Source of the DNA: Verrucomicrobiia bacterium
Lineage (GTDB): Bacteria; Verrucomicrobiota; Verrucomicrobiia; Limisphaerales; Fontisphaeraceae
Direction of reading: 5' to 3'
DNA: 64,000 nucleotides
NCBI GenBank assembly: GCA_026414565.1
Contig: JAOAIT010000044.1
Location: forward strand, 62,001 to 126,000
In this document: positions 1-64,000 of the stretch, in pieces
How the letters are laid out: the number at the start of each line of letters is the position of its first letter
Numbering within the stretch: the stretch's first letter is position 1
Position numbers and translations under genes: made by a program
The notes under the pieces: generated by a model
Databases searched by the model: none
Told to the model about the DNA's origin: nothing
The model's input: only the letters and a program-made list of their open reading frames with translations

Positions 1-279
1 CTCCTCCTCGATGAGCTGCCGGGCCAGGGCCACGGCTTTCTCCGGGCTGCCGGCGGTGTCCTTGACGAGAAGCTGAATTTTACGGCCGTCCACCCCGCCT
101 GCGGCGTTGATTTTGTCCGCCACCATTTGGGCGGTTTTGGCCTCCGGGGCGCCGAGGAAGGCCGCGGGGCCGGTGACGGAGAAGAGGGCGCCCACTTTGA
201 TGACGTTATCGCGGGGGGCGGCATGGAGGGGCAGGAGGGCCAGGGCCAGGCTGGCCCACAATACGCTAATCATCTTCAT
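1..279 (-). CDS. LivK-type ABC transporter substrate-binding protein, N-terminal part only
   Basis: Partial gene: 93 codons are visible and the rest lies off the left edge. The start is ATG at 279, with a second in-frame ATG two codons later. It opens with a signal peptide (MKMISVLWASLALALLPLHA) that should be cleaved near residue 20. The mature part begins VIKVGALFSVTGPAAFLG, followed by KINAAGGVDGRKIQLLVKD and SPEKAVALARQLI. This is the first alpha/beta lobe of periplasmic binding-protein family 6, the Leu/Ile/Val or short-chain amide type, which deliver ligands to an ABC importer in the periplasm. The ligand cannot be told from this fragment. No strong Shine-Dalgarno sequence is visible. 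The 167 bases upstream (280-446) are relatively AT-rich near the start and probably hold its promoter. Confidence 0.85.
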   Translation of the reverse strand, partial: MKMISVLWASLALALLPLHAAPRDNVIKVGALFSVTGPAAFLGAPEAKTAQMVADKINAAGGVDGRKIQLLVKDTAGSPEKAVALARQLIEEE

Positions 280-446
280 AAGTGATATTTATTGATAGAT
301 TGGACAAGGCAAATTTACCTAATCCATCACCGCCTCTTGTATAAGCCGTCCGCCCCGGCGTCAAGCGGGAGAAGCAGCAAAATGCAGGCGTCCGTTGGCA
401 GGGCCCCAAGGTGGGGGATCTCCGCCCGCGTGGGGCGGGCGCCGTT

Positions 447-1637
447 TCAGGGAGCCGCCACGCCGCTGACCAGCATTTCCGAGACTTTAATGGGCAGCTC
501 GGGCAGATCGTCCTGCCACATCAAGCGGCCGCCGTAATGGCGGGCTTTTTGTTCCTGGCTGCGGATGATCTCGGCCGCGTTGGGGCGGTTGAACTCGTCC
601 CGATGCCGGTGGATATACAAAACCCACTGACCGAAGAGCCGTCCGATCTGGCGGGTGCGGGCGTATTGTTCTTCGATGAGATCGGCCAGATCATTCAATT
701 CCACATGGGTTTTGCATTCCAGAACCAGGAAGCGGCCGTCGGAGGCCATCATCAAGTCCAGCTCCACGATGCGGCCGGTTTCGCCGGGGTTGAGCACCAC
801 ATGCCAGGCCACATCATCCACGGCGCTGCGCGATTTGATTTGGTCCCAGAGAAACACCTCAATGAATGTGCCCCGCAGAAACGCAGCATTTTGTTTTTGG
901 GGAGATTGGAGGTAAAAGGGGTGGAGCAGGGTTTCCGGGGAGAGAAAAAACTCGCGGGGTTGGGCGGCGGGCTGAATCAGCCGCGCCTGGGTGAGGGCAT
1001 GGAGGAAATTGCCGTCCAGCGCCCGCGGGCGGTAGGGCTGATTTTCGGCCTCGGCCAGGCGGTAAAGGTCGGTACGCTCCATGGAATTGGTATCGAGGAT
1101 GAACGTGGCGGCCCGCACCAAGGCCGGGTGGGGGGAGCAGCGCTGGCGGAAATCCTCGAAGGTATTGGCCCCCTCCACCCGATGGCCGCCGGCGCTCAGA
1201 TACACCAGCACGTTGAGGTTCAGGCGCGAGGAATCAATTAAATCGGTGTAGCGGTTTTGCGGCTCCAATTCCTCCATCAGGATTTCGCGGGAGGCCGTAT
1301 TCACATAGAGGGCCCGCAGGCGCAACTCCTCGGCCACACGGCGGGCGGCATAACTCATGATTTTGGTGCCGCCGGTCCAGTTGACCAGGAGGTGCGGATG
1401 GCTGCCCATGGCCTGGCGCAGGGTGCGCATGCAGTCGGCCATGTCATAGGGCAGGACGTGAATTTCAGGAAGCAGCCGGGCGGACGAGCCGGCGGCGCGC
1501 AGGGCGCGCTCGAAGCTGTCGAGCTGGCCCTGGGTCTCGCGGGTGACCACCGGCAGCACGGCTTCACTGCGGGCATGCAACACGCCAATCACGTTGGGCA
1601 TGATCTCCCCGCTCATGAGGCAAAGCTGGGTGCTCAT
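447..1637 (-). CDS. Card1/Can2-type (DUF1887) CARF-domain nuclease, orphan
   Basis: A 396-residue protein with the two-part layout of the Card1/VC1899 family. The N-terminal half is CARF-like, with the ligand-loop motif NWTGGTKIM at residues 86-94. A middle helical/winged region covers roughly 165-245. The C-terminal PD-(D/E)XK nuclease shows E260 (GTFIEVFLWD), D294 (VELDLMM) and E307-x-K309 (LECK). Characterised relatives are nicking DNA/RNA nucleases switched on by cyclic tetra-adenylate made by type III CRISPR complexes. Here no array, cas10 or other cas gene is visible in the window. The gene lies 75 bases downstream of cca on the same strand, so co-transcription is likely. The start at 1637 is ATG; ATG at codons 8 and 13 are alternatives, and MPNVIGV at codon 13 fits the family's start well. 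Fold and active site are well supported; activator and target are unknown. Confidence 0.85.
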   Translation of the reverse strand: MSTQLCLMSGEIMPNVIGVLHARSEAVLPVVTRETQGQLDSFERALRAAGSSARLLPEIHVLPYDMADCMRTLRQAMGSHPHLLVNWTGGTKIMSYAARRVAEELRLRALYVNTASREILMEELEPQNRYTDLIDSSRLNLNVLVYLSAGGHRVEGANTFEDFRQRCSPHPALVRAATFILDTNSMERTDLYRLAEAENQPYRPRALDGNFLHALTQARLIQPAAQPREFFLSPETLLHPFYLQSPQKQNAAFLRGTFIEVFLWDQIKSRSAVDDVAWHVVLNPGETGRIVELDLMMASDGRFLVLECKTHVELNDLADLIEEQYARTRQIGRLFGQWVLYIHRHRDEFNRPNAAEIIRSQEQKARHYGGRLMWQDDLPELPIKVSEMLVSGVAAP

Positions 1638-1712
1638 AGCCTGGGCTGCGTGTCCACGTTGCGCATGGCGGGAGGATAATCCTGCCTGACAAAAAGCTCA
1701 AGCGCCTTGCCG

Positions 1713-3065
1713 TCAGGCGGGCGGGGGCTTGTCTTTATCATCGGGCGGGCGGGAAAGTTTTCGGCAGGCCCAGCTCCGGGCGTCTTCCGGGGTTTGCAGT
1801 TCTCCCTGCAACTGTTTTTCCCGGGCTTCCTTGAGGAGCTGCCCCACGGCGGGGCCGGGAGACAGGCCCAGGGCCAGCAAGTCTTTGCCCGTCAACAGGG
1901 GTCGGGTCAGGGCCGGCTGGGCGGCCAAATCGCGCCTGGCCTGCTGGAGAAACTCGTAGTTGGCCAGGTCCCGCCCGGAAGAGGCGCAGTCCAGCCGGTG
2001 CAGCTCCACCTCCAGGGCGGCGGTGGGCCGGAGCAGAAGGCGGCGGAGCGTGCTGCGGCGCATCTGGCGGGCTTGATGGTATTTCATGTGGGAGCGGACA
2101 CACTCCACCAGCGCTTCGCGCTCGGCGTTGGGAAAGCGGAGGCGGCGGCAGAGGGCATCGGCGATTTTTGCGCCAACTTTTTCGTGCTGATAAAAATGGC
2201 GCCGGCCTGCCTCATCGAGGCTCTGGCAGGCGGGTTTGCCGATGTCGTGCAACATGACCGCCCAGGGCAGGAGCGGGTCAGCGTCCGGCGGCAGCAGGCG
2301 CATCATGCGGCGGACGTGTTCCAGCACATCCCCCTCCGGGTGGTAGGCTGGATCCTGCACACACCCGGCCAGGGCAGCCACCTCCGGCAGAACCACGTCG
2401 AGGAGTGCGCAGCGCTCGAGCCAGTCCAGGCCGCGCGCTGCGCAGGCGGGATGAAAGAGTTTTGTCAATTCCTCCCGCACGCGCTCCGCGCTGACCTTGC
2501 GGAGGGCGGGCGCCAGTTTGCGCACGGCCTGCAGGGTGGCCGGCGCCAGGTCAAAATCGAGTTGCGCGGCGAATCGCGCGGCCCGGAGCAGGCGGAGGTG
2601 ATCTTCGGCGAAACGGTGTTCGGGCGGCCCGATGGTGCGAATCAGGCGGAGCTGCAAATCCCGGCCACCGCCCACCCAGTCGTGCAACTGTCCGGTGAGA
2701 GGATCAAGAAACAGACCGTTGATGGTAAAGTCCCGCCGCCGGGCATCCTCCTCCGCGGAGGTGAAAGTGACCCGGGCGGGGTGGCGGCCATCCGGGTACC
2801 CGGCCTCGGCGCGGAAGGTGGCCACCTGGAATGGATGGCCCTGCAATACCACCACCACGACACCGAACTGGCGGCCCACCGGCCGACAGCGGGGAAACAG
2901 GGCTTCCACCTCCGCCGGCCTGGCGCTGGTGGCAATGTCGTAATCCTGCGGTTCCCGTCCCAACTGCAAATCCCGGACGCAGCCGCCCACCCAATAGGCG
3001 GCGTGGCCGGCGGCTTGCAGGCGGCGGACGATCTCACGGGCGGCATGTGCGAGGCGCTCCGGCAT
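1713..3065 (-). CDS. cca: CCA tRNA nucleotidyltransferase / poly(A) polymerase family, with HD domain
   Basis: A 450-residue class II nucleotidyltransferase that adds or repairs the 3' CCA of tRNAs in the cytoplasm. The head domain shows GGCVRD (27-32), the metal-binding DYD (41-43) and RRDFTING (110-117). The neck carries RLLRAARF (158-165), typical of the nucleotide-selecting region. A C-terminal HD phosphohydrolase domain has HDIGKP near residue 280, as in many bacterial CCA enzymes. The tRNA gene at 28287-28362 encodes its own CCA, so repair may be the main role, but A-adding or poly(A) activity cannot be excluded from sequence alone. It is transcribed away from the PtsN-like gene and towards the Card1-like gene 75 bases downstream. 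Confidence 0.93.
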   Translation of the reverse strand: MPERLAHAAREIVRRLQAAGHAAYWVGGCVRDLQLGREPQDYDIATSARPAEVEALFPRCRPVGRQFGVVVVVLQGHPFQVATFRAEAGYPDGRHPARVTFTSAEEDARRRDFTINGLFLDPLTGQLHDWVGGGRDLQLRLIRTIGPPEHRFAEDHLRLLRAARFAAQLDFDLAPATLQAVRKLAPALRKVSAERVREELTKLFHPACAARGLDWLERCALLDVVLPEVAALAGCVQDPAYHPEGDVLEHVRRMMRLLPPDADPLLPWAVMLHDIGKPACQSLDEAGRRHFYQHEKVGAKIADALCRRLRFPNAEREALVECVRSHMKYHQARQMRRSTLRRLLLRPTAALEVELHRLDCASSGRDLANYEFLQQARRDLAAQPALTRPLLTGKDLLALGLSPGPAVGQLLKEAREKQLQGELQTPEDARSWACRKLSRPPDDKDKPPPA

Positions 3066-3212
3066 CGGATGTTCTATGGGCCGGAATTATGCGGAGCGGC
3101 CGCGGGTGGCACAAATCGAAAACGGGAGCAGGCAGGGATGTTTTTTTTCAAAACTAATCCTTGAAATTGACGGACGCTTGCGGCGAAATCAACAGGCTTA
3201 GATTGAGCAAAT

Positions 3213-3677
3213 ATGCAATTAGGCGACATCCTGGGTGTCGAGCAGATCGTGCCAGACCTCAAGGCGACCAATCGCTGGGAAGCCATTGACGAGCTGGTGG
3301 ATGTGCTCATCGCCACCGGCAAAATCCAGGCCAAAGACCGGGCGGCCATCATCGCGGCGGTGCGCAAGCGGGAAAACTCCATGAGCACCGGCATCGGGTT
3401 TGGCATCGGCATCCCCCATGCTTCGACGGATTTGTTGTTTGAAGTGGTGGGTGCCTTGGGCCGCTCGAAAAAAGGGGTGGATTTTGATGCGCTGGACAAC
3501 CGGCCGGTGCATCTGGTCATGTTGTTTTTGGTGCCGCAGGGCCAGTTTCAGAAGCATCTGCACACCCTGGCCAACATTGCCAAACTCCTGCACATTCAGG
3601 AATTCCGCAACGCGCTGGTGGAAGCGCCGGATGCCGAGGCGATGCTGCGGATCATCAAGGAGCAGAGCCGCAAGTAG
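3213..3677 (+). CDS. ptsN: PTS EIIA domain protein, PtsN (EIIA-Ntr)-like
   Basis: A 154-residue single-domain EIIA of the fructose/nitrogen class. The phosphorylated histidine is H69 in the motif STGIGFGIGIPHA. A conserved segment around 75-125 (FDALDNRPVHLVMLFLVP, then HLHTLANIAKLL) also matches PtsN. Free-standing EIIA-Ntr proteins take phosphate from the PTS-Ntr chain and act as regulators of potassium, carbon and nitrogen physiology rather than as sugar carriers. No EIIB or EIIC gene is adjacent, which fits a regulatory role. It is divergent from cca, with a 147-base gap containing T-runs near 3141-3148, and lies 83 bases upstream of argS on the same strand, so the two may be co-transcribed. 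Confidence 0.88.
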   Translation: MQLGDILGVEQIVPDLKATNRWEAIDELVDVLIATGKIQAKDRAAIIAAVRKRENSMSTGIGFGIGIPHASTDLLFEVVGALGRSKKGVDFDALDNRPVHLVMLFLVPQGQFQKHLHTLANIAKLLHIQEFRNALVEAPDAEAMLRIIKEQSRK

Positions 3678-3760
3678 CGGCAGCCGCTGTCGGCGCGGCC
3701 GCCGGGGCCTCGCCGGGGGCCGCGGGAACGCGGGCGGCGCCCCAGCCTCATCGCGACGTT

Positions 3761-5527
3761 ATGCTTTACTTAACGCTGGAAAAACAATTGCACACGGCCG
3801 TCCGTGCCGTGCTGCCGGAGGCCGATTTGACCGCCCTCCAGGTGCGCCCCTGTGCCGATCCCAAGTTTGGCGATTATCAATGCAACCTGATGGGGCTGGC
3901 CAAACAACACCAGCGCCCCCCCCGTCCATTGGCCGAGGAAGTGAAGGCCCGCCTGCAGGTGGGCGCGTGGTGTGAATCGGTGGAGCTGGCCGGGGCCGGT
4001 TTTCTCAATTTTCGCCTGCGGGCGGAGGCCATGGCCCAGGAGCTGGAGCAGGCGGCCGGCGGCGGGCCCCTGTTTTTCACGCCGGCCGAGCAACCTCGGA
4101 CGGTGGTGGTGGACTTCAGCTCGCCCAATGTGGCCAAGCCCATGCATGTGGGGCATATCCGTTCCACCATTTTGGGGGACAGTCTGGCGCGGATTTTGCG
4201 GCTGCTCGGTCATCGGGTCATCACAGACAATCACCTTGGGGACTGGGGGACGCAATTTGGCAAGCTGCTTTTGGGGTGGAAACAACGGCTCACGCCCGCC
4301 GCCCGGGAGCGGGCCACCATTGATGATTTGGAGCGGCTTTACAAGGAGGTCAACGCCGCCTGTGAGGCGGACGCCGCCCAGTTGGAGGCGGCGCGCCAGG
4401 AGCTGGTCAAATTGCAACAGGGGGATCCGGAAAACCTGGCCATCTGGCAGCGGATGATTGCACTCTCGCGGGCGGAATTTGATGCCATCTATCAACGGCT
4501 GGGGGTGCGATTTGATTACACCCTGGGCGAAAGTTTCTACAACCCTTTCCTCAAACAAATCGTCCAGGAATTGCTGGAGCGGGGGATTGCCCGCGAAAGT
4601 GACGGGGCGGTGTGCGTGTTTTCCGACGGGAAACTGCCGCCCAAGGAGGACCCATTCCTCATCCAGCGGGAGGGCCAATGGGTGCCCAATCCCTGCCTGA
4701 TTCTCAAGAGCGATGGCGCCGCCAACTACGCCACCACGGACTTGGCCACTTTGGATTACCGGTGGCGCACGTGGAAGCCGGAGGAAATCATTTACGTGAC
4801 GGACGGACGCCAGCAGTTGCACTTCCGGCAGGTGTTTGCCGTGTTTGCCCGCTGGCAGCCGGAGGCGGCCGCGCACATGCGGCTGGCCCATGTCTGGTTT
4901 GGCTCCATCTTGGGTGAAGATGGCAAGCCCTTCAAAACCCGCAGTGGTGAGACCATTCGGCTGAGCGAGCTGCTGGACGAAGCCGAGGAGCGCGCCCTGG
5001 CGGTGGTGAACCAGAAAAATCCGGAGCTGCCAGAGGACGAGCGCCGCCGCATTGCGCGGGTGGTGGGGATTGGCGCGGTTAAATACGCCGATTTGCTGCC
5101 CAACCGGCAGAGCGATTACGTGTTCAGTTGGGACAAGATGCTGTCCTTGCAGGGGAATTCGGCGGTGTATCTGCTCTATGCTTATGCCCGCATTCGCAGC
5201 ATTTTCCGCAAAGGCTTGGAGCAGGGCATCAGCGGAGCGGGGGCGGGGCCGGTGCAACTGGGGACGGTGGAAGAACGGGCGCTGGCGCGGCATCTGCTGA
5301 ATTTTGGTCTGGTGTTGCGGATTGCGGCGGAGGAGTACCGGCCGAATTATTTGTGCAACTACCTCTATGAGCTGGCGGGGTTGTTTGCGCGGTTTTTTGA
5401 GCAATGCCCGGTGCTGAAAAGCGAGGAGGGCGTTCGGGCTTCCCGCTTGAAACTATGTGATTTGACGGCGCGGGTGCTCCAGCAGGGCCTGGAAGTGCTG
5501 GGGATCGAGACGCTGGAGCAGATTTGA
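3761..5527 (+). CDS. argS: Arginyl-tRNA synthetase
   Basis: A 588-residue class I aminoacyl-tRNA synthetase that charges tRNA-Arg with arginine in the cytosol. An N-terminal additional domain (about 1-110) recognises the tRNA D-loop. The HIGH-type motif is HVGH at 129-132 inside SPNVAKPMHVGHIRSTILGD. The catalytic core continues through GDWGTQFGKL and the ATP-loop segment GKPFKTRSGE. The C-terminal helical DALR-type anticodon-binding domain (about 465-588) ends with the arginine-specific CPVLKSEEGVRASRL region. Length is normal for bacterial ArgRS. The gene ends 59 bases before the end of the convergent NtrC-type gene; no clear terminator was seen between them. Confidence 0.96.
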   Translation: MLYLTLEKQLHTAVRAVLPEADLTALQVRPCADPKFGDYQCNLMGLAKQHQRPPRPLAEEVKARLQVGAWCESVELAGAGFLNFRLRAEAMAQELEQAAGGGPLFFTPAEQPRTVVVDFSSPNVAKPMHVGHIRSTILGDSLARILRLLGHRVITDNHLGDWGTQFGKLLLGWKQRLTPAARERATIDDLERLYKEVNAACEADAAQLEAARQELVKLQQGDPENLAIWQRMIALSRAEFDAIYQRLGVRFDYTLGESFYNPFLKQIVQELLERGIARESDGAVCVFSDGKLPPKEDPFLIQREGQWVPNPCLILKSDGAANYATTDLATLDYRWRTWKPEEIIYVTDGRQQLHFRQVFAVFARWQPEAAAHMRLAHVWFGSILGEDGKPFKTRSGETIRLSELLDEAEERALAVVNQKNPELPEDERRRIARVVGIGAVKYADLLPNRQSDYVFSWDKMLSLQGNSAVYLLYAYARIRSIFRKGLEQGISGAGAGPVQLGTVEERALARHLLNFGLVLRIAAEEYRPNYLCNYLYELAGLFARFFEQCPVLKSEEGVRASRLKLCDLTARVLQQGLEVLGIETLEQI

Positions 5528-5586
5528 AGCTTCAGGGGGGCAGCGCGCGGATGGCGAGGGGCCGGGCCCGCCGCCGGTCCTGCGGC

Positions 5587-7010
<1,424 letters not shown>

Positions 7011-7014
<4 letters not shown>

Positions 7015-8381
7015 GCGGTTTTGCTTTCCGGTAGAATGATCTTGAAGGTTGTGCCCTGTTGCGGGCGGGTGTCAAAATGCAGCACGCCGCCGTGTTTTTC
7101 GATCAAGCGGGCGGCAATGGAAAGTCCCAGCCCCGTACCGCCTTCCTTGGTGGAATAGAAGGGGTCAAACAGGTGTTTTTGCACCTCCTCCGGGATGCCC
7201 GGGCCGTTGTCCTGCACCTCCAAACTCACGGCGGGCTGGGGGCGGCCATTCAAGGAGACCTGCAACCGTCTGGCGCGCAGCACGATGCGCCCTCCCGGGG
7301 CGGCTTCGGCGGCATTTTGCACCAGATTCATGAGCACCTGTTTAATTTGCTGCAGGTCCACCTGCACATACATCTCGGCGGGCGGTTCGACCTCCAAATG
7401 GACCCCATTTTTTTCGAGCTGCGGGCGCATTAACCGCTCAATTTCTTCCAGGGGCCGGCCGGCGGGCACGCGCTCCAGCACCGGGTCGGAGGGGCGCGCG
7501 AAGAGCAGGAAATCCTTGACGATGCGCTCCAGGCGGTTGATTTCCTGGTCAATGACCTCGGTGTCCGTCAGCTCGCGGGAGCCGGGTTTTAATCCTTTGC
7601 GCAGCGTGAAAATGCGGGCCTTGATGGCGGTGAGGGGATTGCGAATTTCATGCGCCACCCCGGCGGCGAGCACCCCCAGCGAGGCGAGTTTTTGCTGGCG
7701 TTCCAGGAGGTTGCGGCTTTGCACCAATTCCTGGCGGAGGGGGGCAATCAAGTCCCGATAGACGGAGCGGGCCAGGAAATAGCCGGCGCTGAGGAGCATC
7801 AACAGGGCCGCAATGACAATTACATGGAGTTTGGACAAGGTGGTGTTCAGCTCGGCCAGCACGGCTTGTTGCGCCTGACGGTGGGCATTGGCCAGCTCTG
7901 AGGCCTTGGCGGCCATGCGCTGGGACTGGGACTCGAAATGGCGCATGGCCTCGGCCAGCTCCGGCCCTTGGGGGCCGGATTTCTGCATGATTTCATGCAC
8001 TCGGCGGGCCGCGGCCAGGTACTCCGTATAAACCTGTTCCAAATCGGTTTGAATGCGGCGTTCGTTGGCGGAAAGCAGTTCGTGTCGTTTGGAGTACATC
8101 CAGGTCTGGAGGAACAGGTTGTTCTGCTCAAATTCCCGCCAGTCCTCGGTTTGCTGGCGGGTGAGGTAACGGAGCATGAGATTGTTCAGGCGCATCAGCG
8201 TTTGCTGCAGGCGCTCGGCGAAGTAGAAGCTTTGCTGGCCCACCGTGGCGAAACGTTCCTCCACCACCCCAATCATGCGCCAGGCGGACAGGGCGCCCCA
8301 AGCGATTAGCACCACCATGGCGGTGATGCCGACGATGAATCCGCCCAGACGCCAGTACCAGTTTATTTTCAATCCTGCCAC
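7011..8381 (-). CDS. Membrane sensor histidine kinase, partner of the adjacent NtrC-type regulator
   Basis: A 456-residue kinase starting with GTG at 8381. Transmembrane helix 1 spans about 10-36. A mostly helical periplasmic sensor of about 150 residues (40-185), probably a four-helix bundle, is followed by transmembrane helix 2 (about 186-206). After a short linker, the dimerisation/phosphotransfer domain has H244 in GVAHEIRNPLTAIKA. The HATPase_c domain shows the N box NLVQNAAEAA, G1 DNGPGIP, the F box FDPFYSTKEGG and G2 GTGLGLSIA. The NtrB/ZraS-like H-box fits its pairing with an NtrC-family regulator. The signal it senses is unknown; no PAS domain is evident. It overlaps the regulator gene by four bases. 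Confidence 0.94.
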
Positions 8382-8553
8382 AGACTGCGAAGCTGCATTC
8401 TATCCTGAGGGGCAATCCTTGGCCAATCATTTACCAGCGGGGTGAAAAAAACAGCCCGCCTGCGGGATGAATCCCGTCTTGGGTGGGGAGTGTCTGGTGC
8501 TTAAGTTATTGCGCAACAGTTAATTATGGCAAAACAGCCGGCGCCTCTGCTTT

Positions 8554-8569
8554 TGGCATGGCATTGGCT
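8554..8569 (+). promoter_or_regulatory. Candidate sigma-54 (-24/-12) promoter
   Basis: TGGCATG-GCAT-TGGCT fits the sigma-54 consensus TGGCAYR-N4-TTGCW except for one base in the -12 element, and the GG-N10-GC spacing is exact. Transcription would begin near 8580, leaving about 49 bases of leader before the ATG at 8629. An NtrC-type activator and its kinase are encoded divergently next door, which makes the match more credible. It was found by eye and could be chance in GC-rich DNA. Confidence 0.35.
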
Positions 8570-8628
8570 AGGTGGAAAGGGGCTGGCAAGTGGCGGCGCC
8601 TTGCGATAGATTTGCAGCACAACTCGTG

Positions 8629-9015
8629 ATGCGTATGCAAGCAAGCCATTATTCGTGGAAAAGGTGGGGTTGGGCTGCCCTTATCTGGGTGGGGCTGGGC
8701 GCCGCTTCCTTGCTGGCACGTGAATATTACCAGGACAAAGAAGTCTGGGGCACGTTGCTGCGGGTGGATGAACGGCGCAGGGTGTTGGTGGTGGATCGGG
8801 GGCCGGAGAAAAAGACCTTCCGCGTGCAGTGGAATCGGGACACCCAGTTTCGGGATGCGGACAAGCGTATCTCGATCTCGGGGGTGCGGGAGGGACAGCG
8901 GGTGCGGGTGTACTACAGTGATGAGCCGCGCCGCACGGGCGTGAAGGGTCCCCTGGCCAACAAGGTCATTATCAACCCCATCAGCACGCCACAAGTGCGC
9001 CGGTATAACCAGTAG
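8629..9015 (+). CDS. Small secreted or membrane-anchored protein of unknown function
   Basis: 128 residues from the ATG at 8629 (a second ATG follows two codons later; a GTG at 8572 would give 147 residues, but its extra N-terminus looks non-coding). After a short basic N-terminus comes one hydrophobic helix (WGWAALIWVGLGAASLLA), then a signal peptidase-like site or uncleaved anchor. The remaining ~95 residues form a small beta-rich domain: VWGTLLRVDERRRVLVVD, KKTFRVQWNRDTQF, ISGVREGQRVRVYY. That pattern resembles the short beta-barrel (OB-like, DUF5666-like) modules of small periplasmic proteins, though I cannot assign a family firmly. It lies 62 bases upstream of a receiver-domain gene on the same strand and has a candidate sigma-54 promoter upstream. 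Confidence 0.7.
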   Translation: MRMQASHYSWKRWGWAALIWVGLGAASLLAREYYQDKEVWGTLLRVDERRRVLVVDRGPEKKTFRVQWNRDTQFRDADKRISISGVREGQRVRVYYSDEPRRTGVKGPLANKVIINPISTPQVRRYNQ

Positions 9016-9077
9016 GCCGGCCGCCGCGTGCCACCAGACCTGCCTTGAAGGCTCCGGTGAAGAGCCGGTTGAAAGTT

Positions 9078-9509
9078 ATGAGCAAACGCATTCTGGTGGT
9101 GGATGATGATGTGGCCGTGCGCGAGTCGCTTGCGCAGGTGCTGGCCATGGAGAACTACGAGCCGTTGTTGGCCGCCGACGCCCGCCAGGCGATGGACATC
9201 CTGCGGCAGGAGGCACCGGATTTGGTCCTGCTGGACATCACCATGCCTGGCAAGAACGGGTGGGACTTGTTTGAAAAGATGGAAAAGCTTTACCCGCTGG
9301 TGCCGGTCATCATCATCACGGCCAAACCCAATCAACAAGGGCGGGCCACCGGCTATGGCGCCGATGCGCTGATGGAAAAACCCTTGGACTTGCCCCTGTT
9401 GCTAAGCACCATCGAGCAACTGCTCTCAGAAACACCCGCGCAGCGCGTGGCCCGGCTCACCAATCCGAAATTTGTCACCCCCCGCCTCGGGCACGAGTAC
9501 GCCCATTGA
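9078..9509 (+). CDS. Stand-alone receiver-domain (CheY-like) response regulator
   Basis: 143 residues from the ATG at 9078; a TTG at 9045 in the same frame is less likely. The whole protein is one receiver domain: acidic pocket D10/D11 in LVVDDDVAVRE, phospho-acceptor D53 (LVLLDITMPGKNG), conserved Thr in IIITAK, and the switch lysine in LMEKPLDLP. A tail of about 25 residues (RVARLTNPKFVTPRLGHEYAH) has no recognisable output domain. Such single-domain regulators usually act by protein contact or as phosphate sinks or relays. It probably shares a transcript with the small secreted protein upstream. Its kinase is unknown; the membrane kinase gene 630 bases away is a candidate only by proximity. 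Confidence 0.9.
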   Translation: MSKRILVVDDDVAVRESLAQVLAMENYEPLLAADARQAMDILRQEAPDLVLLDITMPGKNGWDLFEKMEKLYPLVPVIIITAKPNQQGRATGYGADALMEKPLDLPLLLSTIEQLLSETPAQRVARLTNPKFVTPRLGHEYAH

Positions 9510-9524
9510 ATTAGCCGCCAGTTT

Positions 9525-10352
9525 TCAGCCGTCTGTTGGGGGCAATTTACGGTCAGCAGCAAACTGGCGCAGGTACTTCACAGCCACGCGCAGGTCTTTG
9601 GGCCATTCGGCGGTTATTTCCACCATTTGCCCGGTCACGGGGTGGGGCAGGGCAAGCCGCTCGGCGTGGAGGGCCACGGTTTGAATTAAAGGCCGCTCCG
9701 TGTGGCCGCGCTTGAGCCGGTAGCCGGGTTTGAGTGAGGAGAGCAGCAGCGGCTGGCCGCCGTAAAGGGCATCGCCGCAAATAGGCAGGTGGCAGTAGCG
9801 CAGGTGGACGCGAATTTGATGGGTGCGGCCGGTGAGCGGGCGGCACTCCAGGAGGGTGTAACCGCGAAAACTTTCCCGGATGCGAAACTGGGTGAGTGCG
9901 CGTTTGCCTTTTTGCCGGTCCACGCGCCAGTAGCCGACTTTGACGGGATGCATGGCGATGGGGGCATCCACCTGCCAGGCGGGTTCAGGGGGGGTGCCCT
10001 GGACGAGGGCGGCATAGACTTTCAGGGGTTTTTCCGAGCCGAATAAGCTGGCCAGGGCGGTGAGGACCGGTTTGCTCTTGGCCAGCAGCAGGATGCCGGT
10101 GGTCTCGAAGTCCAGCCGGTGGGCGTTCATGAGATAGGTCAGATTGCGGTCTTTGGCCCACGGTTTGCCCTCCCGGATGCCCTCGTGCAAAAGGCGCATC
10201 AGGTTGGGCCGCGCCGGGTCATAACGGTCCGGCGAGGTGAGCAGCCGGGCCGGTTTGGCCAGCGCCAGCAAATGTTCATCCTCGTAAAGCACGGGGATTT
10301 CCCAGTACTCCCGCGTGGGACGGGAAGAGAGTTTAATCACGTTGTCGCTCAT
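9525..10352 (-). CDS. RluA-family pseudouridine synthase
   Basis: 275 residues from the ATG at 10352. The catalytic motif is HRLDFETTGILLLAK with the nucleophile D81, and the family's RTHQIRVHL motif follows near 180. There is no N-terminal S4 domain, so it is of the short RluA/TruC type rather than RluC/RluD. These enzymes isomerise specific uridines in 23S rRNA or tRNA; the target cannot be assigned from sequence alone. The frame stays open upstream to 10718, but that extension is proline/arginine-rich and lies inside glnE, so it is a shadow. The start lies 20 bases inside the end of glnE on the same strand, indicating co-transcription. Confidence 0.92.
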   Translation of the reverse strand: MSDNVIKLSSRPTREYWEIPVLYEDEHLLALAKPARLLTSPDRYDPARPNLMRLLHEGIREGKPWAKDRNLTYLMNAHRLDFETTGILLLAKSKPVLTALASLFGSEKPLKVYAALVQGTPPEPAWQVDAPIAMHPVKVGYWRVDRQKGKRALTQFRIRESFRGYTLLECRPLTGRTHQIRVHLRYCHLPICGDALYGGQPLLLSSLKPGYRLKRGHTERPLIQTVALHAERLALPHPVTGQMVEITAEWPKDLRVAVKYLRQFAADRKLPPTDG

Positions 10353-13338
10353 GGCGGGCTGCTTTGGGCACAGTGGGGTTGAGCGCCGCCAGTTCGGCGG
10401 CAAAAATCTGCTGGTAAATCTCGCGAATGGCCTTGCGCCATCGGGCAACGGCCTGTCGAAAATCTTCGGGCGTGGCAAAACCGCAGCGGACGGAGACACG
10501 GTAGAAGGGGGCGGGGTCGGCGGGCAGCTCCGATTCCCCCTCGTAGCTCCAGCGGCGCAGGATGATTTCCACGCGGCGCAGTTGCCGGAAGTTATCGGTG
10601 AGCGTGGCGGCGGCCATGGGGTCCAGGGCGCCGGAGGCCTGCAATGCCTGCAGCGCCTGCAGGGTGTTGGGGGCATAGAGGCCATGCGCAAGCGCCAGGG
10701 TTTGGGCAATAAATTCAACGTCCATGATGCCCCCCGCGCCGGTTTTTATGGCCAGGGCCTCCTTACCCGGAGGGGTGCGCTCTTTTTCAATGCGCCAGCG
10801 CATGCGCACAATGTCCTGCCGCCATCCGGGTTGATACGCGGATAGGGGCAGGTCTGGCTGGGCGAAATTGGTTAATCTTTGCGCCAGCGCCGTGAATTCC
10901 CGGCCCACGGCGGCATCCCCGGCCACGGCGCGGGCCCGGCTGAGGGCCTGGATTTCCCAAAGCTGGGCGCGCTGACGGTAGTAGGCCTCGTAAGCCTCCA
11001 GGGCATTGACCAGCAATCCTTTTTCCCCATCGGGCCGCAGCCGGGCGTCGGTGTGAAATACGCTGCCGTCGGCGGTTTTTTCGGAAAGCAGGGCCATGAT
11101 TTCCGCAGCCAGGGGAGTCAGACGGTGCAGATGGCGGCTGCCTCTGGCGGCCACGAACAAGAGATCCAAATCGCTGCCGTAAGTCAGCTCCGCGCCACCC
11201 AACTTGCCCAGTCCGATGATGGCAAAAGGGGGTTTTTTCAGACGGTGCCTGCGCATGACCACCTCGACGGCATATTGCAGGCAGGCATCCGCCAGGGCGG
11301 AAAGTTCGGCCAGGTTCTGTTCTGGATCGGCCAGCCCGATGATCTCGCGCAGGCCGATGCGCATGAATTCCGTGGCGAAGTAGCGCCGGAGCCATTGGGC
11401 CTGGTCGGCATCCTGAAGGCCGTGGCGCAAATCGGCCAGCGTTTGCTCGGCGGTTTTGCTGCGGCGCAACTGGCCGCTGGCCACCAGATCATCCACCAGA
11501 TCGGGCGTGCGGATGGCGGTTTCGGCCAGGTACTCGGAGCGGTCAAACAACAGCACCAACATCTCAAAGAGCGAGGGCTGGCGGGTCCACGCCTCATAGA
11601 GCATGGCGCGTGAGCCGTAGGCCGCAATGAAAGCGTCCAGGCGGGCCAGCACGCGGTCGGGGTCGGAGAGGGTCCGCGGCCCTAGGTTGGTGATGCGCCC
11701 CTGGGCATCCTTGCGTGGACACCAGGTGAGCAGGCGGCCGGCCAGCTCGCGGGCCGAGGTTTCAGACTGGGCGGATAAATGGCCGTAGCCCGGGCCGTGC
11801 AAAAACTCCGCCATCCATTTCAAGGCCGCGGGCGGATCACGGAAGCTGCACTCGGCCAGCAAGCTGAGCCAGATCTCTTCGTGTCCCGCGATGCGGGGTG
11901 GCAGCCATGGCCCGGCCGGGGTGGGCGGGGGCGTTTGAAACCGGTTTTCATAGGCCGCCCGGACGCGCTCCTGGTAGGCCCGCCATTGTCTGGCAAAGGC
12001 CGTCCAGGAAGGGAAGCCCATCAAGGCCGCCAAGCGTTTTTGGGCGGCCGGGTTTTCGGGGATGGTATGGGTCTGGCGGTTGTTCTCCATCTGAAGGCGA
12101 TGCTCCACATTGCGCAGGAAACAATAAGCCTCCGTCAAAGCCTGGGCCTCTTCGGCTTGCAACAGCCCATACTTGACCATGGCCTGAAGGGCGGGGAGGG
12201 TTTGGGGAATTTGCAGAAAGGGGTTGCGTCCGGCATGGAGCAGTTGGGTGACCTGCACAATGAATTCGATTTCGCGGATGCCGCCGCGTCCCAGTTTGAC
12301 ATTCCGCTCCAGCTCTCCGCTGCGCACCACCTCGGCCTCGGTGCGCGCCTTCATGGCCGCCACGTCGGCGATCACCCGCTCACTGAGCATTCGGGGGTAG
12401 CGGAAAGCCTGGATGGTTTCGGCAAATTCATGCGCCAGACCCGCATCGCCGGCCACGGGGCGCGCCTTGATGAGCATCATGCGCTCCCAGGTTTGGCCCC
12501 ACTGGGCGTAATAATTCTCATAACTTTCCAGCGAGCGCGCCAGCGGGCCGGCCTTGCCTTCGGGCCGCAGCCGGAGATCAATGCGGTAAAGCTGGCCCTC
12601 CGTCGTGACCCGCCCCACCTCGGCCACGAAGGCTTCCGCCATGCGGCAAAAGAACTGGTGATTGGTGAGGGAGGTTGCGGCGGGGCCAACATGGCGCGGG
12701 GGATTTTTGGCGACGATGCCCTCGGCGGCGTACACGAAAATGACGTCCACATCCGAGCTGTAGTTGAGTTCCTGCCCGCCCAGTTTGCCCAGACCCAGGA
12801 CGCACCAGGGGGTGATTTCCCACTGGTTTTCGGCGACGGCATGCCAGGGCTGGCCGTAACGGCGGGTGAATTGCTCGTACACCACGCGCCCCACGGCTGA
12901 GAGACAGACATCAGCCACATCCGACAGCTCCTTGATAATGGAGGTGGCGGGCGCCAGGCGGGCGAGGTCGCGGGCGGCGATGCGCAGCATCTGGCGCTGT
13001 TTGAACTGGCGCAGCCGGCGGAGGGCGCCGGCGTAATCCTGCGCCTCGAGGGCAGGCTGAAGCCACCCTTGGACTTCCTGGCGCAATCCGGCGAGGGCCC
13101 GCGGTTGCGCCAGCGCCTCCACGTCGAGCAAATCAGCGAGGCATTCCGGGTGGGCCTGCAGCCATTCGCTGAGGTATTGCGAGCCGCTGAACAGGGCGCA
13201 CAGTGCCTGGCGCGCCTCTGGACGGGCGCTTTCCAACATCGGGCCGGCGCTGGTCTGGGACAGCGCCTGGTAATATTGCTGCGCCCGCTCAGGGACGGGC
13301 GCTTTTTTGATGGCAGCGGCCCACGAGGTGCGGCTCAT
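10333..13338 (-). CDS. glnE: Glutamine synthetase adenylyltransferase / deadenylase
   Basis: 1001 residues from the ATG at 13338 (MSRTSW); the frame is open 37 codons further but without convincing sequence. It has the two nucleotidyltransferase domains of GlnE: GLGKLGGQELNYSSDVD at about 182-198 (deadenylylating half) and GLGKLGGAELTYGSDLD near 700 (adenylylating half), each followed by a helical GlnE-type domain. The enzyme attaches or removes AMP on a tyrosine of glutamine synthetase in response to nitrogen status, usually through PII. It is slightly longer than the E. coli protein (about 945). It is transcribed divergently from pyrH with a 159-base gap, and its 3' end overlaps the pseudouridine synthase gene. 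Confidence 0.95.
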   Translation of the reverse strand: MSRTSWAAAIKKAPVPERAQQYYQALSQTSAGPMLESARPEARQALCALFSGSQYLSEWLQAHPECLADLLDVEALAQPRALAGLRQEVQGWLQPALEAQDYAGALRRLRQFKQRQMLRIAARDLARLAPATSIIKELSDVADVCLSAVGRVVYEQFTRRYGQPWHAVAENQWEITPWCVLGLGKLGGQELNYSSDVDVIFVYAAEGIVAKNPPRHVGPAATSLTNHQFFCRMAEAFVAEVGRVTTEGQLYRIDLRLRPEGKAGPLARSLESYENYYAQWGQTWERMMLIKARPVAGDAGLAHEFAETIQAFRYPRMLSERVIADVAAMKARTEAEVVRSGELERNVKLGRGGIREIEFIVQVTQLLHAGRNPFLQIPQTLPALQAMVKYGLLQAEEAQALTEAYCFLRNVEHRLQMENNRQTHTIPENPAAQKRLAALMGFPSWTAFARQWRAYQERVRAAYENRFQTPPPTPAGPWLPPRIAGHEEIWLSLLAECSFRDPPAALKWMAEFLHGPGYGHLSAQSETSARELAGRLLTWCPRKDAQGRITNLGPRTLSDPDRVLARLDAFIAAYGSRAMLYEAWTRQPSLFEMLVLLFDRSEYLAETAIRTPDLVDDLVASGQLRRSKTAEQTLADLRHGLQDADQAQWLRRYFATEFMRIGLREIIGLADPEQNLAELSALADACLQYAVEVVMRRHRLKKPPFAIIGLGKLGGAELTYGSDLDLLFVAARGSRHLHRLTPLAAEIMALLSEKTADGSVFHTDARLRPDGEKGLLVNALEAYEAYYRQRAQLWEIQALSRARAVAGDAAVGREFTALAQRLTNFAQPDLPLSAYQPGWRQDIVRMRWRIEKERTPPGKEALAIKTGAGGIMDVEFIAQTLALAHGLYAPNTLQALQALQASGALDPMAAATLTDNFRQLRRVEIILRRWSYEGESELPADPAPFYRVSVRCGFATPEDFRQAVARWRKAIREIYQQIFAAELAALNPTVPKAARHERQRD

Positions 13339-13458
13339 GGCGCCATTAAACGGCAAAAACCGCCGCGCTGAAAGCCTGAAACCGCAGGCGATGGTTATAT
13401 TCGTGTCCTTTCGCGCCATCCCCGCCGCGGGGTTGAGGAGGGCTGGCATAACCGTTGA

Positions 13459-14229
<771 letters not shown>

Positions 14230-14257
14230 GGCCCGCCGGGCTTGCCGGCTCACTGCC

Positions 14258-15106
14258 ATGCCCGAGCTGCCGGAAGTTGAGGTTTTGGTGCGTCACCTGG
14301 GGCCGCAGTTGGCGGGCCGCCGCATCAGCGAGGTTCGGGTTTTCCACGCCAAGGTGGTGCGGCCACATCGTCCCACCGAGTTTGCCCGCGCGGTCCGCGG
14401 GGCGCGCTTTCATCAAGTCCGGCGCCGGGGGAAATATCTCCTTTTTGATCTGGAGCAGCTCGGGGGTGGGACGCTCCTTATGGTGGGGCATTTGGGCATG
14501 ACGGGCCGCATGTATTTAACTTCACCGTCGGCTCCGTGGCCGGCGCATGTTGGAATATGTTTCCAGTTGGAGGACGCCCGGCTGGTTTATGTGGATCCCC
14601 GGCGTTTTGGGCGCATGACCCTGGAGGCTGCCGTGCTGCAGCATTTGGGGCCCGAGCCGCTGGACCGGCAATTTACGGCCCGGCGGTTGCAGGAGCATCT
14701 GGCCGGCAGCCGGCAGGCCATCAAAGTGCGGCTGATGGATCAGCGGGTGGTGGCGGGCGTGGGCAACATCTACGCCAGCGAAGCCCTGTGGCGCGCCGCC
14801 ATTTCTCCGCGCCGGGCCGCGGGGCGCCTGGGCAGGGAAGCGTGCGGGCGGTTGTGGCGGGCGTTGCGGGCGGTTCTGCGGGAGGCCATTGCCTGGGGCA
14901 GCACGATACCCCTGGATTTTGCCGGGCGGGAAAAGGGTGAAAAACTCTTTTACTTTGGCGTGCGGGAAGGGAAGCCGGGCTATTACCATGAGCGTTTGCG
15001 GGTGTATGATCGGGCGGGCCAACCTTGCCTGCGCTGTGGGGCCGGGATTCGCCGCATCATCCAGGGCGGCCGCAGCACGTATTATTGTCCGGCCTGTCAG
15101 CGGTAA
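14258..15106 (+). CDS. mutM: Formamidopyrimidine-DNA glycosylase (Fpg/MutM)
   Basis: 282 residues. It begins MPELPEVE, so after methionine removal P2 is the catalytic N-terminal proline and E3 its partner. K59 in RRGKYLLFDL is the family's conserved lysine. The H2TH region includes VAGVGNIYASEALW, and the C-terminal zinc finger has CLRC and CPAC pairs. The enzyme excises oxidised purines such as 8-oxoguanine and nicks the abasic site. It follows pyrH by 28 bases and ends 12 bases before the end of the convergent mlaD-like gene, with no visible terminator between. Confidence 0.97.
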   Translation: MPELPEVEVLVRHLGPQLAGRRISEVRVFHAKVVRPHRPTEFARAVRGARFHQVRRRGKYLLFDLEQLGGGTLLMVGHLGMTGRMYLTSPSAPWPAHVGICFQLEDARLVYVDPRRFGRMTLEAAVLQHLGPEPLDRQFTARRLQEHLAGSRQAIKVRLMDQRVVAGVGNIYASEALWRAAISPRRAAGRLGREACGRLWRALRAVLREAIAWGSTIPLDFAGREKGEKLFYFGVREGKPGYYHERLRVYDRAGQPCLRCGAGIRRIIQGGRSTYYCPACQR

Positions 15107-15117
15107 CGCCGGCGGGA

Positions 15118-16512
15118 TCAAGGTTTGAGCCGGGGCGGCACGGCGGCCGGAGGGGGCGCGGGGGCGGGCGCGGTGCTGCGGGGCGGCGGCCGATTGGTGC
15201 GAAAGGCCGAGCGCAGGAGCCAGTGCCGGCGCAGGCCCTGAATGAATTGATCTGTGTTGCGGATCAAGTCCGATATCTCGCTTAAAATATTGGTGTTGGA
15301 TTCCACCTGCCGGTTCAAATTGCTGGTCATGAGGGCCAGGTTTTCCAAGGTGAGATTCACATGGTCAATCAGGTTGTCCAGGTTGGTGTCGGTGTTGCCG
15401 ATGGCCGTGTTGGCGGTGTCGAGGGTGGCGCTGGCGGAGCGCAGGACGGTCAACAATTCCCGATGCACATTGGTGGGCAGGAGCCATTCTCCCAGGCTGC
15501 CTTGGGGTTGCGCCAGGGTTTCCGAAATGCGGGCCAGGTTGGTGAACATGGGCCGCAAGTCGCGCACGGATTGTTGTAGCTCGGCGGTCAATTCTCCGGC
15601 GTGGGTGACCGCGGGGCGCGCGTTGGTCAGCAGGCGTTCCAGTTCCGCGGTGGCCCGCACGGCATTATCCAAGGCTTGGGCCAGTTGATTGGTGAGGGTC
15701 AAAAAGCTGGGCAAGGCCCGTTCTGCCTGGGTGATGATGCGTTCCAAACGCTCCGTCAGGGCCGGGGATTCTTCGGGTTCGATGAAGATGTCCTTTTCCT
15801 CCTGATAAGGCAGGTAAAAGCGGGTGGGCTGCTCCCGGTGGATGGCCTGGACCACCAGCGCGGCCATTTCTTCGGGCGATTCCACAAAGCCCTTGGCGCT
15901 GTACTCCCAGGGACTGGCCGACACCTTTTGGATGAAGGCCGCGATTTCCTTTGCCTCCTGGTCGGGGGCATTGGTGGCGCCGAGGCAGGCGACCACCTTG
16001 GCGGTGAATTTTTTTACGGCCTGCACATCCAGCCGCCCGACGATCGGGCTGCGGGGGTCTTGGGGATTGGCCAGCCGCAGCAGGGGGATGCCGAGCTGGC
16101 CTTTGGTGATTTCCAAGCCGCGATTGCCGAGAAAGTCCGTGGGCACCACCTTGGCGCGGGAGTCGCTCCAGAGGTAACCGCAATAGTGGTTGGCATCGCG
16201 GCGGACGACAAAAAAGATGGTGATGTTGCCGTACTGGAAATTGGGATCGTTGGGCACGACGCGGGTCACCTCGCCAATGGGAAAGCCCATGAGCCGCACC
16301 GGGTCACCCGGCTTCAGGCCGGCGGCGGTGTTCACGAAGGTGGAGAACAGGACTTTTTCCTGAAACCATCCCTTGCGCTGGGCGGTGTGCCAGACATAGT
16401 ACACAAAGCCCGTCAGCAGCAGCGCGCCGGCCAGCAGCACAAACCACCCCACCGCGCTTTCCAGGCGGCTCAGGCGCGTGCGCAACTGCGGTGTCAGATC
16501 CTGCAAGGGCAT
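15118..16512 (-). CDS. mlaD: MCE/MlaD-family lipid-transport protein
   Basis: 464 residues. One N-terminal transmembrane helix (about 20-42) anchors it in the inner membrane. A single MCE domain (about 55-150) follows, with FVNTAAGLKPGDPVRLMGFPIGEVTRV. The C-terminal half is a long, largely helical periplasmic stretch with heptad-like, Asn/Thr/Leu-rich segments (about 270-430), then a proline-rich end. MCE proteins form hexameric rings that pass phospholipids between membranes with an MlaE-type permease and an MlaF-type ATPase. It is the third gene after the permease and the ATPase on this strand, 30 bases behind the latter. It is much longer than E. coli MlaD (183 aa), closer to PqiB/LetB or plant TGD2-like lengths but with only one MCE domain. 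Confidence 0.88.
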   Translation of the reverse strand: MPLQDLTPQLRTRLSRLESAVGWFVLLAGALLLTGFVYYVWHTAQRKGWFQEKVLFSTFVNTAAGLKPGDPVRLMGFPIGEVTRVVPNDPNFQYGNITIFFVVRRDANHYCGYLWSDSRAKVVPTDFLGNRGLEITKGQLGIPLLRLANPQDPRSPIVGRLDVQAVKKFTAKVVACLGATNAPDQEAKEIAAFIQKVSASPWEYSAKGFVESPEEMAALVVQAIHREQPTRFYLPYQEEKDIFIEPEESPALTERLERIITQAERALPSFLTLTNQLAQALDNAVRATAELERLLTNARPAVTHAGELTAELQQSVRDLRPMFTNLARISETLAQPQGSLGEWLLPTNVHRELLTVLRSASATLDTANTAIGNTDTNLDNLIDHVNLTLENLALMTSNLNRQVESNTNILSEISDLIRNTDQFIQGLRRHWLLRSAFRTNRPPPRSTAPAPAPPPAAVPPRLKP

Positions 16513-16542
16513 GGCTGGATGCCAGGCGTTGATTTACCTGTT

Positions 16543-17313
16543 TTACGGCGGCGAGGCGAGCAAATGATGCGCGGCCAGCCAGGCGTGTCCCTCGGCTGCC
16601 GAGGGGAAGGTTGCCAGTTGACGTTGATGGACCACGGCCAGGCGTGAGCACCCGGACAGCCAGGGCTCCGGTTCATCCACCGCCAGCACGAGCGCGGCGA
16701 CGGAAGGGACGTGTGATGGCAGGGCGGATAATTTGCTCTGCCACCATTGGCGTTCCTGGGGGTCCGCCCCCCGCCAGGGATGGTCCAGAAACAAGAGTCG
16801 CGGTTGCAGGGCCAAGGCCCGGGCCAGACCGGCCCGGGGCAGCCATGCGCGCGGCAGTCGGACGGGGGCTTCGCTGGCGTAAGGCCCAAGTTCCAGCCAA
16901 TCCAAGAGGGGGGTAATTTGCGCGATCGCCTCGGCCCAGGGCTTGGAGTGGTGATAGGCCTGCGGCAACGCCACGTTTTGGGCCACCGTCAGCTCCGGAA
17001 ACAAGCGTCCGCCACCCTCGAAAACCAGGCCCACTTTTTGACGAAGCGGCAACAGCTCAGGCTCGCGCAGGTGATGGAGGCATTGGCCAAACAGCCAGAC
17101 CTCGCCCTGCAGGGGGCGTTGAATGCCGGCCGCGGTTTGCAGCAAAGCCGATTTGCCGGCCCCCGGCGGGCTGAGGATCAGCCAGCGCTCCCCGCTGGTG
17201 ATGGCCCAGTCCACTTGTTGCAGCAGGGCCACGGAGGGGGCGCGCGGGGAGGCGATGTCTGCGCGGCGCAACTCACACAGCACTTCCTTGGCTGATGAAG
17301 GGGGTGCGCTCAT
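16543..17313 (-). CDS. Degenerate MlaF-like ABC transporter ATPase subunit
   Basis: 256 residues, in the position of mlaF between the permease and MCE genes, and clearly of the ABC ATPase fold. Most catalytic motifs are altered. Walker A is SPPGAGKS (48-55), with the first glycine lost but GKS kept. The Q-loop reads FEGGGRLFPELTV, with Glu99 in place of the usual Gln. The LSGGQ signature is replaced by RLPRAWL (152-158). Walker B is LLFLDH, with His178 instead of the catalytic glutamate. The H-loop histidine is missing (LVLAVDEPEPW). It may bind nucleotide without normal hydrolysis, or another ATPase may drive the system. The frame is intact and codon use is normal, so it is not simply a decaying pseudogene. 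It starts 9 bases after the permease stop. Confidence 0.82.
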   Translation of the reverse strand: MSAPPSSAKEVLCELRRADIASPRAPSVALLQQVDWAITSGERWLILSPPGAGKSALLQTAAGIQRPLQGEVWLFGQCLHHLREPELLPLRQKVGLVFEGGGRLFPELTVAQNVALPQAYHHSKPWAEAIAQITPLLDWLELGPYASEAPVRLPRAWLPRAGLARALALQPRLLFLDHPWRGADPQERQWWQSKLSALPSHVPSVAALVLAVDEPEPWLSGCSRLAVVHQRQLATFPSAAEGHAWLAAHHLLASPP

Positions 17314-17322
17314 GGTGGGCGT

Positions 17323-18147
17323 TTAACTGGCCAGGAAAACCACCATAAACAGGGCGTCCAGGGCCACGATGCCGAGCAGGCCCTGGACAGTGGCCCGCAC
17401 GGTGGCCTGGGAAACGTCCTCCAGCGTCAAAGGCCGGGCCAGCCCTTGATAGCACGTGGTGATGGCGATGAGCACGCCAAAGAGCAACGCCTTCAGCCCC
17501 ACCAGCACAAAGTCCAATGCACGCAGCGCCCCGGCCAGTTGGGCCAGGTAGTCTGTGGGCGTGACGGGCACATCCTGAAGAAAAGCGAAGACGTAGCCAA
17601 AGGCCAGGGCGGCTACCGTCAGATAGATGCTCAAGGTAAAGGCACCAAGAACCATGCCCACCATGCGCGGGGCCACCAGATAATGCACCGGGTCAATGCT
17701 GAGGGCTTCCAGCACTTCCACCTCCCCCAAAGCTCGCGCCGTGCCCAGCTCGATGACGGTGGCGGTGCCCACCCGCAGGAGGATGAGCAGCGCCGCCGCC
17801 AGCGGTCCCAGCTCGCGAACCACCACGCTGACCATGATGGTGCCGGCAAAATCTTGGGCTCCCACCCGGCTCAATAAGACGACACTCTGGCCGATGACCA
17901 CAAAGCCCAGGGTCATGGCCAGAAACAGGGCCATGGGCAGCAGCCGCAACCCGGCCCGGTAAAGATGTTGGCGCATCATCGGCCGGATTAGGGGGCAGGC
18001 CACGGCCCCTTTGGAGACGAGCACGCCCAGGGTAATCAAACCAAAGGCCAGCAGGCCCTGCACGGCATGCAGCGCCTCATGCAACCGATGGCCGATGGCC
18101 GCCGGCCAGGAGCGCGCTGGCAAGTTGCTGGAGGCCGCCGGTGTCAT
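17323..18147 (-). CDS. mlaE: MlaE-family ABC transporter permease
   Basis: 274 residues with about five or six transmembrane helices. It carries the MlaE/TGD1 features: GFVVIGQSVVLLSRVGAQDF, then MVSVVVRELGPLAAALLILLRVGTATVIELGT, and the MEALSIDP-like turn VLEALSIDPVHYLVAPRMVG. The permease dimer sits in the inner membrane, connecting the MCE ring to the ATPase for phospholipid transport that maintains outer-membrane asymmetry. It is the first gene of a three-gene operon (permease, ATPase, MCE protein). The gene upstream ends 65 bases away on the same strand and may be part of the same transcript. Confidence 0.92.
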   Translation of the reverse strand: MTPAASSNLPARSWPAAIGHRLHEALHAVQGLLAFGLITLGVLVSKGAVACPLIRPMMRQHLYRAGLRLLPMALFLAMTLGFVVIGQSVVLLSRVGAQDFAGTIMVSVVVRELGPLAAALLILLRVGTATVIELGTARALGEVEVLEALSIDPVHYLVAPRMVGMVLGAFTLSIYLTVAALAFGYVFAFLQDVPVTPTDYLAQLAGALRALDFVLVGLKALLFGVLIAITTCYQGLARPLTLEDVSQATVRATVQGLLGIVALDALFMVVFLAS

Positions 18148-18212
18148 GTTGGCTCAAGGCACATACCCCAACCCTGCGCGCTGTCCTGCTGGAAGCGCCG
18201 GGCAGGTCCGGC

Positions 18213-18716
18213 TCACGGTTTGACTGTCGTAGGCGGCGCGGAAGGGGCTGCCGAATCCGGGGGCCAGAGGAAGGATTTGCGCTCGCCCAATAATTGAGGA
18301 CCGTCCCATAAAGTCACCCGCCAGGCGGAGATTTCTCCGAGGTTTTTGTAATCCTCTCCGCTGATGGAAAGGGAGACCCATCGTCCTAGGAAGGTGGTCT
18401 TTTTGACTTCTGCTTCCAGCACCCTGGCCTGGGGCTGTCCGGCCTTCATGGCGCGCAATTCCACGCGCACCCTGGGCTGGGTGGCTTTAGCCAGCCGGTA
18501 CTGGATATCAAAACGCAGGCCGGCGCGTTCTTCCGGTTTGTCCCGCAGGTAGGCCTGATAAGCATCGCGGTCATAGAGGCTGGGGCTGAGCGAATGCCGG
18601 CCCTTTTGGTCCAGATAATGCGGCAAAATTTTGAGCAATTTGCCTGACGCGGCAAACCCGTGGGCGGCCGCCGCCAGCCACAGCACAACAACCAGCCATC
18701 GCACGTGATGCTTCAT
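18213..18716 (-). CDS. Secreted protein of unknown function
   Basis: 167 residues from the ATG at 18716 (MKHHVRW; an in-frame start four codons upstream is also possible). A typical signal peptide (about 1-22, ending ...AAAAHGFA) is followed by a domain of about 110 residues: HYLDQKGRHSLSPSLYDRDAYQ, then LRFDIQYRLAK, VRVELRAMKAG, TFLGRWVSLSISGEDYKNLG and ISAWRVTLWDG. The alternating strands suggest an Ig-like beta-sandwich facing the periplasm or outside. The C-terminus is Pro/Ala-rich. I recognise no family. Its position just upstream of the Mla-type permease gene on the same strand suggests co-expression, but a role in lipid transport is only a guess. Confidence 0.75.
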   Translation of the reverse strand: MKHHVRWLVVVLWLAAAAHGFAASGKLLKILPHYLDQKGRHSLSPSLYDRDAYQAYLRDKPEERAGLRFDIQYRLAKATQPRVRVELRAMKAGQPQARVLEAEVKKTTFLGRWVSLSISGEDYKNLGEISAWRVTLWDGPQLLGERKSFLWPPDSAAPSAPPTTVKP

Positions 18717-18816
18717 GGAAGGAAGCATAATGCGCCCAATGGACGGGGAAAGCCAAAATGCAGGGGTTTAACGCCGCCGCCGGGCCTGAGGCCCGGCGCG
18801 TCATGGAGCAGGACTG

Positions 18817-19011
18817 CTATTCCACGGCCTTTTTATGTTGCCGGGCGGCGCGCAGCCACGTCAAAAACAGGAAGGGTGCGCGATGACCGGCGAACCCTGC
18901 CGTCACGGCCATCCCATGGCGGGACTCGCGACGCGCCTGGAAAAGGCGGCGGGCCACCGATTCGGCCACGGCAGCGGGCAGCGGTTGCAGGCTGGGTTTT
19001 TGGTTTCGCAT
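18817..19011 (-). CDS. Possible small basic protein (64 aa)
   Basis: The 307-base stretch 18729-19035 has no other gene. This frame starts with ATG at 19011, has a weak AGGG four bases before the start, and uses G/C at most third codon positions, as its neighbours do. The product is rich in Arg and Ala (VAESVARRLFQARRESRHG) with a short hydrophobic patch (APFLFLTWL). I recognise no family. Overlapping frames on the other strand (18835-19032) are also open, so coding status is uncertain. Confidence 0.4.
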   Translation of the reverse strand: MRNQKPSLQPLPAAVAESVARRLFQARRESRHGMAVTAGFAGHRAPFLFLTWLRAARQHKKAVE

Positions 19012-19077
19012 TACGCCCTAATATCGCACTAAATTGTGTCTGCGCAATGGCGGGACGGTAAAAAATCGCCGAAAAAA

Positions 19078-19911
19078 GTGAATTTAAGCGAAATGCGGCA
19101 GATTCTGGACCGGGAAGGGATTCGTTTGACCCGATCCCTGGGACAGAATTTTTTGCATGATGCCAACCAACTGCAGCGCATTGTAGGCGCGGCCCGGCTG
19201 CAACCCGGAGATCAGGTGTTGGAAATCGGGCCGGGGCTGGGAGCTTTGACTGAGTGGCTGGTGCGTGAGCCGGTGCGCGTGCTGGCTGTGGAAGTGGATC
19301 GCCGGCTGCACGAGTTGCTGCGCCAGCGCCTGGCAGCCGCGGACAATCTGACGCTGGTTCTGGCGGATGCTCTCGAATATCTGCGCACGACCCCCCAGGA
19401 CTGGCGCGCCTGGAAAGTCGTTTCCAATTTGCCCTATTCAGTGGCCTCCCCCATCTTGGTGGAGCTGGCCTTGCATCCCTTGGGGCCGCAACAAATGACC
19501 GTCACCTTGCAATGGGAAGTGGTGCAACGTCTGATGGCGCGCCCCGGTAGCGCCGATTACGGCGTGCTGACCTTGTTGATCCAACTGGATTACCTGGTGC
19601 AGGACTGGTTCAAGATTCCGGCCGGCTGTTTCTTCCCTGTGCCGGAGGTGGATTCGGGTTGCCTCACCTTGTGCCGGCGGCCGGCTCCGCTGCTGGCGGC
19701 GTCTCTCCGGCCGGCGTTCGTTCAATTGGTGAAACAAGGATTTTCCCAGCGGCGGAAGATGCTGCGCAAGCTGCTCAAGGCCCTGCGCCCGGAGGCGGAG
19801 GTGGATCATGCCCTGGCCGGGCTGGGGCTGCCGCCCACGGTGCGGGGTGAGGCATTGTCGCTGGAGCAATGGGTGGCTTTGACGCGCCAGTTGGGGGAAA
19901 TGCATGTTTAA
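19078..19911 (+). CDS. rsmA: 16S rRNA dimethyladenosine transferase (KsgA/RsmA)
   Basis: The enzyme dimethylates the two adjacent adenines in the 3'-terminal helix of 16S rRNA late in small-subunit assembly. It has the family entry motif LTRSLGQNFLHD, SAM motif I VLEIGPGLGALTEWL, the acidic end of strand 2 AVEVDRRL, and the target-base motif NLPYSVASPIL. A C-terminal helical domain contains FSQRRKMLRKLL. The start is uncertain: GTG at 19078 (NLSEMRQIL) is used here, with ATG at 19093 and GTG at 19036 also in frame, and none has a strong ribosome-binding site. The 3' end overlaps the following phosphatase gene by eight bases. Confidence 0.94.
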   Translation: MNLSEMRQILDREGIRLTRSLGQNFLHDANQLQRIVGAARLQPGDQVLEIGPGLGALTEWLVREPVRVLAVEVDRRLHELLRQRLAAADNLTLVLADALEYLRTTPQDWRAWKVVSNLPYSVASPILVELALHPLGPQQMTVTLQWEVVQRLMARPGSADYGVLTLLIQLDYLVQDWFKIPAGCFFPVPEVDSGCLTLCRRPAPLLAASLRPAFVQLVKQGFSQRRKMLRKLLKALRPEAEVDHALAGLGLPPTVRGEALSLEQWVALTRQLGEMHV

Positions 19912-20602
19912 TTTGCAGTTCAATGAAATTACGCGCGAGTCGCTGGAGGCGGCACTTCCGCTGTTGCTCCTGCTGCTGGCGTTCAATGGCGCGGCCACGC
20001 TCATGGCGCTGCTCTACGCCTTTTATGCGCGCCAGCCCCACATCTTCCAGAAAGGCAGCGATGGCCGGCTGCCCTTCTTCTCCTGGGTGGTGTTCTGGCC
20101 CTATTTCTTTTACAATTACGCGCAGTTGCTCGCCTGGCGTTTCCTGTCGCGGGAACCGGCCTTTGCGGAAGTCGAGCCTGGGCTGTATTGGGGGCGCCGC
20201 CTGTGCCGGGACGAGCGCCATCGCATTGAAGCCATGGAGCCGCTGGCCGTGCTGGATTTGACCGCCGAGTTTGCCGAGCCGGAATTCATGCGGGAGCAGG
20301 GGGAATACCTGCGCCTGCCCATTTTGGATATGACTCCGCCGCGGCCGCGCGATTTTGAGCGCGCACTGGCGTTCATCCGGGATCATCGAAAGCGCCAAAA
20401 TATCTATGTTCATTGCGCGCTGGGGCATGGACGAGCCGCCGCCATCTTGGCGGCTTATCTGGTGCAGGAGGGCCGTTGCGCCACAGTGGAGGAGGCGGAG
20501 GCCTGGTTGCGTGGCCGGCGGCACGGCGTGCGATTAACCCGCGCCCAGCGCAAGGCCGTGAAGCGCTATTTAGAAGGCAAACGGGCCGCTCCCTCTGCAT
20601 GA
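19904..20602 (+). CDS. Membrane-anchored dual-specificity protein phosphatase family protein
   Basis: 232 residues. The N-terminal third is membrane-embedded: a leucine-rich helix at about 16-42 and a second hydrophobic, aromatic segment at 57-80 (FFSWVVFWPYFFYNYAQLLAW). The C-terminal domain (about 90-225) is of the cysteine-phosphatase fold. It has the P-loop HCALGHGR with nucleophile C171 and R177, and a likely general acid D142 in LPILDMTPP, located upstream of the P-loop as in DSP enzymes. It could dephosphorylate Ser/Thr/Tyr residues, lipids or inositol-like substrates at the membrane; which one is unknown. The start overlaps rsmA by eight bases, and its stop overlaps the ATG of the next gene (ATGA), so three genes are tightly coupled. 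Confidence 0.85.
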   Translation: MFNLQFNEITRESLEAALPLLLLLLAFNGAATLMALLYAFYARQPHIFQKGSDGRLPFFSWVVFWPYFFYNYAQLLAWRFLSREPAFAEVEPGLYWGRRLCRDERHRIEAMEPLAVLDLTAEFAEPEFMREQGEYLRLPILDMTPPRPRDFERALAFIRDHRKRQNIYVHCALGHGRAAAILAAYLVQEGRCATVEEAEAWLRGRRHGVRLTRAQRKAVKRYLEGKRAAPSA

Positions 20603-21384
20603 AATCGGGCATTCCCTGCAGGCTCCTTTTGTGGGCCGCCCTGATGTGGTGGGGCCATGCCCACCTGGCGGCCGCCGATGGCCGGGGCCCGTCCTATTCA
20701 CCGGTGCAGGTTTTCTCCAATGGCGTGGTGGTGTGCCCGGCAGGCAGCTTTGCAAGAGGCCATGCCGGGGCGGCAGCCGTGCTCCGGCTGGATTTTGGGC
20801 TGCCCCCGGTGCCGCCCCGGCGTCGTTTCCAAGTGGAGGATTTGCCCATTTTACAGACGGAATGGGAGCATCTGGGCGTGCGTTACACCCAGCGCGTGCT
20901 GGTGACCCGCCTCGGCGAGGGGCCGCCGGATGGTCTCAGTGAAGATGCCGTCCTCACCATCCAAATTGCCGGGGAAAGTCTGGTGCCGGAATATACCAAC
21001 GCCAGCGCCAGTCTGAGGGTGCAGGTCGGGCGCGACTGGTGGCCCCTGGAATTGCGCGGGGGTTGGATATACAGCCCGGAGCGGAGCCAGATTGATCCCC
21101 TGGCGTTTCTGGACATCCCCTCCGTGGGCATCGTGAAAACCAACGGGCTGCGCCTGGAGTTTCAAGGGCACATGCCGCCTGCCAACTCGGGCGCGATGAC
21201 GTTGTACCTGCCGCGTCAGCGCCTCACCAGCGGGCCGGCGCGGGAGCGCCTGATGGACATGGAATTCAACGAGATCTTTCAGCGGGTGCGCGATTTTTGG
21301 CGCCGGCCGGAGGCGAAACAATTACGCCCGCCCCTGACCTGGGGTGATGCCCCGGGCGGCAGGGCGGGCGAAACCCATCCGTGA
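20599..21384 (+). CDS. Secreted protein of unknown function
   Basis: 261 residues from the ATG at 20599, which overlaps the phosphatase stop. A signal peptide (about 1-26, ending ...HAHLAAA) precedes a beta-rich body. Notable stretches are YSPVQVFSNGVVVCPAGSF, ILQTEWEHLGVRYTQRVLVTRL, VLTIQIAGESLVPEYTNASA and LRVQVGRDWWPLELRGGWIY. The C-terminal part is charged and helical (RERLMDMEFNEIFQRVRDFW). Repeated 'input, track, value' strands suggest a periplasmic or outer-membrane beta-sandwich, but I recognise no family. Coupling to rsmA and a membrane phosphatase says little about function. It ends 27 bases before the end of the convergent DUF1080 gene. Confidence 0.75.
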   Translation: MKSGIPCRLLLWAALMWWGHAHLAAADGRGPSYSPVQVFSNGVVVCPAGSFARGHAGAAAVLRLDFGLPPVPPRRRFQVEDLPILQTEWEHLGVRYTQRVLVTRLGEGPPDGLSEDAVLTIQIAGESLVPEYTNASASLRVQVGRDWWPLELRGGWIYSPERSQIDPLAFLDIPSVGIVKTNGLRLEFQGHMPPANSGAMTLYLPRQRLTSGPARERLMDMEFNEIFQRVRDFWRRPEAKQLRPPLTWGDAPGGRAGETHP

Positions 21385-21411
21385 GCTGCTGGAGAGGTTG
21401 CGGCTGCCGGA

Positions 21412-22038
21412 TTACAACTCTTTGATGCGGATGTTCCGGAATTCCACCTTCATTTTGACTTTGGGGTGGATTTGCAGGCCGATGGGGGCGGCGCCGGCGT
21501 ATTTCTCATTGGTATATTCGGTGACCTGCTGGCCATTGAGCCAAACGGTGAACGTATTGCCTTTGGCCTGGAGGCGGATGGTGTTCCATTGGCCGGGCTT
21601 GAGATATTTATCCACGTCTTTGGCTTGCCCCGCCACAGGATAGCGCTCGGCGCCGCCGGTGTAGAAGCTGCAGGTCATGTCGCGTTTGAGGGAGCTGGAG
21701 ATGCCGATCTGCATTTGCAGCTCCGGCTTGCGCACCATGTAGCCGGAATCAATGTCGCCCTGCCAGCGGACGTCGGCTTCAAAAATGAAATCCTGGTAGC
21801 TCTTTTCCGTGTAGAGCATGCTGCCTTTGAGGGTCTCATCATTTTCCCCCACCAGCACGCCGTCCACGACTTTCCAGAACACGTTGCTGGCCGGGACACG
21901 CCAGCCGGTCAAATCTTTGCCATTGAAGAGGGTGACCCAGTCGCCCGCTGCTTGAGCGGAGAGGGTTGCCAGAACAAAAGCCCCCAGCAGGGCTGCTACC
22001 AGGGCGCGCGATTTAGCCGAAAAAGACATGGTTTTCAT
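21412..22038 (-). CDS. DUF1080 (3-keto-disaccharide hydrolase/LamG-like) secreted protein
   Basis: 208 residues from the ATG at 22038 (MKTMSF; another ATG lies five codons upstream). A clear signal peptide ends ...TLSAQAAG near residue 31. The mature part is a single DUF1080 domain: WVTLFNGKDLTGWRV, WKVVDGVLVG, YQDFIFEADVRW, SGYMVRKPE, GQWNTIRLQAKGNTFTVWLNG and GLQIHPKVKMKVEFRNIRIKEL. This concanavalin-like fold is very frequent in Planctomycetes and Verrucomicrobiota. Some members hydrolyse 3-keto-glycosides; others probably only bind sugars. No catalytic assignment is made here. It stands alone on its strand. Confidence 0.9.
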   Translation of the reverse strand: MKTMSFSAKSRALVAALLGAFVLATLSAQAAGDWVTLFNGKDLTGWRVPASNVFWKVVDGVLVGENDETLKGSMLYTEKSYQDFIFEADVRWQGDIDSGYMVRKPELQMQIGISSSLKRDMTCSFYTGGAERYPVAGQAKDVDKYLKPGQWNTIRLQAKGNTFTVWLNGQQVTEYTNEKYAGAAPIGLQIHPKVKMKVEFRNIRIKEL

Positions 22039-22070
22039 AGGTTGACTCAACAAGACTTTATCAAGTTTAG

Positions 22071-22090
22071 ACTGCCGTGGGCAGTTTTTT
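22071..22090 (+). terminator. Rho-independent terminator-like hairpin
   Basis: ACTGCC-GTG-GGCAGT forms a perfect six-pair stem with a three-base loop, followed by a T-run (22085-22090). It reads on the plus strand, about 690 bases after the end of the nearest plus-strand gene and about 135 bases before the MBL-fold gene. It would either stop antisense read-through across the DUF1080 gene or lie in the leader of the MBL gene. The three-base loop makes it somewhat weak. Confidence 0.5.
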
Positions 22091-22224
22091 CTTCATCGGC
22101 CGCTTCTTGTTGATGGGTTGTTGCGACGGCTTTCCTTGTTGAGGAGGGGGCAATAAGCGCTACGAATCAGATTTAAAAAACCTCTGCTTTTGCTGAACTC
22201 AAGTTGTTCCAACAGTTTATTGGT

Positions 22225-23190
22225 ATGCGTCGCATCTGCTTTGACCACCGGCGGGGTGCGGGATTGGCAGGCCTGCTGCTCTTGGCAGGCCTGCTCTCCG
22301 CGCAAACCCCGCAATTTGTCCGTCCGCGCTGGACGGCGGAAGCCGAATTGCAACTGGAGCTGCAAGCGGCCAATGGTCAGCGTTATCAGTTGCAATGGAC
22401 CACCAACCTGGTGGACTGGCAGGGATTGGCCACGACGGCCAGCACGGGCCTGGTGCAGCATGTGGACACGGCGGCGCCTTACCTGCCGCTGCGGTTTTAT
22501 CGCGCCGTGCAGGCTGCCACCAATGCGCTCACCGGCGATCACCTGCCCACCGCCCAGGGGGAGGCTGTGATGCGGCATTTCAACCATGCGTCGTTTCTGC
22601 TGTGGTGGAATAACCGGGCCATTTATGTGGATCCCACAGCCACCAACTACGTCAGCCAGGGTTATCCACGGGCGGATTTAATCCTGGTCACCCATAATCA
22701 TAGTGATCATTACAACCGTAATGCGTTGAATGCCCTGACCAATGCCGGCACCGTGTTGATTGTCTCCTCCAACGTTTTTGCTTCGCTGGTTTCCGCCGGG
22801 AGTCCGCTCACCAATCGGTCGGTGCGCCTGCTCAATGGCCAAACCACCGAGCAGCAAGGGGTGCACGTCGAAGCGGTTCCGGCCACCAACAGCAATCATC
22901 CCTTGGGCGCCGGGAATGGCTACATCGTCACCCTGGGGGGCATGCGTATATATATTAGTGGCGACACCAGCGAAACCATTGACCGCAGCCGCATCACCAA
23001 CATAGAGGTGGCCTTTGTCTGTTGTGATGGCCAGTATAACATGGGTCCGGCGGCGGCAGCGCAGTTTGTCCGCGCCATCCGGCCCAAGGTGGTGTACCCG
23101 TACCATTACAACCAGGCCAATCCCGCGGCGCTCAAAGTGCAGGTGGGCCGGGATTTGGGCATCGAGGTCCGTTTGCGTCCATGGGAATAG
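22225..23190 (+). CDS. Secreted metallo-beta-lactamase-fold hydrolase (UlaG-like)
   Basis: 321 residues from the ATG at 22225. A signal peptide (GLAGLLLLAGLLSAQ) is followed by a short beta module (about 30-95) with GQRYQLQWTTNLVDWQGLAT, a 'TNL.DW' motif common in verrucomicrobial secreted proteins. Then comes an MBL-fold domain: FNHASFLLWWNNRAIYVDP, the metal motif THNHSDHYN, a histidine in SNHPLG, the bridging aspartate in ISGDTSE, and the final histidine in VYPYHYN. The complete metal set suggests an active hydrolase; the early FNHASFLLWW strand and overall order resemble UlaG-like enzymes. The substrate is unknown. It precedes nuoB by 184 bases, with no obvious link. Confidence 0.87.
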   Translation: MRRICFDHRRGAGLAGLLLLAGLLSAQTPQFVRPRWTAEAELQLELQAANGQRYQLQWTTNLVDWQGLATTASTGLVQHVDTAAPYLPLRFYRAVQAATNALTGDHLPTAQGEAVMRHFNHASFLLWWNNRAIYVDPTATNYVSQGYPRADLILVTHNHSDHYNRNALNALTNAGTVLIVSSNVFASLVSAGSPLTNRSVRLLNGQTTEQQGVHVEAVPATNSNHPLGAGNGYIVTLGGMRIYISGDTSETIDRSRITNIEVAFVCCDGQYNMGPAAAAQFVRAIRPKVVYPYHYNQANPAALKVQVGRDLGIEVRLRPWE

Positions 23191-23374
23191 CCCCTCGGGG
23201 CGATGTTTTCCGGCCAAGTCTACGACGGGGTGGGACTTCAGCCCGCCTCCCTTTCTTTTGCGGGCGTGCCGGCGGCGGGGCAGCCAAAATGCGCTTGCGC
23301 GGGTGGAGGGTGGCGGTTAGGTTTTGCTCGCGGAAGGCGTCTCAAAATCCGCCCCGCAGCAACGGACTGAAGGC

Positions 23375-23884
23375 ATGAGCACGGGCAACGCCACGGAATT
23401 CGGCTACAATTCCAAGATCGAAGGCGGGGTAATTCACACCCGCCTGGAGGCGGCGTTGAACTGGTGCCGTAAAAACAGCCTGTGGCCCATGCCCATGGGA
23501 CTGGCCTGTTGCGCGATTGAATTGATGGCCACCGGCGCCAGCCGGTTTGACATCTCCCGCTTTGGGGCCGAGGTGATGCGCTTTTCCCCGCGGCAGTCGG
23601 ATGTGATGATTGTGGCCGGCACAGTGACCTACAAGATGGCGCTGGTGGTGAAGCGGATTTACGAGCAGATGCCCGATCCCAAATGGGTCATTGCCATGGG
23701 TGCCTGTGCCTCCACCGGGGGGATGTACCGTAGTTATGCCGTACTGCAGGGGGTGGACCATATCATCCCGGTGGATGTATATGTGGCCGGCTGTCCGCCG
23801 CGCCCCGAAGCGCTGCTCGACGCCTTGATTCGCTTGCAGAATAAAGTGGCCAGAGAACCCATTTTCCGTCCGCAAGCCGCATGA
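23375..23884 (+). CDS. nuoB: NADH-quinone oxidoreductase subunit B
   Basis: 169 residues from the ATG at 23375 ([10 protein letters not shown]). Subunit B of respiratory complex I carries the terminal [4Fe-4S] cluster N2 next to the quinone site. The four ligands are present: adjacent C45-C46 (GLACCAIEL), C111 ([11 protein letters not shown]) and C140 (VAGCPPRPE). The tandem Cys-Cys distinguishes it from the hydrogenase small subunit at 60765-61301. It is first in a nuoBCDE run; no nuoA precedes it, and the 184 bases upstream hold nothing recognisable. Its stop overlaps the nuoC ATG. Confidence 0.97.
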
Positions 23885-24465
23885 ACGAAACCCTGACCGA
23901 GCTGGTGCGCCGTTGCCGCGAACGTTTTCCGCAAGTGCTGGGAGAACCGGTGGAGTTTCGCGGGGAGGTGACACTGATTCTCCATGATGCCGCCCAGGTG
24001 GCGGAGGTCTGCCGTTTTGCCCGGGACGAGCTGGGATTTGATTATCTGCTGGACATTTCCAGCGTGGACAACTACGGCGAAGACCCGCGCTGGACGGTGG
24101 TTTATGAGCTTTACGGCCTGAAACATCGTTGTCACCTGCGCTTGAAAACCTCCGTGTCCGAGGAAAAATCCGAGCTGCCCACGGTCAGCCACCTCTGGGG
24201 CACGGCCGACTGGCATGAGCGCGAGATTTACGACATGATGGGGATTCGTTTTGCCGGCCATCCGGATTTGCGGCGCATCATCATGTGGGAGGGCTATCCT
24301 TACCATCCCTTGCGCAAGGATTTTCCGCTGGCCGGCAAATCCACGGAATTGCCCGAGGTGGCGTTCACGCAGCCGGCGCCGCTCGAAGGCGGGCCGTTTG
24401 TCACCCAGCCCGGCGCGCCAGATGCCATTCACCGCGAACCGCGGGTGAGGGAGGTGGAGTCCTGA
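23881..24465 (+). CDS. nuoC: NADH-quinone oxidoreductase subunit C
   Basis: 194 residues. It belongs to the 30-kDa complex I subunit of the peripheral arm. Typical stretches are [19 protein letters not shown], the strand around [17 protein letters not shown], and the signature [23 protein letters not shown] with the following [13 protein letters not shown]. It is fused neither to NuoD (as in E. coli NuoCD) nor to a hydrogenase domain. The ATG overlaps the nuoB stop, and nuoD starts three bases after its stop codon, so the cluster is co-translated. Confidence 0.96.
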
Positions 24466-24467
24466 TC

Positions 24468-25754
24468 ATGAGCCAGACGCAGGACATTGCCTTCCGGGAG
24501 CCGGCCGCCCGTGCCCAACAGGCGTTGCAGGAGGTTTCCCCCGGCGAGCTGGGTGAATTGCAGGGGGACAAGCTGCTCCTGAACATGGGGCCGTCTCATC
24601 CCTCGACGCACGGCGTGTTGCGGCTGCTGTTGGAACTGGACGGCGAGGTCATCGTCAGGGCCACGCCGGACATCGGTTATTTGCATCGCGGCGATGAGAA
24701 GATCGCCGAGAACATGACCTATACCCAGTTTATTCCGTACACCGACCGGCTGGACTATCTGGCGCCGCTGGCCAACAACGTGGCCTATGCGCTGGCGGTG
24801 GAGAAATTGCTGGGCATAGACCGCGCGCTCCCGCCGCGCTGTCAATACATCCGCGTGATTTGTTGCGAGCTGGCCCGTATCTCCTCGCATTTGTTGGGCA
24901 TTGGTTGCTACGCGATGGATTGCGGGGCGATGACGGTGTTTTTGCACACCTTCACGGAGCGCGAAAAAATTTACAACCTGTGTGAATGGCTCACCGGCGC
25001 CCGTTTTACCACGAGCTACACCCGCATTGGGGGGCTGTCCCGGGACCTGCCGCCGGGCTGGGTGGATCAGTGCCGCAAGTTTTGTGACGAAGTGCTGGTG
25101 GAAATTGACGAGGTGGACCAGCTCCTGACCCGCAACCGCATCTGGGTGGAGCGCACGCGGGACATTGGCATCATCTCCCGGGAAGATGCCATCAGTTACG
25201 CCCTGAGCGGCCCCAATTTGCGCGGCAGTGGCGTGGAGCATGACGTGCGCAAGGCGCATCCATATCTTTGCTACGCGGAGTTGGAGTTTGAGGTGCCGGT
25301 GGGCAGTGTGGGCGACTGCTATGACCGCTACCTGGTGCGCATGGAGGAAATGCGCCAGAGTGTGCGCATCATCCGGCAGTGCCTCGATCGCCTGCCCGGC
25401 GGGCCGGACAACCGGAGCGGCGAGCCGATCAATGTGCCGGACGGGAAGATCGTGTTGCCGCCGAAACAGAAGGTGTTGACGAGCATGGAGGAGCTGATTC
25501 ACCAGTTCATGCTGGTGACGCAAGGGGTGAACGCCCCGCCGGGCGAGGTTTATTTTGGCGCCGAAAATCCCAAAGGCGAGCTGGGCTTCTATATCAACAG
25601 CCGCGGCGGGGGCACGCCCTACCGGTTGAAAATACGTTCGCCCTCGTTTGTGAATCTGAGCATTCTGCCCAAGTTGCTGCCGGGCAACATGATCAGCGAT
25701 GTGGTGGCCATTCTGGGCTCCATTGACTTTGTGATGGGGGAATGTGACCGCTGA
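24468..25754 (+). CDS. nuoD: NADH-quinone oxidoreductase subunit D
   Basis: 428 residues from the ATG at 24468, preceded by a good GGAGG-type site (GGGAGGTGGAG). This 49-kDa subunit forms much of the quinone pocket. It has NMGPSHPSTHGVLRL near residue 36, IGYLHRGDEKIAENMTY, and the C-terminal DFVMGECDR, where the Ni-Fe cysteines of the hydrogenase ancestor have been lost. That contrasts with the large subunit at 62832-64000, which keeps them. About 20 residues precede the conserved core (EPAARAQQALQEVSPGELG). The frame is open further upstream inside nuoC, but that part is non-coding. Confidence 0.97.
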   Translation: MSQTQDIAFREPAARAQQALQEVSPGELGELQGDKLLLNMGPSHPSTHGVLRLLLELDGEVIVRATPDIGYLHRGDEKIAENMTYTQFIPYTDRLDYLAPLANNVAYALAVEKLLGIDRALPPRCQYIRVICCELARISSHLLGIGCYAMDCGAMTVFLHTFTEREKIYNLCEWLTGARFTTSYTRIGGLSRDLPPGWVDQCRKFCDEVLVEIDEVDQLLTRNRIWVERTRDIGIISREDAISYALSGPNLRGSGVEHDVRKAHPYLCYAELEFEVPVGSVGDCYDRYLVRMEEMRQSVRIIRQCLDRLPGGPDNRSGEPINVPDGKIVLPPKQKVLTSMEELIHQFMLVTQGVNAPPGEVYFGAENPKGELGFYINSRGGGTPYRLKIRSPSFVNLSILPKLLPGNMISDVVAILGSIDFVMGECDR

Positions 25755-25763
25755 GGAGGGCGC

Positions 25764-26255
25764 ATGAGTTTCAAGGTGGAACCTGATTTTGAGCGCGAGT
25801 TGGAGGCGATCATCGCCCGTTATCCGCAGCGGCGCAGCGCGGCGCTCATGCTGTTGCATGCCTTTCAGGAGCGCGAAGGGTACATCTCGCGTCCGGCCCT
25901 GGAATGGATTGCGGCCAAACTGGGGGTGGAACCGATCGCCATCTTCGAGCTGGTCACTTTTTATCCCATGTTCCGGCAGGAGCCGGTGGGCCGCTATGTC
26001 TTTAAGGTCTGCCGCACTTTGAGTTGCGCCTTGGGCGGCTCGCATGAGCTTTACCGGCATCTGTGCGAAAAACTGGGCTTGGATCCTCACAAACACGGTC
26101 TGCAAACCACACCGGACGGCCGTTTTTCCATTGAGTTTGTTGAATGCCTGGCCAGTTGCGGCACCGCCCCGGCCATGATGGTCAATGATGACTTCTTTGA
26201 AGGCGTTACCCCGGAAAAAGCGGATCAGATTCTCGCCTCCCTGCGCCGGGCCTAA
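25764..26255 (+). CDS. nuoE: NADH-quinone oxidoreductase subunit E
   Basis: 163 residues, thioredoxin-like [2Fe-2S] subunit of the complex I NADH-input module (cluster N1a). Ligands are C83 and C88 (VCRTLSCAL) and C128 and C132 (VECLASCGTAP). An N-terminal helical region precedes the fold (YPQRRSAALMLLHAFQEREG). It starts nine bases after nuoD and ends the cluster: nuoF, which normally follows, is not present, and the next gene encodes a PAS protein. The remaining subunits must be elsewhere in the genome if complex I is complete. Confidence 0.96.
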   Translation: MSFKVEPDFERELEAIIARYPQRRSAALMLLHAFQEREGYISRPALEWIAAKLGVEPIAIFELVTFYPMFRQEPVGRYVFKVCRTLSCALGGSHELYRHLCEKLGLDPHKHGLQTTPDGRFSIEFVECLASCGTAPAMMVNDDFFEGVTPEKADQILASLRRA

Positions 26256-26320
26256 ACGGACGCTCCAGACGCAGGGGCAGGGTGTCGGGGTGTCGGCCAA
26301 CCCGGCCCGCCAACGTATTT

Positions 26321-26869
26321 ATGTTTGTGCATCAAATTGAAGCCGACGATACCCTCTCCTGGGTCAATGAAGCGTGGCTCCAGTTCGCCCGAGACAACCA
26401 GGCCCCGCATTTGACTTTGGAAACGGTCCTGGGCCGGCCCCTGTGGGACTTCATCCACGAGGCCACCATACGGCAGTTTTATCAAATTATTGTGCGTCGG
26501 GTTCGTATGGCGGCCCGCGCCATCACGCTGCCTTATCGCTGTGATTCTCCGGACAAGCGCCGTTTTATGCGGATGGAAATCCACCCCTTGGGAGGGGGCC
26601 GAATTCAATTCCGCAACTGGATTTTGCGCGAGGAAGTTCGCCCCGCTCTGGAACTGTTGGCCGCCCGGGCGCCTGATCCCTCCCGGCTGGTGGTGATGTG
26701 CAGTTGGTGCAAGCGCGTTAGAAATGACCTGACCGCTCAATGGCAGGAGCCGGAAGTGGCGGTTGCGCAAATGCGCTTGTTCAATTGTGCGATCCCGCCC
26801 CGCATCACCCATGGGGTTTGCCCCGAGTGCAGCAAAGTGTTGGAGGAGGAAATTGAGCGCATTGGGTGA
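26321..26869 (+). CDS. PAS-like domain protein with C-terminal zinc-ribbon-type cysteines
   Basis: 182 residues from the ATG at 26321. Residues about 5-115 look like a divergent PAS sensor: VHQIEADDTLSWVNEAWLQFA, VLGRPLWDFIHEATIRQFYQ, then strands CDSPDKRRFMRMEIHPL and GRIQFRNWILREE. The C-terminal 50 residues carry a CSWC pair and, after about 45 residues, HGVCPEC. This is the CSWCK...HGxCPEC module often found at the end of PAS and receiver proteins, and it probably binds a metal. No kinase or DNA-binding domain follows, so it may act through protein contacts. It lies 65 bases after nuoE; a redox-sensing role is possible but unproved. Confidence 0.75.
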   Translation: MFVHQIEADDTLSWVNEAWLQFARDNQAPHLTLETVLGRPLWDFIHEATIRQFYQIIVRRVRMAARAITLPYRCDSPDKRRFMRMEIHPLGGGRIQFRNWILREEVRPALELLAARAPDPSRLVVMCSWCKRVRNDLTAQWQEPEVAVAQMRLFNCAIPPRITHGVCPECSKVLEEEIERIG

Positions 26870-26928
26870 ATTCTTCTGGGTGCGGCGATTCATGGGGATG
26901 CCACCCTGTCTGGCTCTCTGTCCTAAAA

Positions 26929-27642
26929 ATGGTGGTATTTGAAATGACCTGGCACAGGCCGGAACACTGCCTGGCGCTGGATGAATGGCTGGTCACCCGG
27001 GTGGCCGGGGGGGCGCCGGAAGTGCTGTGGTTTTGGGAGCCGCAAACGCTGTTTGTGGTGGTGGGTTACGGCAATTGTGTCCGGCAGGAGGTCCATTGGG
27101 AGGCCTGTGCCGCCGATGGCGTGCCCATTTTCCGCCGCGTCAGCGGGGGAGGGACGGTCCTGCAAATGCCGGGCTGTCTGAATTATTCCTTGATTCTGCG
27201 GGTACCCCAGCAGGGGCCTTTAACCACCATCACCGGCGCCAATCATTTCATCATGCAACGTCATGCCGCGGCCCTGAGTCGGGTGCTGGGCCGGCCTGTG
27301 GAGGTCAAAGGCATCACGGACCTGGCGCTGGCGGGCCGGAAATGCTCTGGCAATGCCCAGCGGCGCTACAAGGAGGTGCTGCTGTTTCACGGCGTTTTTC
27401 TGCTCGATGCGCGGGTGGAGTTGATGGAGCGCTATTTGCGTTTTCCCTCCCGTGTGCCCGATTATCGTCACGGCCGGCGTCATGCGGATTTTGTCGCCAA
27501 TTTGCAGGTGAGGGCCGAAATCATCAAAACCGCCCTGCGCGATGCCTGGCAGGCGGCAAGTGCGCCACCGCCCCATTGTGAGGAGGAGTTGCAGCCCTAT
27601 CTGGCCAAATATGCCTCGCCGGCCTGGAACTTGCGTCACTGA
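26929..27642 (+). CDS. Lipoate-protein ligase A / biotin-lipoate transferase family protein
   Basis: 237 residues from the ATG at 26929 (MTWHRP five codons later is an alternative). It has the LplA/LipB fold: LVVGYGN-type strand (FVVVGYGNCVRQEV), the substrate loop RRVSGGGTV at 69-77, and the catalytic-lysine segment DLALAGRKCSGNAQRRYKEVLLFHG. It lacks the extra C-terminal domain of classical LplA, so it is LipM-like or a short ligase. Such enzymes attach lipoate or octanoate to lipoyl domains (2-oxoacid dehydrogenases, GcvH). The substrate cannot be assigned. The last seven bases overlap the convergent hydrogenase protease gene. Confidence 0.85.
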   Translation: MVVFEMTWHRPEHCLALDEWLVTRVAGGAPEVLWFWEPQTLFVVVGYGNCVRQEVHWEACAADGVPIFRRVSGGGTVLQMPGCLNYSLILRVPQQGPLTTITGANHFIMQRHAAALSRVLGRPVEVKGITDLALAGRKCSGNAQRRYKEVLLFHGVFLLDARVELMERYLRFPSRVPDYRHGRRHADFVANLQVRAEIIKTALRDAWQAASAPPPHCEEELQPYLAKYASPAWNLRH

Positions 27643-28136
27643 GCCGGGCGCGTGGGATATTGGAGAGCCTGGTGGGTTAACCACGCGGCGGCGCGCTCGA
27701 TAATCTGGGGCAGGCAGGCGGCCACCGGCGGCGTCAGTTGTTCGCTGATGGTGGAGGCATCGGCCACTTCCACGGCGAAAATCCCCACCACCTCCGGCAT
27801 GACATAGTCCATACGCCGGCCCAAAGTCAAAATCTCCCCCACGCCCAGGAAATGGGGGGACATCCCGGGGAGGGTGGGGAGCTCTTTCTCCCCCACCTCG
27901 TGAATCTGGCCGGGGGGAATTTTGCCGGTTTGCACGGAGTCCACCACCAGCATGACCCGGTGGCCGACGATGTAATCGAGCAGCCCCAGACCCATCTCAC
28001 AAACGGCCTGCACTTCGATGAGCGGATGATGGGCGAAGCGTTGCTGCAATTCCCGCGCCACGATGAGGCCAATTGCATCATCGCTCAAAATGTCATTGCC
28101 CAGGCCCAACAGGAGAATGGGTTTTTGCGCTTCCAC
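27636..28136 (-). CDS. [NiFe] hydrogenase maturation protease
   Basis: 166 residues if read from the GTG at 28136, preceded by GAAG nine bases away; a TTG at 28151 would add five residues. It belongs to the HybD/HycI/HoxM endopeptidase family, which trims the C-terminal tail of the hydrogenase large subunit after nickel insertion. The motif LLGLGNDILSDDAIGLIVA carries the first metal-ligand acid, VVDSVQTG the second, and SPHFLGVGEIL the histidine ligand. A likely client lies 33 kb away in the same window: the group 4 large subunit at 62832-64000, which has a 29-residue tail after its last cysteine motif. The 3' end overlaps the lipoate ligase-like gene by seven bases. Confidence 0.9.
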   Translation of the reverse strand: MEAQKPILLLGLGNDILSDDAIGLIVARELQQRFAHHPLIEVQAVCEMGLGLLDYIVGHRVMLVVDSVQTGKIPPGQIHEVGEKELPTLPGMSPHFLGVGEILTLGRRMDYVMPEVVGIFAVEVADASTISEQLTPPVAACLPQIIERAAAWLTHQALQYPTRPAQ

Positions 28137-28244
28137 GGCGCCATGCTTCAAACACCGCGCACGGTTGTCGAGTTGAATTTACCGGGACGGCGGCTCCATC
28201 TTTTCTACAACAGGGGCTGGTGGTGCGTGGGCGGCGTTCAAGGC

Positions 28245-28272
28245 TTGATTACAGTCTGGGTTGCTTTAAGTT
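28245..28272 (+). promoter_or_regulatory. Possible promoter of the tRNA gene
   Basis: A TTGATT -35-like element (28245-28250) and a TAAGTT -10-like element (28267-28272) are separated by 16 bases. Transcription would start near 28279, just before the tRNA at 28287. The -10 match is poor, and the position is the main support. Confidence 0.28.
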
Positions 28273-28286
28273 TGACGCCATCGGAT

Positions 28287-28362
28287 GGGCCCATAGCTCA
28301 GGGGTTAGAGCAGGCGACTCATAATCGCTTGGTCGGGGGTTCAAATCCCTCTGGGCCCACCA
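28287..28362 (+). tRNA. tRNA with anticodon CAU, probably tRNA-Ile2
   Basis: A full cloverleaf can be folded. The acceptor stem is GGGCCCA (28287-28293) with TGGGCCC (28352-28358), discriminator A, and an encoded CCA (28360-28362). The D stem is GCTC/GAGC. The anticodon stem GGCGA/TCGCT has loop CTCATAA, anticodon CAT at 28320-28322. The T stem is GGGGG/CCCTC with loop TTCAAAT. The anticodon arm and following GGUCG closely match E. coli ileX (tRNA-Ile2, read as AUA after lysidine modification by TilS) rather than initiator tRNA. Elongator tRNA-Met shares the anticodon and is the alternative. It stands alone between the hydrogenase protease gene and the giant gene. Confidence 0.93.
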
Positions 28363-28539
28363 GCCACGCGTGGTAGTCAATTTTTCATCGGCCAATAAAT
28401 CGCCAGAAGTGAACAAGAATTGGCTTGATTTTTTGGGGGAAAAATAATACGCCTACATAAGGATTAGATGCCCTTTTTGTCCGCCTCGCAGCGGGGCTGA
28501 TGCAAGGACATCCGGTCGCAACGTCTCGTCGAAGCCGTT

Positions 28540-31500
28540 ATGGTGCGAGTGGGTGCTCGTTCTAAACCGGCTCGACGTCGCTGGCTGGCAGTACAAGACG
28601 AGCACATGCGGTGGGGTTTGGAATTGCTGGAGCCACGAGTGCTACTTTCGGCGGACATGCCGGGAGCGGTGGTGCCAGAGCTGTGGCCTCCAGAGGTGGG
28701 GGTGGATGGTCTGCAGCCAGCGGGTGAAGAGGAGGTTGCTTACACCTTCGAATCCGCTCCCTCCGTGGTTCAAGAATCGCTGTTGCCGGAAGGGGAGCCG
28801 CTGATTTCGCCGGATGCCAATGGGGGACAGCCTGATTTGGTGGTGGCTTCTGCCACGGTGCCGGCCAACGGTTATGTTCACAGCGTGCCGGTGCAGTTCA
28901 CCGTCACCAATCAGGGCAACGCCGCGGTGGCTGCGACCAATATCTTCAGCCGGATTTTCCTGGCTCGAACCGCCGTTTTTGACCCGGCGAATTACAGTTG
29001 GGATGATGTCCTGGGGCAGAAGAGTGTGCGCTATGATCTGCCGGGTGGAACGCTGGCGGCCGGTGCCAGTTTCACCGTGCAAACGTGGGTCAACCCCGAG
29101 GAGTGGCGCTGGGATACCGCGGCCGGGACGGCGTACGTGCATATTGTGGTTGATTCGGAAGGGTTTGTTGCCGAATCCAACGAGACCAACAACCAGCATC
29201 CGGGGCAGGCCATTCAATTACGGAAAGCATTGATTGATTTGAATCCCACCGGCTTGTCACCGCCGGCCACGGCCAGTATCGGGTCTCCAGTCAATGTTAA
29301 CATTTCCGTGCAAAACTTGGGGAGTGATGAAGCCACGGGCGTGGGTGGAGTGTTGTATGGGCAGGTCTATTTGTCATTGAACAACACCTTGGAGCTGGGG
29401 GGTAACAATCCTGATTTGGCGTTGGGTGCTTTTCCTATTAATAATTTAGCTCCCATTCCTGCCGGGGGCTCGCGCCAGGGCACCTTGGTGTTTGGCGTTA
29501 GCCGTTGGGATAATGTCCAATTGAACACGGACTATTATCTCATCGTCGTGGTCAACGGTTCCGGGACGATGTCCTATGGCACCCGCCAGCCGGAGACCGA
29601 AATGGCCAATAACACCATCGTTTCTTCCGCCACTATGCGCTTTGGCGCGGCTCAGGCTGACTTGACCGTGGTTAGTGCGGATGTGGGCGGACTGACCTCG
29701 GCTCAAGCGGGCCAGACGATCACGGTCTCTTACACCGTGCGCAACATCGGCACCGCCGGGGCGGGGGTGCCGCGTACCATGGAATGGCAGGAAAACTGGG
29801 TGGACGCCATTTATGTTTCCGATGATAACCAGTACGACTCGGGCGATACCCAGGTGCAGGGAGCGTGGGAGGTAATGCGTTATCGGGACATCCTGGGGCC
29901 GGGCCAGCAATACAGCCGGGTGCAAATCCAGGTGATCCTGCCCACGCGTGGCGGGCAATATCTTATTTTCCGGACCGATGACTGGGAGGCGCTGCCGGAA
30001 ACCAACGAAGCCAACAATACCCTAGCGGTGCCGCTGCAGATCAACTTCACCCCGCCGGATCTGGAAATCACCAACGCCCAGATCACCGGCGGCACCGTAG
30101 GCCCCGGCCAGACTATTCAAATATCGTGGACCCTGCGCAACACGGGCGGCAACATTGCCTCCACGTTCAATGATGCCTTTTATCTGTCCAACGACTCGGT
30201 CTTCGATGCGAACACGGATACTTTTCTGACCAATTATTTCCAGTCGCAACCGCTGGCCACCAACCAGAGCCGCACGTATGAGACTTCGCTCTTTCTTCCG
30301 GCTAATGCCATGGGGAGTTACCTGCTGGTGGTAACCGATCGCAACAATGATTTGCCCGAGACCAACGAAAATAACAACGTTTATGCCCTCCCCATCCAGT
30401 TGGCGGCGGCTGATCTCGTGGTGCAATCGGTGAGTGTGACGCCGGTGGTGATCAGCACCACCAGTTTCACTGTTAATTATACCGTGCGAAATCAAGGGAC
30501 GGGCGCCACCTCCGCCAGTTACTGGTATGACGCGGTGTATATCAGTGCGGACAACGTCCTGGACCAGCAGAATGATCTGCTGGTGAGCACCATCTACATA
30601 GCCTCTTGGAATACCTCCCTGCCCGTGGCGGCCAATGGCACCTACAGCAAGCAAGGCACCTTTACTTTGCCGGCGAGTGCACCTTCCGGCCCGGTTTATA
30701 TCTTTGTGGTGACGGATTATAACAATGGGCAGCCGGAGACCAGTGATAGCAACAACGCAGGCAGCACCACGGCCACCATTGGCGCGGGCGATTTGGCGGT
30801 AACCGCCGCGAATGTGTCCCTGGCTGTCCGTCAGGTGGGGAGCGTGGAAGGGTACAGTTGGTATGGGGTTAATCCCCAGTCACCATTTTCGCTGAAGGTG
30901 GGGGAGGCGGTGGTCCTCCAGACCTTGACGACTTTGCATCGGGGGACTGCACCGGCCAACGTGACCCTCACCCTGCGCAACCAGAGCGGCGCGGTGGTAG
31001 GCTCTTGGGCGGCCACCCAGGATGGCAGCAACCCCAATCTGTGGCGGGTGGACGGCTTGAACTTCAACCTGGCGGCCGGGGAGTACACCCTCCACGACAG
31101 CGACCCTTCCACTTGGGTGGCTGATCCATATACCGGCCGGGGCATGGCGTTGGTGACTTTTGCCACGGCCCGCCGTACCACGTCGCCGCTGCAAGTCATT
31201 CTGGGTGAACGGTTATCGGTGACCTGGACGGTCACCAACTCCACGGCGGACGCGATCACCACCACCAGTTGGTCGGATGGCTGGTATTTGTCCAACGATC
31301 CGGTGTATGACACGGGGGACACCTATTTGGAGGCGTTTAGCCGCACCGGTGGTTTGGGGGCTAACGCCAGTTATAATGGGTCGGGGCAACTGACCTTTAC
31401 CGCTCCGGCGGCGGGCACCTACTATTTAATATTAGTCACCGACCGGAGCCAGCAGGTCCGGGAAGTGAATGAAGGCAACAACGCGGGCGTGGCCATTCAG

Positions 31501-34500
31501 GTGCAGGCGATTGCGCCGGATTTGCGTCCCACGGAGCTGCAAATGCCCTCGGTGCTGGTTTTGGGCGCCACCGTGGAGGCCCGTTGGACGGTAATCAACG
31601 AGGGGGTTGCGCCGCTGTGGAGCTATTGGAGCGATGGCCTTTACTTCTCCAGGGACAATCAATGGGATTACAATGATTACTTCCTGACCTCGCCCACCAC
31701 GGAGAACTGGGTTCCCCTGGCTCCGAATGGAACTTACACCTTCACGCAAACTTTTCTCGCCAGTGCCTCCCTGCCGCTGGGAGAGGGTTATTTTATCTTG
31801 AAGGTCAATCAGTCGGGTTACTACGGAGTTTTAGAGAGTGATATGACCGATAACTTCATCGTCCGGCCCGTCACGGTGGTCGCCCCGGATTTGGCGGTGA
31901 CTCGCACGGCGGCGCCGGCCACTATCGCATGGGGGCAGTCTCTGCGAATCACGATGGAGGTGACCAACCAGGGGGTGCATCCGGCATCGAGCTTGTGGTA
32001 TGATGGCCTGATCCTCTCAGAAAATGCCACTTATGAATCGGCAGATTATACTCTGTCCACGAACTGGCGGGGAGAGACCCTGGCGGCGGGGGGTAGTTAC
32101 GAAGCGGTCTTCGAGTTCGTTTTCTCACGCAAAGTAAGTGGCAGTTATTACCTGCTGTTCATGGCGGACCTTTATAATGATCAGGGTGAAACCAACGCGG
32201 GCAACAATCTGGTGGCGGTGCCGGTGACTATTTTGCCCGGGCCGGACCTGGTCGTCACGCAAACCAGCGGCCCGGCCAGCGGCTCGCCCGATGGGGTCAT
32301 TGAAGTGGGCTGGACAGTGACCAATCGGGGCGGGGCCGCGGGGGGCCGATGGCAGGACCTGGTCTATCTCTCGACTGATACCACGGCGGGCGGCGGGGAC
32401 ATTTCCATGGGCTGGACGGATATTTGGGCGGGCGGCTGGCGGGAGGGCCAAAATGCGTTGTTGTTGCCGTCCTATGGAGGCTACGTGAGCACGAATTTGA
32501 ACTTGAACCAGACCACCGCCGGCGGTGGGGTTACCTTTGAGTTGTGGGTTTTCCCCTACAACAACTATCGCAGCGGGGCGCTCCTGAGCACCAACAGCGG
32601 GAATTGGACCTATTTTTGGGCGCTGATGCAAAACGGCCCGACGTGGTCGCTCTGCAATGGCATCCAAGAGATTGACACGGGCTTGCCGGTGCAGGTGGGC
32701 CAGTGGCAGCATCTGGCGGCGGTGTTTGACCCGGCCAACGGGGTGAAGTTGTATCACAGCGCGGTGGCGCAGCCGTTTGTTTCCACCCAGATTGATTTCA
32801 CCAACGACGACGCGGCGCTGACGATTGGGGCCAACCAGGGAGGATACCAGGTTTTTGAGGGGCTGGTGGATGAGGTGCGGGTGTGGAATGGCGTGCGCAG
32901 CGCGGCCCAAATTGCGGCCAACCGGAACACGGTGTTCGGCAGCGGCGAGGCGGGGCTGGTGGGGTTCTGGCGATTTGAGGAGAGCGGCGGCCAGGTGGCG
33001 CAGGATGCCAGCGGTCAGGGCAATCACGGGACGTTGGTGGTGCAATATGGTTACTCGCCGGCGCGGGTGCGGGGGCTGGCCGATGGTTACAGTGTGACGA
33101 GATCCATGCGGCTGCCGACCGAGGCGGCGGCCGGGGCTTATCATTTGTTGTTCGTGACGAACCCTTATGGCGCGCAGCCGGAGACCAACGAGAACAACAA
33201 TCTGGCGAGCCGTCCGCTGGCGATTGAGTCGGCAGATCTGGTGCCTCAAATCCTGTCCGCCCCCTCCACAGCGGCCGGTGGGCAGAACATTCCGTTGAGC
33301 TGGCGGGTGACCAACTCCGGCAGCGGCGCGGCCAACGCCACGTCCTGGTATGACCGGGTGTTTTTATCCAGCGACACCCAATGGGATGCCAATGACACGG
33401 AGCTGTACACCCATTACCGGGATAACGCGGGCGGTTTGGGCGCCGGCGCGGCCTACACGGTCAACGCCAACGTCACCCTGCCGGGCAATGCGGCGGGGGC
33501 GCAATACCTGCTGGTGGTGACCGATTTTTACAATTTCCAGGGTGAGACCAATGAAACCAACAACGTGGCATCCGTAGCGATTGTGTTGAACGCGCCGGAT
33601 TTGGTCATCCCCGCCACGGGGGCGGATGCTCCGGTGACGCCGGCGCGGGCGGTGTTGGGCGATACCCTTACGTTGACGTGGACGGTGCAGAACACCGGGG
33701 CTTATCCCACGCAGGTGGCGTGGTACGACCAGATATATCTCTCGGCGGATGCCGCACTGGACGCGGCGGATGTGTTGCTCGGCTCCTTCTGGCAGGGGGC
33801 GGTGCTGGCGGCGGGCCAGAAGATGGCGCGCAGCGGCAATGTATTCCTGCCGGAGACCACGCTTCTTGGGCCGGGCAAATACCTGTTATTTGTAGCGGAT
33901 GGCGGGCGGCACCAGGGCGAGACCGACGAGAACAACAACGTGGCGGCGGTGGCGATTGAGATTGCCGCACCCGATTTGACGATTGGCAACCTGAATGTGC
34001 CGGCTACGGCGGCGCTGGGGCAGACCATTGAGGTGAGCTGGACGGTGACCAGCGCCAACGAGGCGGCGCGGGCTGACTGGTATGATCATATTTATTTCAG
34101 CGTCAACAACCAGTTGGATGCGGCGGACACCCGGCTGTTGACGGTGTGGACCGGCGATCAGACCCCGCTGGCGGCGGGCCAGAGTTATACCCTGACCCGC
34201 AATGTGACCCTGCCCGCCACGGCGAGCGGCACGTTCTATTTGCTCTTTGTGGCGGATGGCTCGCGGCACCAGGGCGAGACCAATGAGAACAACAACATGG
34301 CGGTGGCGCCCATCACCCTGGTGGCGCCGGACTTGGCGGCTGAGCGCGCCACGGTGCCCGCCACGCTCATCAGCGGGCAGGAATTTCAGTTGTCCTATCG
34401 CGTCGCCAACGTGGGCGGCGCCCCGGCCCTGGCGGGCTGGCTGGATGCCCTCTACCTCTCCACCGATGCCATATTCCAGCCGGGCGCCGATGTGCTCATT

Positions 34501-37500
34501 GAGCAGTGGAGCGCGGCGGAGCGGGTGCCGTTGGCGGCCGGGGCCAATTACAGCGCCATCCGCACCGTGCGGCTGCCCGGGGTGACGGCGGGGACTTATT
34601 ATCTTATTCTGGTGACCGACGCGACCGCAACCCAGGGCGAATCCAATGAAGATAACAACGCGCGCGCCAGCGATCCGGTGATCATTACCGTGCCGGATTT
34701 GACCGTGACCGCCGTGAGCGTGCCGGCCAGCGCGTCGCCCAACCAGACCATCACGGTGTCCTGGACGGTGGCCAACACCGGCACCGTGGCCGCGCCGGCG
34801 GATTGGTGGGACGGGATTTATCTGAGCGCCGATGACGTGTGGGACGAGGGCGATACCCGGCTGGCGCGGCGTGACATGGCGGCCTTGACGCCACTGGCGG
34901 CGGGGGCCACCTACACCGCCCAGGCGCAGGTGACGTTGCCGGCGCTGCCGGTGGGCAATTACTACCTCATTATCCGGGTGGATGACGCCGGTCATCAGGG
35001 CGAAAGCAACGAGGCCAATAATACGCGGGCTTCCACCGTGATCCGGGTGGAAGCGCCGGATTTGCGCGTGACCAATGGCCTGGGGCCGGCCCAGGCGGCG
35101 GCGCAGCAGACCATTACCGTAAGCTGGACGGTGACCAACGCCGGGCCGGGTGTGGCCAGCGCGACGTGGCGCGATGGCATCTATCTCTCGAACGACAACC
35201 GGCTGACGGGCGATGATTTGCTCGTGACCACGTTCGACATGTCCAGCCAGTCGCCCGTGGCCGTGAACGGCAGTTACACCCGCACCGAGCAGGTGACGCT
35301 GCCGGCGGCGGCTTCGGCGTTGCATCAATATTTGCTGGTGGTGGTGGACGCCCAGCAGCAGCAGGGCGAAACCGATGAAACCAATAATTATTTTGCCATT
35401 TCCATCACCATTTTGCCCCCGCCGGATTTGCGGCTGACGGGGGCCACCTCGCCCGCCACGGCGGCGGTGGGGCAATGGATCGAGGTGGCCTGGACGGTGA
35501 CCAACCAGTCCAGTTCCACCGCCTTTGCGGACTGGGTGGATCGCGTTTATCTCTCGAATGACAACCAATGGAGCCAGGATGATTTGTTGCTTGGCTCGGT
35601 GCTTGTGGCGGCCCAGACGCCGCTGGCGGGCGGGGCCAATTATTCGTTGAGCGCGCAGGTGCGCCTGCCCATGAACGCCGTGGGCGCCAAATTCCTCATC
35701 ATCCGGGTGGACGCCGATAATCAGCAGGTGGAGGCGGAGGAAACCGCGAATAACTTCGTGGTGCGGCCGATCACCGTGACGGACCCGGATCTGGTCATCA
35801 CGGCCTCCACCGCGCCGGCGACGGCCAGTTGGGGGCAGCGGGTGACGATTGGGTGGACGGTGACCAACCAGGGCACGGGCGCGGCGATGGGGACGTGGGT
35901 GGACCGGGTGTACCTCTCGGCGGATGCCACGCTGGACCCGAACACGGATCTGCTGGTGCTGGAACATTGGGCGGGCAACGCGGCGCTGGCGGCGGGCGCT
36001 GCCTATGAGGTGTCGCGCGAGGTTACCATGCCCAGCGGCCTGACCGGCGAGGTCCGGTTCATCTTTGTCACCGACGCGCGGCAGGAGCAGGCCGAGTCCA
36101 ACGAGAACAACAACGTCCGGGTGCACCCGGGCGCGACGAGCTTCAACGCGGCGGACTTGGTGGTGAGCGCGGCCGGCGCGCCGGCGGTGTTGGCCTGGGG
36201 CGAGCGGATCGCGGTGAGCTGGACGGTTACCAATGGCGGCACAGGCCAGGCGATGGCTTCGTGGTGGGATGCGGTGTATCTCTCGCTGGACAATGTGCTG
36301 GACAGCGGGGACACCATCCTGGCTTCGGTGTGGCGCAGCAGCGGCACGCCGTTGAATCCGGGGGCCAGTTATGAGGTGAACCTGGGCACGGGCGGTGTGG
36401 CGGCCATCCCGGCGGCCATCGGGACGGGGGCGCGATTCTTGATTTTCCACACGGACACCGGCAACACGCAATTGGAGAGTGACAACGCCAACAACACGCG
36501 GGTGGTGCCGGTGGAGGTGCGGGCGCCGAACCTGGTGTTTGCAGCGGGCACGACGCTGCCGGCCACGCTGGAGTCGGGCAAGCCGGCGACATTGAACTGG
36601 ACGGTGCAGAATACCGGCACGGGCCGGGCCACCACCGGCTGGGTGACGGTGGTGCTGCTTTCCACGGATGCCGTCCCCAGCGCGGACGATTTGATCCTGG
36701 GCACGTTCAGCCGGACGGAAGTGTTGGACGCGGGGGCGACGCTGGCCGACACGCGAACGGTGCAGATTCCCGGCGGCCTGACAGGGAGCCGCCACCTGCT
36801 GCTGGTGGTGGACCATTACCAGAACCAGCCGGAGAGCAATGAGAACGACAATGTGCTGGCGCGGGCGGTAAGCTTGAGCGCTCCAGATCTGGCTTTGAGT
36901 AACGTGGCTTTCCGTTCGGACAATGCCAACCCGCAGGTGTTTGCCAATGGCAACACCCTCACCGTGGAATGGACGACCACCAACACGGGCAGCGCCCCCG
37001 CCGACCGCGTCTGGGGCGAGCGGGTGGTGCTGACCAAGGACGCGTTCCTGGGCAACTTTGACGACATTTTGGTGGGGCACGTGACGCAAAACACGCCGCT
37101 GGCGGCAGGGGCATCGGTTTCCCGCAGTGTCAGTGTGCAATTGCCGTGGGGGGTGGAGGGGGCCTACACGCTGGTGATCCGGGTGGATGTGTGGAACGAG
37201 CAGCCGGAGGTGAACGAGAACAACAACCGCCATGACGCCCCACTGACGATCGTCTATGCCACGCCGCCGGCGGATTTGGTGGTGGAGACGGTGGTGGGGC
37301 CGGAGACGGCGCTGACCGGCGCGGCCATTGCGGTGAGCTGGCGGGTGGTGAATCAGGGCACGGCCGCGACCACGGCCGCGCGGTGGCAGGACCAGGTTTA
37401 TTTGTCGGCCGATGACACGTTTGGCAACGACCGGCTGTTGGGGACGTTTGAGCGGAACGGCGCGCTGGCCAGCGGGGCCAATTACGGGCAGCAGGTCACG

Positions 37501-40500
37501 GTGATCCTGCCGGAGGATTTGACCGCGGGCACGTACTGGCTCTTTGTGGTGACCGACGCGGCCAACTGGCTGAACGAGCCGGGGGCGGAAAATAACAATA
37601 CCACCCGCAGTCTCGGGCCGGTGACGGTGGCACTGGCGCCGGTGCCGGATCTGGTGGTGGCTTCGGTCACGAGCACGGCCACCGCGGTGGCGGGCCAGAC
37701 AGCGACCGTGACCTGGACGGTGCGCAACGACGGGGCGGCTGCCACCGGCCGCGCATGGGTGGATCGGCTGTATTTCTCGAGTAACGGCCAGGTGCAGGGC
37801 GCGGCTTATTTGGGCGAGTTTACCAGGCCCAATGATTTGGCGCCGGGTGCGGTGTACAGCGTTGAGCGCACGGTGACGGTGCCGCTGCTGGCGGATGGCA
37901 GCTATCAGTGGCTCGTGGTCACGGATGCCACCGGCCAGGTGTTTGAGCGCGGCGGCGAGAATAACAACCAGGGCGTTTCCGCCGCGGTGACGCTCTTGCA
38001 TCCCGACCTGGAGGTCACCACGGCGTCCACCGTGGCGGCGGCGCAGTCCGGCACGCAGATTACGGTGAACTGGACCACGCGCAATTCCGGCACCGGTGTA
38101 ACCGGCGGCCAGTGGGTGGAGCGCATTTATCTGAGCACGGACGGCACGCTTTCAGGCGAGGATGTGCTGCTGGGCAGCCGCGAACGCGTGGGCGCGCTGG
38201 CGGCGGGCGCCTCGTACAACGCCAGCCTGCCGGTGACCCTGCCCAACGGCATCAATGGCGCCTATTTCTTGATCGTGCAAACCGATGCCACCGGCGTGAT
38301 TGCCGAAGGCGCGGCCTACGAAACGAACAACACCCGCGCCAGCAACGCGGTAACGGTGACCCTGGCGCCGTTCACCGACCTGGCGGTCAGCGGCGTGCTG
38401 ACCCAGCCGCTGGTGGTGGGCGATCCGGCGGATTTAAGCGTGACCTGGACGGTCACCAACGTTAGCAGCCAGGTGGGGCCGGTGGACACGTGGGTGGATC
38501 GCGTGGTGCTGTCGCGCAACGCCACCTTGGGCGACAACGACGATCTGGTGATTGGCGAGTTCACGCACACGGGCCTGATGCCGGCGGGGACTTCGTACAC
38601 GCTGACCCGGATCATGACTCTGCCGCCGGCGACCGAAGGGCGGTTCACGCTGTTTGTGGTGACCGATGCCACCGACGTGGTCTATGAGCACACCAACACC
38701 GGCCCCAACAGCGCCAGCCCGGGGCATGTGGTGGACATTGTGCCGCGGCCGTATGCGGATTTGCGCGTCACCAGCGTCACCGCCAGCGCCACTGACACTG
38801 GCGGCGGGCCGTTGAACAACGGCGACACGCTGACCATATCGTGGTCGGTCATCAACGCCGGGCCCGCCGACGGCGGCAACAGCATTGGCCAGACCAGCGT
38901 GCCGGAGTGGTATGACCAGGTTTGGCTCGCGCGCAACGCGGACGGCAGCGGGCCGCTCATCAGCTTGCGCAGTTTCAGCCGCGTGGGGCATCTGGCGGTG
39001 GGCGCCAGTTACACGCGCACGGCGGAGGTGACGTTGCCGGCCGACGCCTCGGGCACGTACTACCTGGTGCTGCGCACCAACTCCAACAACAACGTGTATG
39101 AGTTCATCTACGGCGGCGCGGCCAACACGGCGGTATCCGCCGCCCTCACCGTGACCTACGTGCCGCCGCCGGCGGTGGATTTGGAGGTTACCAACGTCGT
39201 CGTGCCAACGCTGCCAGTGCCCGATGGATCGGCCATTGACGTGACCTGGACGGTGCGCAACAACCAGGTGGACGATGCTTTGGGGACATGGACGGACATC
39301 ATCTACATCGCGCCCAATGGCAATTTGTCGCAGAAGATTGAAATCGGCCGGTTCACCCTCACGCAGGGGGTGGGGGCGGGGCGCAGTTACACGCGCACGG
39401 AAAACTTCCGGCTGCCGCAGCACATCTCGGGCGTTTATCAGGTGTTTGTCCACACGGACGGGCGCAATGAACTCCTGGAAACCAACGAAAACAACAACGC
39501 CACCATCCTGGAGCCGTTGACGGTCCAGTTGCGCCCGCGGCCGGACTTGCAGGTGACCACGCTGACGGTGCCGGAGACGGTGACGGCGGGCGCGGTGATT
39601 GATGTCGAATGGGTGGTGAGCAACCTGGGCACGGTGGCGACGCCCACGGGCGGCAGCCGGTGGTTTGACGGCGTGTACCTTTCGCTCAACAACACCTGGG
39701 ACGGCGGCGACTGGCTGCTGGCATGGGTGCAGAACGGCTCGGCGCTGGGACCGGGCGAGCAATATCGCAGCACCGGCGCGTACCGGCTGCCGGCGGCGGT
39801 GGGCGGGCCGATGTACATCCTGGTAGTGGCGGACGCCGGCGGAGCGGTGGATGAGTTCCCCAATGAGGGCAACAATGTGCTCGCCCGTCCGGTGTTTGTG
39901 GATGTAACCCCCGTGCCGCCGCCGGATTTGGTGGTGTCGGACGTGGCCGGGCCGACCGAAGCGTTTGATGGCACGACCATCACGGTGACCTACCGCGTCA
40001 CCAACCGTGGCGCCGGCGTGACCTACCCTGCGGCGTGGATGGATGCCCTGTGGCTCACCAATGACAAACGGCGGCCGGGCGGGCCGGAGGACATCCTGAT
40101 TGGCACGGCCTGGCACACGGGGGCCTTGCAGGTGGGCGAGAGCTACGTGGGCACGATTACCGGGAAACTGCCTGAGCACTTCAGCGGCGTATATGAGCTG
40201 ATGGTCTATACCGACTCCTCCAACGCCGTCTATGAACTGACCTTCGATGTCAATCTGAACCCGGATGATCCCAACGCGCTGGACAATAACAACTTCAAGA
40301 CGGCAGCCACCGGGCCGATGACGGTGATTTACACGCCGCCGGCGGATCTGGAAGTGGTGGACGTGCGGGTGCCGGCCACGGCGGTGCGGGGCGAGCGGAT
40401 TACGGTTACCTGGACGGTCAAGAACAACGGCGCCAACGCGACCGACCTGGACCGTTGGGCCGACGCCATTTATCTGTCCACCGATCCGGTGCTGCATGAC

Positions 40501-43500
40501 AACCAGGGCCAGCAATGGATGGTGTTTGGCCTGTTGCACGAGGGACGGCTTGATCGCGGCCAGAGCTACACCCAGACGGCCACCTTCACCCTGCCGCCGG
40601 GGCTGGATGCGGCGTATGTCATCGTCGAGACCAACGTGGAGCCAAAGAAAATCCTAACCGAGGAGGTGCTGCTGCTTCGGGAAATGTCAGAACTGAGCGG
40701 GCGCATCGCCGAGCGCATTGGCGATGTCAACAACATGAGCATGGCCGAGGTCAACGCGCGCCTGGACGCCCTGACCCTCAACGACATCAAGTACATCCTT
40801 TGGGGGGACAAGAAAGTGGAGAAGGTCTGGGAAGGGCCGTTCACCAATAACAATACGCGCCCGGCCGCCTGCGCGGTGCTGGGCGGCTGGGCCGATCTGG
40901 CGGTGACCAACGTCACGGTGCCGGCGGGAGCGTTCTCCGGCGAGAGCCTGACGATCAGTTGGACGGTGACCAACGTGGGCGCCGTGCCGGTGTATCGCGG
41001 CACGGAACGCTGGCGGGATTATGTCTATTTGAGTCCGGATGCCTCGTTTATTTATAACCGCGCCACTGCGTTAGGCAACGTGGTGCACACGCAAACGGCC
41101 ACCGGGCTGTTGCGGCCGGGCGAGAGCTACACGGTGACCCACACCTTCACCCTGCCGCCGGGGGTGAGCGGCCGGCAGTTTATCTATGTCTTCAGTGACC
41201 GCGATCCCCGGAAGGAATCCCCGGATTACCCGTGGGGCCCGGTGCCGATTGACGCCTTGCTGTCGGGCGATCTGCAATTCCCGGATTGGCCGTCGTACAT
41301 CCAGGATCGCGTCTGGGAAGGCCCGCCGGAGAATAAACGAAACAATGTCGCCTCGGCCCAGACCACCGTGACTTTCCGCGAGCCGGATTTGCGGGTGCTG
41401 CCGGGCTCGCTGGTTATTCCGGCCACGGCCAATTCCGGCCAGACGATAGACATTCGGTGGACGGTGGAGAACGCCGGCACGCGGGTCACCCGGACGGACT
41501 ACTGGGTGGACCGGGTGTATATCTCCACTGACGCCTCGCTGGACCGCTACGACCTGATGATTGGCGAATATCGCCGCCGCGAGGTGCTTGAAGCTGGCGC
41601 CACCTACACCGTTAACACCACCGTGCGCCTGCCGGATGACATCCAGGGGCGTTTCTACCTCCTGGTTTATATAGACTCGCCGTACGGGCCGGATCGCAAT
41701 CTCCCGTGGGCGCTGCCATATCCCACGGCCGTGGGCGCCGCGCGCATCGAGGGGCCGTCGCCGGCCACGGAATGGAACTTGATGGCCAACGTGAAGGAAT
41801 TTCACCTGGAGGCCAACAACATCACCGCCACGCCGGTGCAGGTCACGTTGGTGAATCTGCCGGACTTGCAGGTGACACAAGTGGGCTTTGACGGCGGGCC
41901 GGACGCCGGGGCGGGCCATGCGATTACCGGCCGTCAATTTACGGTAACGTACACCGTCACCAACCTGGGCAACGGCGCGGTGCCCGACCGGCAGGGCCAG
42001 TGGACGGATCACCTGTATTTGTCCCGCGACAAATTCCTGGATGTGCGCAGCGATCACTTCCTGGGCAGCGTGGATCACACCGGCGTGTTGAACAGCAACG
42101 GCACGTACACCGTCACGGCCACGTTCTTTGTGCCGCGGGGCCTGTTGGGGCCGTATTACGTGATGGTATTGACTGATGTCACGAGCACCTCCAAGCCCTA
42201 CGGCATCGTTTATGAAGGCGCCAATGAGGGCAACAACAGCAGCGCCAGCGTGGCGCCCATGATCATTGATCAGGCGCCGCCCACAGACCTGGTGGTGGAT
42301 GAGGTCACCGTGCCGGCCACCGGTGCGGCCAGCCAGCCTGTGACCCTCACTTACACGGTGCGCAATGCGACCACCAACAACGAGCGCGCCAGGGGTTATT
42401 GGGCCGATGCGCTTTATCTGTCCGACGACGCGGTGTGGGATTTGGGCGACAAGCTGATTGGGCGCGTGGAATTGGAGCCGGTGCCCGGCCAACCCGGCAA
42501 ATTCCGGCCCATTTACCGCGATCTGGCCCCGGGCCAGAGCTACACCGGCACTCTGACCGCGCTGTTGCCGGCGGTGCTGCCGGGGCAGTACCGGGTGATC
42601 GTGCGCACGGACATCTTTGATGACATTTATGAGGCACAAAACAACGCCAACAACCGCCGGGCCAGCAGCGACACCATGACGGTGACCGTGCCGCGCCTGC
42701 AATTCGGGAGGCCGGCCACCGGCACGATTGCCGCCGGCCAGGAGCTGTTGTTTGAAGTCGAGGCTCCTTACGGGGAAACCATGGAGATCAACCTGGTGGC
42801 GGCGGACAAGACGGCCGCCAATGAGCTGTATGTGCTCTATGAAGGTTTGCCCAACAGCATCCGTTACGATGCCGCCTTCGAGGGGCATTTGTGGAGCGAT
42901 CAGACGGCGCGGGTGCCGCTGACCAAGGCCGGCAAGTATTACATCCTGGTGCGTTGCGCCAGCGCCGCCGGCCCGACTGAAGTGACCGTTTCAGCGCGCC
43001 TGCTGCCGTTTGGCATTCGCACGGTGACGCCGGACACCGGCGGCGACAGCCGGTATGTGACCTTGGAGGTGCGCGGGGCGCGCTTTGCCGAGAACGCCAT
43101 CCTCAAACTGGTGCGGCCGCAGTTTGGCGAATATGAGCCGGTGAACTACCGGGTGGTGGATGCCACGCGCATCATCGGCGTGTTTGACCTGCGCAACGCG
43201 CCGCACGGGTTGTATGACGTGGTGGTCATCAACCCCGGCGGGCAGGTGGCGGTGATGCCGTACCGTTACCTGGTCGAAACCGCGCAGCCGTTGTCGCTCA
43301 CCGTGGGCATGGGCGGCCCCAACGAGATTGAATTCGGCCAGGTGGGCTGGTACGGCTTCGGGGTTTATAGCCTGACGAATGTGGACGCGCCGTATGTCCA
43401 CTTCGAGTTTGGCCTGCCGCGCGTCGTGGATGGCGCGGGCGGTTACATGAGTTGGGCCGAATGGGTGCGAGCTGAGCTGGGCGATCCGAATTTCCCCGTG

Positions 43501-46500
43501 GGCGATCCGCTGATCTTCCGCACCAATTTAACCGGCGCGCCCAATGTGGCGGGTGTGCCGTGGGCGAGCCTGGATTCAATCTTGAACTTGAACGGCCAAC
43601 TGCTGGCCAGCGGCTTCACGTTTGATTTCGTGAATCGCGGTTTCATGGCGCTGACGTTCACGGCGGATGTGCGGCCGGAGATGCGCGATGTGCTCAAGGT
43701 GAATCCCAAAGCGTTGAAAGAGTTGAAAGAAGATCCGCTGGGCCTCTACGAAGATCTCACCTTCAAGTTCTGGATTGCGGCCGCCGCCACGCCGATGACC
43801 AGCACCGAGTACATCGCCTACCAGACCGGCGTGGCCGAGCGGTACCGGCAGGCGATCCTGGCCGACCCCAACGCGCCGCAGGCCCTGCTCATGGCCGCGG
43901 CCAATGCCAGCCAGTGGACCACCCTGTACCTGGCTGGTCTGCGCGACGCCGGCCAGCTCCGCCCGGAGGACACCCCGCCGGCCGTGAACCTGCTGCCGGC
44001 CACTTCGAGTTTGATGAGCATCATCACCGCCGGCCTCCTGGGCGTGGACACCCAGGGGCGGATCATTCAGGCGGGCAATCTGGTGGAGTTCTTCAACCTG
44101 GTGCGGAAGTGGTACGGTCACGATGCCACCCGGGTGGGCGATCCCAACGTGCTGCCCACACGCCAGCAATTTGACCTGGGGCTGACCCACGAAACGCACT
44201 TTGAAGCCTTCTGGGTGCATGGCGGCATCTTTGACGAGGGCGGCGGCCCGGCCATCCAGACACCGAATCTCGGCTCGTTCTTTGGCGGCACAGGGACGGT
44301 GTCGGACCTGGTGCGCATGGTGGGGCCGACGGGATACGGCGCGGAGAACTTTGTGCCCACCGCCACCTATTTGCCGTATCAGATCACCTTCCGCAACGCG
44401 GCCGACAGCACCCAGGCCATCAAGCAAATTCAAATCCGGCAGCAGTTGGATGAGGATCTGGACGTGCGCAGCTTCCAGTTGGGCGACATCCTGCTGGGCG
44501 ACATCCAGATTCACATCCCGGCCGAGCGTGGCAGCTTCAGCGGCGACTTTGACTTTACCAAAGAGCTGGGCTTTGTCGTGCGGGTGACTGCCGGGGTGGA
44601 CGTGGTCAGCCGCATCGCCTTGTGGAATATCGTGGCACTGGATCCGATGACGGGTCTGCCGCCCACGGATCCGTCGGTGGGGTTGCTCAAGCCGGACGTG
44701 GACGGCAGCCAGCGCGGGGTGGTGAGTTACTTGATCAAAGACTGGCCGGCCTACACGCAGGGCGTGGTGCATGAAACGGGCCTGAGCATTGACGCGGCGG
44801 CGCGGGTCGTCTTCGACAACGGCACGCCGCTGGACACCAACACCCACACCGCCACGCTGGATGTGCGCGCGCCGGTCACGAGCCTCACGGTAACCGACCT
44901 GGGCGTGGACACCCAGGACCGCCGCTCCTACCGCTTGAGCTTCAATGCCACGGATGATGCGGGTGGCTCGGGGGTGAAGGATTACACCATCTACCTGGCA
45001 CTGGACGGGGGCGCCTGGCAGGTCTGGCAGCGGCGGACGACCCAGCGCGAATTCCTCTATGTCACCCCCGCCGGCGCGACGGCGCAGTTTATCGTGCTGG
45101 CGGCCGACAACGCGGGCAACGTCGAAGAACCGCCCGGCGGCCAGGTGGTGCCGGCTTATAATCCAGGGGTGAACCTGGGCAATCTGCCCACCGCCTCCAC
45201 TTTGGGGGCGACGGTGACGTTGCCCCTGGCCACGCCGGTCACCACCCCCAGCACCAATCCGTTGTTCCTCCAGGCGTTGCAGCAAATCCCCGCCGGTCAA
45301 TCGGCCACGCGTCCGGCCCGATTTGCCACGGTGTTCGAGCCGTTTGTGCTCGGGGTGTTTGCCTGGGACTTCGCCAGCTCCGGCGCGAATATTGGCCCGC
45401 TGGGGATGGCCTTTGCGCCGGATGGCCAGACGGTCTTCATCAGTGGCGGCGCGGGCCGCAATCAAATCTGGAAATTCGGCCCGGGCGGCGGCAGTGCGAA
45501 TGTTGCGCCGTGGGCCACCTTGCCGGTGCCGGTGTATGATATGCAATTCGACGCGGCGGGCCGGCTGTGGGCCACCACTGGCGGCGGGCCGTTGATTGAG
45601 ATTGACCCGGTGTCGGGCGCGATTCTGGGCCGGTATGGCGACGGCATCACGCTGGGACTGGCGGTGCATCCCACCAGCGGCTTGATCTACACGGCGGCTT
45701 CCAGCGGCGTGTTAATCTTCAATCCGGCCACGCGGCAATTTGCGGGATTCTCCTCCACGCGCGTTTATGATCTGGCTTTTGCGCCGGACGGCCGGCTCTA
45801 CGGCACCACCTGGCCGGACGACGGCAAGGTGGTGCGGTTTGATGCACGCGGCAACGCGGAAATCTTCCTCATTCCGGCGCAGCCCGCCAACGGTCTGGCT
45901 TTTGGCCTGCCGGGCACGCCGCTGGCCAATTTGTTGTTCCTCAATCACGGCGGCACGGGCGCGCTGACGATGGTGGACCTGGTCAATGGCCGCTCGATTG
46001 ACGTGGCCCAGGGCGGGGTGCGCGGGGATTTCCTGGCGGTCAGCCCGCAAGGGCGGTTGTTTGTGACGCAGGGCGACCAGGTGCTGACCTTCTTCCCGCG
46101 CACGCCGCCGGTGGTGGTGGCCATGACCCCGGTGAATCAGTCGCGGGTGCTGCCGGTGGTGAACCAGGTGACCTTGCGGTTTGACACCGAAATGCTCGAT
46201 GCGGGCGCGGTGGCAGGATCGGTCACCAATCCGGCCTATTATTCCGTGCAACGGCTGAGCGACAGCCAGCCGGTGCGGATCACGCGGGTGGTGTATGACG
46301 CGGCGACGCGCTCGGCGGTGGTGCAATTCGAGCCGCTGGCCGAGGGGGCGTATCGGGTCCGCGTCAGCGCCGAGGTGCGCAGCGCGCTGGGGGTGGCCAT
46401 GACCGCGCCGGTTACCGCCGAGTTCACGGTGCTGCCGGATCTGACCTTGATGGTGCCGCCGGAAATTACCAACGTCCGGCTCAATCTGCAGACGCAGACG

Positions 46501-49500
46501 GTCTTGTTTGATGTGCGGGTGGTGAATCCCTTTGGGTATGAACTCCTGGCTCCCTACCGGCTCTATTTCACGGGGCTGGCCGGCACCACCGCCGTGGTCG
46601 TGGGAGCGGACGGCGTTTCGGATGAAGGCGTGCCTTATGTCAATCTGTCCGGCCCGGCCACCCTGGCGGCCGGCCAGGCCACCGAGTACCGGACGGTGCG
46701 GGTGTATAACCCCGATGGACTGAGCTTCCAGTTGTTGTCGCGGGTGTCCATCACGGCTGCCGCCAATGCGGCGCCGGTGATTGCCAGCACGCCGCCCACC
46801 ACCGCCACGCGGGGCATGCCCTACACCTACCAGGTCGCGGCCACTGACGCCGAGGGTGGCGACCTGATTTATTTATTGGTTGCCGGGCCGGCGGGCGCCT
46901 CGCTCCACCCTGCCACCGGTCTGCTGGCTTGGACGCCCGGTGCCAGCGCCGCCGCCGTCGAAACTTTCGAGGTGCGTGTCTTTGACGCCCGCGGAGCGGC
47001 GGCCGTCCAGCGCTGGACGGTCACGGTGGCCAACGCCAACCAGGCTCCTTTCATGCTGCCCATCGCGGATGTGTCCCTGACTGAGGGGGCGCTGCTCGAG
47101 CTGGCCGTGGGCGCCACGGATGCCGACAACGACGCGCTCTCCTTCTGGGCGGGGAACCTGCCGCCGGGCGCGGTGTTTGACGCGCAGAATAACATCCTCC
47201 GCTGGCAGACGCGCGGGGACTCGGCCGGCCGCTACGAGGGGGTGACGGTGTATGTCAGCGATGGCCGGGTCACGGTCTCGCGCAGCTTCACCGTCGTGGT
47301 GGCCAATCTGAATCAGCCGCCGGTCATCGCCCCAATGATGGATCGCACCATCGCCGAGGGGCAGCTCGTGAGCTTCGCCGTGCCGGGCAGCGACGTGGAC
47401 GGCGACGCCCTCACCTACACGCTGTTGAATCCACCGCTGGGCGGCGAATTGAACCCGGTGACCGGCGTGTTCACATGGCGGCCGGCGTACAATCAACACG
47501 GCGTGTATGCGCTGAACTTCCAGGTGAGCGACGGCGTGGCGACGGCCAACCGCACCGTCACGCTCACGGTGTTGAACGTTAATGGCCCGGTCTATTTTGA
47601 GCCGGTGGACCGGTGGGACATCCTGGAGGGCCAGGCAATGTCCGTGGTGTTGACGGTGGTGGATCCGGATCATCCGATGGGCGTGGGCGCCCCGCTGGCG
47701 GACGGGTCGGCCGACAATGATTTCCTGCGGCCGGATTTGACCTGGAGCTATGACACGCTACCGGCGGGTGCCGAGTTCAACCCCAACACGGGATTGTTCC
47801 GTTGGAAACCCGGCTATCAACAGGCGGGGACGTACAACCTGCGCTTCACCGTGACCGATGACGGCGACGGCACGGGCCAGCCGGCCAGCGCCATGGTGAC
47901 GCTGCAAATCCGCGTGCGCGACGCCAACGCTCCGCCGCAAATCCCCGCGCTGGCCAATGTGCGCCTGGCGGTGGGCGAGCGGCTGGTCATTCCGGTGAGC
48001 GTGACGGATGCCGACGGCGTGGCGGGCCTGACGCTGAGCATGGGCGGGTTGCCAGGTTTTGGCCTGCCGGCGTGGGCCACCTTTGTGGATTTGGGCAATG
48101 GCCGGGGCACGCTGACTGTGGAGCCGACCCTCACGCAACAGCGCGGCGACCACACCTTCACCCTCTCGGCAATGGACAACGGCAACGGTGATCCCCGGGC
48201 TGCGCTGACGGCCGTCAAGTCATTCATCGTCACGGTGGTGGCGCCCAACGCACGGCCGCAATTTGCGCATGTGCCCACGCAGGTGGTGGCGGTGGTGGGG
48301 CAGACCCTGACGCTGGAGGTTACGGTGAGTGACCTCGACGAAGACCCGCTGACCTGGAGCGCCACCAATCTGCCGCCGGGCGCCACGTTTGCCGGACTCA
48401 CCGTGTACGGCACGGCCCGGCTGACCTGGACGCCCGCCGCCGGCAACATGGGCACACACACCGTGACCTTGCGGGTGACCGACAGCGGCAACGGTGACGC
48501 GGCGCGCGCCTTGTCGGACGAGCGCGCGGTGCAGGTGGTCGTGCGGGCCGCCAACCAGGCTCCGCTGTTGCTGCCCATCGGTGCGCGCACGGTGACGGAG
48601 ATGCAGACCTTGAACTTCACCCTGCGCGCCGTGGACGCGGACAACGATCTGCTGACCTACAGCGTCAGCCGGCTGCCGCGCGGGGCGGAGTTCAACCCGG
48701 TGACCGGCGTCTTCACCTGGACGCCGTCCTATGACCAGGCTGGCGCCTACTCCCTCCGGTTTGCGGTCACTGACGGTTCGGCGTCGAGTGCTGAGCAGAT
48801 GGTGATTACCGTCACCAACACCAACCGAGCGCCCCAGTTTGTACCGATCAACGATTCGCTGGCGCTGGAAAACAACCTCCTGCAGTTCGCCGTGCTGGCG
48901 GGTGATCTGGATGGCGATCCGCTGGCCTATTCGCTGGTGGGGGCGGTGGTGAACGGCCAGGTGGTCAACCCGCCGCGCGGGGTCACGTTTGATGCGGCCA
49001 CGCGGATGCTCACCTGGACGCCGGGCTTTGACCAGGCCGGCGTGTATGTCCTCCGCTTCAGCGCGCGCGATCCTGGCGGGTTGGCCGCCACTGCGGATGC
49101 CCGCATTGAGGTGCTCAACGTCAATCAGGCGCCGGTGGTCGAGCGCATGAGCGGCCACGTGGTGCGGGTCAATCAACCCTTCCAGATGCAGGTGCCGGCG
49201 CGCGACCCGGATACGGGCACCGTCCTGGCCTACACCATTGAGGGATTGCCGGAGGGTGCCACGTTCTCGGCTTCCGGCCTGCTTGCCTGGACGCCGCGGC
49301 CCAGTCAGGCTGGCGCGTATGATTTGCGCGTCCGCGTGAGTGACGGCGAGCTGGAGGCCTTCGGCAACCTGCGCCTGGTGGTTTCGGAGACCCCCATCCC
49401 GCCGGCCCTGACGATTGAAATGACGCCCAGCTTTGCGGTGACACCCGGCCAGGCGGTGTTCATCCATGCCCTGGCGGGCGGCATTGCCGACCTTGCGGCG

Positions 49501-52500
49501 GTGACCATCGCGGTGGACGGCCAGGCCATGGCGCTGGATGCCTTCGGCCGCGCGCGTTTTGTGCCCGCCCAGCCGGGGCAATACACCATCACCGCCACGG
49601 CGCGGGATGTGGACGGCCAGACCGCCTCCGCCACGGCCTTTTTGAAGGTGCGCGATCCCCAGGACACCACCGCGCCGGTGGCGCGCCTGTTGCTTCCGCT
49701 GGGGGCGGTGGTGATCAGTGAACCCACTGATTTGTTCGGGTTGGTGCGCGACGCCAACCTGGACCGCTGGACGCTGGAGCTGCTCCTGCCGGGGCTGAAC
49801 CTGCCGCCGGTGCTGCTGGCCAGTGGCCGCCAGGGCGTCGAGGAAGGCTGGTTGGCGCGGCTGGATCCGGGCCATTTCCTCAATGGTGCGTATGAGTTGA
49901 GGCTGACGGTGCGCGACATCTCCGGGGCGCGCACGGAAGCCAGCCGCTGGATCGAGATACGCTCCGAAAAAGAAGACATCCTGGCTCGCACTGAGAACGA
50001 TGTGACCGTGTCTCTCGGCGGGCTGACCTTTGTCTTGCAGCGGTATTACAACTCCCTGGCCGGCGGGTGGAGTGGATCGTTCGGGGTGGGCTGGAGCGCG
50101 CCGTTGCTGGAGACTTTTGTCATGCTCAATGTGGCCTCGACCGGCGCGGAGAGCCAGGGGTTGTTTAACGGCTTGCGGCCGGACACCCGGGTGGTCATGC
50201 GGCTGCCCGATGGCCGCATGGGCGGCTTTACCTTTGCCCCCATCCGGCAGCAGCAGGGCGGGGTGGTGTGGTATGAACCGGCCTGGGTGCCGGATGCCGG
50301 GGTGAACTGGCAGTTGACCACGCCCGGAGCACTGCTCGAGTTGGCGGGCGGCGTATTTTATCAGCGCGGCACTGGCCTGCCGTATCATCCGGCCAATCCG
50401 CTGCTGGGCGCGGTGGCGTGGCAGTTCACCGACGTGGCCGGCCGGCTGTATCAGTACAACGCCCAGGGCCAGTTGCGGGGTGTGGTGGTCGGCAATCAGC
50501 GGTTGGAGGTGACTCAGGCGGGCATTTTCGCGCCCAACGGCGAGCGGCTGGCCTTCCAGCGCGACGCCGCCGGCCGCATCACGGCGCTGACGCTGCCAGA
50601 TGGCTCGCAGGTGCTTTACACCTACGACACGGCCGGCCGGCTGGCCACGGTGAACAGCCTGGCCGGCGGTGAGCGACGCTGGTATGGTTACGAGACGGCC
50701 AGCGGTTTGCTTAATGTTGTGATCGCACCCACGGGGCAGGCGAGCCTGATGTTTGAGTATGGGGAGCGTGGCCTGATCAACCGCGCCGTGATCTTGAGCG
50801 GCGTGGCCACTTCATTGCGCGAGGCGCTGGCGGCGCCGTTCACCGGCAACCTGGCCGCCGGTCAAACCCGCTATTTTGCCCTGCTGGTCAATCCCACCGA
50901 GCTGGCTTCCTCCGCCACTGGCACCTTGTTGCTGGGTGCCAGCCTGGCGGGCGCAGGCCCGCTGGCTCCGGCCCTGCCGCAGGTGGCGGCCGGTCTGCCG
51001 GAGGCGGCACAGGTGACGTCCAGCCTGGCGCGTGCCTTGTACACCGTGCGCCAGCCCGGGCCGGTCGTTGTGGCCATCAGTGCCGCCAATGGCGCGGCGG
51101 GTTCTTATACGCTGGGCTTCACCCTGCCGGGCGATCTGAATGCTGACGGATTGGTCAACGGCGCGGACAGCGTGTTGTTGGCTGCTGCGTTTGGAACGCA
51201 GAGCGGACAGCCCAATTACACCCTGGCGGCGGATGCCGACCGCGATGGACGGGTGGACGCCTGGGACCGTTATTATTTGGAGCGCAACTTTGGCTTTGCC
51301 GCCAATCGTCCACCCACCGCCCAGGCAGCAACGGCCACCACCTACGCCGGCATTGGGGTGAGCGTGAACCTGGGCCGTTACTCTAGCGATGCCGATGGCA
51401 ACCGGTTGTATTACCGCCTGACCAATGTGACCCATGGCACGGCCGTCCTGGGGGGCGACGGGCAAACGGTCTATTTCATTCCCGCCGCCGGTTATACCGG
51501 CACGGGGGCGGGCTTTGACTTTGTGGCGGACGATGGCGCCGCGCGGTCGGCGGCGGGCCGGGTTAGCATTCAATTATCAAATGCCACGCTCGAGGCGCTG
51601 GTGATCCGCGCCGTTGACGGGGTGCTCAACCTGCCCCGCAACGGCGCGGGGCGGCTGGCGGTGTATGCCCGTTTCTCGGATGGCAACGTGGTGTCCGCGC
51701 CGCCCGGCTTTGTGCAGTGGGAATCCTTGAATCCGGCGGTGGCCATGGTGGATCAAACCGGCGCGGTGTGGGGCCGCGCGGAGGGCGCCGCGACTATTCG
51801 CGCCACCCGGGCCGGAACCACGCTCGCCGCCGCTGCGGCGGTGATGGTGGGGGCGGTGGAGATGCCGGCCCAGGTGGAGATCTACCCCGGGGCGTATGTG
51901 CTGCCAGCCGGGGGCACCCGTGCCATCCTGGTGAATGCCAGAACTGCGTCCGGCAGCCTGGTGGATTGGTCGCCGGCATCCACCGGCACCACCTACACCA
52001 GCGGCAACACTGCGGTGGTGACCGTCAGCGCGGACGGCCTGGTGACCGCTGTCGGTTTGGGCACGACGACGGTCACGGTGATTCATGAGGGCGTGCGTCG
52101 CGAGCTGGCGTTCACTGTGGCCACCACGGTGCCCAGCGGCTCGGTGGTGGGTTCGGCGGGCGGCATAGTCCAGAATGCGGATCAAATCAGCGTTGCCGTG
52201 CCGCCGGGGGCTTATGTGGCGGGTGCCATCTCGGTCACCACCTTGAACCAGAGCCAGTTGGGGTTGGGCCTGCCGGCCGGGTTTAATTTCATCCGGGCCC
52301 TGAATTTAGGGCTACCCACCGGCGCACCCGGCCAGGCGCTGGGCCTGAGCGTGCCCACCGGCCTGGCAGCGGGCGAGAGCCTGTACGTTTTCCGGCTGGG
52401 GACGATGTTGATGGCGGACGGCACCACGCAAACGGCGTGGGAATTGGTGGATACGGCAGTCGTGGGCGCCGATGGCCGTGCCCAAACCACCTCGCCGCCG

Positions 52501-55500
52501 TATGCGGGCGTGCAGGCCTCCAGCCAGTTCTTGTTTGCGCGAAACGACCAGGTTCGCTGGTTCCGGCTGACGGAGTACTACGACAACTCCAACATTGAAG
52601 TCATCACCAGCGGCGCCGAGGGGCAGCGGGCTTATTTTGTGCGGCCCAATGCCTTCTATGGCGGGTTGTATCCGCTGCCGGCCAATGCCGTGGCCATCCG
52701 GGTGTGGCGGTTTGCCGCCGACGGCTCGGCGCGCGACGCCCAGGGCAACGCGACGGTGGGCACGGCGGTGGTCGAGCTGCCTCCGGTGGGCGGTGTGTTT
52801 GTAACGCACGTGGCCGTGCCCGATCCGAATTTCACCGAGCAGATCCCATATATCAACGGCGCGCAAATTGCGTGGGTGCCCAACGCTGGCGGGGTGGTCA
52901 CGGGCACGGTGACCATCCAGGGTCAGAACTTCGGCACCAATAAGAATGATCTGACGATCATCTTCATCCGCGACTCGCTTTTCCGGCTGGCCAACTTCGA
53001 TGCAGGCGGCTACCTGCCCGGTGACTTCTATCGCGTGGACGGCAGCCAGTTGACGGCGGTTACCGACAATACGATCACCCTGGCCCTGCCCAACATTCCG
53101 GGGCTGGCACGGTACTCCATCCTGGTGGAGCGCAAGTTTGAAGTGTGGCAGTGGCAGGGCGGCCGCGATCCGCAACGGGCGTATGTGACCAAACGCTCGC
53201 CGTTTGATCAGAAGCCCACCGTGGCCCCGCCCAGTTACGTCTGGGTGGCCAATAACTCAACGAACACCGTTACGGTGATCAATCCGCTGGCCGCCAACGG
53301 CCCGGCGGTGGTGCTCAACATCCCGGTGGGACGCGGCCCGACTGGCGTGGCGGTGACAAATGACGGCCTGCTGGCACTGGTGGTGAACACCACGGACGCC
53401 ACGGTCTCCTTCATTGACACCATCACGCTGCGCGAGATTGACCTCGATCCCAATGACTCGGAGCCGTTGACCCGCCTGAAGCTGCCGCGGGGCGGCCTGC
53501 CGTGGGACATTGCGATCCATCCGGGGCAGACGGAGCAGCGGGCTTTCATAGCGGACCGGGCGGGGCCGTATGTCTATGAAATCTCGACACGGCTGCCGGG
53601 CAGCAGCGGTCTGTACCATGCGTACACCGTCCATCGCATCGAGGCGCCGGTGCCTCTCAGCGGCCTGACGGGCATCACGGTGACCGGCACGGCCCAGAGT
53701 GCGACGCATTACCTCGTCGTCACCTCACCGGGCCGCGCGCCGTATTATGGCGGAGACCTTGTTGTGGAGCCGGGTTACCTTTTTGCCGCGCGGCTGCCGT
53801 TGTATTCGCAACAGGCGCTGAAATTCCAATCCTTGATGCTGGGCGCCAAACCGTTTGGCGTGGAACCGGGCCGCACGCCCACCGAGGTGGGCGTGGCGAT
53901 TCGCGCCCGCGATCCGGTGGGGCTGACGATGGTGAACTTGGAGACCATGAGCATCACCCGCACCGTGGGCATGGACTTTTCCCCGGCGTGGCAAATCCGG
54001 CGGCAGTATGACCGCAGTGTGGACGCCACGGTGAACAACGTTTATCTGGGCGTGTATTCGGCGTTCCTGGATCCCGGGTTCCAAAATCAATTGGTGCTGG
54101 CGCTCGGCCGGCAGTGGGATGCGAGCAAATACTTTGACATCAACAATATCGAGGACGTGATCTTCGTCCGCGTGGGTGGCCGCGATTATGCGCTGGTGCT
54201 GGGCAACTGCACTTTCAACGGAACGGATGATTTCACGCGGGATCCATTCCTGGGCCACGGCTCCAACATCGGCATTGTGCGCGATCCGTTCACCGCGCAG
54301 GCGAAGCTGATTGCCGCCACGCGCGAGGTGCCGCGGGCCTGGGCGGATCAACTGACCCTTGATCCGTACGGGTTGTATGTCATGGCCACCTTCAAAGGTG
54401 TCAACGAGGTGCACTATTACGCGGTGAACGAGCTGATTGCGGCGGCGGAGGCCATGGCAGCCGACGTGGGGGACAACATCCGCACGTCGGTGGACGTTTA
54501 TGCGGACCAGAAGGGCTTGCGCCTGACCCGGGGCGTCGTCCGCAATGCCTGGCTGGGCAAGCCCACGGGCATCGCCTCCAGTCCCGCCACGGCCACGGAG
54601 CTGCTGGCGCTGAACATGGCTTATTATCCCCGGTACGAGGCGAGCGGCGGCCGGCCGGCGTTGGTGATCGAATATCTGTTGTACGGCAAACCGCTCGATC
54701 CGCGCCAGACACCGTTGCGCCTCACGGTGTACTCCATGCGCACCGCCCAGTACGAGGATGGCACGTTCATCCCGGACAGCTCCACCTATAGCGCGCTGCT
54801 GACCAATGACGTGTATTATCAACCGGGCCGCCATAGCTATGTGCTGCAACTGCCGGCCGAGCTGCCGGTTGCCAACAACGTCTGGTATGTCGCCCGGCTG
54901 GACTCCGGCAACGTGGTGGCCGAGCTGGACGAGAACAACAACGATGTGGCGGTGCAGGTGCGCAGCGGCGCCTTGGTGGCGGCGTATGACGGCAATCCGG
55001 ATCTCGCTGTGTTCGGCACGTACATCCAGGGCGAGGCCTTCAACAACAAGTTCACCCTGAGTCTGCATGCCGAGGTGGCGCGCAACGCCGGTACGGTGAG
55101 CATATTCCTTGGCGGCAAGGCGGTGCCGCTGGTCTCGCAGGGCAACGGCGTTTATGAGTTCACGCTGGCCATGGAAACCCTGGTGGCCGGCCGGACCCCG
55201 CTGCGCTACACCGTGCTGGATCGCCAGGCCCGCACGCTGGTGGATGAAACCACCTTCATCGAGGTGCTGCCCGTGCCACAATGGATGGCGCCGGTGCAGA
55301 CACCGGCGCGGCAGCGGAGCATCGCCTGGGACGCGACCCTCAATGGCGGCCTGGGTGGCTACTGGTTCTTTGCGGCGGATTATCCGCTCTCCTACACCAC
55401 CACCATTTCGCCCAACGCGCCAAGTTTCCTGGCCAACCGCACCATGGCCTTCGGCCTGGGGGCGCATCTGTGGATGGCCATCGGCCTGGACGGCAAAGTT

Positions 55501-58500
55501 ATATGGCAGGACGCCGGTCCGAGCCTTTATGTGACGATTTTGGACTTCCAGGTGATGGACGCCAACCTGCCCGGCAGCATGTTCTTCAGCCTCCTGCCGG
55601 AGGGGCTTGAGGAAATCACCTTCACCGGCCGGTCTCTGGAAAATCACCCGATAGCTTCGTGGCTCATGACTTTGATTCCAGCGATGAAGGTCAGCGAGAC
55701 GAAGTTTGGCGATTTGAGCGGGCTGGCGGGCCTGTTGGAGCGCGGGGCCAAAACGGAAGGTGTGACGGAGAGCACGGGGGTATGGGATTTGTTCCGCCGG
55801 GGCGCCAGCGATTACAGCTCCACCGAGGAAGCGCGCCAGCGTCTCGGCCAGTGGCAGGAGCCGGTGGACGATGAGGCTCAATGGGAGAAATCGCTGACGA
55901 TCAAGCACAAGCCGTTCAAGCTCAACGAGCGGCTGGAGCTGACCGAGGGCGAGTTGAGCGTGAGCTTCAGTTGGAGTCTCAAGTTGTTGTCAGTGGAAAT
56001 GAGCTGGCCGCTCTATGGCCTGCCCAAGGTGGGGGCCATCAACGCCGTCATGGAGATCGAGGGCCAACTGGGCTTCAGCCTGGGCGGCGAAATCAAGGTG
56101 GCCAATGGCGATTTGAGCGTGACGCCGGTGAAGTTCACCGCCGAGGTCACCGGCACCGTGTCGGCCGGGGTTAAGGCTGAGGTGCTGGGCGTCGGCGCCA
56201 AGCTGGTCCTGAGTGCGGAGCTGAAGGCGTCGTTGGAGTATGCGCCGTTCAACACGCCGAGGTTCAAGATCACCTTCCCCTTCGAGCTGAAGTACACGAC
56301 CTCGTATGACGTGTTGATTACTTCGGGTGACATCAAGAGGCTCAGCGGCACCCTGCTCAAAACGGAGGACTTGCTGCAATTCCCCTATGGCTTCCAATGG
56401 ATGCCCGCCGATGGGCTGGTGGCGGAAGACCTGGCGCGCAATGACACCTTTGGCCGCGCCGCCCCGCTGGGGGTGCTTAACGGTGACACCCAATCGCGGC
56501 CCGAACTGCACGCGCTCCTCAGCGCTCTGCGGCTGGCCAATCCCGCGGATGCGGACTACTTCAGCTTCCGTACTTTGGCGGCGGGCGGCGAGGATGACGC
56601 GGTGACCCTCAACTTTGCGATGAGCAATCCGAATGTGCGGGCCATGTTGCTGGATGGCGCGGGCACGCCGGTGGCCTTGATGACCATGACCAATGCCACC
56701 ACCGGCCGCCTCTCGCTGCGGGGGCTGCCGGCGGGCTTGTATGTGTTGTACGTGCAAAGTGGTGAGAGCCTGGGCTTGAACTATGGTCTGCGGGTGCAGG
56801 CCCCGGTGGTTGCCGGCCCGGCTCTCGTGGCGGAATTGACCACCAGCAACAATGGCTTGGTTTTGCCGGGCCAGGCGATCCCGCTGACCCTGCGCATCAC
56901 CAACTACGGACAATCTGCCGCCCCGGCCAGCCAGGCCGCGCTGCAATGGAGCGCCGATGCCCAGTTCAATGCCGCCAACGCCCTCCTGGCCGGACCGTGG
57001 AGTGTGCCCGCTCTGGCGGCCGGCCAGACGTGGGAACAAACGCTGTCCGTCACGCTGCCAGAGCGGTTGGTGGGGCCGGTGTACCTGGGCTTGAGCGCCG
57101 ATCGGCGCGGGGTGGTGCCGGAACTGGTGCGCGAGGACAACCTGGCGGTGCTCCGCTTCGAGGCCACGCTGGCGCCAGACCGTTTCGAGGCGAACGAGTC
57201 TCCATCGCAGGCGGCACACCTGGGCGGGTTGGTGGCCTCGCGCGAATGGAGCGGGTTGACCTTGCATCACTTGGGTGATCAGGACTGGTACCGCTTCCAG
57301 CTTGCCCAGACCGGCACGGCGTCTGATCGTGTCAGCGTCACCCCGCAGGACACTTTGCAACGCCTGCACGTGGCCTTGTATGACGCCGCGGGCGTGCTGC
57401 TGCGCCAGTCCGGTGCCGCCGCAGGTGGCGCGGTAACGCTGTCCCTGCAAAATCTGCCGGCGGGCGATTATTATCTGCGGGTATTGCCCGGTGAGGCGGG
57501 CATTACGTACACCCTGAAACTGGAAAGCGCCGAACGGGCGCTGTCCAACCTGGCAATCGAGGGCCTGGCCCTGCCGGCGGAATTGCGCGCGGGTAACGGC
57601 CTTGACCGGGCCACGGTGGTGGTGTCCAACTACGGCGCAGCGCCCGCCCGCTCGTTCGGCGTGGCGGTCATCCTGGTGGACGGTGGCACTGAATATGAAC
57701 TGGCGCGCACGACGGTGGACATTCTGGCGGCGGGGCAGACGGCAGAACTGAACCTGCCGCTGCAGGTGAACGGCACATGGAACCTGGGGAGCAACCTGCA
57801 ACTGCGGGTGGTGGTGGACGATGCGGCGGTGGTCGCCGAATTGAATGAAGGCGACAACAGGCGCGCCACGAGCATCACCGTTGCCCGCAACCAGGACGCG
57901 CAGGAGGTCCAGGAGACCGGCGTGGAGGGCTGGCTGGATTTGGGGGTGATGCGCGGCGCACAGACCACCACGGGGCGCAACCTGCACAGCCCGCAGGATG
58001 TGGATCTGATGCGCTTCCGCCTCCTGGCCACGGGAGGCGCGGCGGACGCCATCACTTTGACGTTTAATGCGGCCACCAGCGGGATGACGGCGGTGTTGCT
58101 TGACGGCAATATGCAGTTTGTGGCGCTGGCCAGTGAAGTGACGCCCGGCACGCTGCGGCTCAGCCTCGAAGGCCGCGCGGCAGGGGCCTATTACCTGTTG
58201 GTCAATGGCGCCGCGGCGCCGCTGCCCTACACAGTGCAATGGCAGACCCCTAATCCTTCCGGCGCCAACCTGGCGGTGGAGAGTCTGGATGCCAACCGCT
58301 ATTACGTTAGCGGCAGCCTTTCGGTGACGGCGCGCTTTGCCAACTTTGGCAATGCCGCTGCCGGGGCATTCAAGATTCGGTATTTCGCCTCCACCGACGC
58401 GACGATTGATCCCAATACCGACACGCCGTTGACCGGCCTGATTTCGGTGGATGGCCTCGCGGCGGGCGCCGCGGCGACGGACACCCGCGAGCTGGATTTA

Positions 58501-58632
58501 AGCGCGTTGCCGCCGGGCGAGTATTACCTCGGCATTATCCTGGACCCGGTGGGGGTGCTGACGGAGACCAGCCGGGCGGACAACGTCGGGCGTGTGGCGG
58601 TGGAGCGCGTGTCGGCCACAGGGAATCCATGA
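28540..58632 (+). CDS. Giant LEPR-XLL, multi-CARDB modular surface protein (10,030 aa)
   Basis: One uninterrupted frame of 10,031 codons; ATG at 28540 with GAAG six bases upstream. There is no ordinary signal peptide: a basic start leads to LEPRVLLSAD at residues 30-39, the LEPR-XLL motif found at the N-terminus of very large exoproteins. Domains in order (approximate residues): about 33 CARDB units (99-4711) with a LamG-like insert at 1301-1517; IPT-like (4826-4917); unrecognised helical part (5044-5264); beta-propeller (5601-5857); SbsA-type Ig (5858-5967); nine cadherin/He_PIG-type Ig units (6077-6951); YD/RHS segment (7147-7421); dockerin-like calcium loops (7530-7588); BIG2 (7684-7864); IPT (8098-8201); YncE-like propeller (8231-8637); unrecognised beta-rich part (8921-9294); then PPC and CARDB modules alternating to the end. 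It probably acts in adhesion, matrix formation or binding of large substrates outside the cell. No C-terminal sorting signal is visible. The 177 bases upstream are AT-rich, without a clear promoter. Confidence 0.93.
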   Translation: MVRVGARSKPARRRWLAVQDEHMRWGLELLEPRVLLSADMPGAVVPELWPPEVGVDGLQPAGEEEVAYTFESAPSVVQESLLPEGEPLISPDANGGQPDLVVASATVPANGYVHSVPVQFTVTNQGNAAVAATNIFSRIFLARTAVFDPANYSWDDVLGQKSVRYDLPGGTLAAGASFTVQTWVNPEEWRWDTAAGTAYVHIVVDSEGFVAESNETNNQHPGQAIQLRKALIDLNPTGLSPPATASIGSPVNVNISVQNLGSDEATGVGGVLYGQVYLSLNNTLELGGNNPDLALGAFPINNLAPIPAGGSRQGTLVFGVSRWDNVQLNTDYYLIVVVNGSGTMSYGTRQPETEMANNTIVSSATMRFGAAQADLTVVSADVGGLTSAQAGQTITVSYTVRNIGTAGAGVPRTMEWQENWVDAIYVSDDNQYDSGDTQVQGAWEVMRYRDILGPGQQYSRVQIQVILPTRGGQYLIFRTDDWEALPETNEANNTLAVPLQINFTPPDLEITNAQITGGTVGPGQTIQISWTLRNTGGNIASTFNDAFYLSNDSVFDANTDTFLTNYFQSQPLATNQSRTYETSLFLPANAMGSYLLVVTDRNNDLPETNENNNVYALPIQLAAADLVVQSVSVTPVVISTTSFTVNYTVRNQGTGATSASYWYDAVYISADNVLDQQNDLLVSTIYIASWNTSLPVAANGTYSKQGTFTLPASAPSGPVYIFVVTDYNNGQPETSDSNNAGSTTATIGAGDLAVTAANVSLAVRQVGSVEGYSWYGVNPQSPFSLKVGEAVVLQTLTTLHRGTAPANVTLTLRNQSGAVVGSWAATQDGSNPNLWRVDGLNFNLAAGEYTLHDSDPSTWVADPYTGRGMALVTFATARRTTSPLQVILGERLSVTWTVTNSTADAITTTSWSDGWYLSNDPVYDTGDTYLEAFSRTGGLGANASYNGSGQLTFTAPAAGTYYLILVTDRSQQVREVNEGNNAGVAIQVQAIAPDLRPTELQMPSVLVLGATVEARWTVINEGVAPLWSYWSDGLYFSRDNQWDYNDYFLTSPTTENWVPLAPNGTYTFTQTFLASASLPLGEGYFILKVNQSGYYGVLESDMTDNFIVRPVTVVAPDLAVTRTAAPATIAWGQSLRITMEVTNQGVHPASSLWYDGLILSENATYESADYTLSTNWRGETLAAGGSYEAVFEFVFSRKVSGSYYLLFMADLYNDQGETNAGNNLVAVPVTILPGPDLVVTQTSGPASGSPDGVIEVGWTVTNRGGAAGGRWQDLVYLSTDTTAGGGDISMGWTDIWAGGWREGQNALLLPSYGGYVSTNLNLNQTTAGGGVTFELWVFPYNNYRSGALLSTNSGNWTYFWALMQNGPTWSLCNGIQEIDTGLPVQVGQWQHLAAVFDPANGVKLYHSAVAQPFVSTQIDFTNDDAALTIGANQGGYQVFEGLVDEVRVWNGVRSAAQIAANRNTVFGSGEAGLVGFWRFEESGGQVAQDASGQGNHGTLVVQYGYSPARVRGLADGYSVTRSMRLPTEAAAGAYHLLFVTNPYGAQPETNENNNLASRPLAIESADLVPQILSAPSTAAGGQNIPLSWRVTNSGSGAANATSWYDRVFLSSDTQWDANDTELYTHYRDNAGGLGAGAAYTVNANVTLPGNAAGAQYLLVVTDFYNFQGETNETNNVASVAIVLNAPDLVIPATGADAPVTPARAVLGDTLTLTWTVQNTGAYPTQVAWYDQIYLSADAALDAADVLLGSFWQGAVLAAGQKMARSGNVFLPETTLLGPGKYLLFVADGGRHQGETDENNNVAAVAIEIAAPDLTIGNLNVPATAALGQTIEVSWTVTSANEAARADWYDHIYFSVNNQLDAADTRLLTVWTGDQTPLAAGQSYTLTRNVTLPATASGTFYLLFVADGSRHQGETNENNNMAVAPITLVAPDLAAERATVPATLISGQEFQLSYRVANVGGAPALAGWLDALYLSTDAIFQPGADVLIEQWSAAERVPLAAGANYSAIRTVRLPGVTAGTYYLILVTDATATQGESNEDNNARASDPVIITVPDLTVTAVSVPASASPNQTITVSWTVANTGTVAAPADWWDGIYLSADDVWDEGDTRLARRDMAALTPLAAGATYTAQAQVTLPALPVGNYYLIIRVDDAGHQGESNEANNTRASTVIRVEAPDLRVTNGLGPAQAAAQQTITVSWTVTNAGPGVASATWRDGIYLSNDNRLTGDDLLVTTFDMSSQSPVAVNGSYTRTEQVTLPAAASALHQYLLVVVDAQQQQGETDETNNYFAISITILPPPDLRLTGATSPATAAVGQWIEVAWTVTNQSSSTAFADWVDRVYLSNDNQWSQDDLLLGSVLVAAQTPLAGGANYSLSAQVRLPMNAVGAKFLIIRVDADNQQVEAEETANNFVVRPITVTDPDLVITASTAPATASWGQRVTIGWTVTNQGTGAAMGTWVDRVYLSADATLDPNTDLLVLEHWAGNAALAAGAAYEVSREVTMPSGLTGEVRFIFVTDARQEQAESNENNNVRVHPGATSFNAADLVVSAAGAPAVLAWGERIAVSWTVTNGGTGQAMASWWDAVYLSLDNVLDSGDTILASVWRSSGTPLNPGASYEVNLGTGGVAAIPAAIGTGARFLIFHTDTGNTQLESDNANNTRVVPVEVRAPNLVFAAGTTLPATLESGKPATLNWTVQNTGTGRATTGWVTVVLLSTDAVPSADDLILGTFSRTEVLDAGATLADTRTVQIPGGLTGSRHLLLVVDHYQNQPESNENDNVLARAVSLSAPDLALSNVAFRSDNANPQVFANGNTLTVEWTTTNTGSAPADRVWGERVVLTKDAFLGNFDDILVGHVTQNTPLAAGASVSRSVSVQLPWGVEGAYTLVIRVDVWNEQPEVNENNNRHDAPLTIVYATPPADLVVETVVGPETALTGAAIAVSWRVVNQGTAATTAARWQDQVYLSADDTFGNDRLLGTFERNGALASGANYGQQVTVILPEDLTAGTYWLFVVTDAANWLNEPGAENNNTTRSLGPVTVALAPVPDLVVASVTSTATAVAGQTATVTWTVRNDGAAATGRAWVDRLYFSSNGQVQGAAYLGEFTRPNDLAPGAVYSVERTVTVPLLADGSYQWLVVTDATGQVFERGGENNNQGVSAAVTLLHPDLEVTTASTVAAAQSGTQITVNWTTRNSGTGVTGGQWVERIYLSTDGTLSGEDVLLGSRERVGALAAGASYNASLPVTLPNGINGAYFLIVQTDATGVIAEGAAYETNNTRASNAVTVTLAPFTDLAVSGVLTQPLVVGDPADLSVTWTVTNVSSQVGPVDTWVDRVVLSRNATLGDNDDLVIGEFTHTGLMPAGTSYTLTRIMTLPPATEGRFTLFVVTDATDVVYEHTNTGPNSASPGHVVDIVPRPYADLRVTSVTASATDTGGGPLNNGDTLTISWSVINAGPADGGNSIGQTSVPEWYDQVWLARNADGSGPLISLRSFSRVGHLAVGASYTRTAEVTLPADASGTYYLVLRTNSNNNVYEFIYGGAANTAVSAALTVTYVPPPAVDLEVTNVVVPTLPVPDGSAIDVTWTVRNNQVDDALGTWTDIIYIAPNGNLSQKIEIGRFTLTQGVGAGRSYTRTENFRLPQHISGVYQVFVHTDGRNELLETNENNNATILEPLTVQLRPRPDLQVTTLTVPETVTAGAVIDVEWVVSNLGTVATPTGGSRWFDGVYLSLNNTWDGGDWLLAWVQNGSALGPGEQYRSTGAYRLPAAVGGPMYILVVADAGGAVDEFPNEGNNVLARPVFVDVTPVPPPDLVVSDVAGPTEAFDGTTITVTYRVTNRGAGVTYPAAWMDALWLTNDKRRPGGPEDILIGTAWHTGALQVGESYVGTITGKLPEHFSGVYELMVYTDSSNAVYELTFDVNLNPDDPNALDNNNFKTAATGPMTVIYTPPADLEVVDVRVPATAVRGERITVTWTVKNNGANATDLDRWADAIYLSTDPVLHDNQGQQWMVFGLLHEGRLDRGQSYTQTATFTLPPGLDAAYVIVETNVEPKKILTEEVLLLREMSELSGRIAERIGDVNNMSMAEVNARLDALTLNDIKYILWGDKKVEKVWEGPFTNNNTRPAACAVLGGWADLAVTNVTVPAGAFSGESLTISWTVTNVGAVPVYRGTERWRDYVYLSPDASFIYNRATALGNVVHTQTATGLLRPGESYTVTHTFTLPPGVSGRQFIYVFSDRDPRKESPDYPWGPVPIDALLSGDLQFPDWPSYIQDRVWEGPPENKRNNVASAQTTVTFREPDLRVLPGSLVIPATANSGQTIDIRWTVENAGTRVTRTDYWVDRVYISTDASLDRYDLMIGEYRRREVLEAGATYTVNTTVRLPDDIQGRFYLLVYIDSPYGPDRNLPWALPYPTAVGAARIEGPSPATEWNLMANVKEFHLEANNITATPVQVTLVNLPDLQVTQVGFDGGPDAGAGHAITGRQFTVTYTVTNLGNGAVPDRQGQWTDHLYLSRDKFLDVRSDHFLGSVDHTGVLNSNGTYTVTATFFVPRGLLGPYYVMVLTDVTSTSKPYGIVYEGANEGNNSSASVAPMIIDQAPPTDLVVDEVTVPATGAASQPVTLTYTVRNATTNNERARGYWADALYLSDDAVWDLGDKLIGRVELEPVPGQPGKFRPIYRDLAPGQSYTGTLTALLPAVLPGQYRVIVRTDIFDDIYEAQNNANNRRASSDTMTVTVPRLQFGRPATGTIAAGQELLFEVEAPYGETMEINLVAADKTAANELYVLYEGLPNSIRYDAAFEGHLWSDQTARVPLTKAGKYYILVRCASAAGPTEVTVSARLLPFGIRTVTPDTGGDSRYVTLEVRGARFAENAILKLVRPQFGEYEPVNYRVVDATRIIGVFDLRNAPHGLYDVVVINPGGQVAVMPYRYLVETAQPLSLTVGMGGPNEIEFGQVGWYGFGVYSLTNVDAPYVHFEFGLPRVVDGAGGYMSWAEWVRAELGDPNFPVGDPLIFRTNLTGAPNVAGVPWASLDSILNLNGQLLASGFTFDFVNRGFMALTFTADVRPEMRDVLKVNPKALKELKEDPLGLYEDLTFKFWIAAAATPMTSTEYIAYQTGVAERYRQAILADPNAPQALLMAAANASQWTTLYLAGLRDAGQLRPEDTPPAVNLLPATSSLMSIITAGLLGVDTQGRIIQAGNLVEFFNLVRKWYGHDATRVGDPNVLPTRQQFDLGLTHETHFEAFWVHGGIFDEGGGPAIQTPNLGSFFGGTGTVSDLVRMVGPTGYGAENFVPTATYLPYQITFRNAADSTQAIKQIQIRQQLDEDLDVRSFQLGDILLGDIQIHIPAERGSFSGDFDFTKELGFVVRVTAGVDVVSRIALWNIVALDPMTGLPPTDPSVGLLKPDVDGSQRGVVSYLIKDWPAYTQGVVHETGLSIDAAARVVFDNGTPLDTNTHTATLDVRAPVTSLTVTDLGVDTQDRRSYRLSFNATDDAGGSGVKDYTIYLALDGGAWQVWQRRTTQREFLYVTPAGATAQFIVLAADNAGNVEEPPGGQVVPAYNPGVNLGNLPTASTLGATVTLPLATPVTTPSTNPLFLQALQQIPAGQSATRPARFATVFEPFVLGVFAWDFASSGANIGPLGMAFAPDGQTVFISGGAGRNQIWKFGPGGGSANVAPWATLPVPVYDMQFDAAGRLWATTGGGPLIEIDPVSGAILGRYGDGITLGLAVHPTSGLIYTAASSGVLIFNPATRQFAGFSSTRVYDLAFAPDGRLYGTTWPDDGKVVRFDARGNAEIFLIPAQPANGLAFGLPGTPLANLLFLNHGGTGALTMVDLVNGRSIDVAQGGVRGDFLAVSPQGRLFVTQGDQVLTFFPRTPPVVVAMTPVNQSRVLPVVNQVTLRFDTEMLDAGAVAGSVTNPAYYSVQRLSDSQPVRITRVVYDAATRSAVVQFEPLAEGAYRVRVSAEVRSALGVAMTAPVTAEFTVLPDLTLMVPPEITNVRLNLQTQTVLFDVRVVNPFGYELLAPYRLYFTGLAGTTAVVVGADGVSDEGVPYVNLSGPATLAAGQATEYRTVRVYNPDGLSFQLLSRVSITAAANAAPVIASTPPTTATRGMPYTYQVAATDAEGGDLIYLLVAGPAGASLHPATGLLAWTPGASAAAVETFEVRVFDARGAAAVQRWTVTVANANQAPFMLPIADVSLTEGALLELAVGATDADNDALSFWAGNLPPGAVFDAQNNILRWQTRGDSAGRYEGVTVYVSDGRVTVSRSFTVVVANLNQPPVIAPMMDRTIAEGQLVSFAVPGSDVDGDALTYTLLNPPLGGELNPVTGVFTWRPAYNQHGVYALNFQVSDGVATANRTVTLTVLNVNGPVYFEPVDRWDILEGQAMSVVLTVVDPDHPMGVGAPLADGSADNDFLRPDLTWSYDTLPAGAEFNPNTGLFRWKPGYQQAGTYNLRFTVTDDGDGTGQPASAMVTLQIRVRDANAPPQIPALANVRLAVGERLVIPVSVTDADGVAGLTLSMGGLPGFGLPAWATFVDLGNGRGTLTVEPTLTQQRGDHTFTLSAMDNGNGDPRAALTAVKSFIVTVVAPNARPQFAHVPTQVVAVVGQTLTLEVTVSDLDEDPLTWSATNLPPGATFAGLTVYGTARLTWTPAAGNMGTHTVTLRVTDSGNGDAARALSDERAVQVVVRAANQAPLLLPIGARTVTEMQTLNFTLRAVDADNDLLTYSVSRLPRGAEFNPVTGVFTWTPSYDQAGAYSLRFAVTDGSASSAEQMVITVTNTNRAPQFVPINDSLALENNLLQFAVLAGDLDGDPLAYSLVGAVVNGQVVNPPRGVTFDAATRMLTWTPGFDQAGVYVLRFSARDPGGLAATADARIEVLNVNQAPVVERMSGHVVRVNQPFQMQVPARDPDTGTVLAYTIEGLPEGATFSASGLLAWTPRPSQAGAYDLRVRVSDGELEAFGNLRLVVSETPIPPALTIEMTPSFAVTPGQAVFIHALAGGIADLAAVTIAVDGQAMALDAFGRARFVPAQPGQYTITATARDVDGQTASATAFLKVRDPQDTTAPVARLLLPLGAVVISEPTDLFGLVRDANLDRWTLELLLPGLNLPPVLLASGRQGVEEGWLARLDPGHFLNGAYELRLTVRDISGARTEASRWIEIRSEKEDILARTENDVTVSLGGLTFVLQRYYNSLAGGWSGSFGVGWSAPLLETFVMLNVASTGAESQGLFNGLRPDTRVVMRLPDGRMGGFTFAPIRQQQGGVVWYEPAWVPDAGVNWQLTTPGALLELAGGVFYQRGTGLPYHPANPLLGAVAWQFTDVAGRLYQYNAQGQLRGVVVGNQRLEVTQAGIFAPNGERLAFQRDAAGRITALTLPDGSQVLYTYDTAGRLATVNSLAGGERRWYGYETASGLLNVVIAPTGQASLMFEYGERGLINRAVILSGVATSLREALAAPFTGNLAAGQTRYFALLVNPTELASSATGTLLLGASLAGAGPLAPALPQVAAGLPEAAQVTSSLARALYTVRQPGPVVVAISAANGAAGSYTLGFTLPGDLNADGLVNGADSVLLAAAFGTQSGQPNYTLAADADRDGRVDAWDRYYLERNFGFAANRPPTAQAATATTYAGIGVSVNLGRYSSDADGNRLYYRLTNVTHGTAVLGGDGQTVYFIPAAGYTGTGAGFDFVADDGAARSAAGRVSIQLSNATLEALVIRAVDGVLNLPRNGAGRLAVYARFSDGNVVSAPPGFVQWESLNPAVAMVDQTGAVWGRAEGAATIRATRAGTTLAAAAAVMVGAVEMPAQVEIYPGAYVLPAGGTRAILVNARTASGSLVDWSPASTGTTYTSGNTAVVTVSADGLVTAVGLGTTTVTVIHEGVRRELAFTVATTVPSGSVVGSAGGIVQNADQISVAVPPGAYVAGAISVTTLNQSQLGLGLPAGFNFIRALNLGLPTGAPGQALGLSVPTGLAAGESLYVFRLGTMLMADGTTQTAWELVDTAVVGADGRAQTTSPPYAGVQASSQFLFARNDQVRWFRLTEYYDNSNIEVITSGAEGQRAYFVRPNAFYGGLYPLPANAVAIRVWRFAADGSARDAQGNATVGTAVVELPPVGGVFVTHVAVPDPNFTEQIPYINGAQIAWVPNAGGVVTGTVTIQGQNFGTNKNDLTIIFIRDSLFRLANFDAGGYLPGDFYRVDGSQLTAVTDNTITLALPNIPGLARYSILVERKFEVWQWQGGRDPQRAYVTKRSPFDQKPTVAPPSYVWVANNSTNTVTVINPLAANGPAVVLNIPVGRGPTGVAVTNDGLLALVVNTTDATVSFIDTITLREIDLDPNDSEPLTRLKLPRGGLPWDIAIHPGQTEQRAFIADRAGPYVYEISTRLPGSSGLYHAYTVHRIEAPVPLSGLTGITVTGTAQSATHYLVVTSPGRAPYYGGDLVVEPGYLFAARLPLYSQQALKFQSLMLGAKPFGVEPGRTPTEVGVAIRARDPVGLTMVNLETMSITRTVGMDFSPAWQIRRQYDRSVDATVNNVYLGVYSAFLDPGFQNQLVLALGRQWDASKYFDINNIEDVIFVRVGGRDYALVLGNCTFNGTDDFTRDPFLGHGSNIGIVRDPFTAQAKLIAATREVPRAWADQLTLDPYGLYVMATFKGVNEVHYYAVNELIAAAEAMAADVGDNIRTSVDVYADQKGLRLTRGVVRNAWLGKPTGIASSPATATELLALNMAYYPRYEASGGRPALVIEYLLYGKPLDPRQTPLRLTVYSMRTAQYEDGTFIPDSSTYSALLTNDVYYQPGRHSYVLQLPAELPVANNVWYVARLDSGNVVAELDENNNDVAVQVRSGALVAAYDGNPDLAVFGTYIQGEAFNNKFTLSLHAEVARNAGTVSIFLGGKAVPLVSQGNGVYEFTLAMETLVAGRTPLRYTVLDRQARTLVDETTFIEVLPVPQWMAPVQTPARQRSIAWDATLNGGLGGYWFFAADYPLSYTTTISPNAPSFLANRTMAFGLGAHLWMAIGLDGKVIWQDAGPSLYVTILDFQVMDANLPGSMFFSLLPEGLEEITFTGRSLENHPIASWLMTLIPAMKVSETKFGDLSGLAGLLERGAKTEGVTESTGVWDLFRRGASDYSSTEEARQRLGQWQEPVDDEAQWEKSLTIKHKPFKLNERLELTEGELSVSFSWSLKLLSVEMSWPLYGLPKVGAINAVMEIEGQLGFSLGGEIKVANGDLSVTPVKFTAEVTGTVSAGVKAEVLGVGAKLVLSAELKASLEYAPFNTPRFKITFPFELKYTTSYDVLITSGDIKRLSGTLLKTEDLLQFPYGFQWMPADGLVAEDLARNDTFGRAAPLGVLNGDTQSRPELHALLSALRLANPADADYFSFRTLAAGGEDDAVTLNFAMSNPNVRAMLLDGAGTPVALMTMTNATTGRLSLRGLPAGLYVLYVQSGESLGLNYGLRVQAPVVAGPALVAELTTSNNGLVLPGQAIPLTLRITNYGQSAAPASQAALQWSADAQFNAANALLAGPWSVPALAAGQTWEQTLSVTLPERLVGPVYLGLSADRRGVVPELVREDNLAVLRFEATLAPDRFEANESPSQAAHLGGLVASREWSGLTLHHLGDQDWYRFQLAQTGTASDRVSVTPQDTLQRLHVALYDAAGVLLRQSGAAAGGAVTLSLQNLPAGDYYLRVLPGEAGITYTLKLESAERALSNLAIEGLALPAELRAGNGLDRATVVVSNYGAAPARSFGVAVILVDGGTEYELARTTVDILAAGQTAELNLPLQVNGTWNLGSNLQLRVVVDDAAVVAELNEGDNRRATSITVARNQDAQEVQETGVEGWLDLGVMRGAQTTTGRNLHSPQDVDLMRFRLLATGGAADAITLTFNAATSGMTAVLLDGNMQFVALASEVTPGTLRLSLEGRAAGAYYLLVNGAAAPLPYTVQWQTPNPSGANLAVESLDANRYYVSGSLSVTARFANFGNAAAGAFKIRYFASTDATIDPNTDTPLTGLISVDGLAAGAAATDTRELDLSALPPGEYYLGIILDPVGVLTETSRADNVGRVAVERVSATGNP
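28834..42672 (+). repeat. Tandem CARDB-domain repeat array (about 33 units)
   Basis: Repeating unit of about 121-122 residues (363-366 bases) inside the giant gene. The consensus runs: PDLxVT...PATA...GQTIxVSWTVTNQGTG, then WxDxVYLSxD, then LAAGxSYTxT, VTLPA, GxYYLLVxTD, and a closing ETNExNN. Conserved aspartates at successive DL positions 34330, 34696, 35059, 35425 and 35788 show the regular period. Units 12-18 (about 33967-36520) are the most uniform; the first eight and the last eight vary more in length. CARDB is an Ig-like, often calcium-influenced adhesion module in bacterial and archaeal surface proteins. Confidence 0.9.
46770..49390 (+). repeat. Nine tandem cadherin/He_PIG-type Ig units
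   Basis: Nine units of roughly 90-110 residues inside the giant gene, each opening with N-x-x-P (NAAPVI, NQAPFM, NQPPVI, NGPVYF, NAPPQI, NARPQF, NQAPLL, NRAPQF, NQAPVV). Most have the calcium-site-like D-x-D-x-D (DADNDAL, DVDGDAL, DLDEDPL, DADNDLL, DLDGDPL) and close with a strand such as GVFTWTPSYDQAG. They form a second rod-like section downstream of the CARDB array. Confidence 0.85.
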
Positions 58633-60746
58633 GGGTGGGCACAACACAAATCCACGTTTGCAAATGGGGCCGTATCCGAGGGGCGGCAGCCCCTTGGGCT
58701 GTGCTATGGGCATGGTGCTGGGTGCTTTTGGCCGGCCCTGCCGCGGGCGGAGTGCTGTTGAATGCGGAGTTTTCGGTGACCAATGCGCAGAGCGCGCTTT
58801 ATGGGTGGAGCGCCCCCTTCAGTGTGTCCGTGACCAATGGCCGGGCCATTCTGGTGGAGGATGGAGTGCATCTGCCGGTGCGGCTGCAGCAGCAGTTTGA
58901 TCTGACTCCCAATGTCACCCAGCTTCGCCTGACCTTTGAAAACTGGGTGCTGGCCACCAATGCCGTGGGGCAGCCCCCGGATACTTTCCAGATATCTTTG
59001 TTGCGCACCAACCTGACGCCATTGGCCGCTCCGACGGGCCAGCCGGAATCCGCGGCGTTCTTCAGTTACCAGCAAAACGGGCAGGTCTTCTTTGGGCCGG
59101 GGGTGACTGTGCCGGGAGCGTCCACCAGCGGGGTGGTGTGGATGCCGCAATTCCCCCTAACTATTAGTGTCAATCTGACCAATATTACCTCCGCCATCCC
59201 CTCCCTGTTGGTGCTGGATTTGGTGGGCTTCGATCGCCCCGCCAGCCGGGTGGTATTGCGGCAGGTCAGGGTCATCGGCTGGGAGCCGCTGGGCGGGCCG
59301 GACACGGCCACCCTGGAGCAGGATTCCGCGGCCACGCTGCTGTTGCTGACCAACGATATTTCCCGCACCGGCCGGCCGCTGGTGCCTGCTTCGTGGCGGC
59401 TGGAGACACCCCCCGGGAATGGCACTGTCCAGTACAATTCGCAAACGGGCACGGCCCTTTATCAGCCGGCCGCCGGTTATGCAGGTAGTGACAGCTTCAC
59501 CTACACCATTGCCGATGAAGCCGGACACCGTTCCGACCCTGTGCTGGTGACCCTCACCATTACGCCGATCTCCCAGGATCCGAAGGATGCATGGCGCCGA
59601 CAATTTTTCGCTCCTGCGGACCTGGCGAATCCCGCGAAGGAGGCCACGGTGTGGGGCGACCAGGCCGATCCGGATGGCGATGGCCGTAATAATTTGCAGG
59701 AATACGTGGCGGGGACAGTGCCTACCAATGGCGCTTCAAAGCTGGAGTTTATCATAGAGCGCCAGGCCGGCGGAACGCGGTTGCGGGTCACGCCCCGCGC
59801 TGACGGGCGCATGTACACTGTGCTGGCCAGCAGCCGTCCGCAGGGGCCTTATACGCCGCTGGTCAATCCCCTGGTGCAAATCAACGGTAATCAACTCCTT
59901 ATCACTGACCGCGCCGGCGGCGCCGGCCCGCGGTTTTACCGCCTGCAGCTCATGCTCTGGCCGTCGCCCGAAATGCTGGCGTGGCGGCAGCAGTACTTCT
60001 CCGCTGCCGATTTGGGCAATCCCGCCAAAGAGGCCACCGTATGGGGTGATCAGGCCGATCCGGATGGCGATGGTCGTAATAACCTGCAGGAATACGTGGC
60101 GGGCACGGTACCCACCAACGCCGCCTCCCGGCTGCAATTCAGCATTGAGCGCGGGGCGGGCGTGGTGCGGCTGCGCATTACGCCGCGGGCGGAGGGCCGC
60201 ACTTACGTGGCGCTGGTCAGCAGCAGTCCGCTGGGGCCATTTACGCCGCTGGCCAACCCACTCACGCAAATCAGCGGCAACGAGCTGATCATTACGGATA
60301 CTGCACCCGGCACCGGCCCGCGCTTTTATCAGGTGCAGGTATTTCTCTCTCCGCCGGCGGGCCTCACCACCTGGCGGCAGCAGTACTTCTCCGCCGCCGA
60401 TTTGGCCAATCCGGTCAAGGAAGCCACGGTGTGGGGTGACCAGGCTGATCCGGACGGCGACGGGCGCAGCAACTTGCAGGAGTACGTGGCGGGCACGGTG
60501 CCCACCAACGCGGCCTCGCGGCTGGTGTTCAATGTGGAACGCGCTGCCGGGACGGTGCGGTTGCGCATTTCACCGCGGGCGGAGGGCCGCACTTACACCC
60601 TGCTGGTCAGCAGCAGCTTGTTGGGGCCCTACACGCCGGTGGCCAACCCGCAGGTGCAAATCAACGGCAGCGAGCTGATTCTGACGGATCCCGCCCCTCC
60701 GTCCGCCGGCACTCGTTTCTACCGGCTTGCCATCAGCATGCCCTGA
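58629..60746 (+). CDS. Secreted repeat protein coupled to the giant gene
   Basis: 705 residues; the ATG at 58629 overlaps the giant gene's stop codon (ATGA), so translation is likely coupled. A long basic N-terminus leads into a signal peptide core (AAAPWAVLWAWCWVLLAG). Residues about 45-215 form a beta-sandwich of unknown family. Residues about 220-310 resemble a cadherin-like repeat (GTALYQPAAGYAGSDSFTYTIADEAG). The remainder is three copies of a 130-residue module, each with a calcium-loop-like DPDGDGRNNLQEYVAGTVPTN followed by a beta domain ending RFYRLQ. No anchor or sorting signal is visible at the C-terminus. It may be a partner of the giant protein in anchoring or assembly, inferred from coupling only. 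It ends 18 bases before the end of the convergent hydrogenase operon. Confidence 0.88.
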   Translation: MRVGTTQIHVCKWGRIRGAAAPWAVLWAWCWVLLAGPAAGGVLLNAEFSVTNAQSALYGWSAPFSVSVTNGRAILVEDGVHLPVRLQQQFDLTPNVTQLRLTFENWVLATNAVGQPPDTFQISLLRTNLTPLAAPTGQPESAAFFSYQQNGQVFFGPGVTVPGASTSGVVWMPQFPLTISVNLTNITSAIPSLLVLDLVGFDRPASRVVLRQVRVIGWEPLGGPDTATLEQDSAATLLLLTNDISRTGRPLVPASWRLETPPGNGTVQYNSQTGTALYQPAAGYAGSDSFTYTIADEAGHRSDPVLVTLTITPISQDPKDAWRRQFFAPADLANPAKEATVWGDQADPDGDGRNNLQEYVAGTVPTNGASKLEFIIERQAGGTRLRVTPRADGRMYTVLASSRPQGPYTPLVNPLVQINGNQLLITDRAGGAGPRFYRLQLMLWPSPEMLAWRQQYFSAADLGNPAKEATVWGDQADPDGDGRNNLQEYVAGTVPTNAASRLQFSIERGAGVVRLRITPRAEGRTYVALVSSSPLGPFTPLANPLTQISGNELIITDTAPGTGPRFYQVQVFLSPPAGLTTWRQQYFSAADLANPVKEATVWGDQADPDGDGRSNLQEYVAGTVPTNAASRLVFNVERAAGTVRLRISPRAEGRTYTLLVSSSLLGPYTPVANPQVQINGSELILTDPAPPSAGTRFYRLAISMP
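59592..60746 (+). repeat. Three tandem 390-bp repeats in the coupled secreted-protein gene
   Basis: The conserved W codon of each unit lies at 59592, 59982 and 60372, and the GATCCGGA-type calcium-loop codons at 59667, 60057 and 60447, giving an exact 390-base period (130 residues). Similarity extends to the nucleotide level around the loop and around GCGGAGGGCCGCACTTAC, which indicates fairly recent internal duplication. Confidence 0.92.
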
Positions 60747-60764
60747 GTGCCGGGCGGTGATGGA

Positions 60765-61301
60765 TCACACTTTCTCCAGTTTTTCGTACACCACCATGTC
60801 GCCATCGCGGCGCAAATCTTCAGGATGGTAGCGGGGAATGGGAAACTCGGCCTGCTTGAACCTCACCGGGGCCGTCTTTTTGTCCACCAAACCCAGAGCC
60901 ACGGCCACGCCAAAAATAATCGCCTCCGGCCGGGGCGGGCAGCCGGGAATGTAGTATTTCACCGGCACAATGACTTCCACCGGGCCAAGCACATTGTAGG
61001 TATCGTGCCAGATGCCGCCGCCGCAGGCGCAGGAGCCGATGGCAAAGACGAGCTTGGGAGCAGGCATGGCGTCGTAGGCGCGCTTGAGGGCGCGGGCGGT
61101 GCTGCGCATGGCCGGCCCCTGGCACAACATCACATCGGCGTGGCGGGGCGAGCCGACGAGCTTGATGCCAAACCGTTCGGCGTCGTAGTAAGGCGTCAGC
61201 GCGTTGAGCACCTCAATGTCGCAGCCGTTGCAGCCGCCGCTGTTGGCGTGGTACACCCACAGGGACCGCCCGAACATTTTCTGGCACAATTCTTTGAGCA
61301 T
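60765..61301 (-). CDS. Group 4 [NiFe] hydrogenase small subunit
   Basis: 178 residues. This NuoB-related electron-transfer subunit of membrane-bound hydrogenases (HycG/EchC/MbhJ-like) carries the proximal [4Fe-4S] cluster. Ligands are C24 and C27 (GGCNGCDIE, a CxxC rather than the adjacent pair of NuoB), C91 (GSCACGGGIW) and C121 (IPGCPPRPE). It has only the single cluster domain, without the long ferredoxin-like extension or Tat signal of group 1 enzymes, so it faces the cytoplasm. It is the last gene visible in a four-gene minus-strand operon, 27 bases after the iron-sulfur subunit gene. Confidence 0.93.
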   Translation of the reverse strand: MLKELCQKMFGRSLWVYHANSGGCNGCDIEVLNALTPYYDAERFGIKLVGSPRHADVMLCQGPAMRSTARALKRAYDAMPAPKLVFAIGSCACGGGIWHDTYNVLGPVEVIVPVKYYIPGCPPRPEAIIFGVAVALGLVDKKTAPVRFKQAEFPIPRYHPEDLRRDGDMVVYEKLEKV

Positions 61302-61328
61302 CGCTTTTAGACTCCCGCGGGGCAGGCT

Positions 61329-61853
61329 TCAGTCCACTTCAATATCGATATCGCCTACGACCTGGTCTTTTTCCAGGTAGGCCTGGGAGCGGAAAATCCA
61401 CCGATCATGGGCCAGATCATCAAACCGGTAGCCTTTGAGTTTGAGCTGTTCCAAGGGCGTCGGCTCCTTGAAACAGCGGCCGCATCGCTGGCAGGTGCTC
61501 ATGAACAACTCCAGGGTTTGCTGAAGATCCCCGATGTGGTTGGTGGCGGTCTCGTAATCCTTGCTCATGGTAATGGCCTTTTCGGGGCAGAGGTCCGCGC
61601 AACGACCGCAGTACGTGCAGCGGCGTCCCAGGTATTTCAAGATGCGGATTTCCTGGCAGACATCCAACACCAGGATTTCGCGCGCGGGGCAGTTGTTGGC
61701 GCAGCCCGCGCACCCAATGCAGCGATGGGCATCGAAGATCGGCCGTCCGCGGAAGCGCGGCGGCGCCGGCTGCGGGCGGGCGGGGTAGGGGAGCGTGACC
61801 CGCCCGGCCTTCAGGCAGAGATAGGCTTCTTTGAGTTTGCTCAAGGCACTCAT
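61329..61853 (-). CDS. Hydrogenase iron-sulfur (polyferredoxin) subunit, NuoI/HycF-like
   Basis: 174 residues. Two classical [4Fe-4S] ferredoxin motifs are present: C45, C48, C51, C55 (CIGCAGCANNCP) and C79, C82, C85, C89 (CTYCGRCADLCP). A further CQRCGRC at 121-127 (C121, C124, C127) is unusual for NuoI-type subunits and could support another metal site with a ligand from elsewhere. The protein would pass electrons between a soluble partner and the small subunit. The C-terminus is acidic (VVGDIDIEVD). It sits 12 bases after the NuoH-like gene. Confidence 0.92.
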   Translation of the reverse strand: MSALSKLKEAYLCLKAGRVTLPYPARPQPAPPRFRGRPIFDAHRCIGCAGCANNCPAREILVLDVCQEIRILKYLGRRCTYCGRCADLCPEKAITMSKDYETATNHIGDLQQTLELFMSTCQRCGRCFKEPTPLEQLKLKGYRFDDLAHDRWIFRSQAYLEKDQVVGDIDIEVD

Positions 61854-61865
61854 GGCATGGGCGAT

Positions 61866-62795
61866 TTAGTAACCATTGGCTGCCAACACGAGGGCCACCA
61901 GGGCCACCCCCAACAGGATCACGTAATACCGCAAAGCCTGGTCAATGCGGTAGCGGGCATGGGTGGCAGCCACCAGCGTGACCAGCAACACCATGCCCAG
62001 CACTTTCAACCAAAACACCGGCACGCTCAAATACCAGGGCAGGCCTGCGCCCCACGGGACAAACAGCGCCACAAAGAGGGCGCTGTATAAGACCACTTTG
62101 GCCATCTGCGCATATTTGAACAGCGCCAGTTTGGGGCCGGAATACTCCATCAGCGGCCCCTCCATGATCTCGGTTTCGGCCTCGGAAATGTCGAAAGGCA
62201 CCCGTTGCACAAATGCCTGGAAGGACAGCAACATCAAAACCAGCATGATCAGGCCGCTCCAGGGGAAGCCCGCCGCCGCATAGACCGAGCCTGACAGCAC
62301 GGCTTCGAGGCGCAAGCTATTGGTGTGCACCGCCCCAATCACCAGCGCCACCGCAAACAACGGCTCCAAGGTGATCACCGTCATCATTTCCCGGCTGATG
62401 CCCAGCATGGAATACGTGCTGCCGGCCGCCAGCCCCGCCAGCAGGGTCGAAATGGCGCACAGGCCCAGCAGATAAATCAGCAGGATGGCGTCTCCCGCCG
62501 GACTCAACGGCGGCGCAAACCCCATCGGCACCAGCCAGGCCACCGTCAAAACGGCGCCCAGCGACAAATAGGCCGCCAGCCGCTGCATCAGCGGCGATTC
62601 GCCCGACTCGATATCTTCCTTGCCCAGGAGCTTGAGCAAATCGAAGTACGGCTGCCACACCGGCGGCCCGCGCCGGGATTGAATGAGGGCGGTCACCTTG
62701 CGCAGGATGCCCTCAAACAAGGGCGCCAGCAGCAGCACCGCCAGCACGTTGGCCAGGCCGCCCGCCAGGATTTTGAAAAAAGCCAGCGTGCTCAT
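61866..62795 (-). CDS. NuoH/HycD-like membrane subunit of group 4 hydrogenase
   Basis: 309 residues with about eight transmembrane helices. It matches the NuoH/HycD/EchB membrane-anchor subunit: IQSRRGPPVWQPYFDLLKLLGKEDI in the first cytoplasmic loop, SREMMTVITLEPLF, and the conserved acidic loop VPFDISEAETEIMEGPLMEYSG. The subunit joins the catalytic arm to the membrane and is part of the ion-translocating path in energy-converting hydrogenases. Antiporter-like subunits (NuoL/M type) would be expected upstream, beyond the right edge of the window. It lies 36 bases after the large-subunit gene. Confidence 0.94.
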   Translation of the reverse strand: MSTLAFFKILAGGLANVLAVLLLAPLFEGILRKVTALIQSRRGPPVWQPYFDLLKLLGKEDIESGESPLMQRLAAYLSLGAVLTVAWLVPMGFAPPLSPAGDAILLIYLLGLCAISTLLAGLAAGSTYSMLGISREMMTVITLEPLFAVALVIGAVHTNSLRLEAVLSGSVYAAAGFPWSGLIMLVLMLLSFQAFVQRVPFDISEAETEIMEGPLMEYSGPKLALFKYAQMAKVVLYSALFVALFVPWGAGLPWYLSVPVFWLKVLGMVLLVTLVAATHARYRIDQALRYYVILLGVALVALVLAANGY

Positions 62796-62831
62796 GCAAT
62801 CTCCGCCGCCATCAGGTTTACCTGGGAGGTC

Positions 62832-64000
62832 TTATTCATACTTTTTCTGCCGCACCATCCGGATCAGTTCCTCCTGCGTCCACAGGCGTGTGTGGTGGCT
62901 GCGAATGTCCACGATTTCCAGCCGGTCGGTGCAGGAGAAACAGGGATCAATGCTGCCCAAGGAAATGGTCATGTCGGCCAGTTGTTGGTCCTTGATCATG
63001 GCCGGGATGCCCTGCAGGTTTTGATACGTGGGCGCCCGCACCCGCCACCGGCGCGGCCGGTTCTGCTCGCCGGTGATGACAAAGTGATGCGATTCGCCCC
63101 GTGGTGCCTCCACCGAGGACATGCCGAAGCGCCCCGCCGGCAGCTCGTCCTTGATGGGCGCCTGAATCGGGCCTGGCTCCATTTTGTCCAGGCACTGGCG
63201 GATGATCTTGATGGATTCAAAGACCTCCTTCATGCGCACCACCACGCGGGCCCAGACGTCGCCGCCCTGCTCCACGATTACGTCGAATTCCACCTTGTCA
63301 TACGCGGCGTAGGGATGATCACGGCGGCAGTCCACGGCCACGCCTGCGGCGCGGGCCACCGGCCCGATAAGGGCCGCATCTTTCACCAGCGCCGGCGTGG
63401 TGATGCCCACGCCGCGGGTCCGCCGCTGCAGGTTGCGATCGCGGCTGACGGCCGCCACCACCGCCTGCCACTCCGTTTCCAGCTTGTCGAGCACCTGCCG
63501 CAGCCCCGCCTTGAGCTCGGGCGTAATTTCCCAACGCACCCCGCCAATGAGGCAGAGGGAGTAGGTCTTGCGGTTGCCGCTGATCTGCTCCGCCATCCAC
63601 ATGACCGGCTCGCGGATGCGAAAAGCCTGCATGAACAAGGTGTCAAAACCGACGATGTGGCAGGCCAGCCCCACCCAGAGCAGATGGCTGTGCAGGCGCT
63701 CCAGCTCCAGCATGATGGTGCGGATGTACTCCGCGCGCGGCGGCACCACAATCGCCGCCGCATTCTCCACGGCCTGCGCATAGGCCACGTTGTGCACGCA
63801 GCCGCAAATCCCGCAAATGCGCTCGGCCATCATGGGGATGTCATTGTAGCCGAGCACGGTTTCCGCCAGTTTTTCAATGCCCCGGTGAGCCATGAATCCG
63901 CGATATTCGCAGCCCCGCACCGTCTCCCCCTCGACGTACAGACGGAAGTGCGTGGGTTCATCCAGGGTGGGATGAAACGGCCCGAAGGGCACCACCACAC
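62832..64000 (-). CDS. Group 4 [NiFe] hydrogenase large (catalytic) subunit, probably missing its first codons
   Basis: About 389 residues visible; the frame runs to the right edge and the true start is probably a few codons outside. It is related to NuoD but retains both Ni-Fe cysteine pairs: C62 and C65 in RICGICGCVH, and C353 and C356 in DPCFSCTDR. It is therefore expected to be a functional hydrogenase rather than a complex I subunit. GPFHPTLDEPTHFRLYVEGE at the start and the histidine in ERLHSHLLW are typical. The last cysteine motif is followed by a 29-residue tail, like the HycE precursor, which implies maturation by a protease such as the one at 27636-28136. No NuoC-like domain is fused in the visible part. 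Confidence 0.94.
   Translation of the reverse strand, partial: VVVPFGPFHPTLDEPTHFRLYVEGETVRGCEYRGFMAHRGIEKLAETVLGYNDIPMMAERICGICGCVHNVAYAQAVENAAAIVVPPRAEYIRTIMLELERLHSHLLWVGLACHIVGFDTLFMQAFRIREPVMWMAEQISGNRKTYSLCLIGGVRWEITPELKAGLRQVLDKLETEWQAVVAAVSRDRNLQRRTRGVGITTPALVKDAALIGPVARAAGVAVDCRRDHPYAAYDKVEFDVIVEQGGDVWARVVVRMKEVFESIKIIRQCLDKMEPGPIQAPIKDELPAGRFGMSSVEAPRGESHHFVITGEQNRPRRWRVRAPTYQNLQGIPAMIKDQQLADMTISLGSIDPCFSCTDRLEIVDIRSHHTRLWTQEELIRMVRQKKYE

Follow-up and report, generated by a model that had tools for sequence, protein, structure and literature searches.

A 30-kb LEPR-XLL Gene from a Verrucomicrobiia Bacterium and a Candidate Exporter Cluster with a SecA-like ATPase

Introduction

How might a protein of some 10,000 residues be exported when no signal peptide is evident? 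The question is raised by a gene in the 64,000-nucleotide stretch of Verrucomicrobiia DNA analysed here (the window), the product of which carries a LEPR-XLL motif near its N-terminus. The first-pass annotation had drawn attention to this protein as one of the larger bacterial proteins, but its size is ordinary for the LEPR-XLL proteins, for which 5000–20,000 residues is usual and which reach 20,882 residues. With an N-terminal motif scoring above the cut-off and a very long modular build, the giant resembles the described LEPR-XLL proteins (NF012209, LEPR-8K), and adds a new member to this known family rather than differing from it in kind. Proteins of more than 5000 residues, as the window's giant also is, have been catalogued in a survey that noted the PVC superphylum as enriched (PMC11573180); the same survey makes no mention of LEPR or of the exporter cluster considered below (PMC11573180). 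We found no description of an export route for the LEPR-XLL family in the literature searched, where the export of such giants without an evident signal peptide appears to be undescribed.

Integrity and Start of the Giant Gene

The ORF listing and translation confirmed the single frame previously noted, which is open for 10,030 codons with no internal stops. We considered the possibility that this 30-kb frame was an assembly fusion of several genes, a worry voiced in the first-pass annotation, or a decaying gene. Long repetitive genes are prone to misassembly, and the genome from which the window derives is a 4.3-Mb draft in 71 contigs. However, a closed genome of the same genus (G001, one 4.73-Mb contig) contains an ortholog of 10,022 residues that is collinear with the giant and 85.5% identical to it over ≈10,010 aligned residues, with few short gaps. 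The flanks are also collinear, including a gene of 705 and 757 residues, respectively, directly after the giant and genes farther on, and dN/dS between the two orthologs was 0.04–0.16 in all full 500-residue bins. A TRF scan found no DNA tandem array; the CARDB units described below are therefore diverged at the DNA level. Because the ortholog in a closed genome is intact and collinear, the flanks are syntenic and dN/dS is low throughout, fusion was rejected, and we regard it, like decay, as having a negligible probability. Judged by these comparisons, the 30-kb gene is real.

The frame is probably somewhat longer than the gene. Conservation between the two orthologs extends from Met23 (MRWGLELLEPRVLLSAD) onward, whereas out-of-frame indels of 1 bp and 2 bp separate the two genomes in the DNA just upstream of position 28606. 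Because of this pattern, the true start probably lies 22 codons after the start of the frame, so that the length first reported holds for the open frame, but the protein itself would comprise 10,008 residues.

Modular Organization

The features of the giant and its surroundings are listed in Table 1. The LEPR-XLL start claimed for the protein was borne out by NCBIfam model NF012209, which scored 20.1 bits against a cut-off of 17 in the protein scan and 28.2 bits when the genome was scanned. With a profile made from the giant itself, we obtained 37 significant CARDB matches, in agreement with the ≈37 units estimated earlier. However, two of these matches (residues 1235–1327 and 1462–1556) are the halves of one unit with a Laminin_G_3 domain between them, and the number of units is thus 36, comprising the 33 of the long array and three more at residues 9427–10017. 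The Ig arrays and the YD segment were recovered with Pfam and NCBIfam models (He_PIG/Big_9, Big_2, Big_5 and RHS/YD). Two propeller-like stretches were found where two propellers had been proposed, although the matches are weak, and PPC-like matches do alternate with the last CARDB units, but lie below the PPC gathering score. The earlier description of the modules was thus mostly right, except that it had missed the type I dockerin and the inserted Laminin-G domain. There are 4 cysteines in the 10,030 residues.

Table 1. Features of the giant gene, its companion and the exporter cluster. Positions are those of the window unless a genome and contig are given; aa, residues of the giant.
Feature	Position	Strand	Basis
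Giant gene	28540..58632	+	Frame 10,030 aa; probable start 28606, giving 10,008 aa
LEPR-XLL motif WGLELLEPRVLLSAD, aa 25–39, proposed export leader	28612..28656	+	NF012209 above cut-off; 39-sequence consensus
Array of 33 CARDB units, aa 98–4707	28831..42660	+	Pfam CARDB and self-built profile
Laminin_G_3 inserted in ninth CARDB unit, aa 1313–1459	32476..32916	+	Pfam 4e-20; split CARDB matches
Propeller-like stretch, extent approximate	45529..45837	+	Weak SSL_N, Reg_prop and WD40 matches
Big_5 Ig-like domain	46099..46428	+	Pfam 4e-7
He_PIG / Big_9 / PKD Ig-like array, extent approximate	46470..49635	+	Pfam He_PIG and Big_9, several stretches
YD/RHS segment	49993..50709	+	DUF6531, RHS_repeat, TIGR01643 YD repeat
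Type I dockerin-like domain	51127..51288	+	Pfam Dockerin_1 1.2e-8
Big_9 and Big_2 Ig-like domains	51304..52083	+	Pfam
Second propeller-like stretch	53236..53445	+	Weak TIGR03866 / TIGR02276 matches
C-terminal block in which three CARDB units and PPC-like modules alternate	56818..58590	+	Self-built profile; CARDB, weak PPC
Companion gene, 705 aa	58629..60746	+	ORF/translation; Pfam; conserved in G001
Five-gene cluster, complete, window's genome	G000:C20:1962-10647	-	Homologs of cluster genes
Five-gene cluster, complete, G001	about C1:838,944-847,485		Homologs of cluster genes

The CARDB, Laminin-G, Ig, YD and dockerin modules, together with the purifying selection on the gene, suggest that the product is extracellular, a modular chain of great length that probably forms an adhesive rod or scaffold and would reside at the cell surface. 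The long fibre or scaffold first suggested for the protein is plausible on the strength of its domain names.

The LEPR-XLL Motif

From 39 sequences, we derived the consensus [FY]-x-[LVI]-E-x-L-E-[PQ]-R-[IVL]-[LM]-L-S-[AG]-[DE], located near the N-terminus. A simple hydropathy scan revealed no long hydrophobic core near the motif, in line with the earlier remark that an ordinary signal peptide is lacking. LEPR genes were present in 24 of the 388 genomes sampled across the phylum, and some genomes encode several: there are four LEPR proteins in G001, the largest of 20,882 residues, all on its one closed contig, and nine in G042, of up to ≈18,000 residues.

A Candidate Exporter Cluster

The survey of secretion genes next to LEPR-XLL genes that had been proposed with the first-pass annotation was carried out here, and it pointed to a cluster encoding a TolC protein, an HlyD adaptor, a GAF-HlyD adaptor, an M50 protease-HlyD protein with an N-terminal PqqD/RRE-like domain (M50-HlyD) and a truncated SecA-like ATPase. 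When the 3' flanks of LEPR genes were read, the LEPR giant was followed by TolC, HlyD, GAF-HlyD, M50-HlyD and SecA-like genes in two genomes (G148 and G329), and in several phyla a LEPR giant has the cluster directly before or after it. In both genomes of the window's genus, all five cluster genes are present, but they are not adjacent to the LEPR genes (Table 1). Giants with a closely linked exporter could differ in their route from that of the window.

Co-occurrence of LEPR-XLL Genes and the Cluster

We scored the exporter as present when a genome had a strong M50-HlyD match (≥250 bits, a line drawn after the score distribution was known). Counts are given as genomes with both LEPR and exporter, LEPR only, exporter only and neither, and the Fisher p values ignore shared ancestry, although the positives are spread over many families. 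The counts were 12/3/2/41 in the order sample of 58 genomes (p = 4e-8), 22/2/2/362 in the phylum sample of 388 genomes (p = 2e-31) and 33/5/4/402 for the Verrucomicrobiota combined (p = 4e-40). As a control, 55 further genomes of the phylum had only weaker M50-HlyD paralogs, and LEPR genes occurred in one of them; these paralogs may serve exporters that recognize another leader motif. In the analysis as a whole, the genomes that break the pattern, several of which are incomplete, have either LEPR genes without the exporter (G005, G045, G056, G176, G275, G523, G583 and G623) or the exporter without LEPR genes (G013, G053, G143, G352 and G672). The SecA-like gene was found in exactly those 14 of the 58 genomes of the order that have M50-HlyD, and is additional to canonical SecA.

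The association extends beyond the phylum. From a scan in which an M50-HlyD alignment was run against named genomes, 80 loci were kept; by their record titles, they represent Verrucomicrobiota, Planctomycetota, Lentisphaerae, Kiritimatiellae, Elusimicrobia, Nitrospirota, Spirochaetales, Fibrobacter, Desulfuromonadales and other deltaproteobacteria, Magnetococcales, alpha-, beta- and gammaproteobacteria, Omnitrophota and Rokubacteria. Of the 80 loci, 69 have the SecA-like gene and 73 have GAF-HlyD. Many of the loci are short, and a convincing LEPR open frame was seen in 16 of the 80, often right after the SecA-like gene; when 50 genomes with the exporter, drawn from at least 10 phyla, were searched whole, LEPR genes turned up in 45. 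An independent replication, this time with linkage, came from the family to which Shimia gijangensis belongs, the Rhodobacteraceae, with 198 genomes. The counts there were 17/3/1/177 (p = 1e-20), 16 of 23 LEPR genes lay within 10 kb of M50-HlyD, and three genomes had two LEPR giants, each adjoining its own M50-HlyD.

Because the motif and the cluster are inherited together in many phyla, the cluster is probably how LEPR-XLL giants leave the cell. The co-occurrence and linkage also make it very probable that LEPR-XLL is part of an export route, as first surmised. More specifically, we consider it likely that a dedicated TolC/adaptor/SecA-like exporter, encoded elsewhere in the genome in the case of the window, uses the motif as its export leader, and that the giant is a long modular extracellular protein.

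Classical type I secretion, in which an ABC transporter, HlyD and TolC would export the giants by a C-terminal signal while LEPR-XLL served as a retention module or in some other capacity, could account for the RTX-like repeats that end some LEPR proteins (on contig C17 of the window's genome and in G016 and G050) and for the Vibrio LEPR giant with C-terminal RTX reported previously (PMC10868602). However, the type I HlyD model TIGR01843 scored above its curated cut-off in none of the 58 related genomes, and on this ground the route was rejected. Moreover, Pfam and NCBIfam scans gave no RTX match in the window's giant, and the presence of LEPR genes follows the SecA-like/M50 cluster. This route thus appears quite improbable.

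Components of the Exporter

The TolC-family protein is an outer-membrane channel by its Pfam match (OEP, 5e-42 in G148), with homologs in both genomes of the window's genus. None of the NCBIfam models matched by the M50-HlyD and SecA-like proteins of G148, which for the latter included all of the SecA and SecA2 models, reached its curated cut-off. The catalytic motifs of the two families are intact: HEFGH and NPLxRxDGYY are invariant in 14–15 M50-HlyD sequences, and the motor motifs MATGEGKT, DEAD and NMAGRGTDI are conserved in 15 SecA-like sequences. The SecA-like alignment stops near residue 770 of the 1045-residue canonical SecA, leaving the protein without the helical wing, the two-helix finger and the C-terminal linker. 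Since it ends about where the wing and the two-helix finger would follow, its partner may be something other than SecYEG; without the two-helix finger, motor activity on polypeptides is not assured. In a tree in which canonical SecA was represented by Limisphaerales, the SecA-like proteins were separate from it.

In RiPP pathways, it is the RRE domain that binds the leader peptide. The PqqD profile matched the first 110 residues of M50-HlyD in 42 of 57 sequences at E-values of up to 1 (best 2e-9); the match for the protein from the window's genome (0.0026) was below the gathering score. A profile search of PDB sequences with the M50-HlyD N-terminus ranked PqqD (3g2b) first, at E = 0.054. An AF2 model of the N-terminal domain (pLDDT 86.5) had as its best structural matches the RRE–leader complexes 5v1u, 6jx3 and 5v1v, with probabilities of 0.98–1.00, TM-scores by target of 0.64–0.70 and E-values of about 0.02–0.04, none below 0.001. 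Foldseek of the whole M50-HlyD model returned adaptor matches only. The membrane protease of M50-HlyD resembles the daptide HExxH protease (170 bits).

The giants might instead carry an unusual signal and be moved by SecYEG and the housekeeping SecA, with the cluster acting only at the outer membrane or on other, co-occurring cargo. Canonical SecA is indeed kept in all adequately complete genomes, and the companion gene downstream of the giant looks Sec-secreted. However, the simple hydropathy scan showed no long hydrophobic core near the LEPR motif, the SecA-like motor of the cluster occurs in precisely those genomes that have M50-HlyD, and LEPR giants are tightly linked to the cluster in the Rhodobacteraceae. 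We therefore consider Sec export unlikely.

Proposed Export Mechanism

With a dedicated exporter as the preferred reading, the parts suggest the following scheme. The PqqD/RRE-like N-terminal domain of M50-HlyD would bind the LEPR leader in the cytoplasm, and the SecA-like motor would feed the unfolded giant, N-terminus first, through a conduit of adaptors and TolC; the scarcity of cysteines in the giant would be in keeping with an unfolded exported chain. The M50 site may trim the leader, and the modules of the giant would fold outside the cell. Leader binding, the threading and its direction, and leader cleavage are what we infer from the domains and motifs of these proteins. In its most general form, the proposal is of an undescribed and widespread machine, consisting of the SecA-like motor, the RRE-M50-adaptor protein, further adaptors and TolC, that would read LEPR-XLL as an N-terminal leader and thread proteins of up to ≈20,000 residues through both Gram-negative membranes; we incline toward this, with a confidence somewhat better than even.

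Comparison with Known Systems

No description of the cluster was found in the open-access papers searched. The exporter would be a new assembly of known parts. It shares a TolC-family outer-membrane protein and HlyD-family adaptors with type I secretion (ABC-HlyD-TolC), but in place of an ABC transporter the cluster has the SecA-like ATPase and the RRE-M50-adaptor protein, and the proposed signal is N-terminal. As in accessory Sec (SecA2) systems, a second SecA-type ATPase is added beside housekeeping SecA. In contrast to SecA2, however, this ATPase is below all NCBIfam SecA/SecA2 cut-offs, stops short of the helical wing and the two-helix finger, and is linked to TolC and adaptors, with no SecY seen in the cluster. 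M50-HlyD has its PqqD-like N-terminal domain and its similarity to the daptide protease in common with RiPP systems, in which leader recognition is combined with M50 maturation proteases, whereas the proposed substrate here has thousands of residues, rather than being a small modified peptide, and the protease carries a fused HlyD adaptor domain.

If the proposal is correct, it would describe a secretion route built from a Sec motor, RiPP leader recognition and TolC exporters, and would give the LEPR-XLL motif a function in at least 10 phyla. Since the association names specific genes and motifs, the export question can be put to a direct test in those cultivable marine bacteria that have a giant beside its own exporter.

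Companion Genes and Other Observations

The companion gene directly after the window's giant overlaps its stop codon (ATGA) and encodes a protein with a signal-peptide-like N-terminus, a Big_9 domain and three DPDGDGRNNLQEY repeats. In 32 LEPR 3' flanks read by eye (L033, L038, L040–L051, L053–L072; the window's own companion, 58629–60746, was also included in the survey), about half, as a raw proportion, had directly after the giant a gene in the same direction, the product of which looks secreted and varies in content. A 4-bp overlap (ATGA) of the companion with the stop of the giant was seen in eight cases, that of the window among them. An F-[YF]-R motif stands at the end of many companions, and the Pfam contents of the companions include Big_9, GEVED/IgGFc-binding/HYR and GH127. 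The idea that the coupled downstream gene might itself encode the exporter was rejected, as the companions are varied secreted-looking proteins and not transporters. After giant and companion, on the opposite strand (60765–63998, −, and onward), lie genes that by eye, from their translations, resemble a membrane-bound hydrogenase or complex I-like cluster; these are collinear in G001.

The 20,882-residue LEPR frame of the closed genome (G001 C1:958911–1021559, L029–L032) is, to our knowledge, among the longest bacterial proteins. Tandem LEPR giants recur in several families of the phylum (L054, L061, L064, L072, L059 and G001 C1:958911–1042856), a protein of 13,000–21,000 residues being followed by a second LEPR protein, mostly 36–125 bp later. 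A planctomycete draft (G481, the genome of L155) had 22 LEPR matches, compared with 1–9 elsewhere. Finally, there is a LEPR gene on a contig with the title Akkermansia muciniphila, and its motif is almost the same as the one in a Comamonadaceae record (L132/L133); this contig may have been mis-binned.
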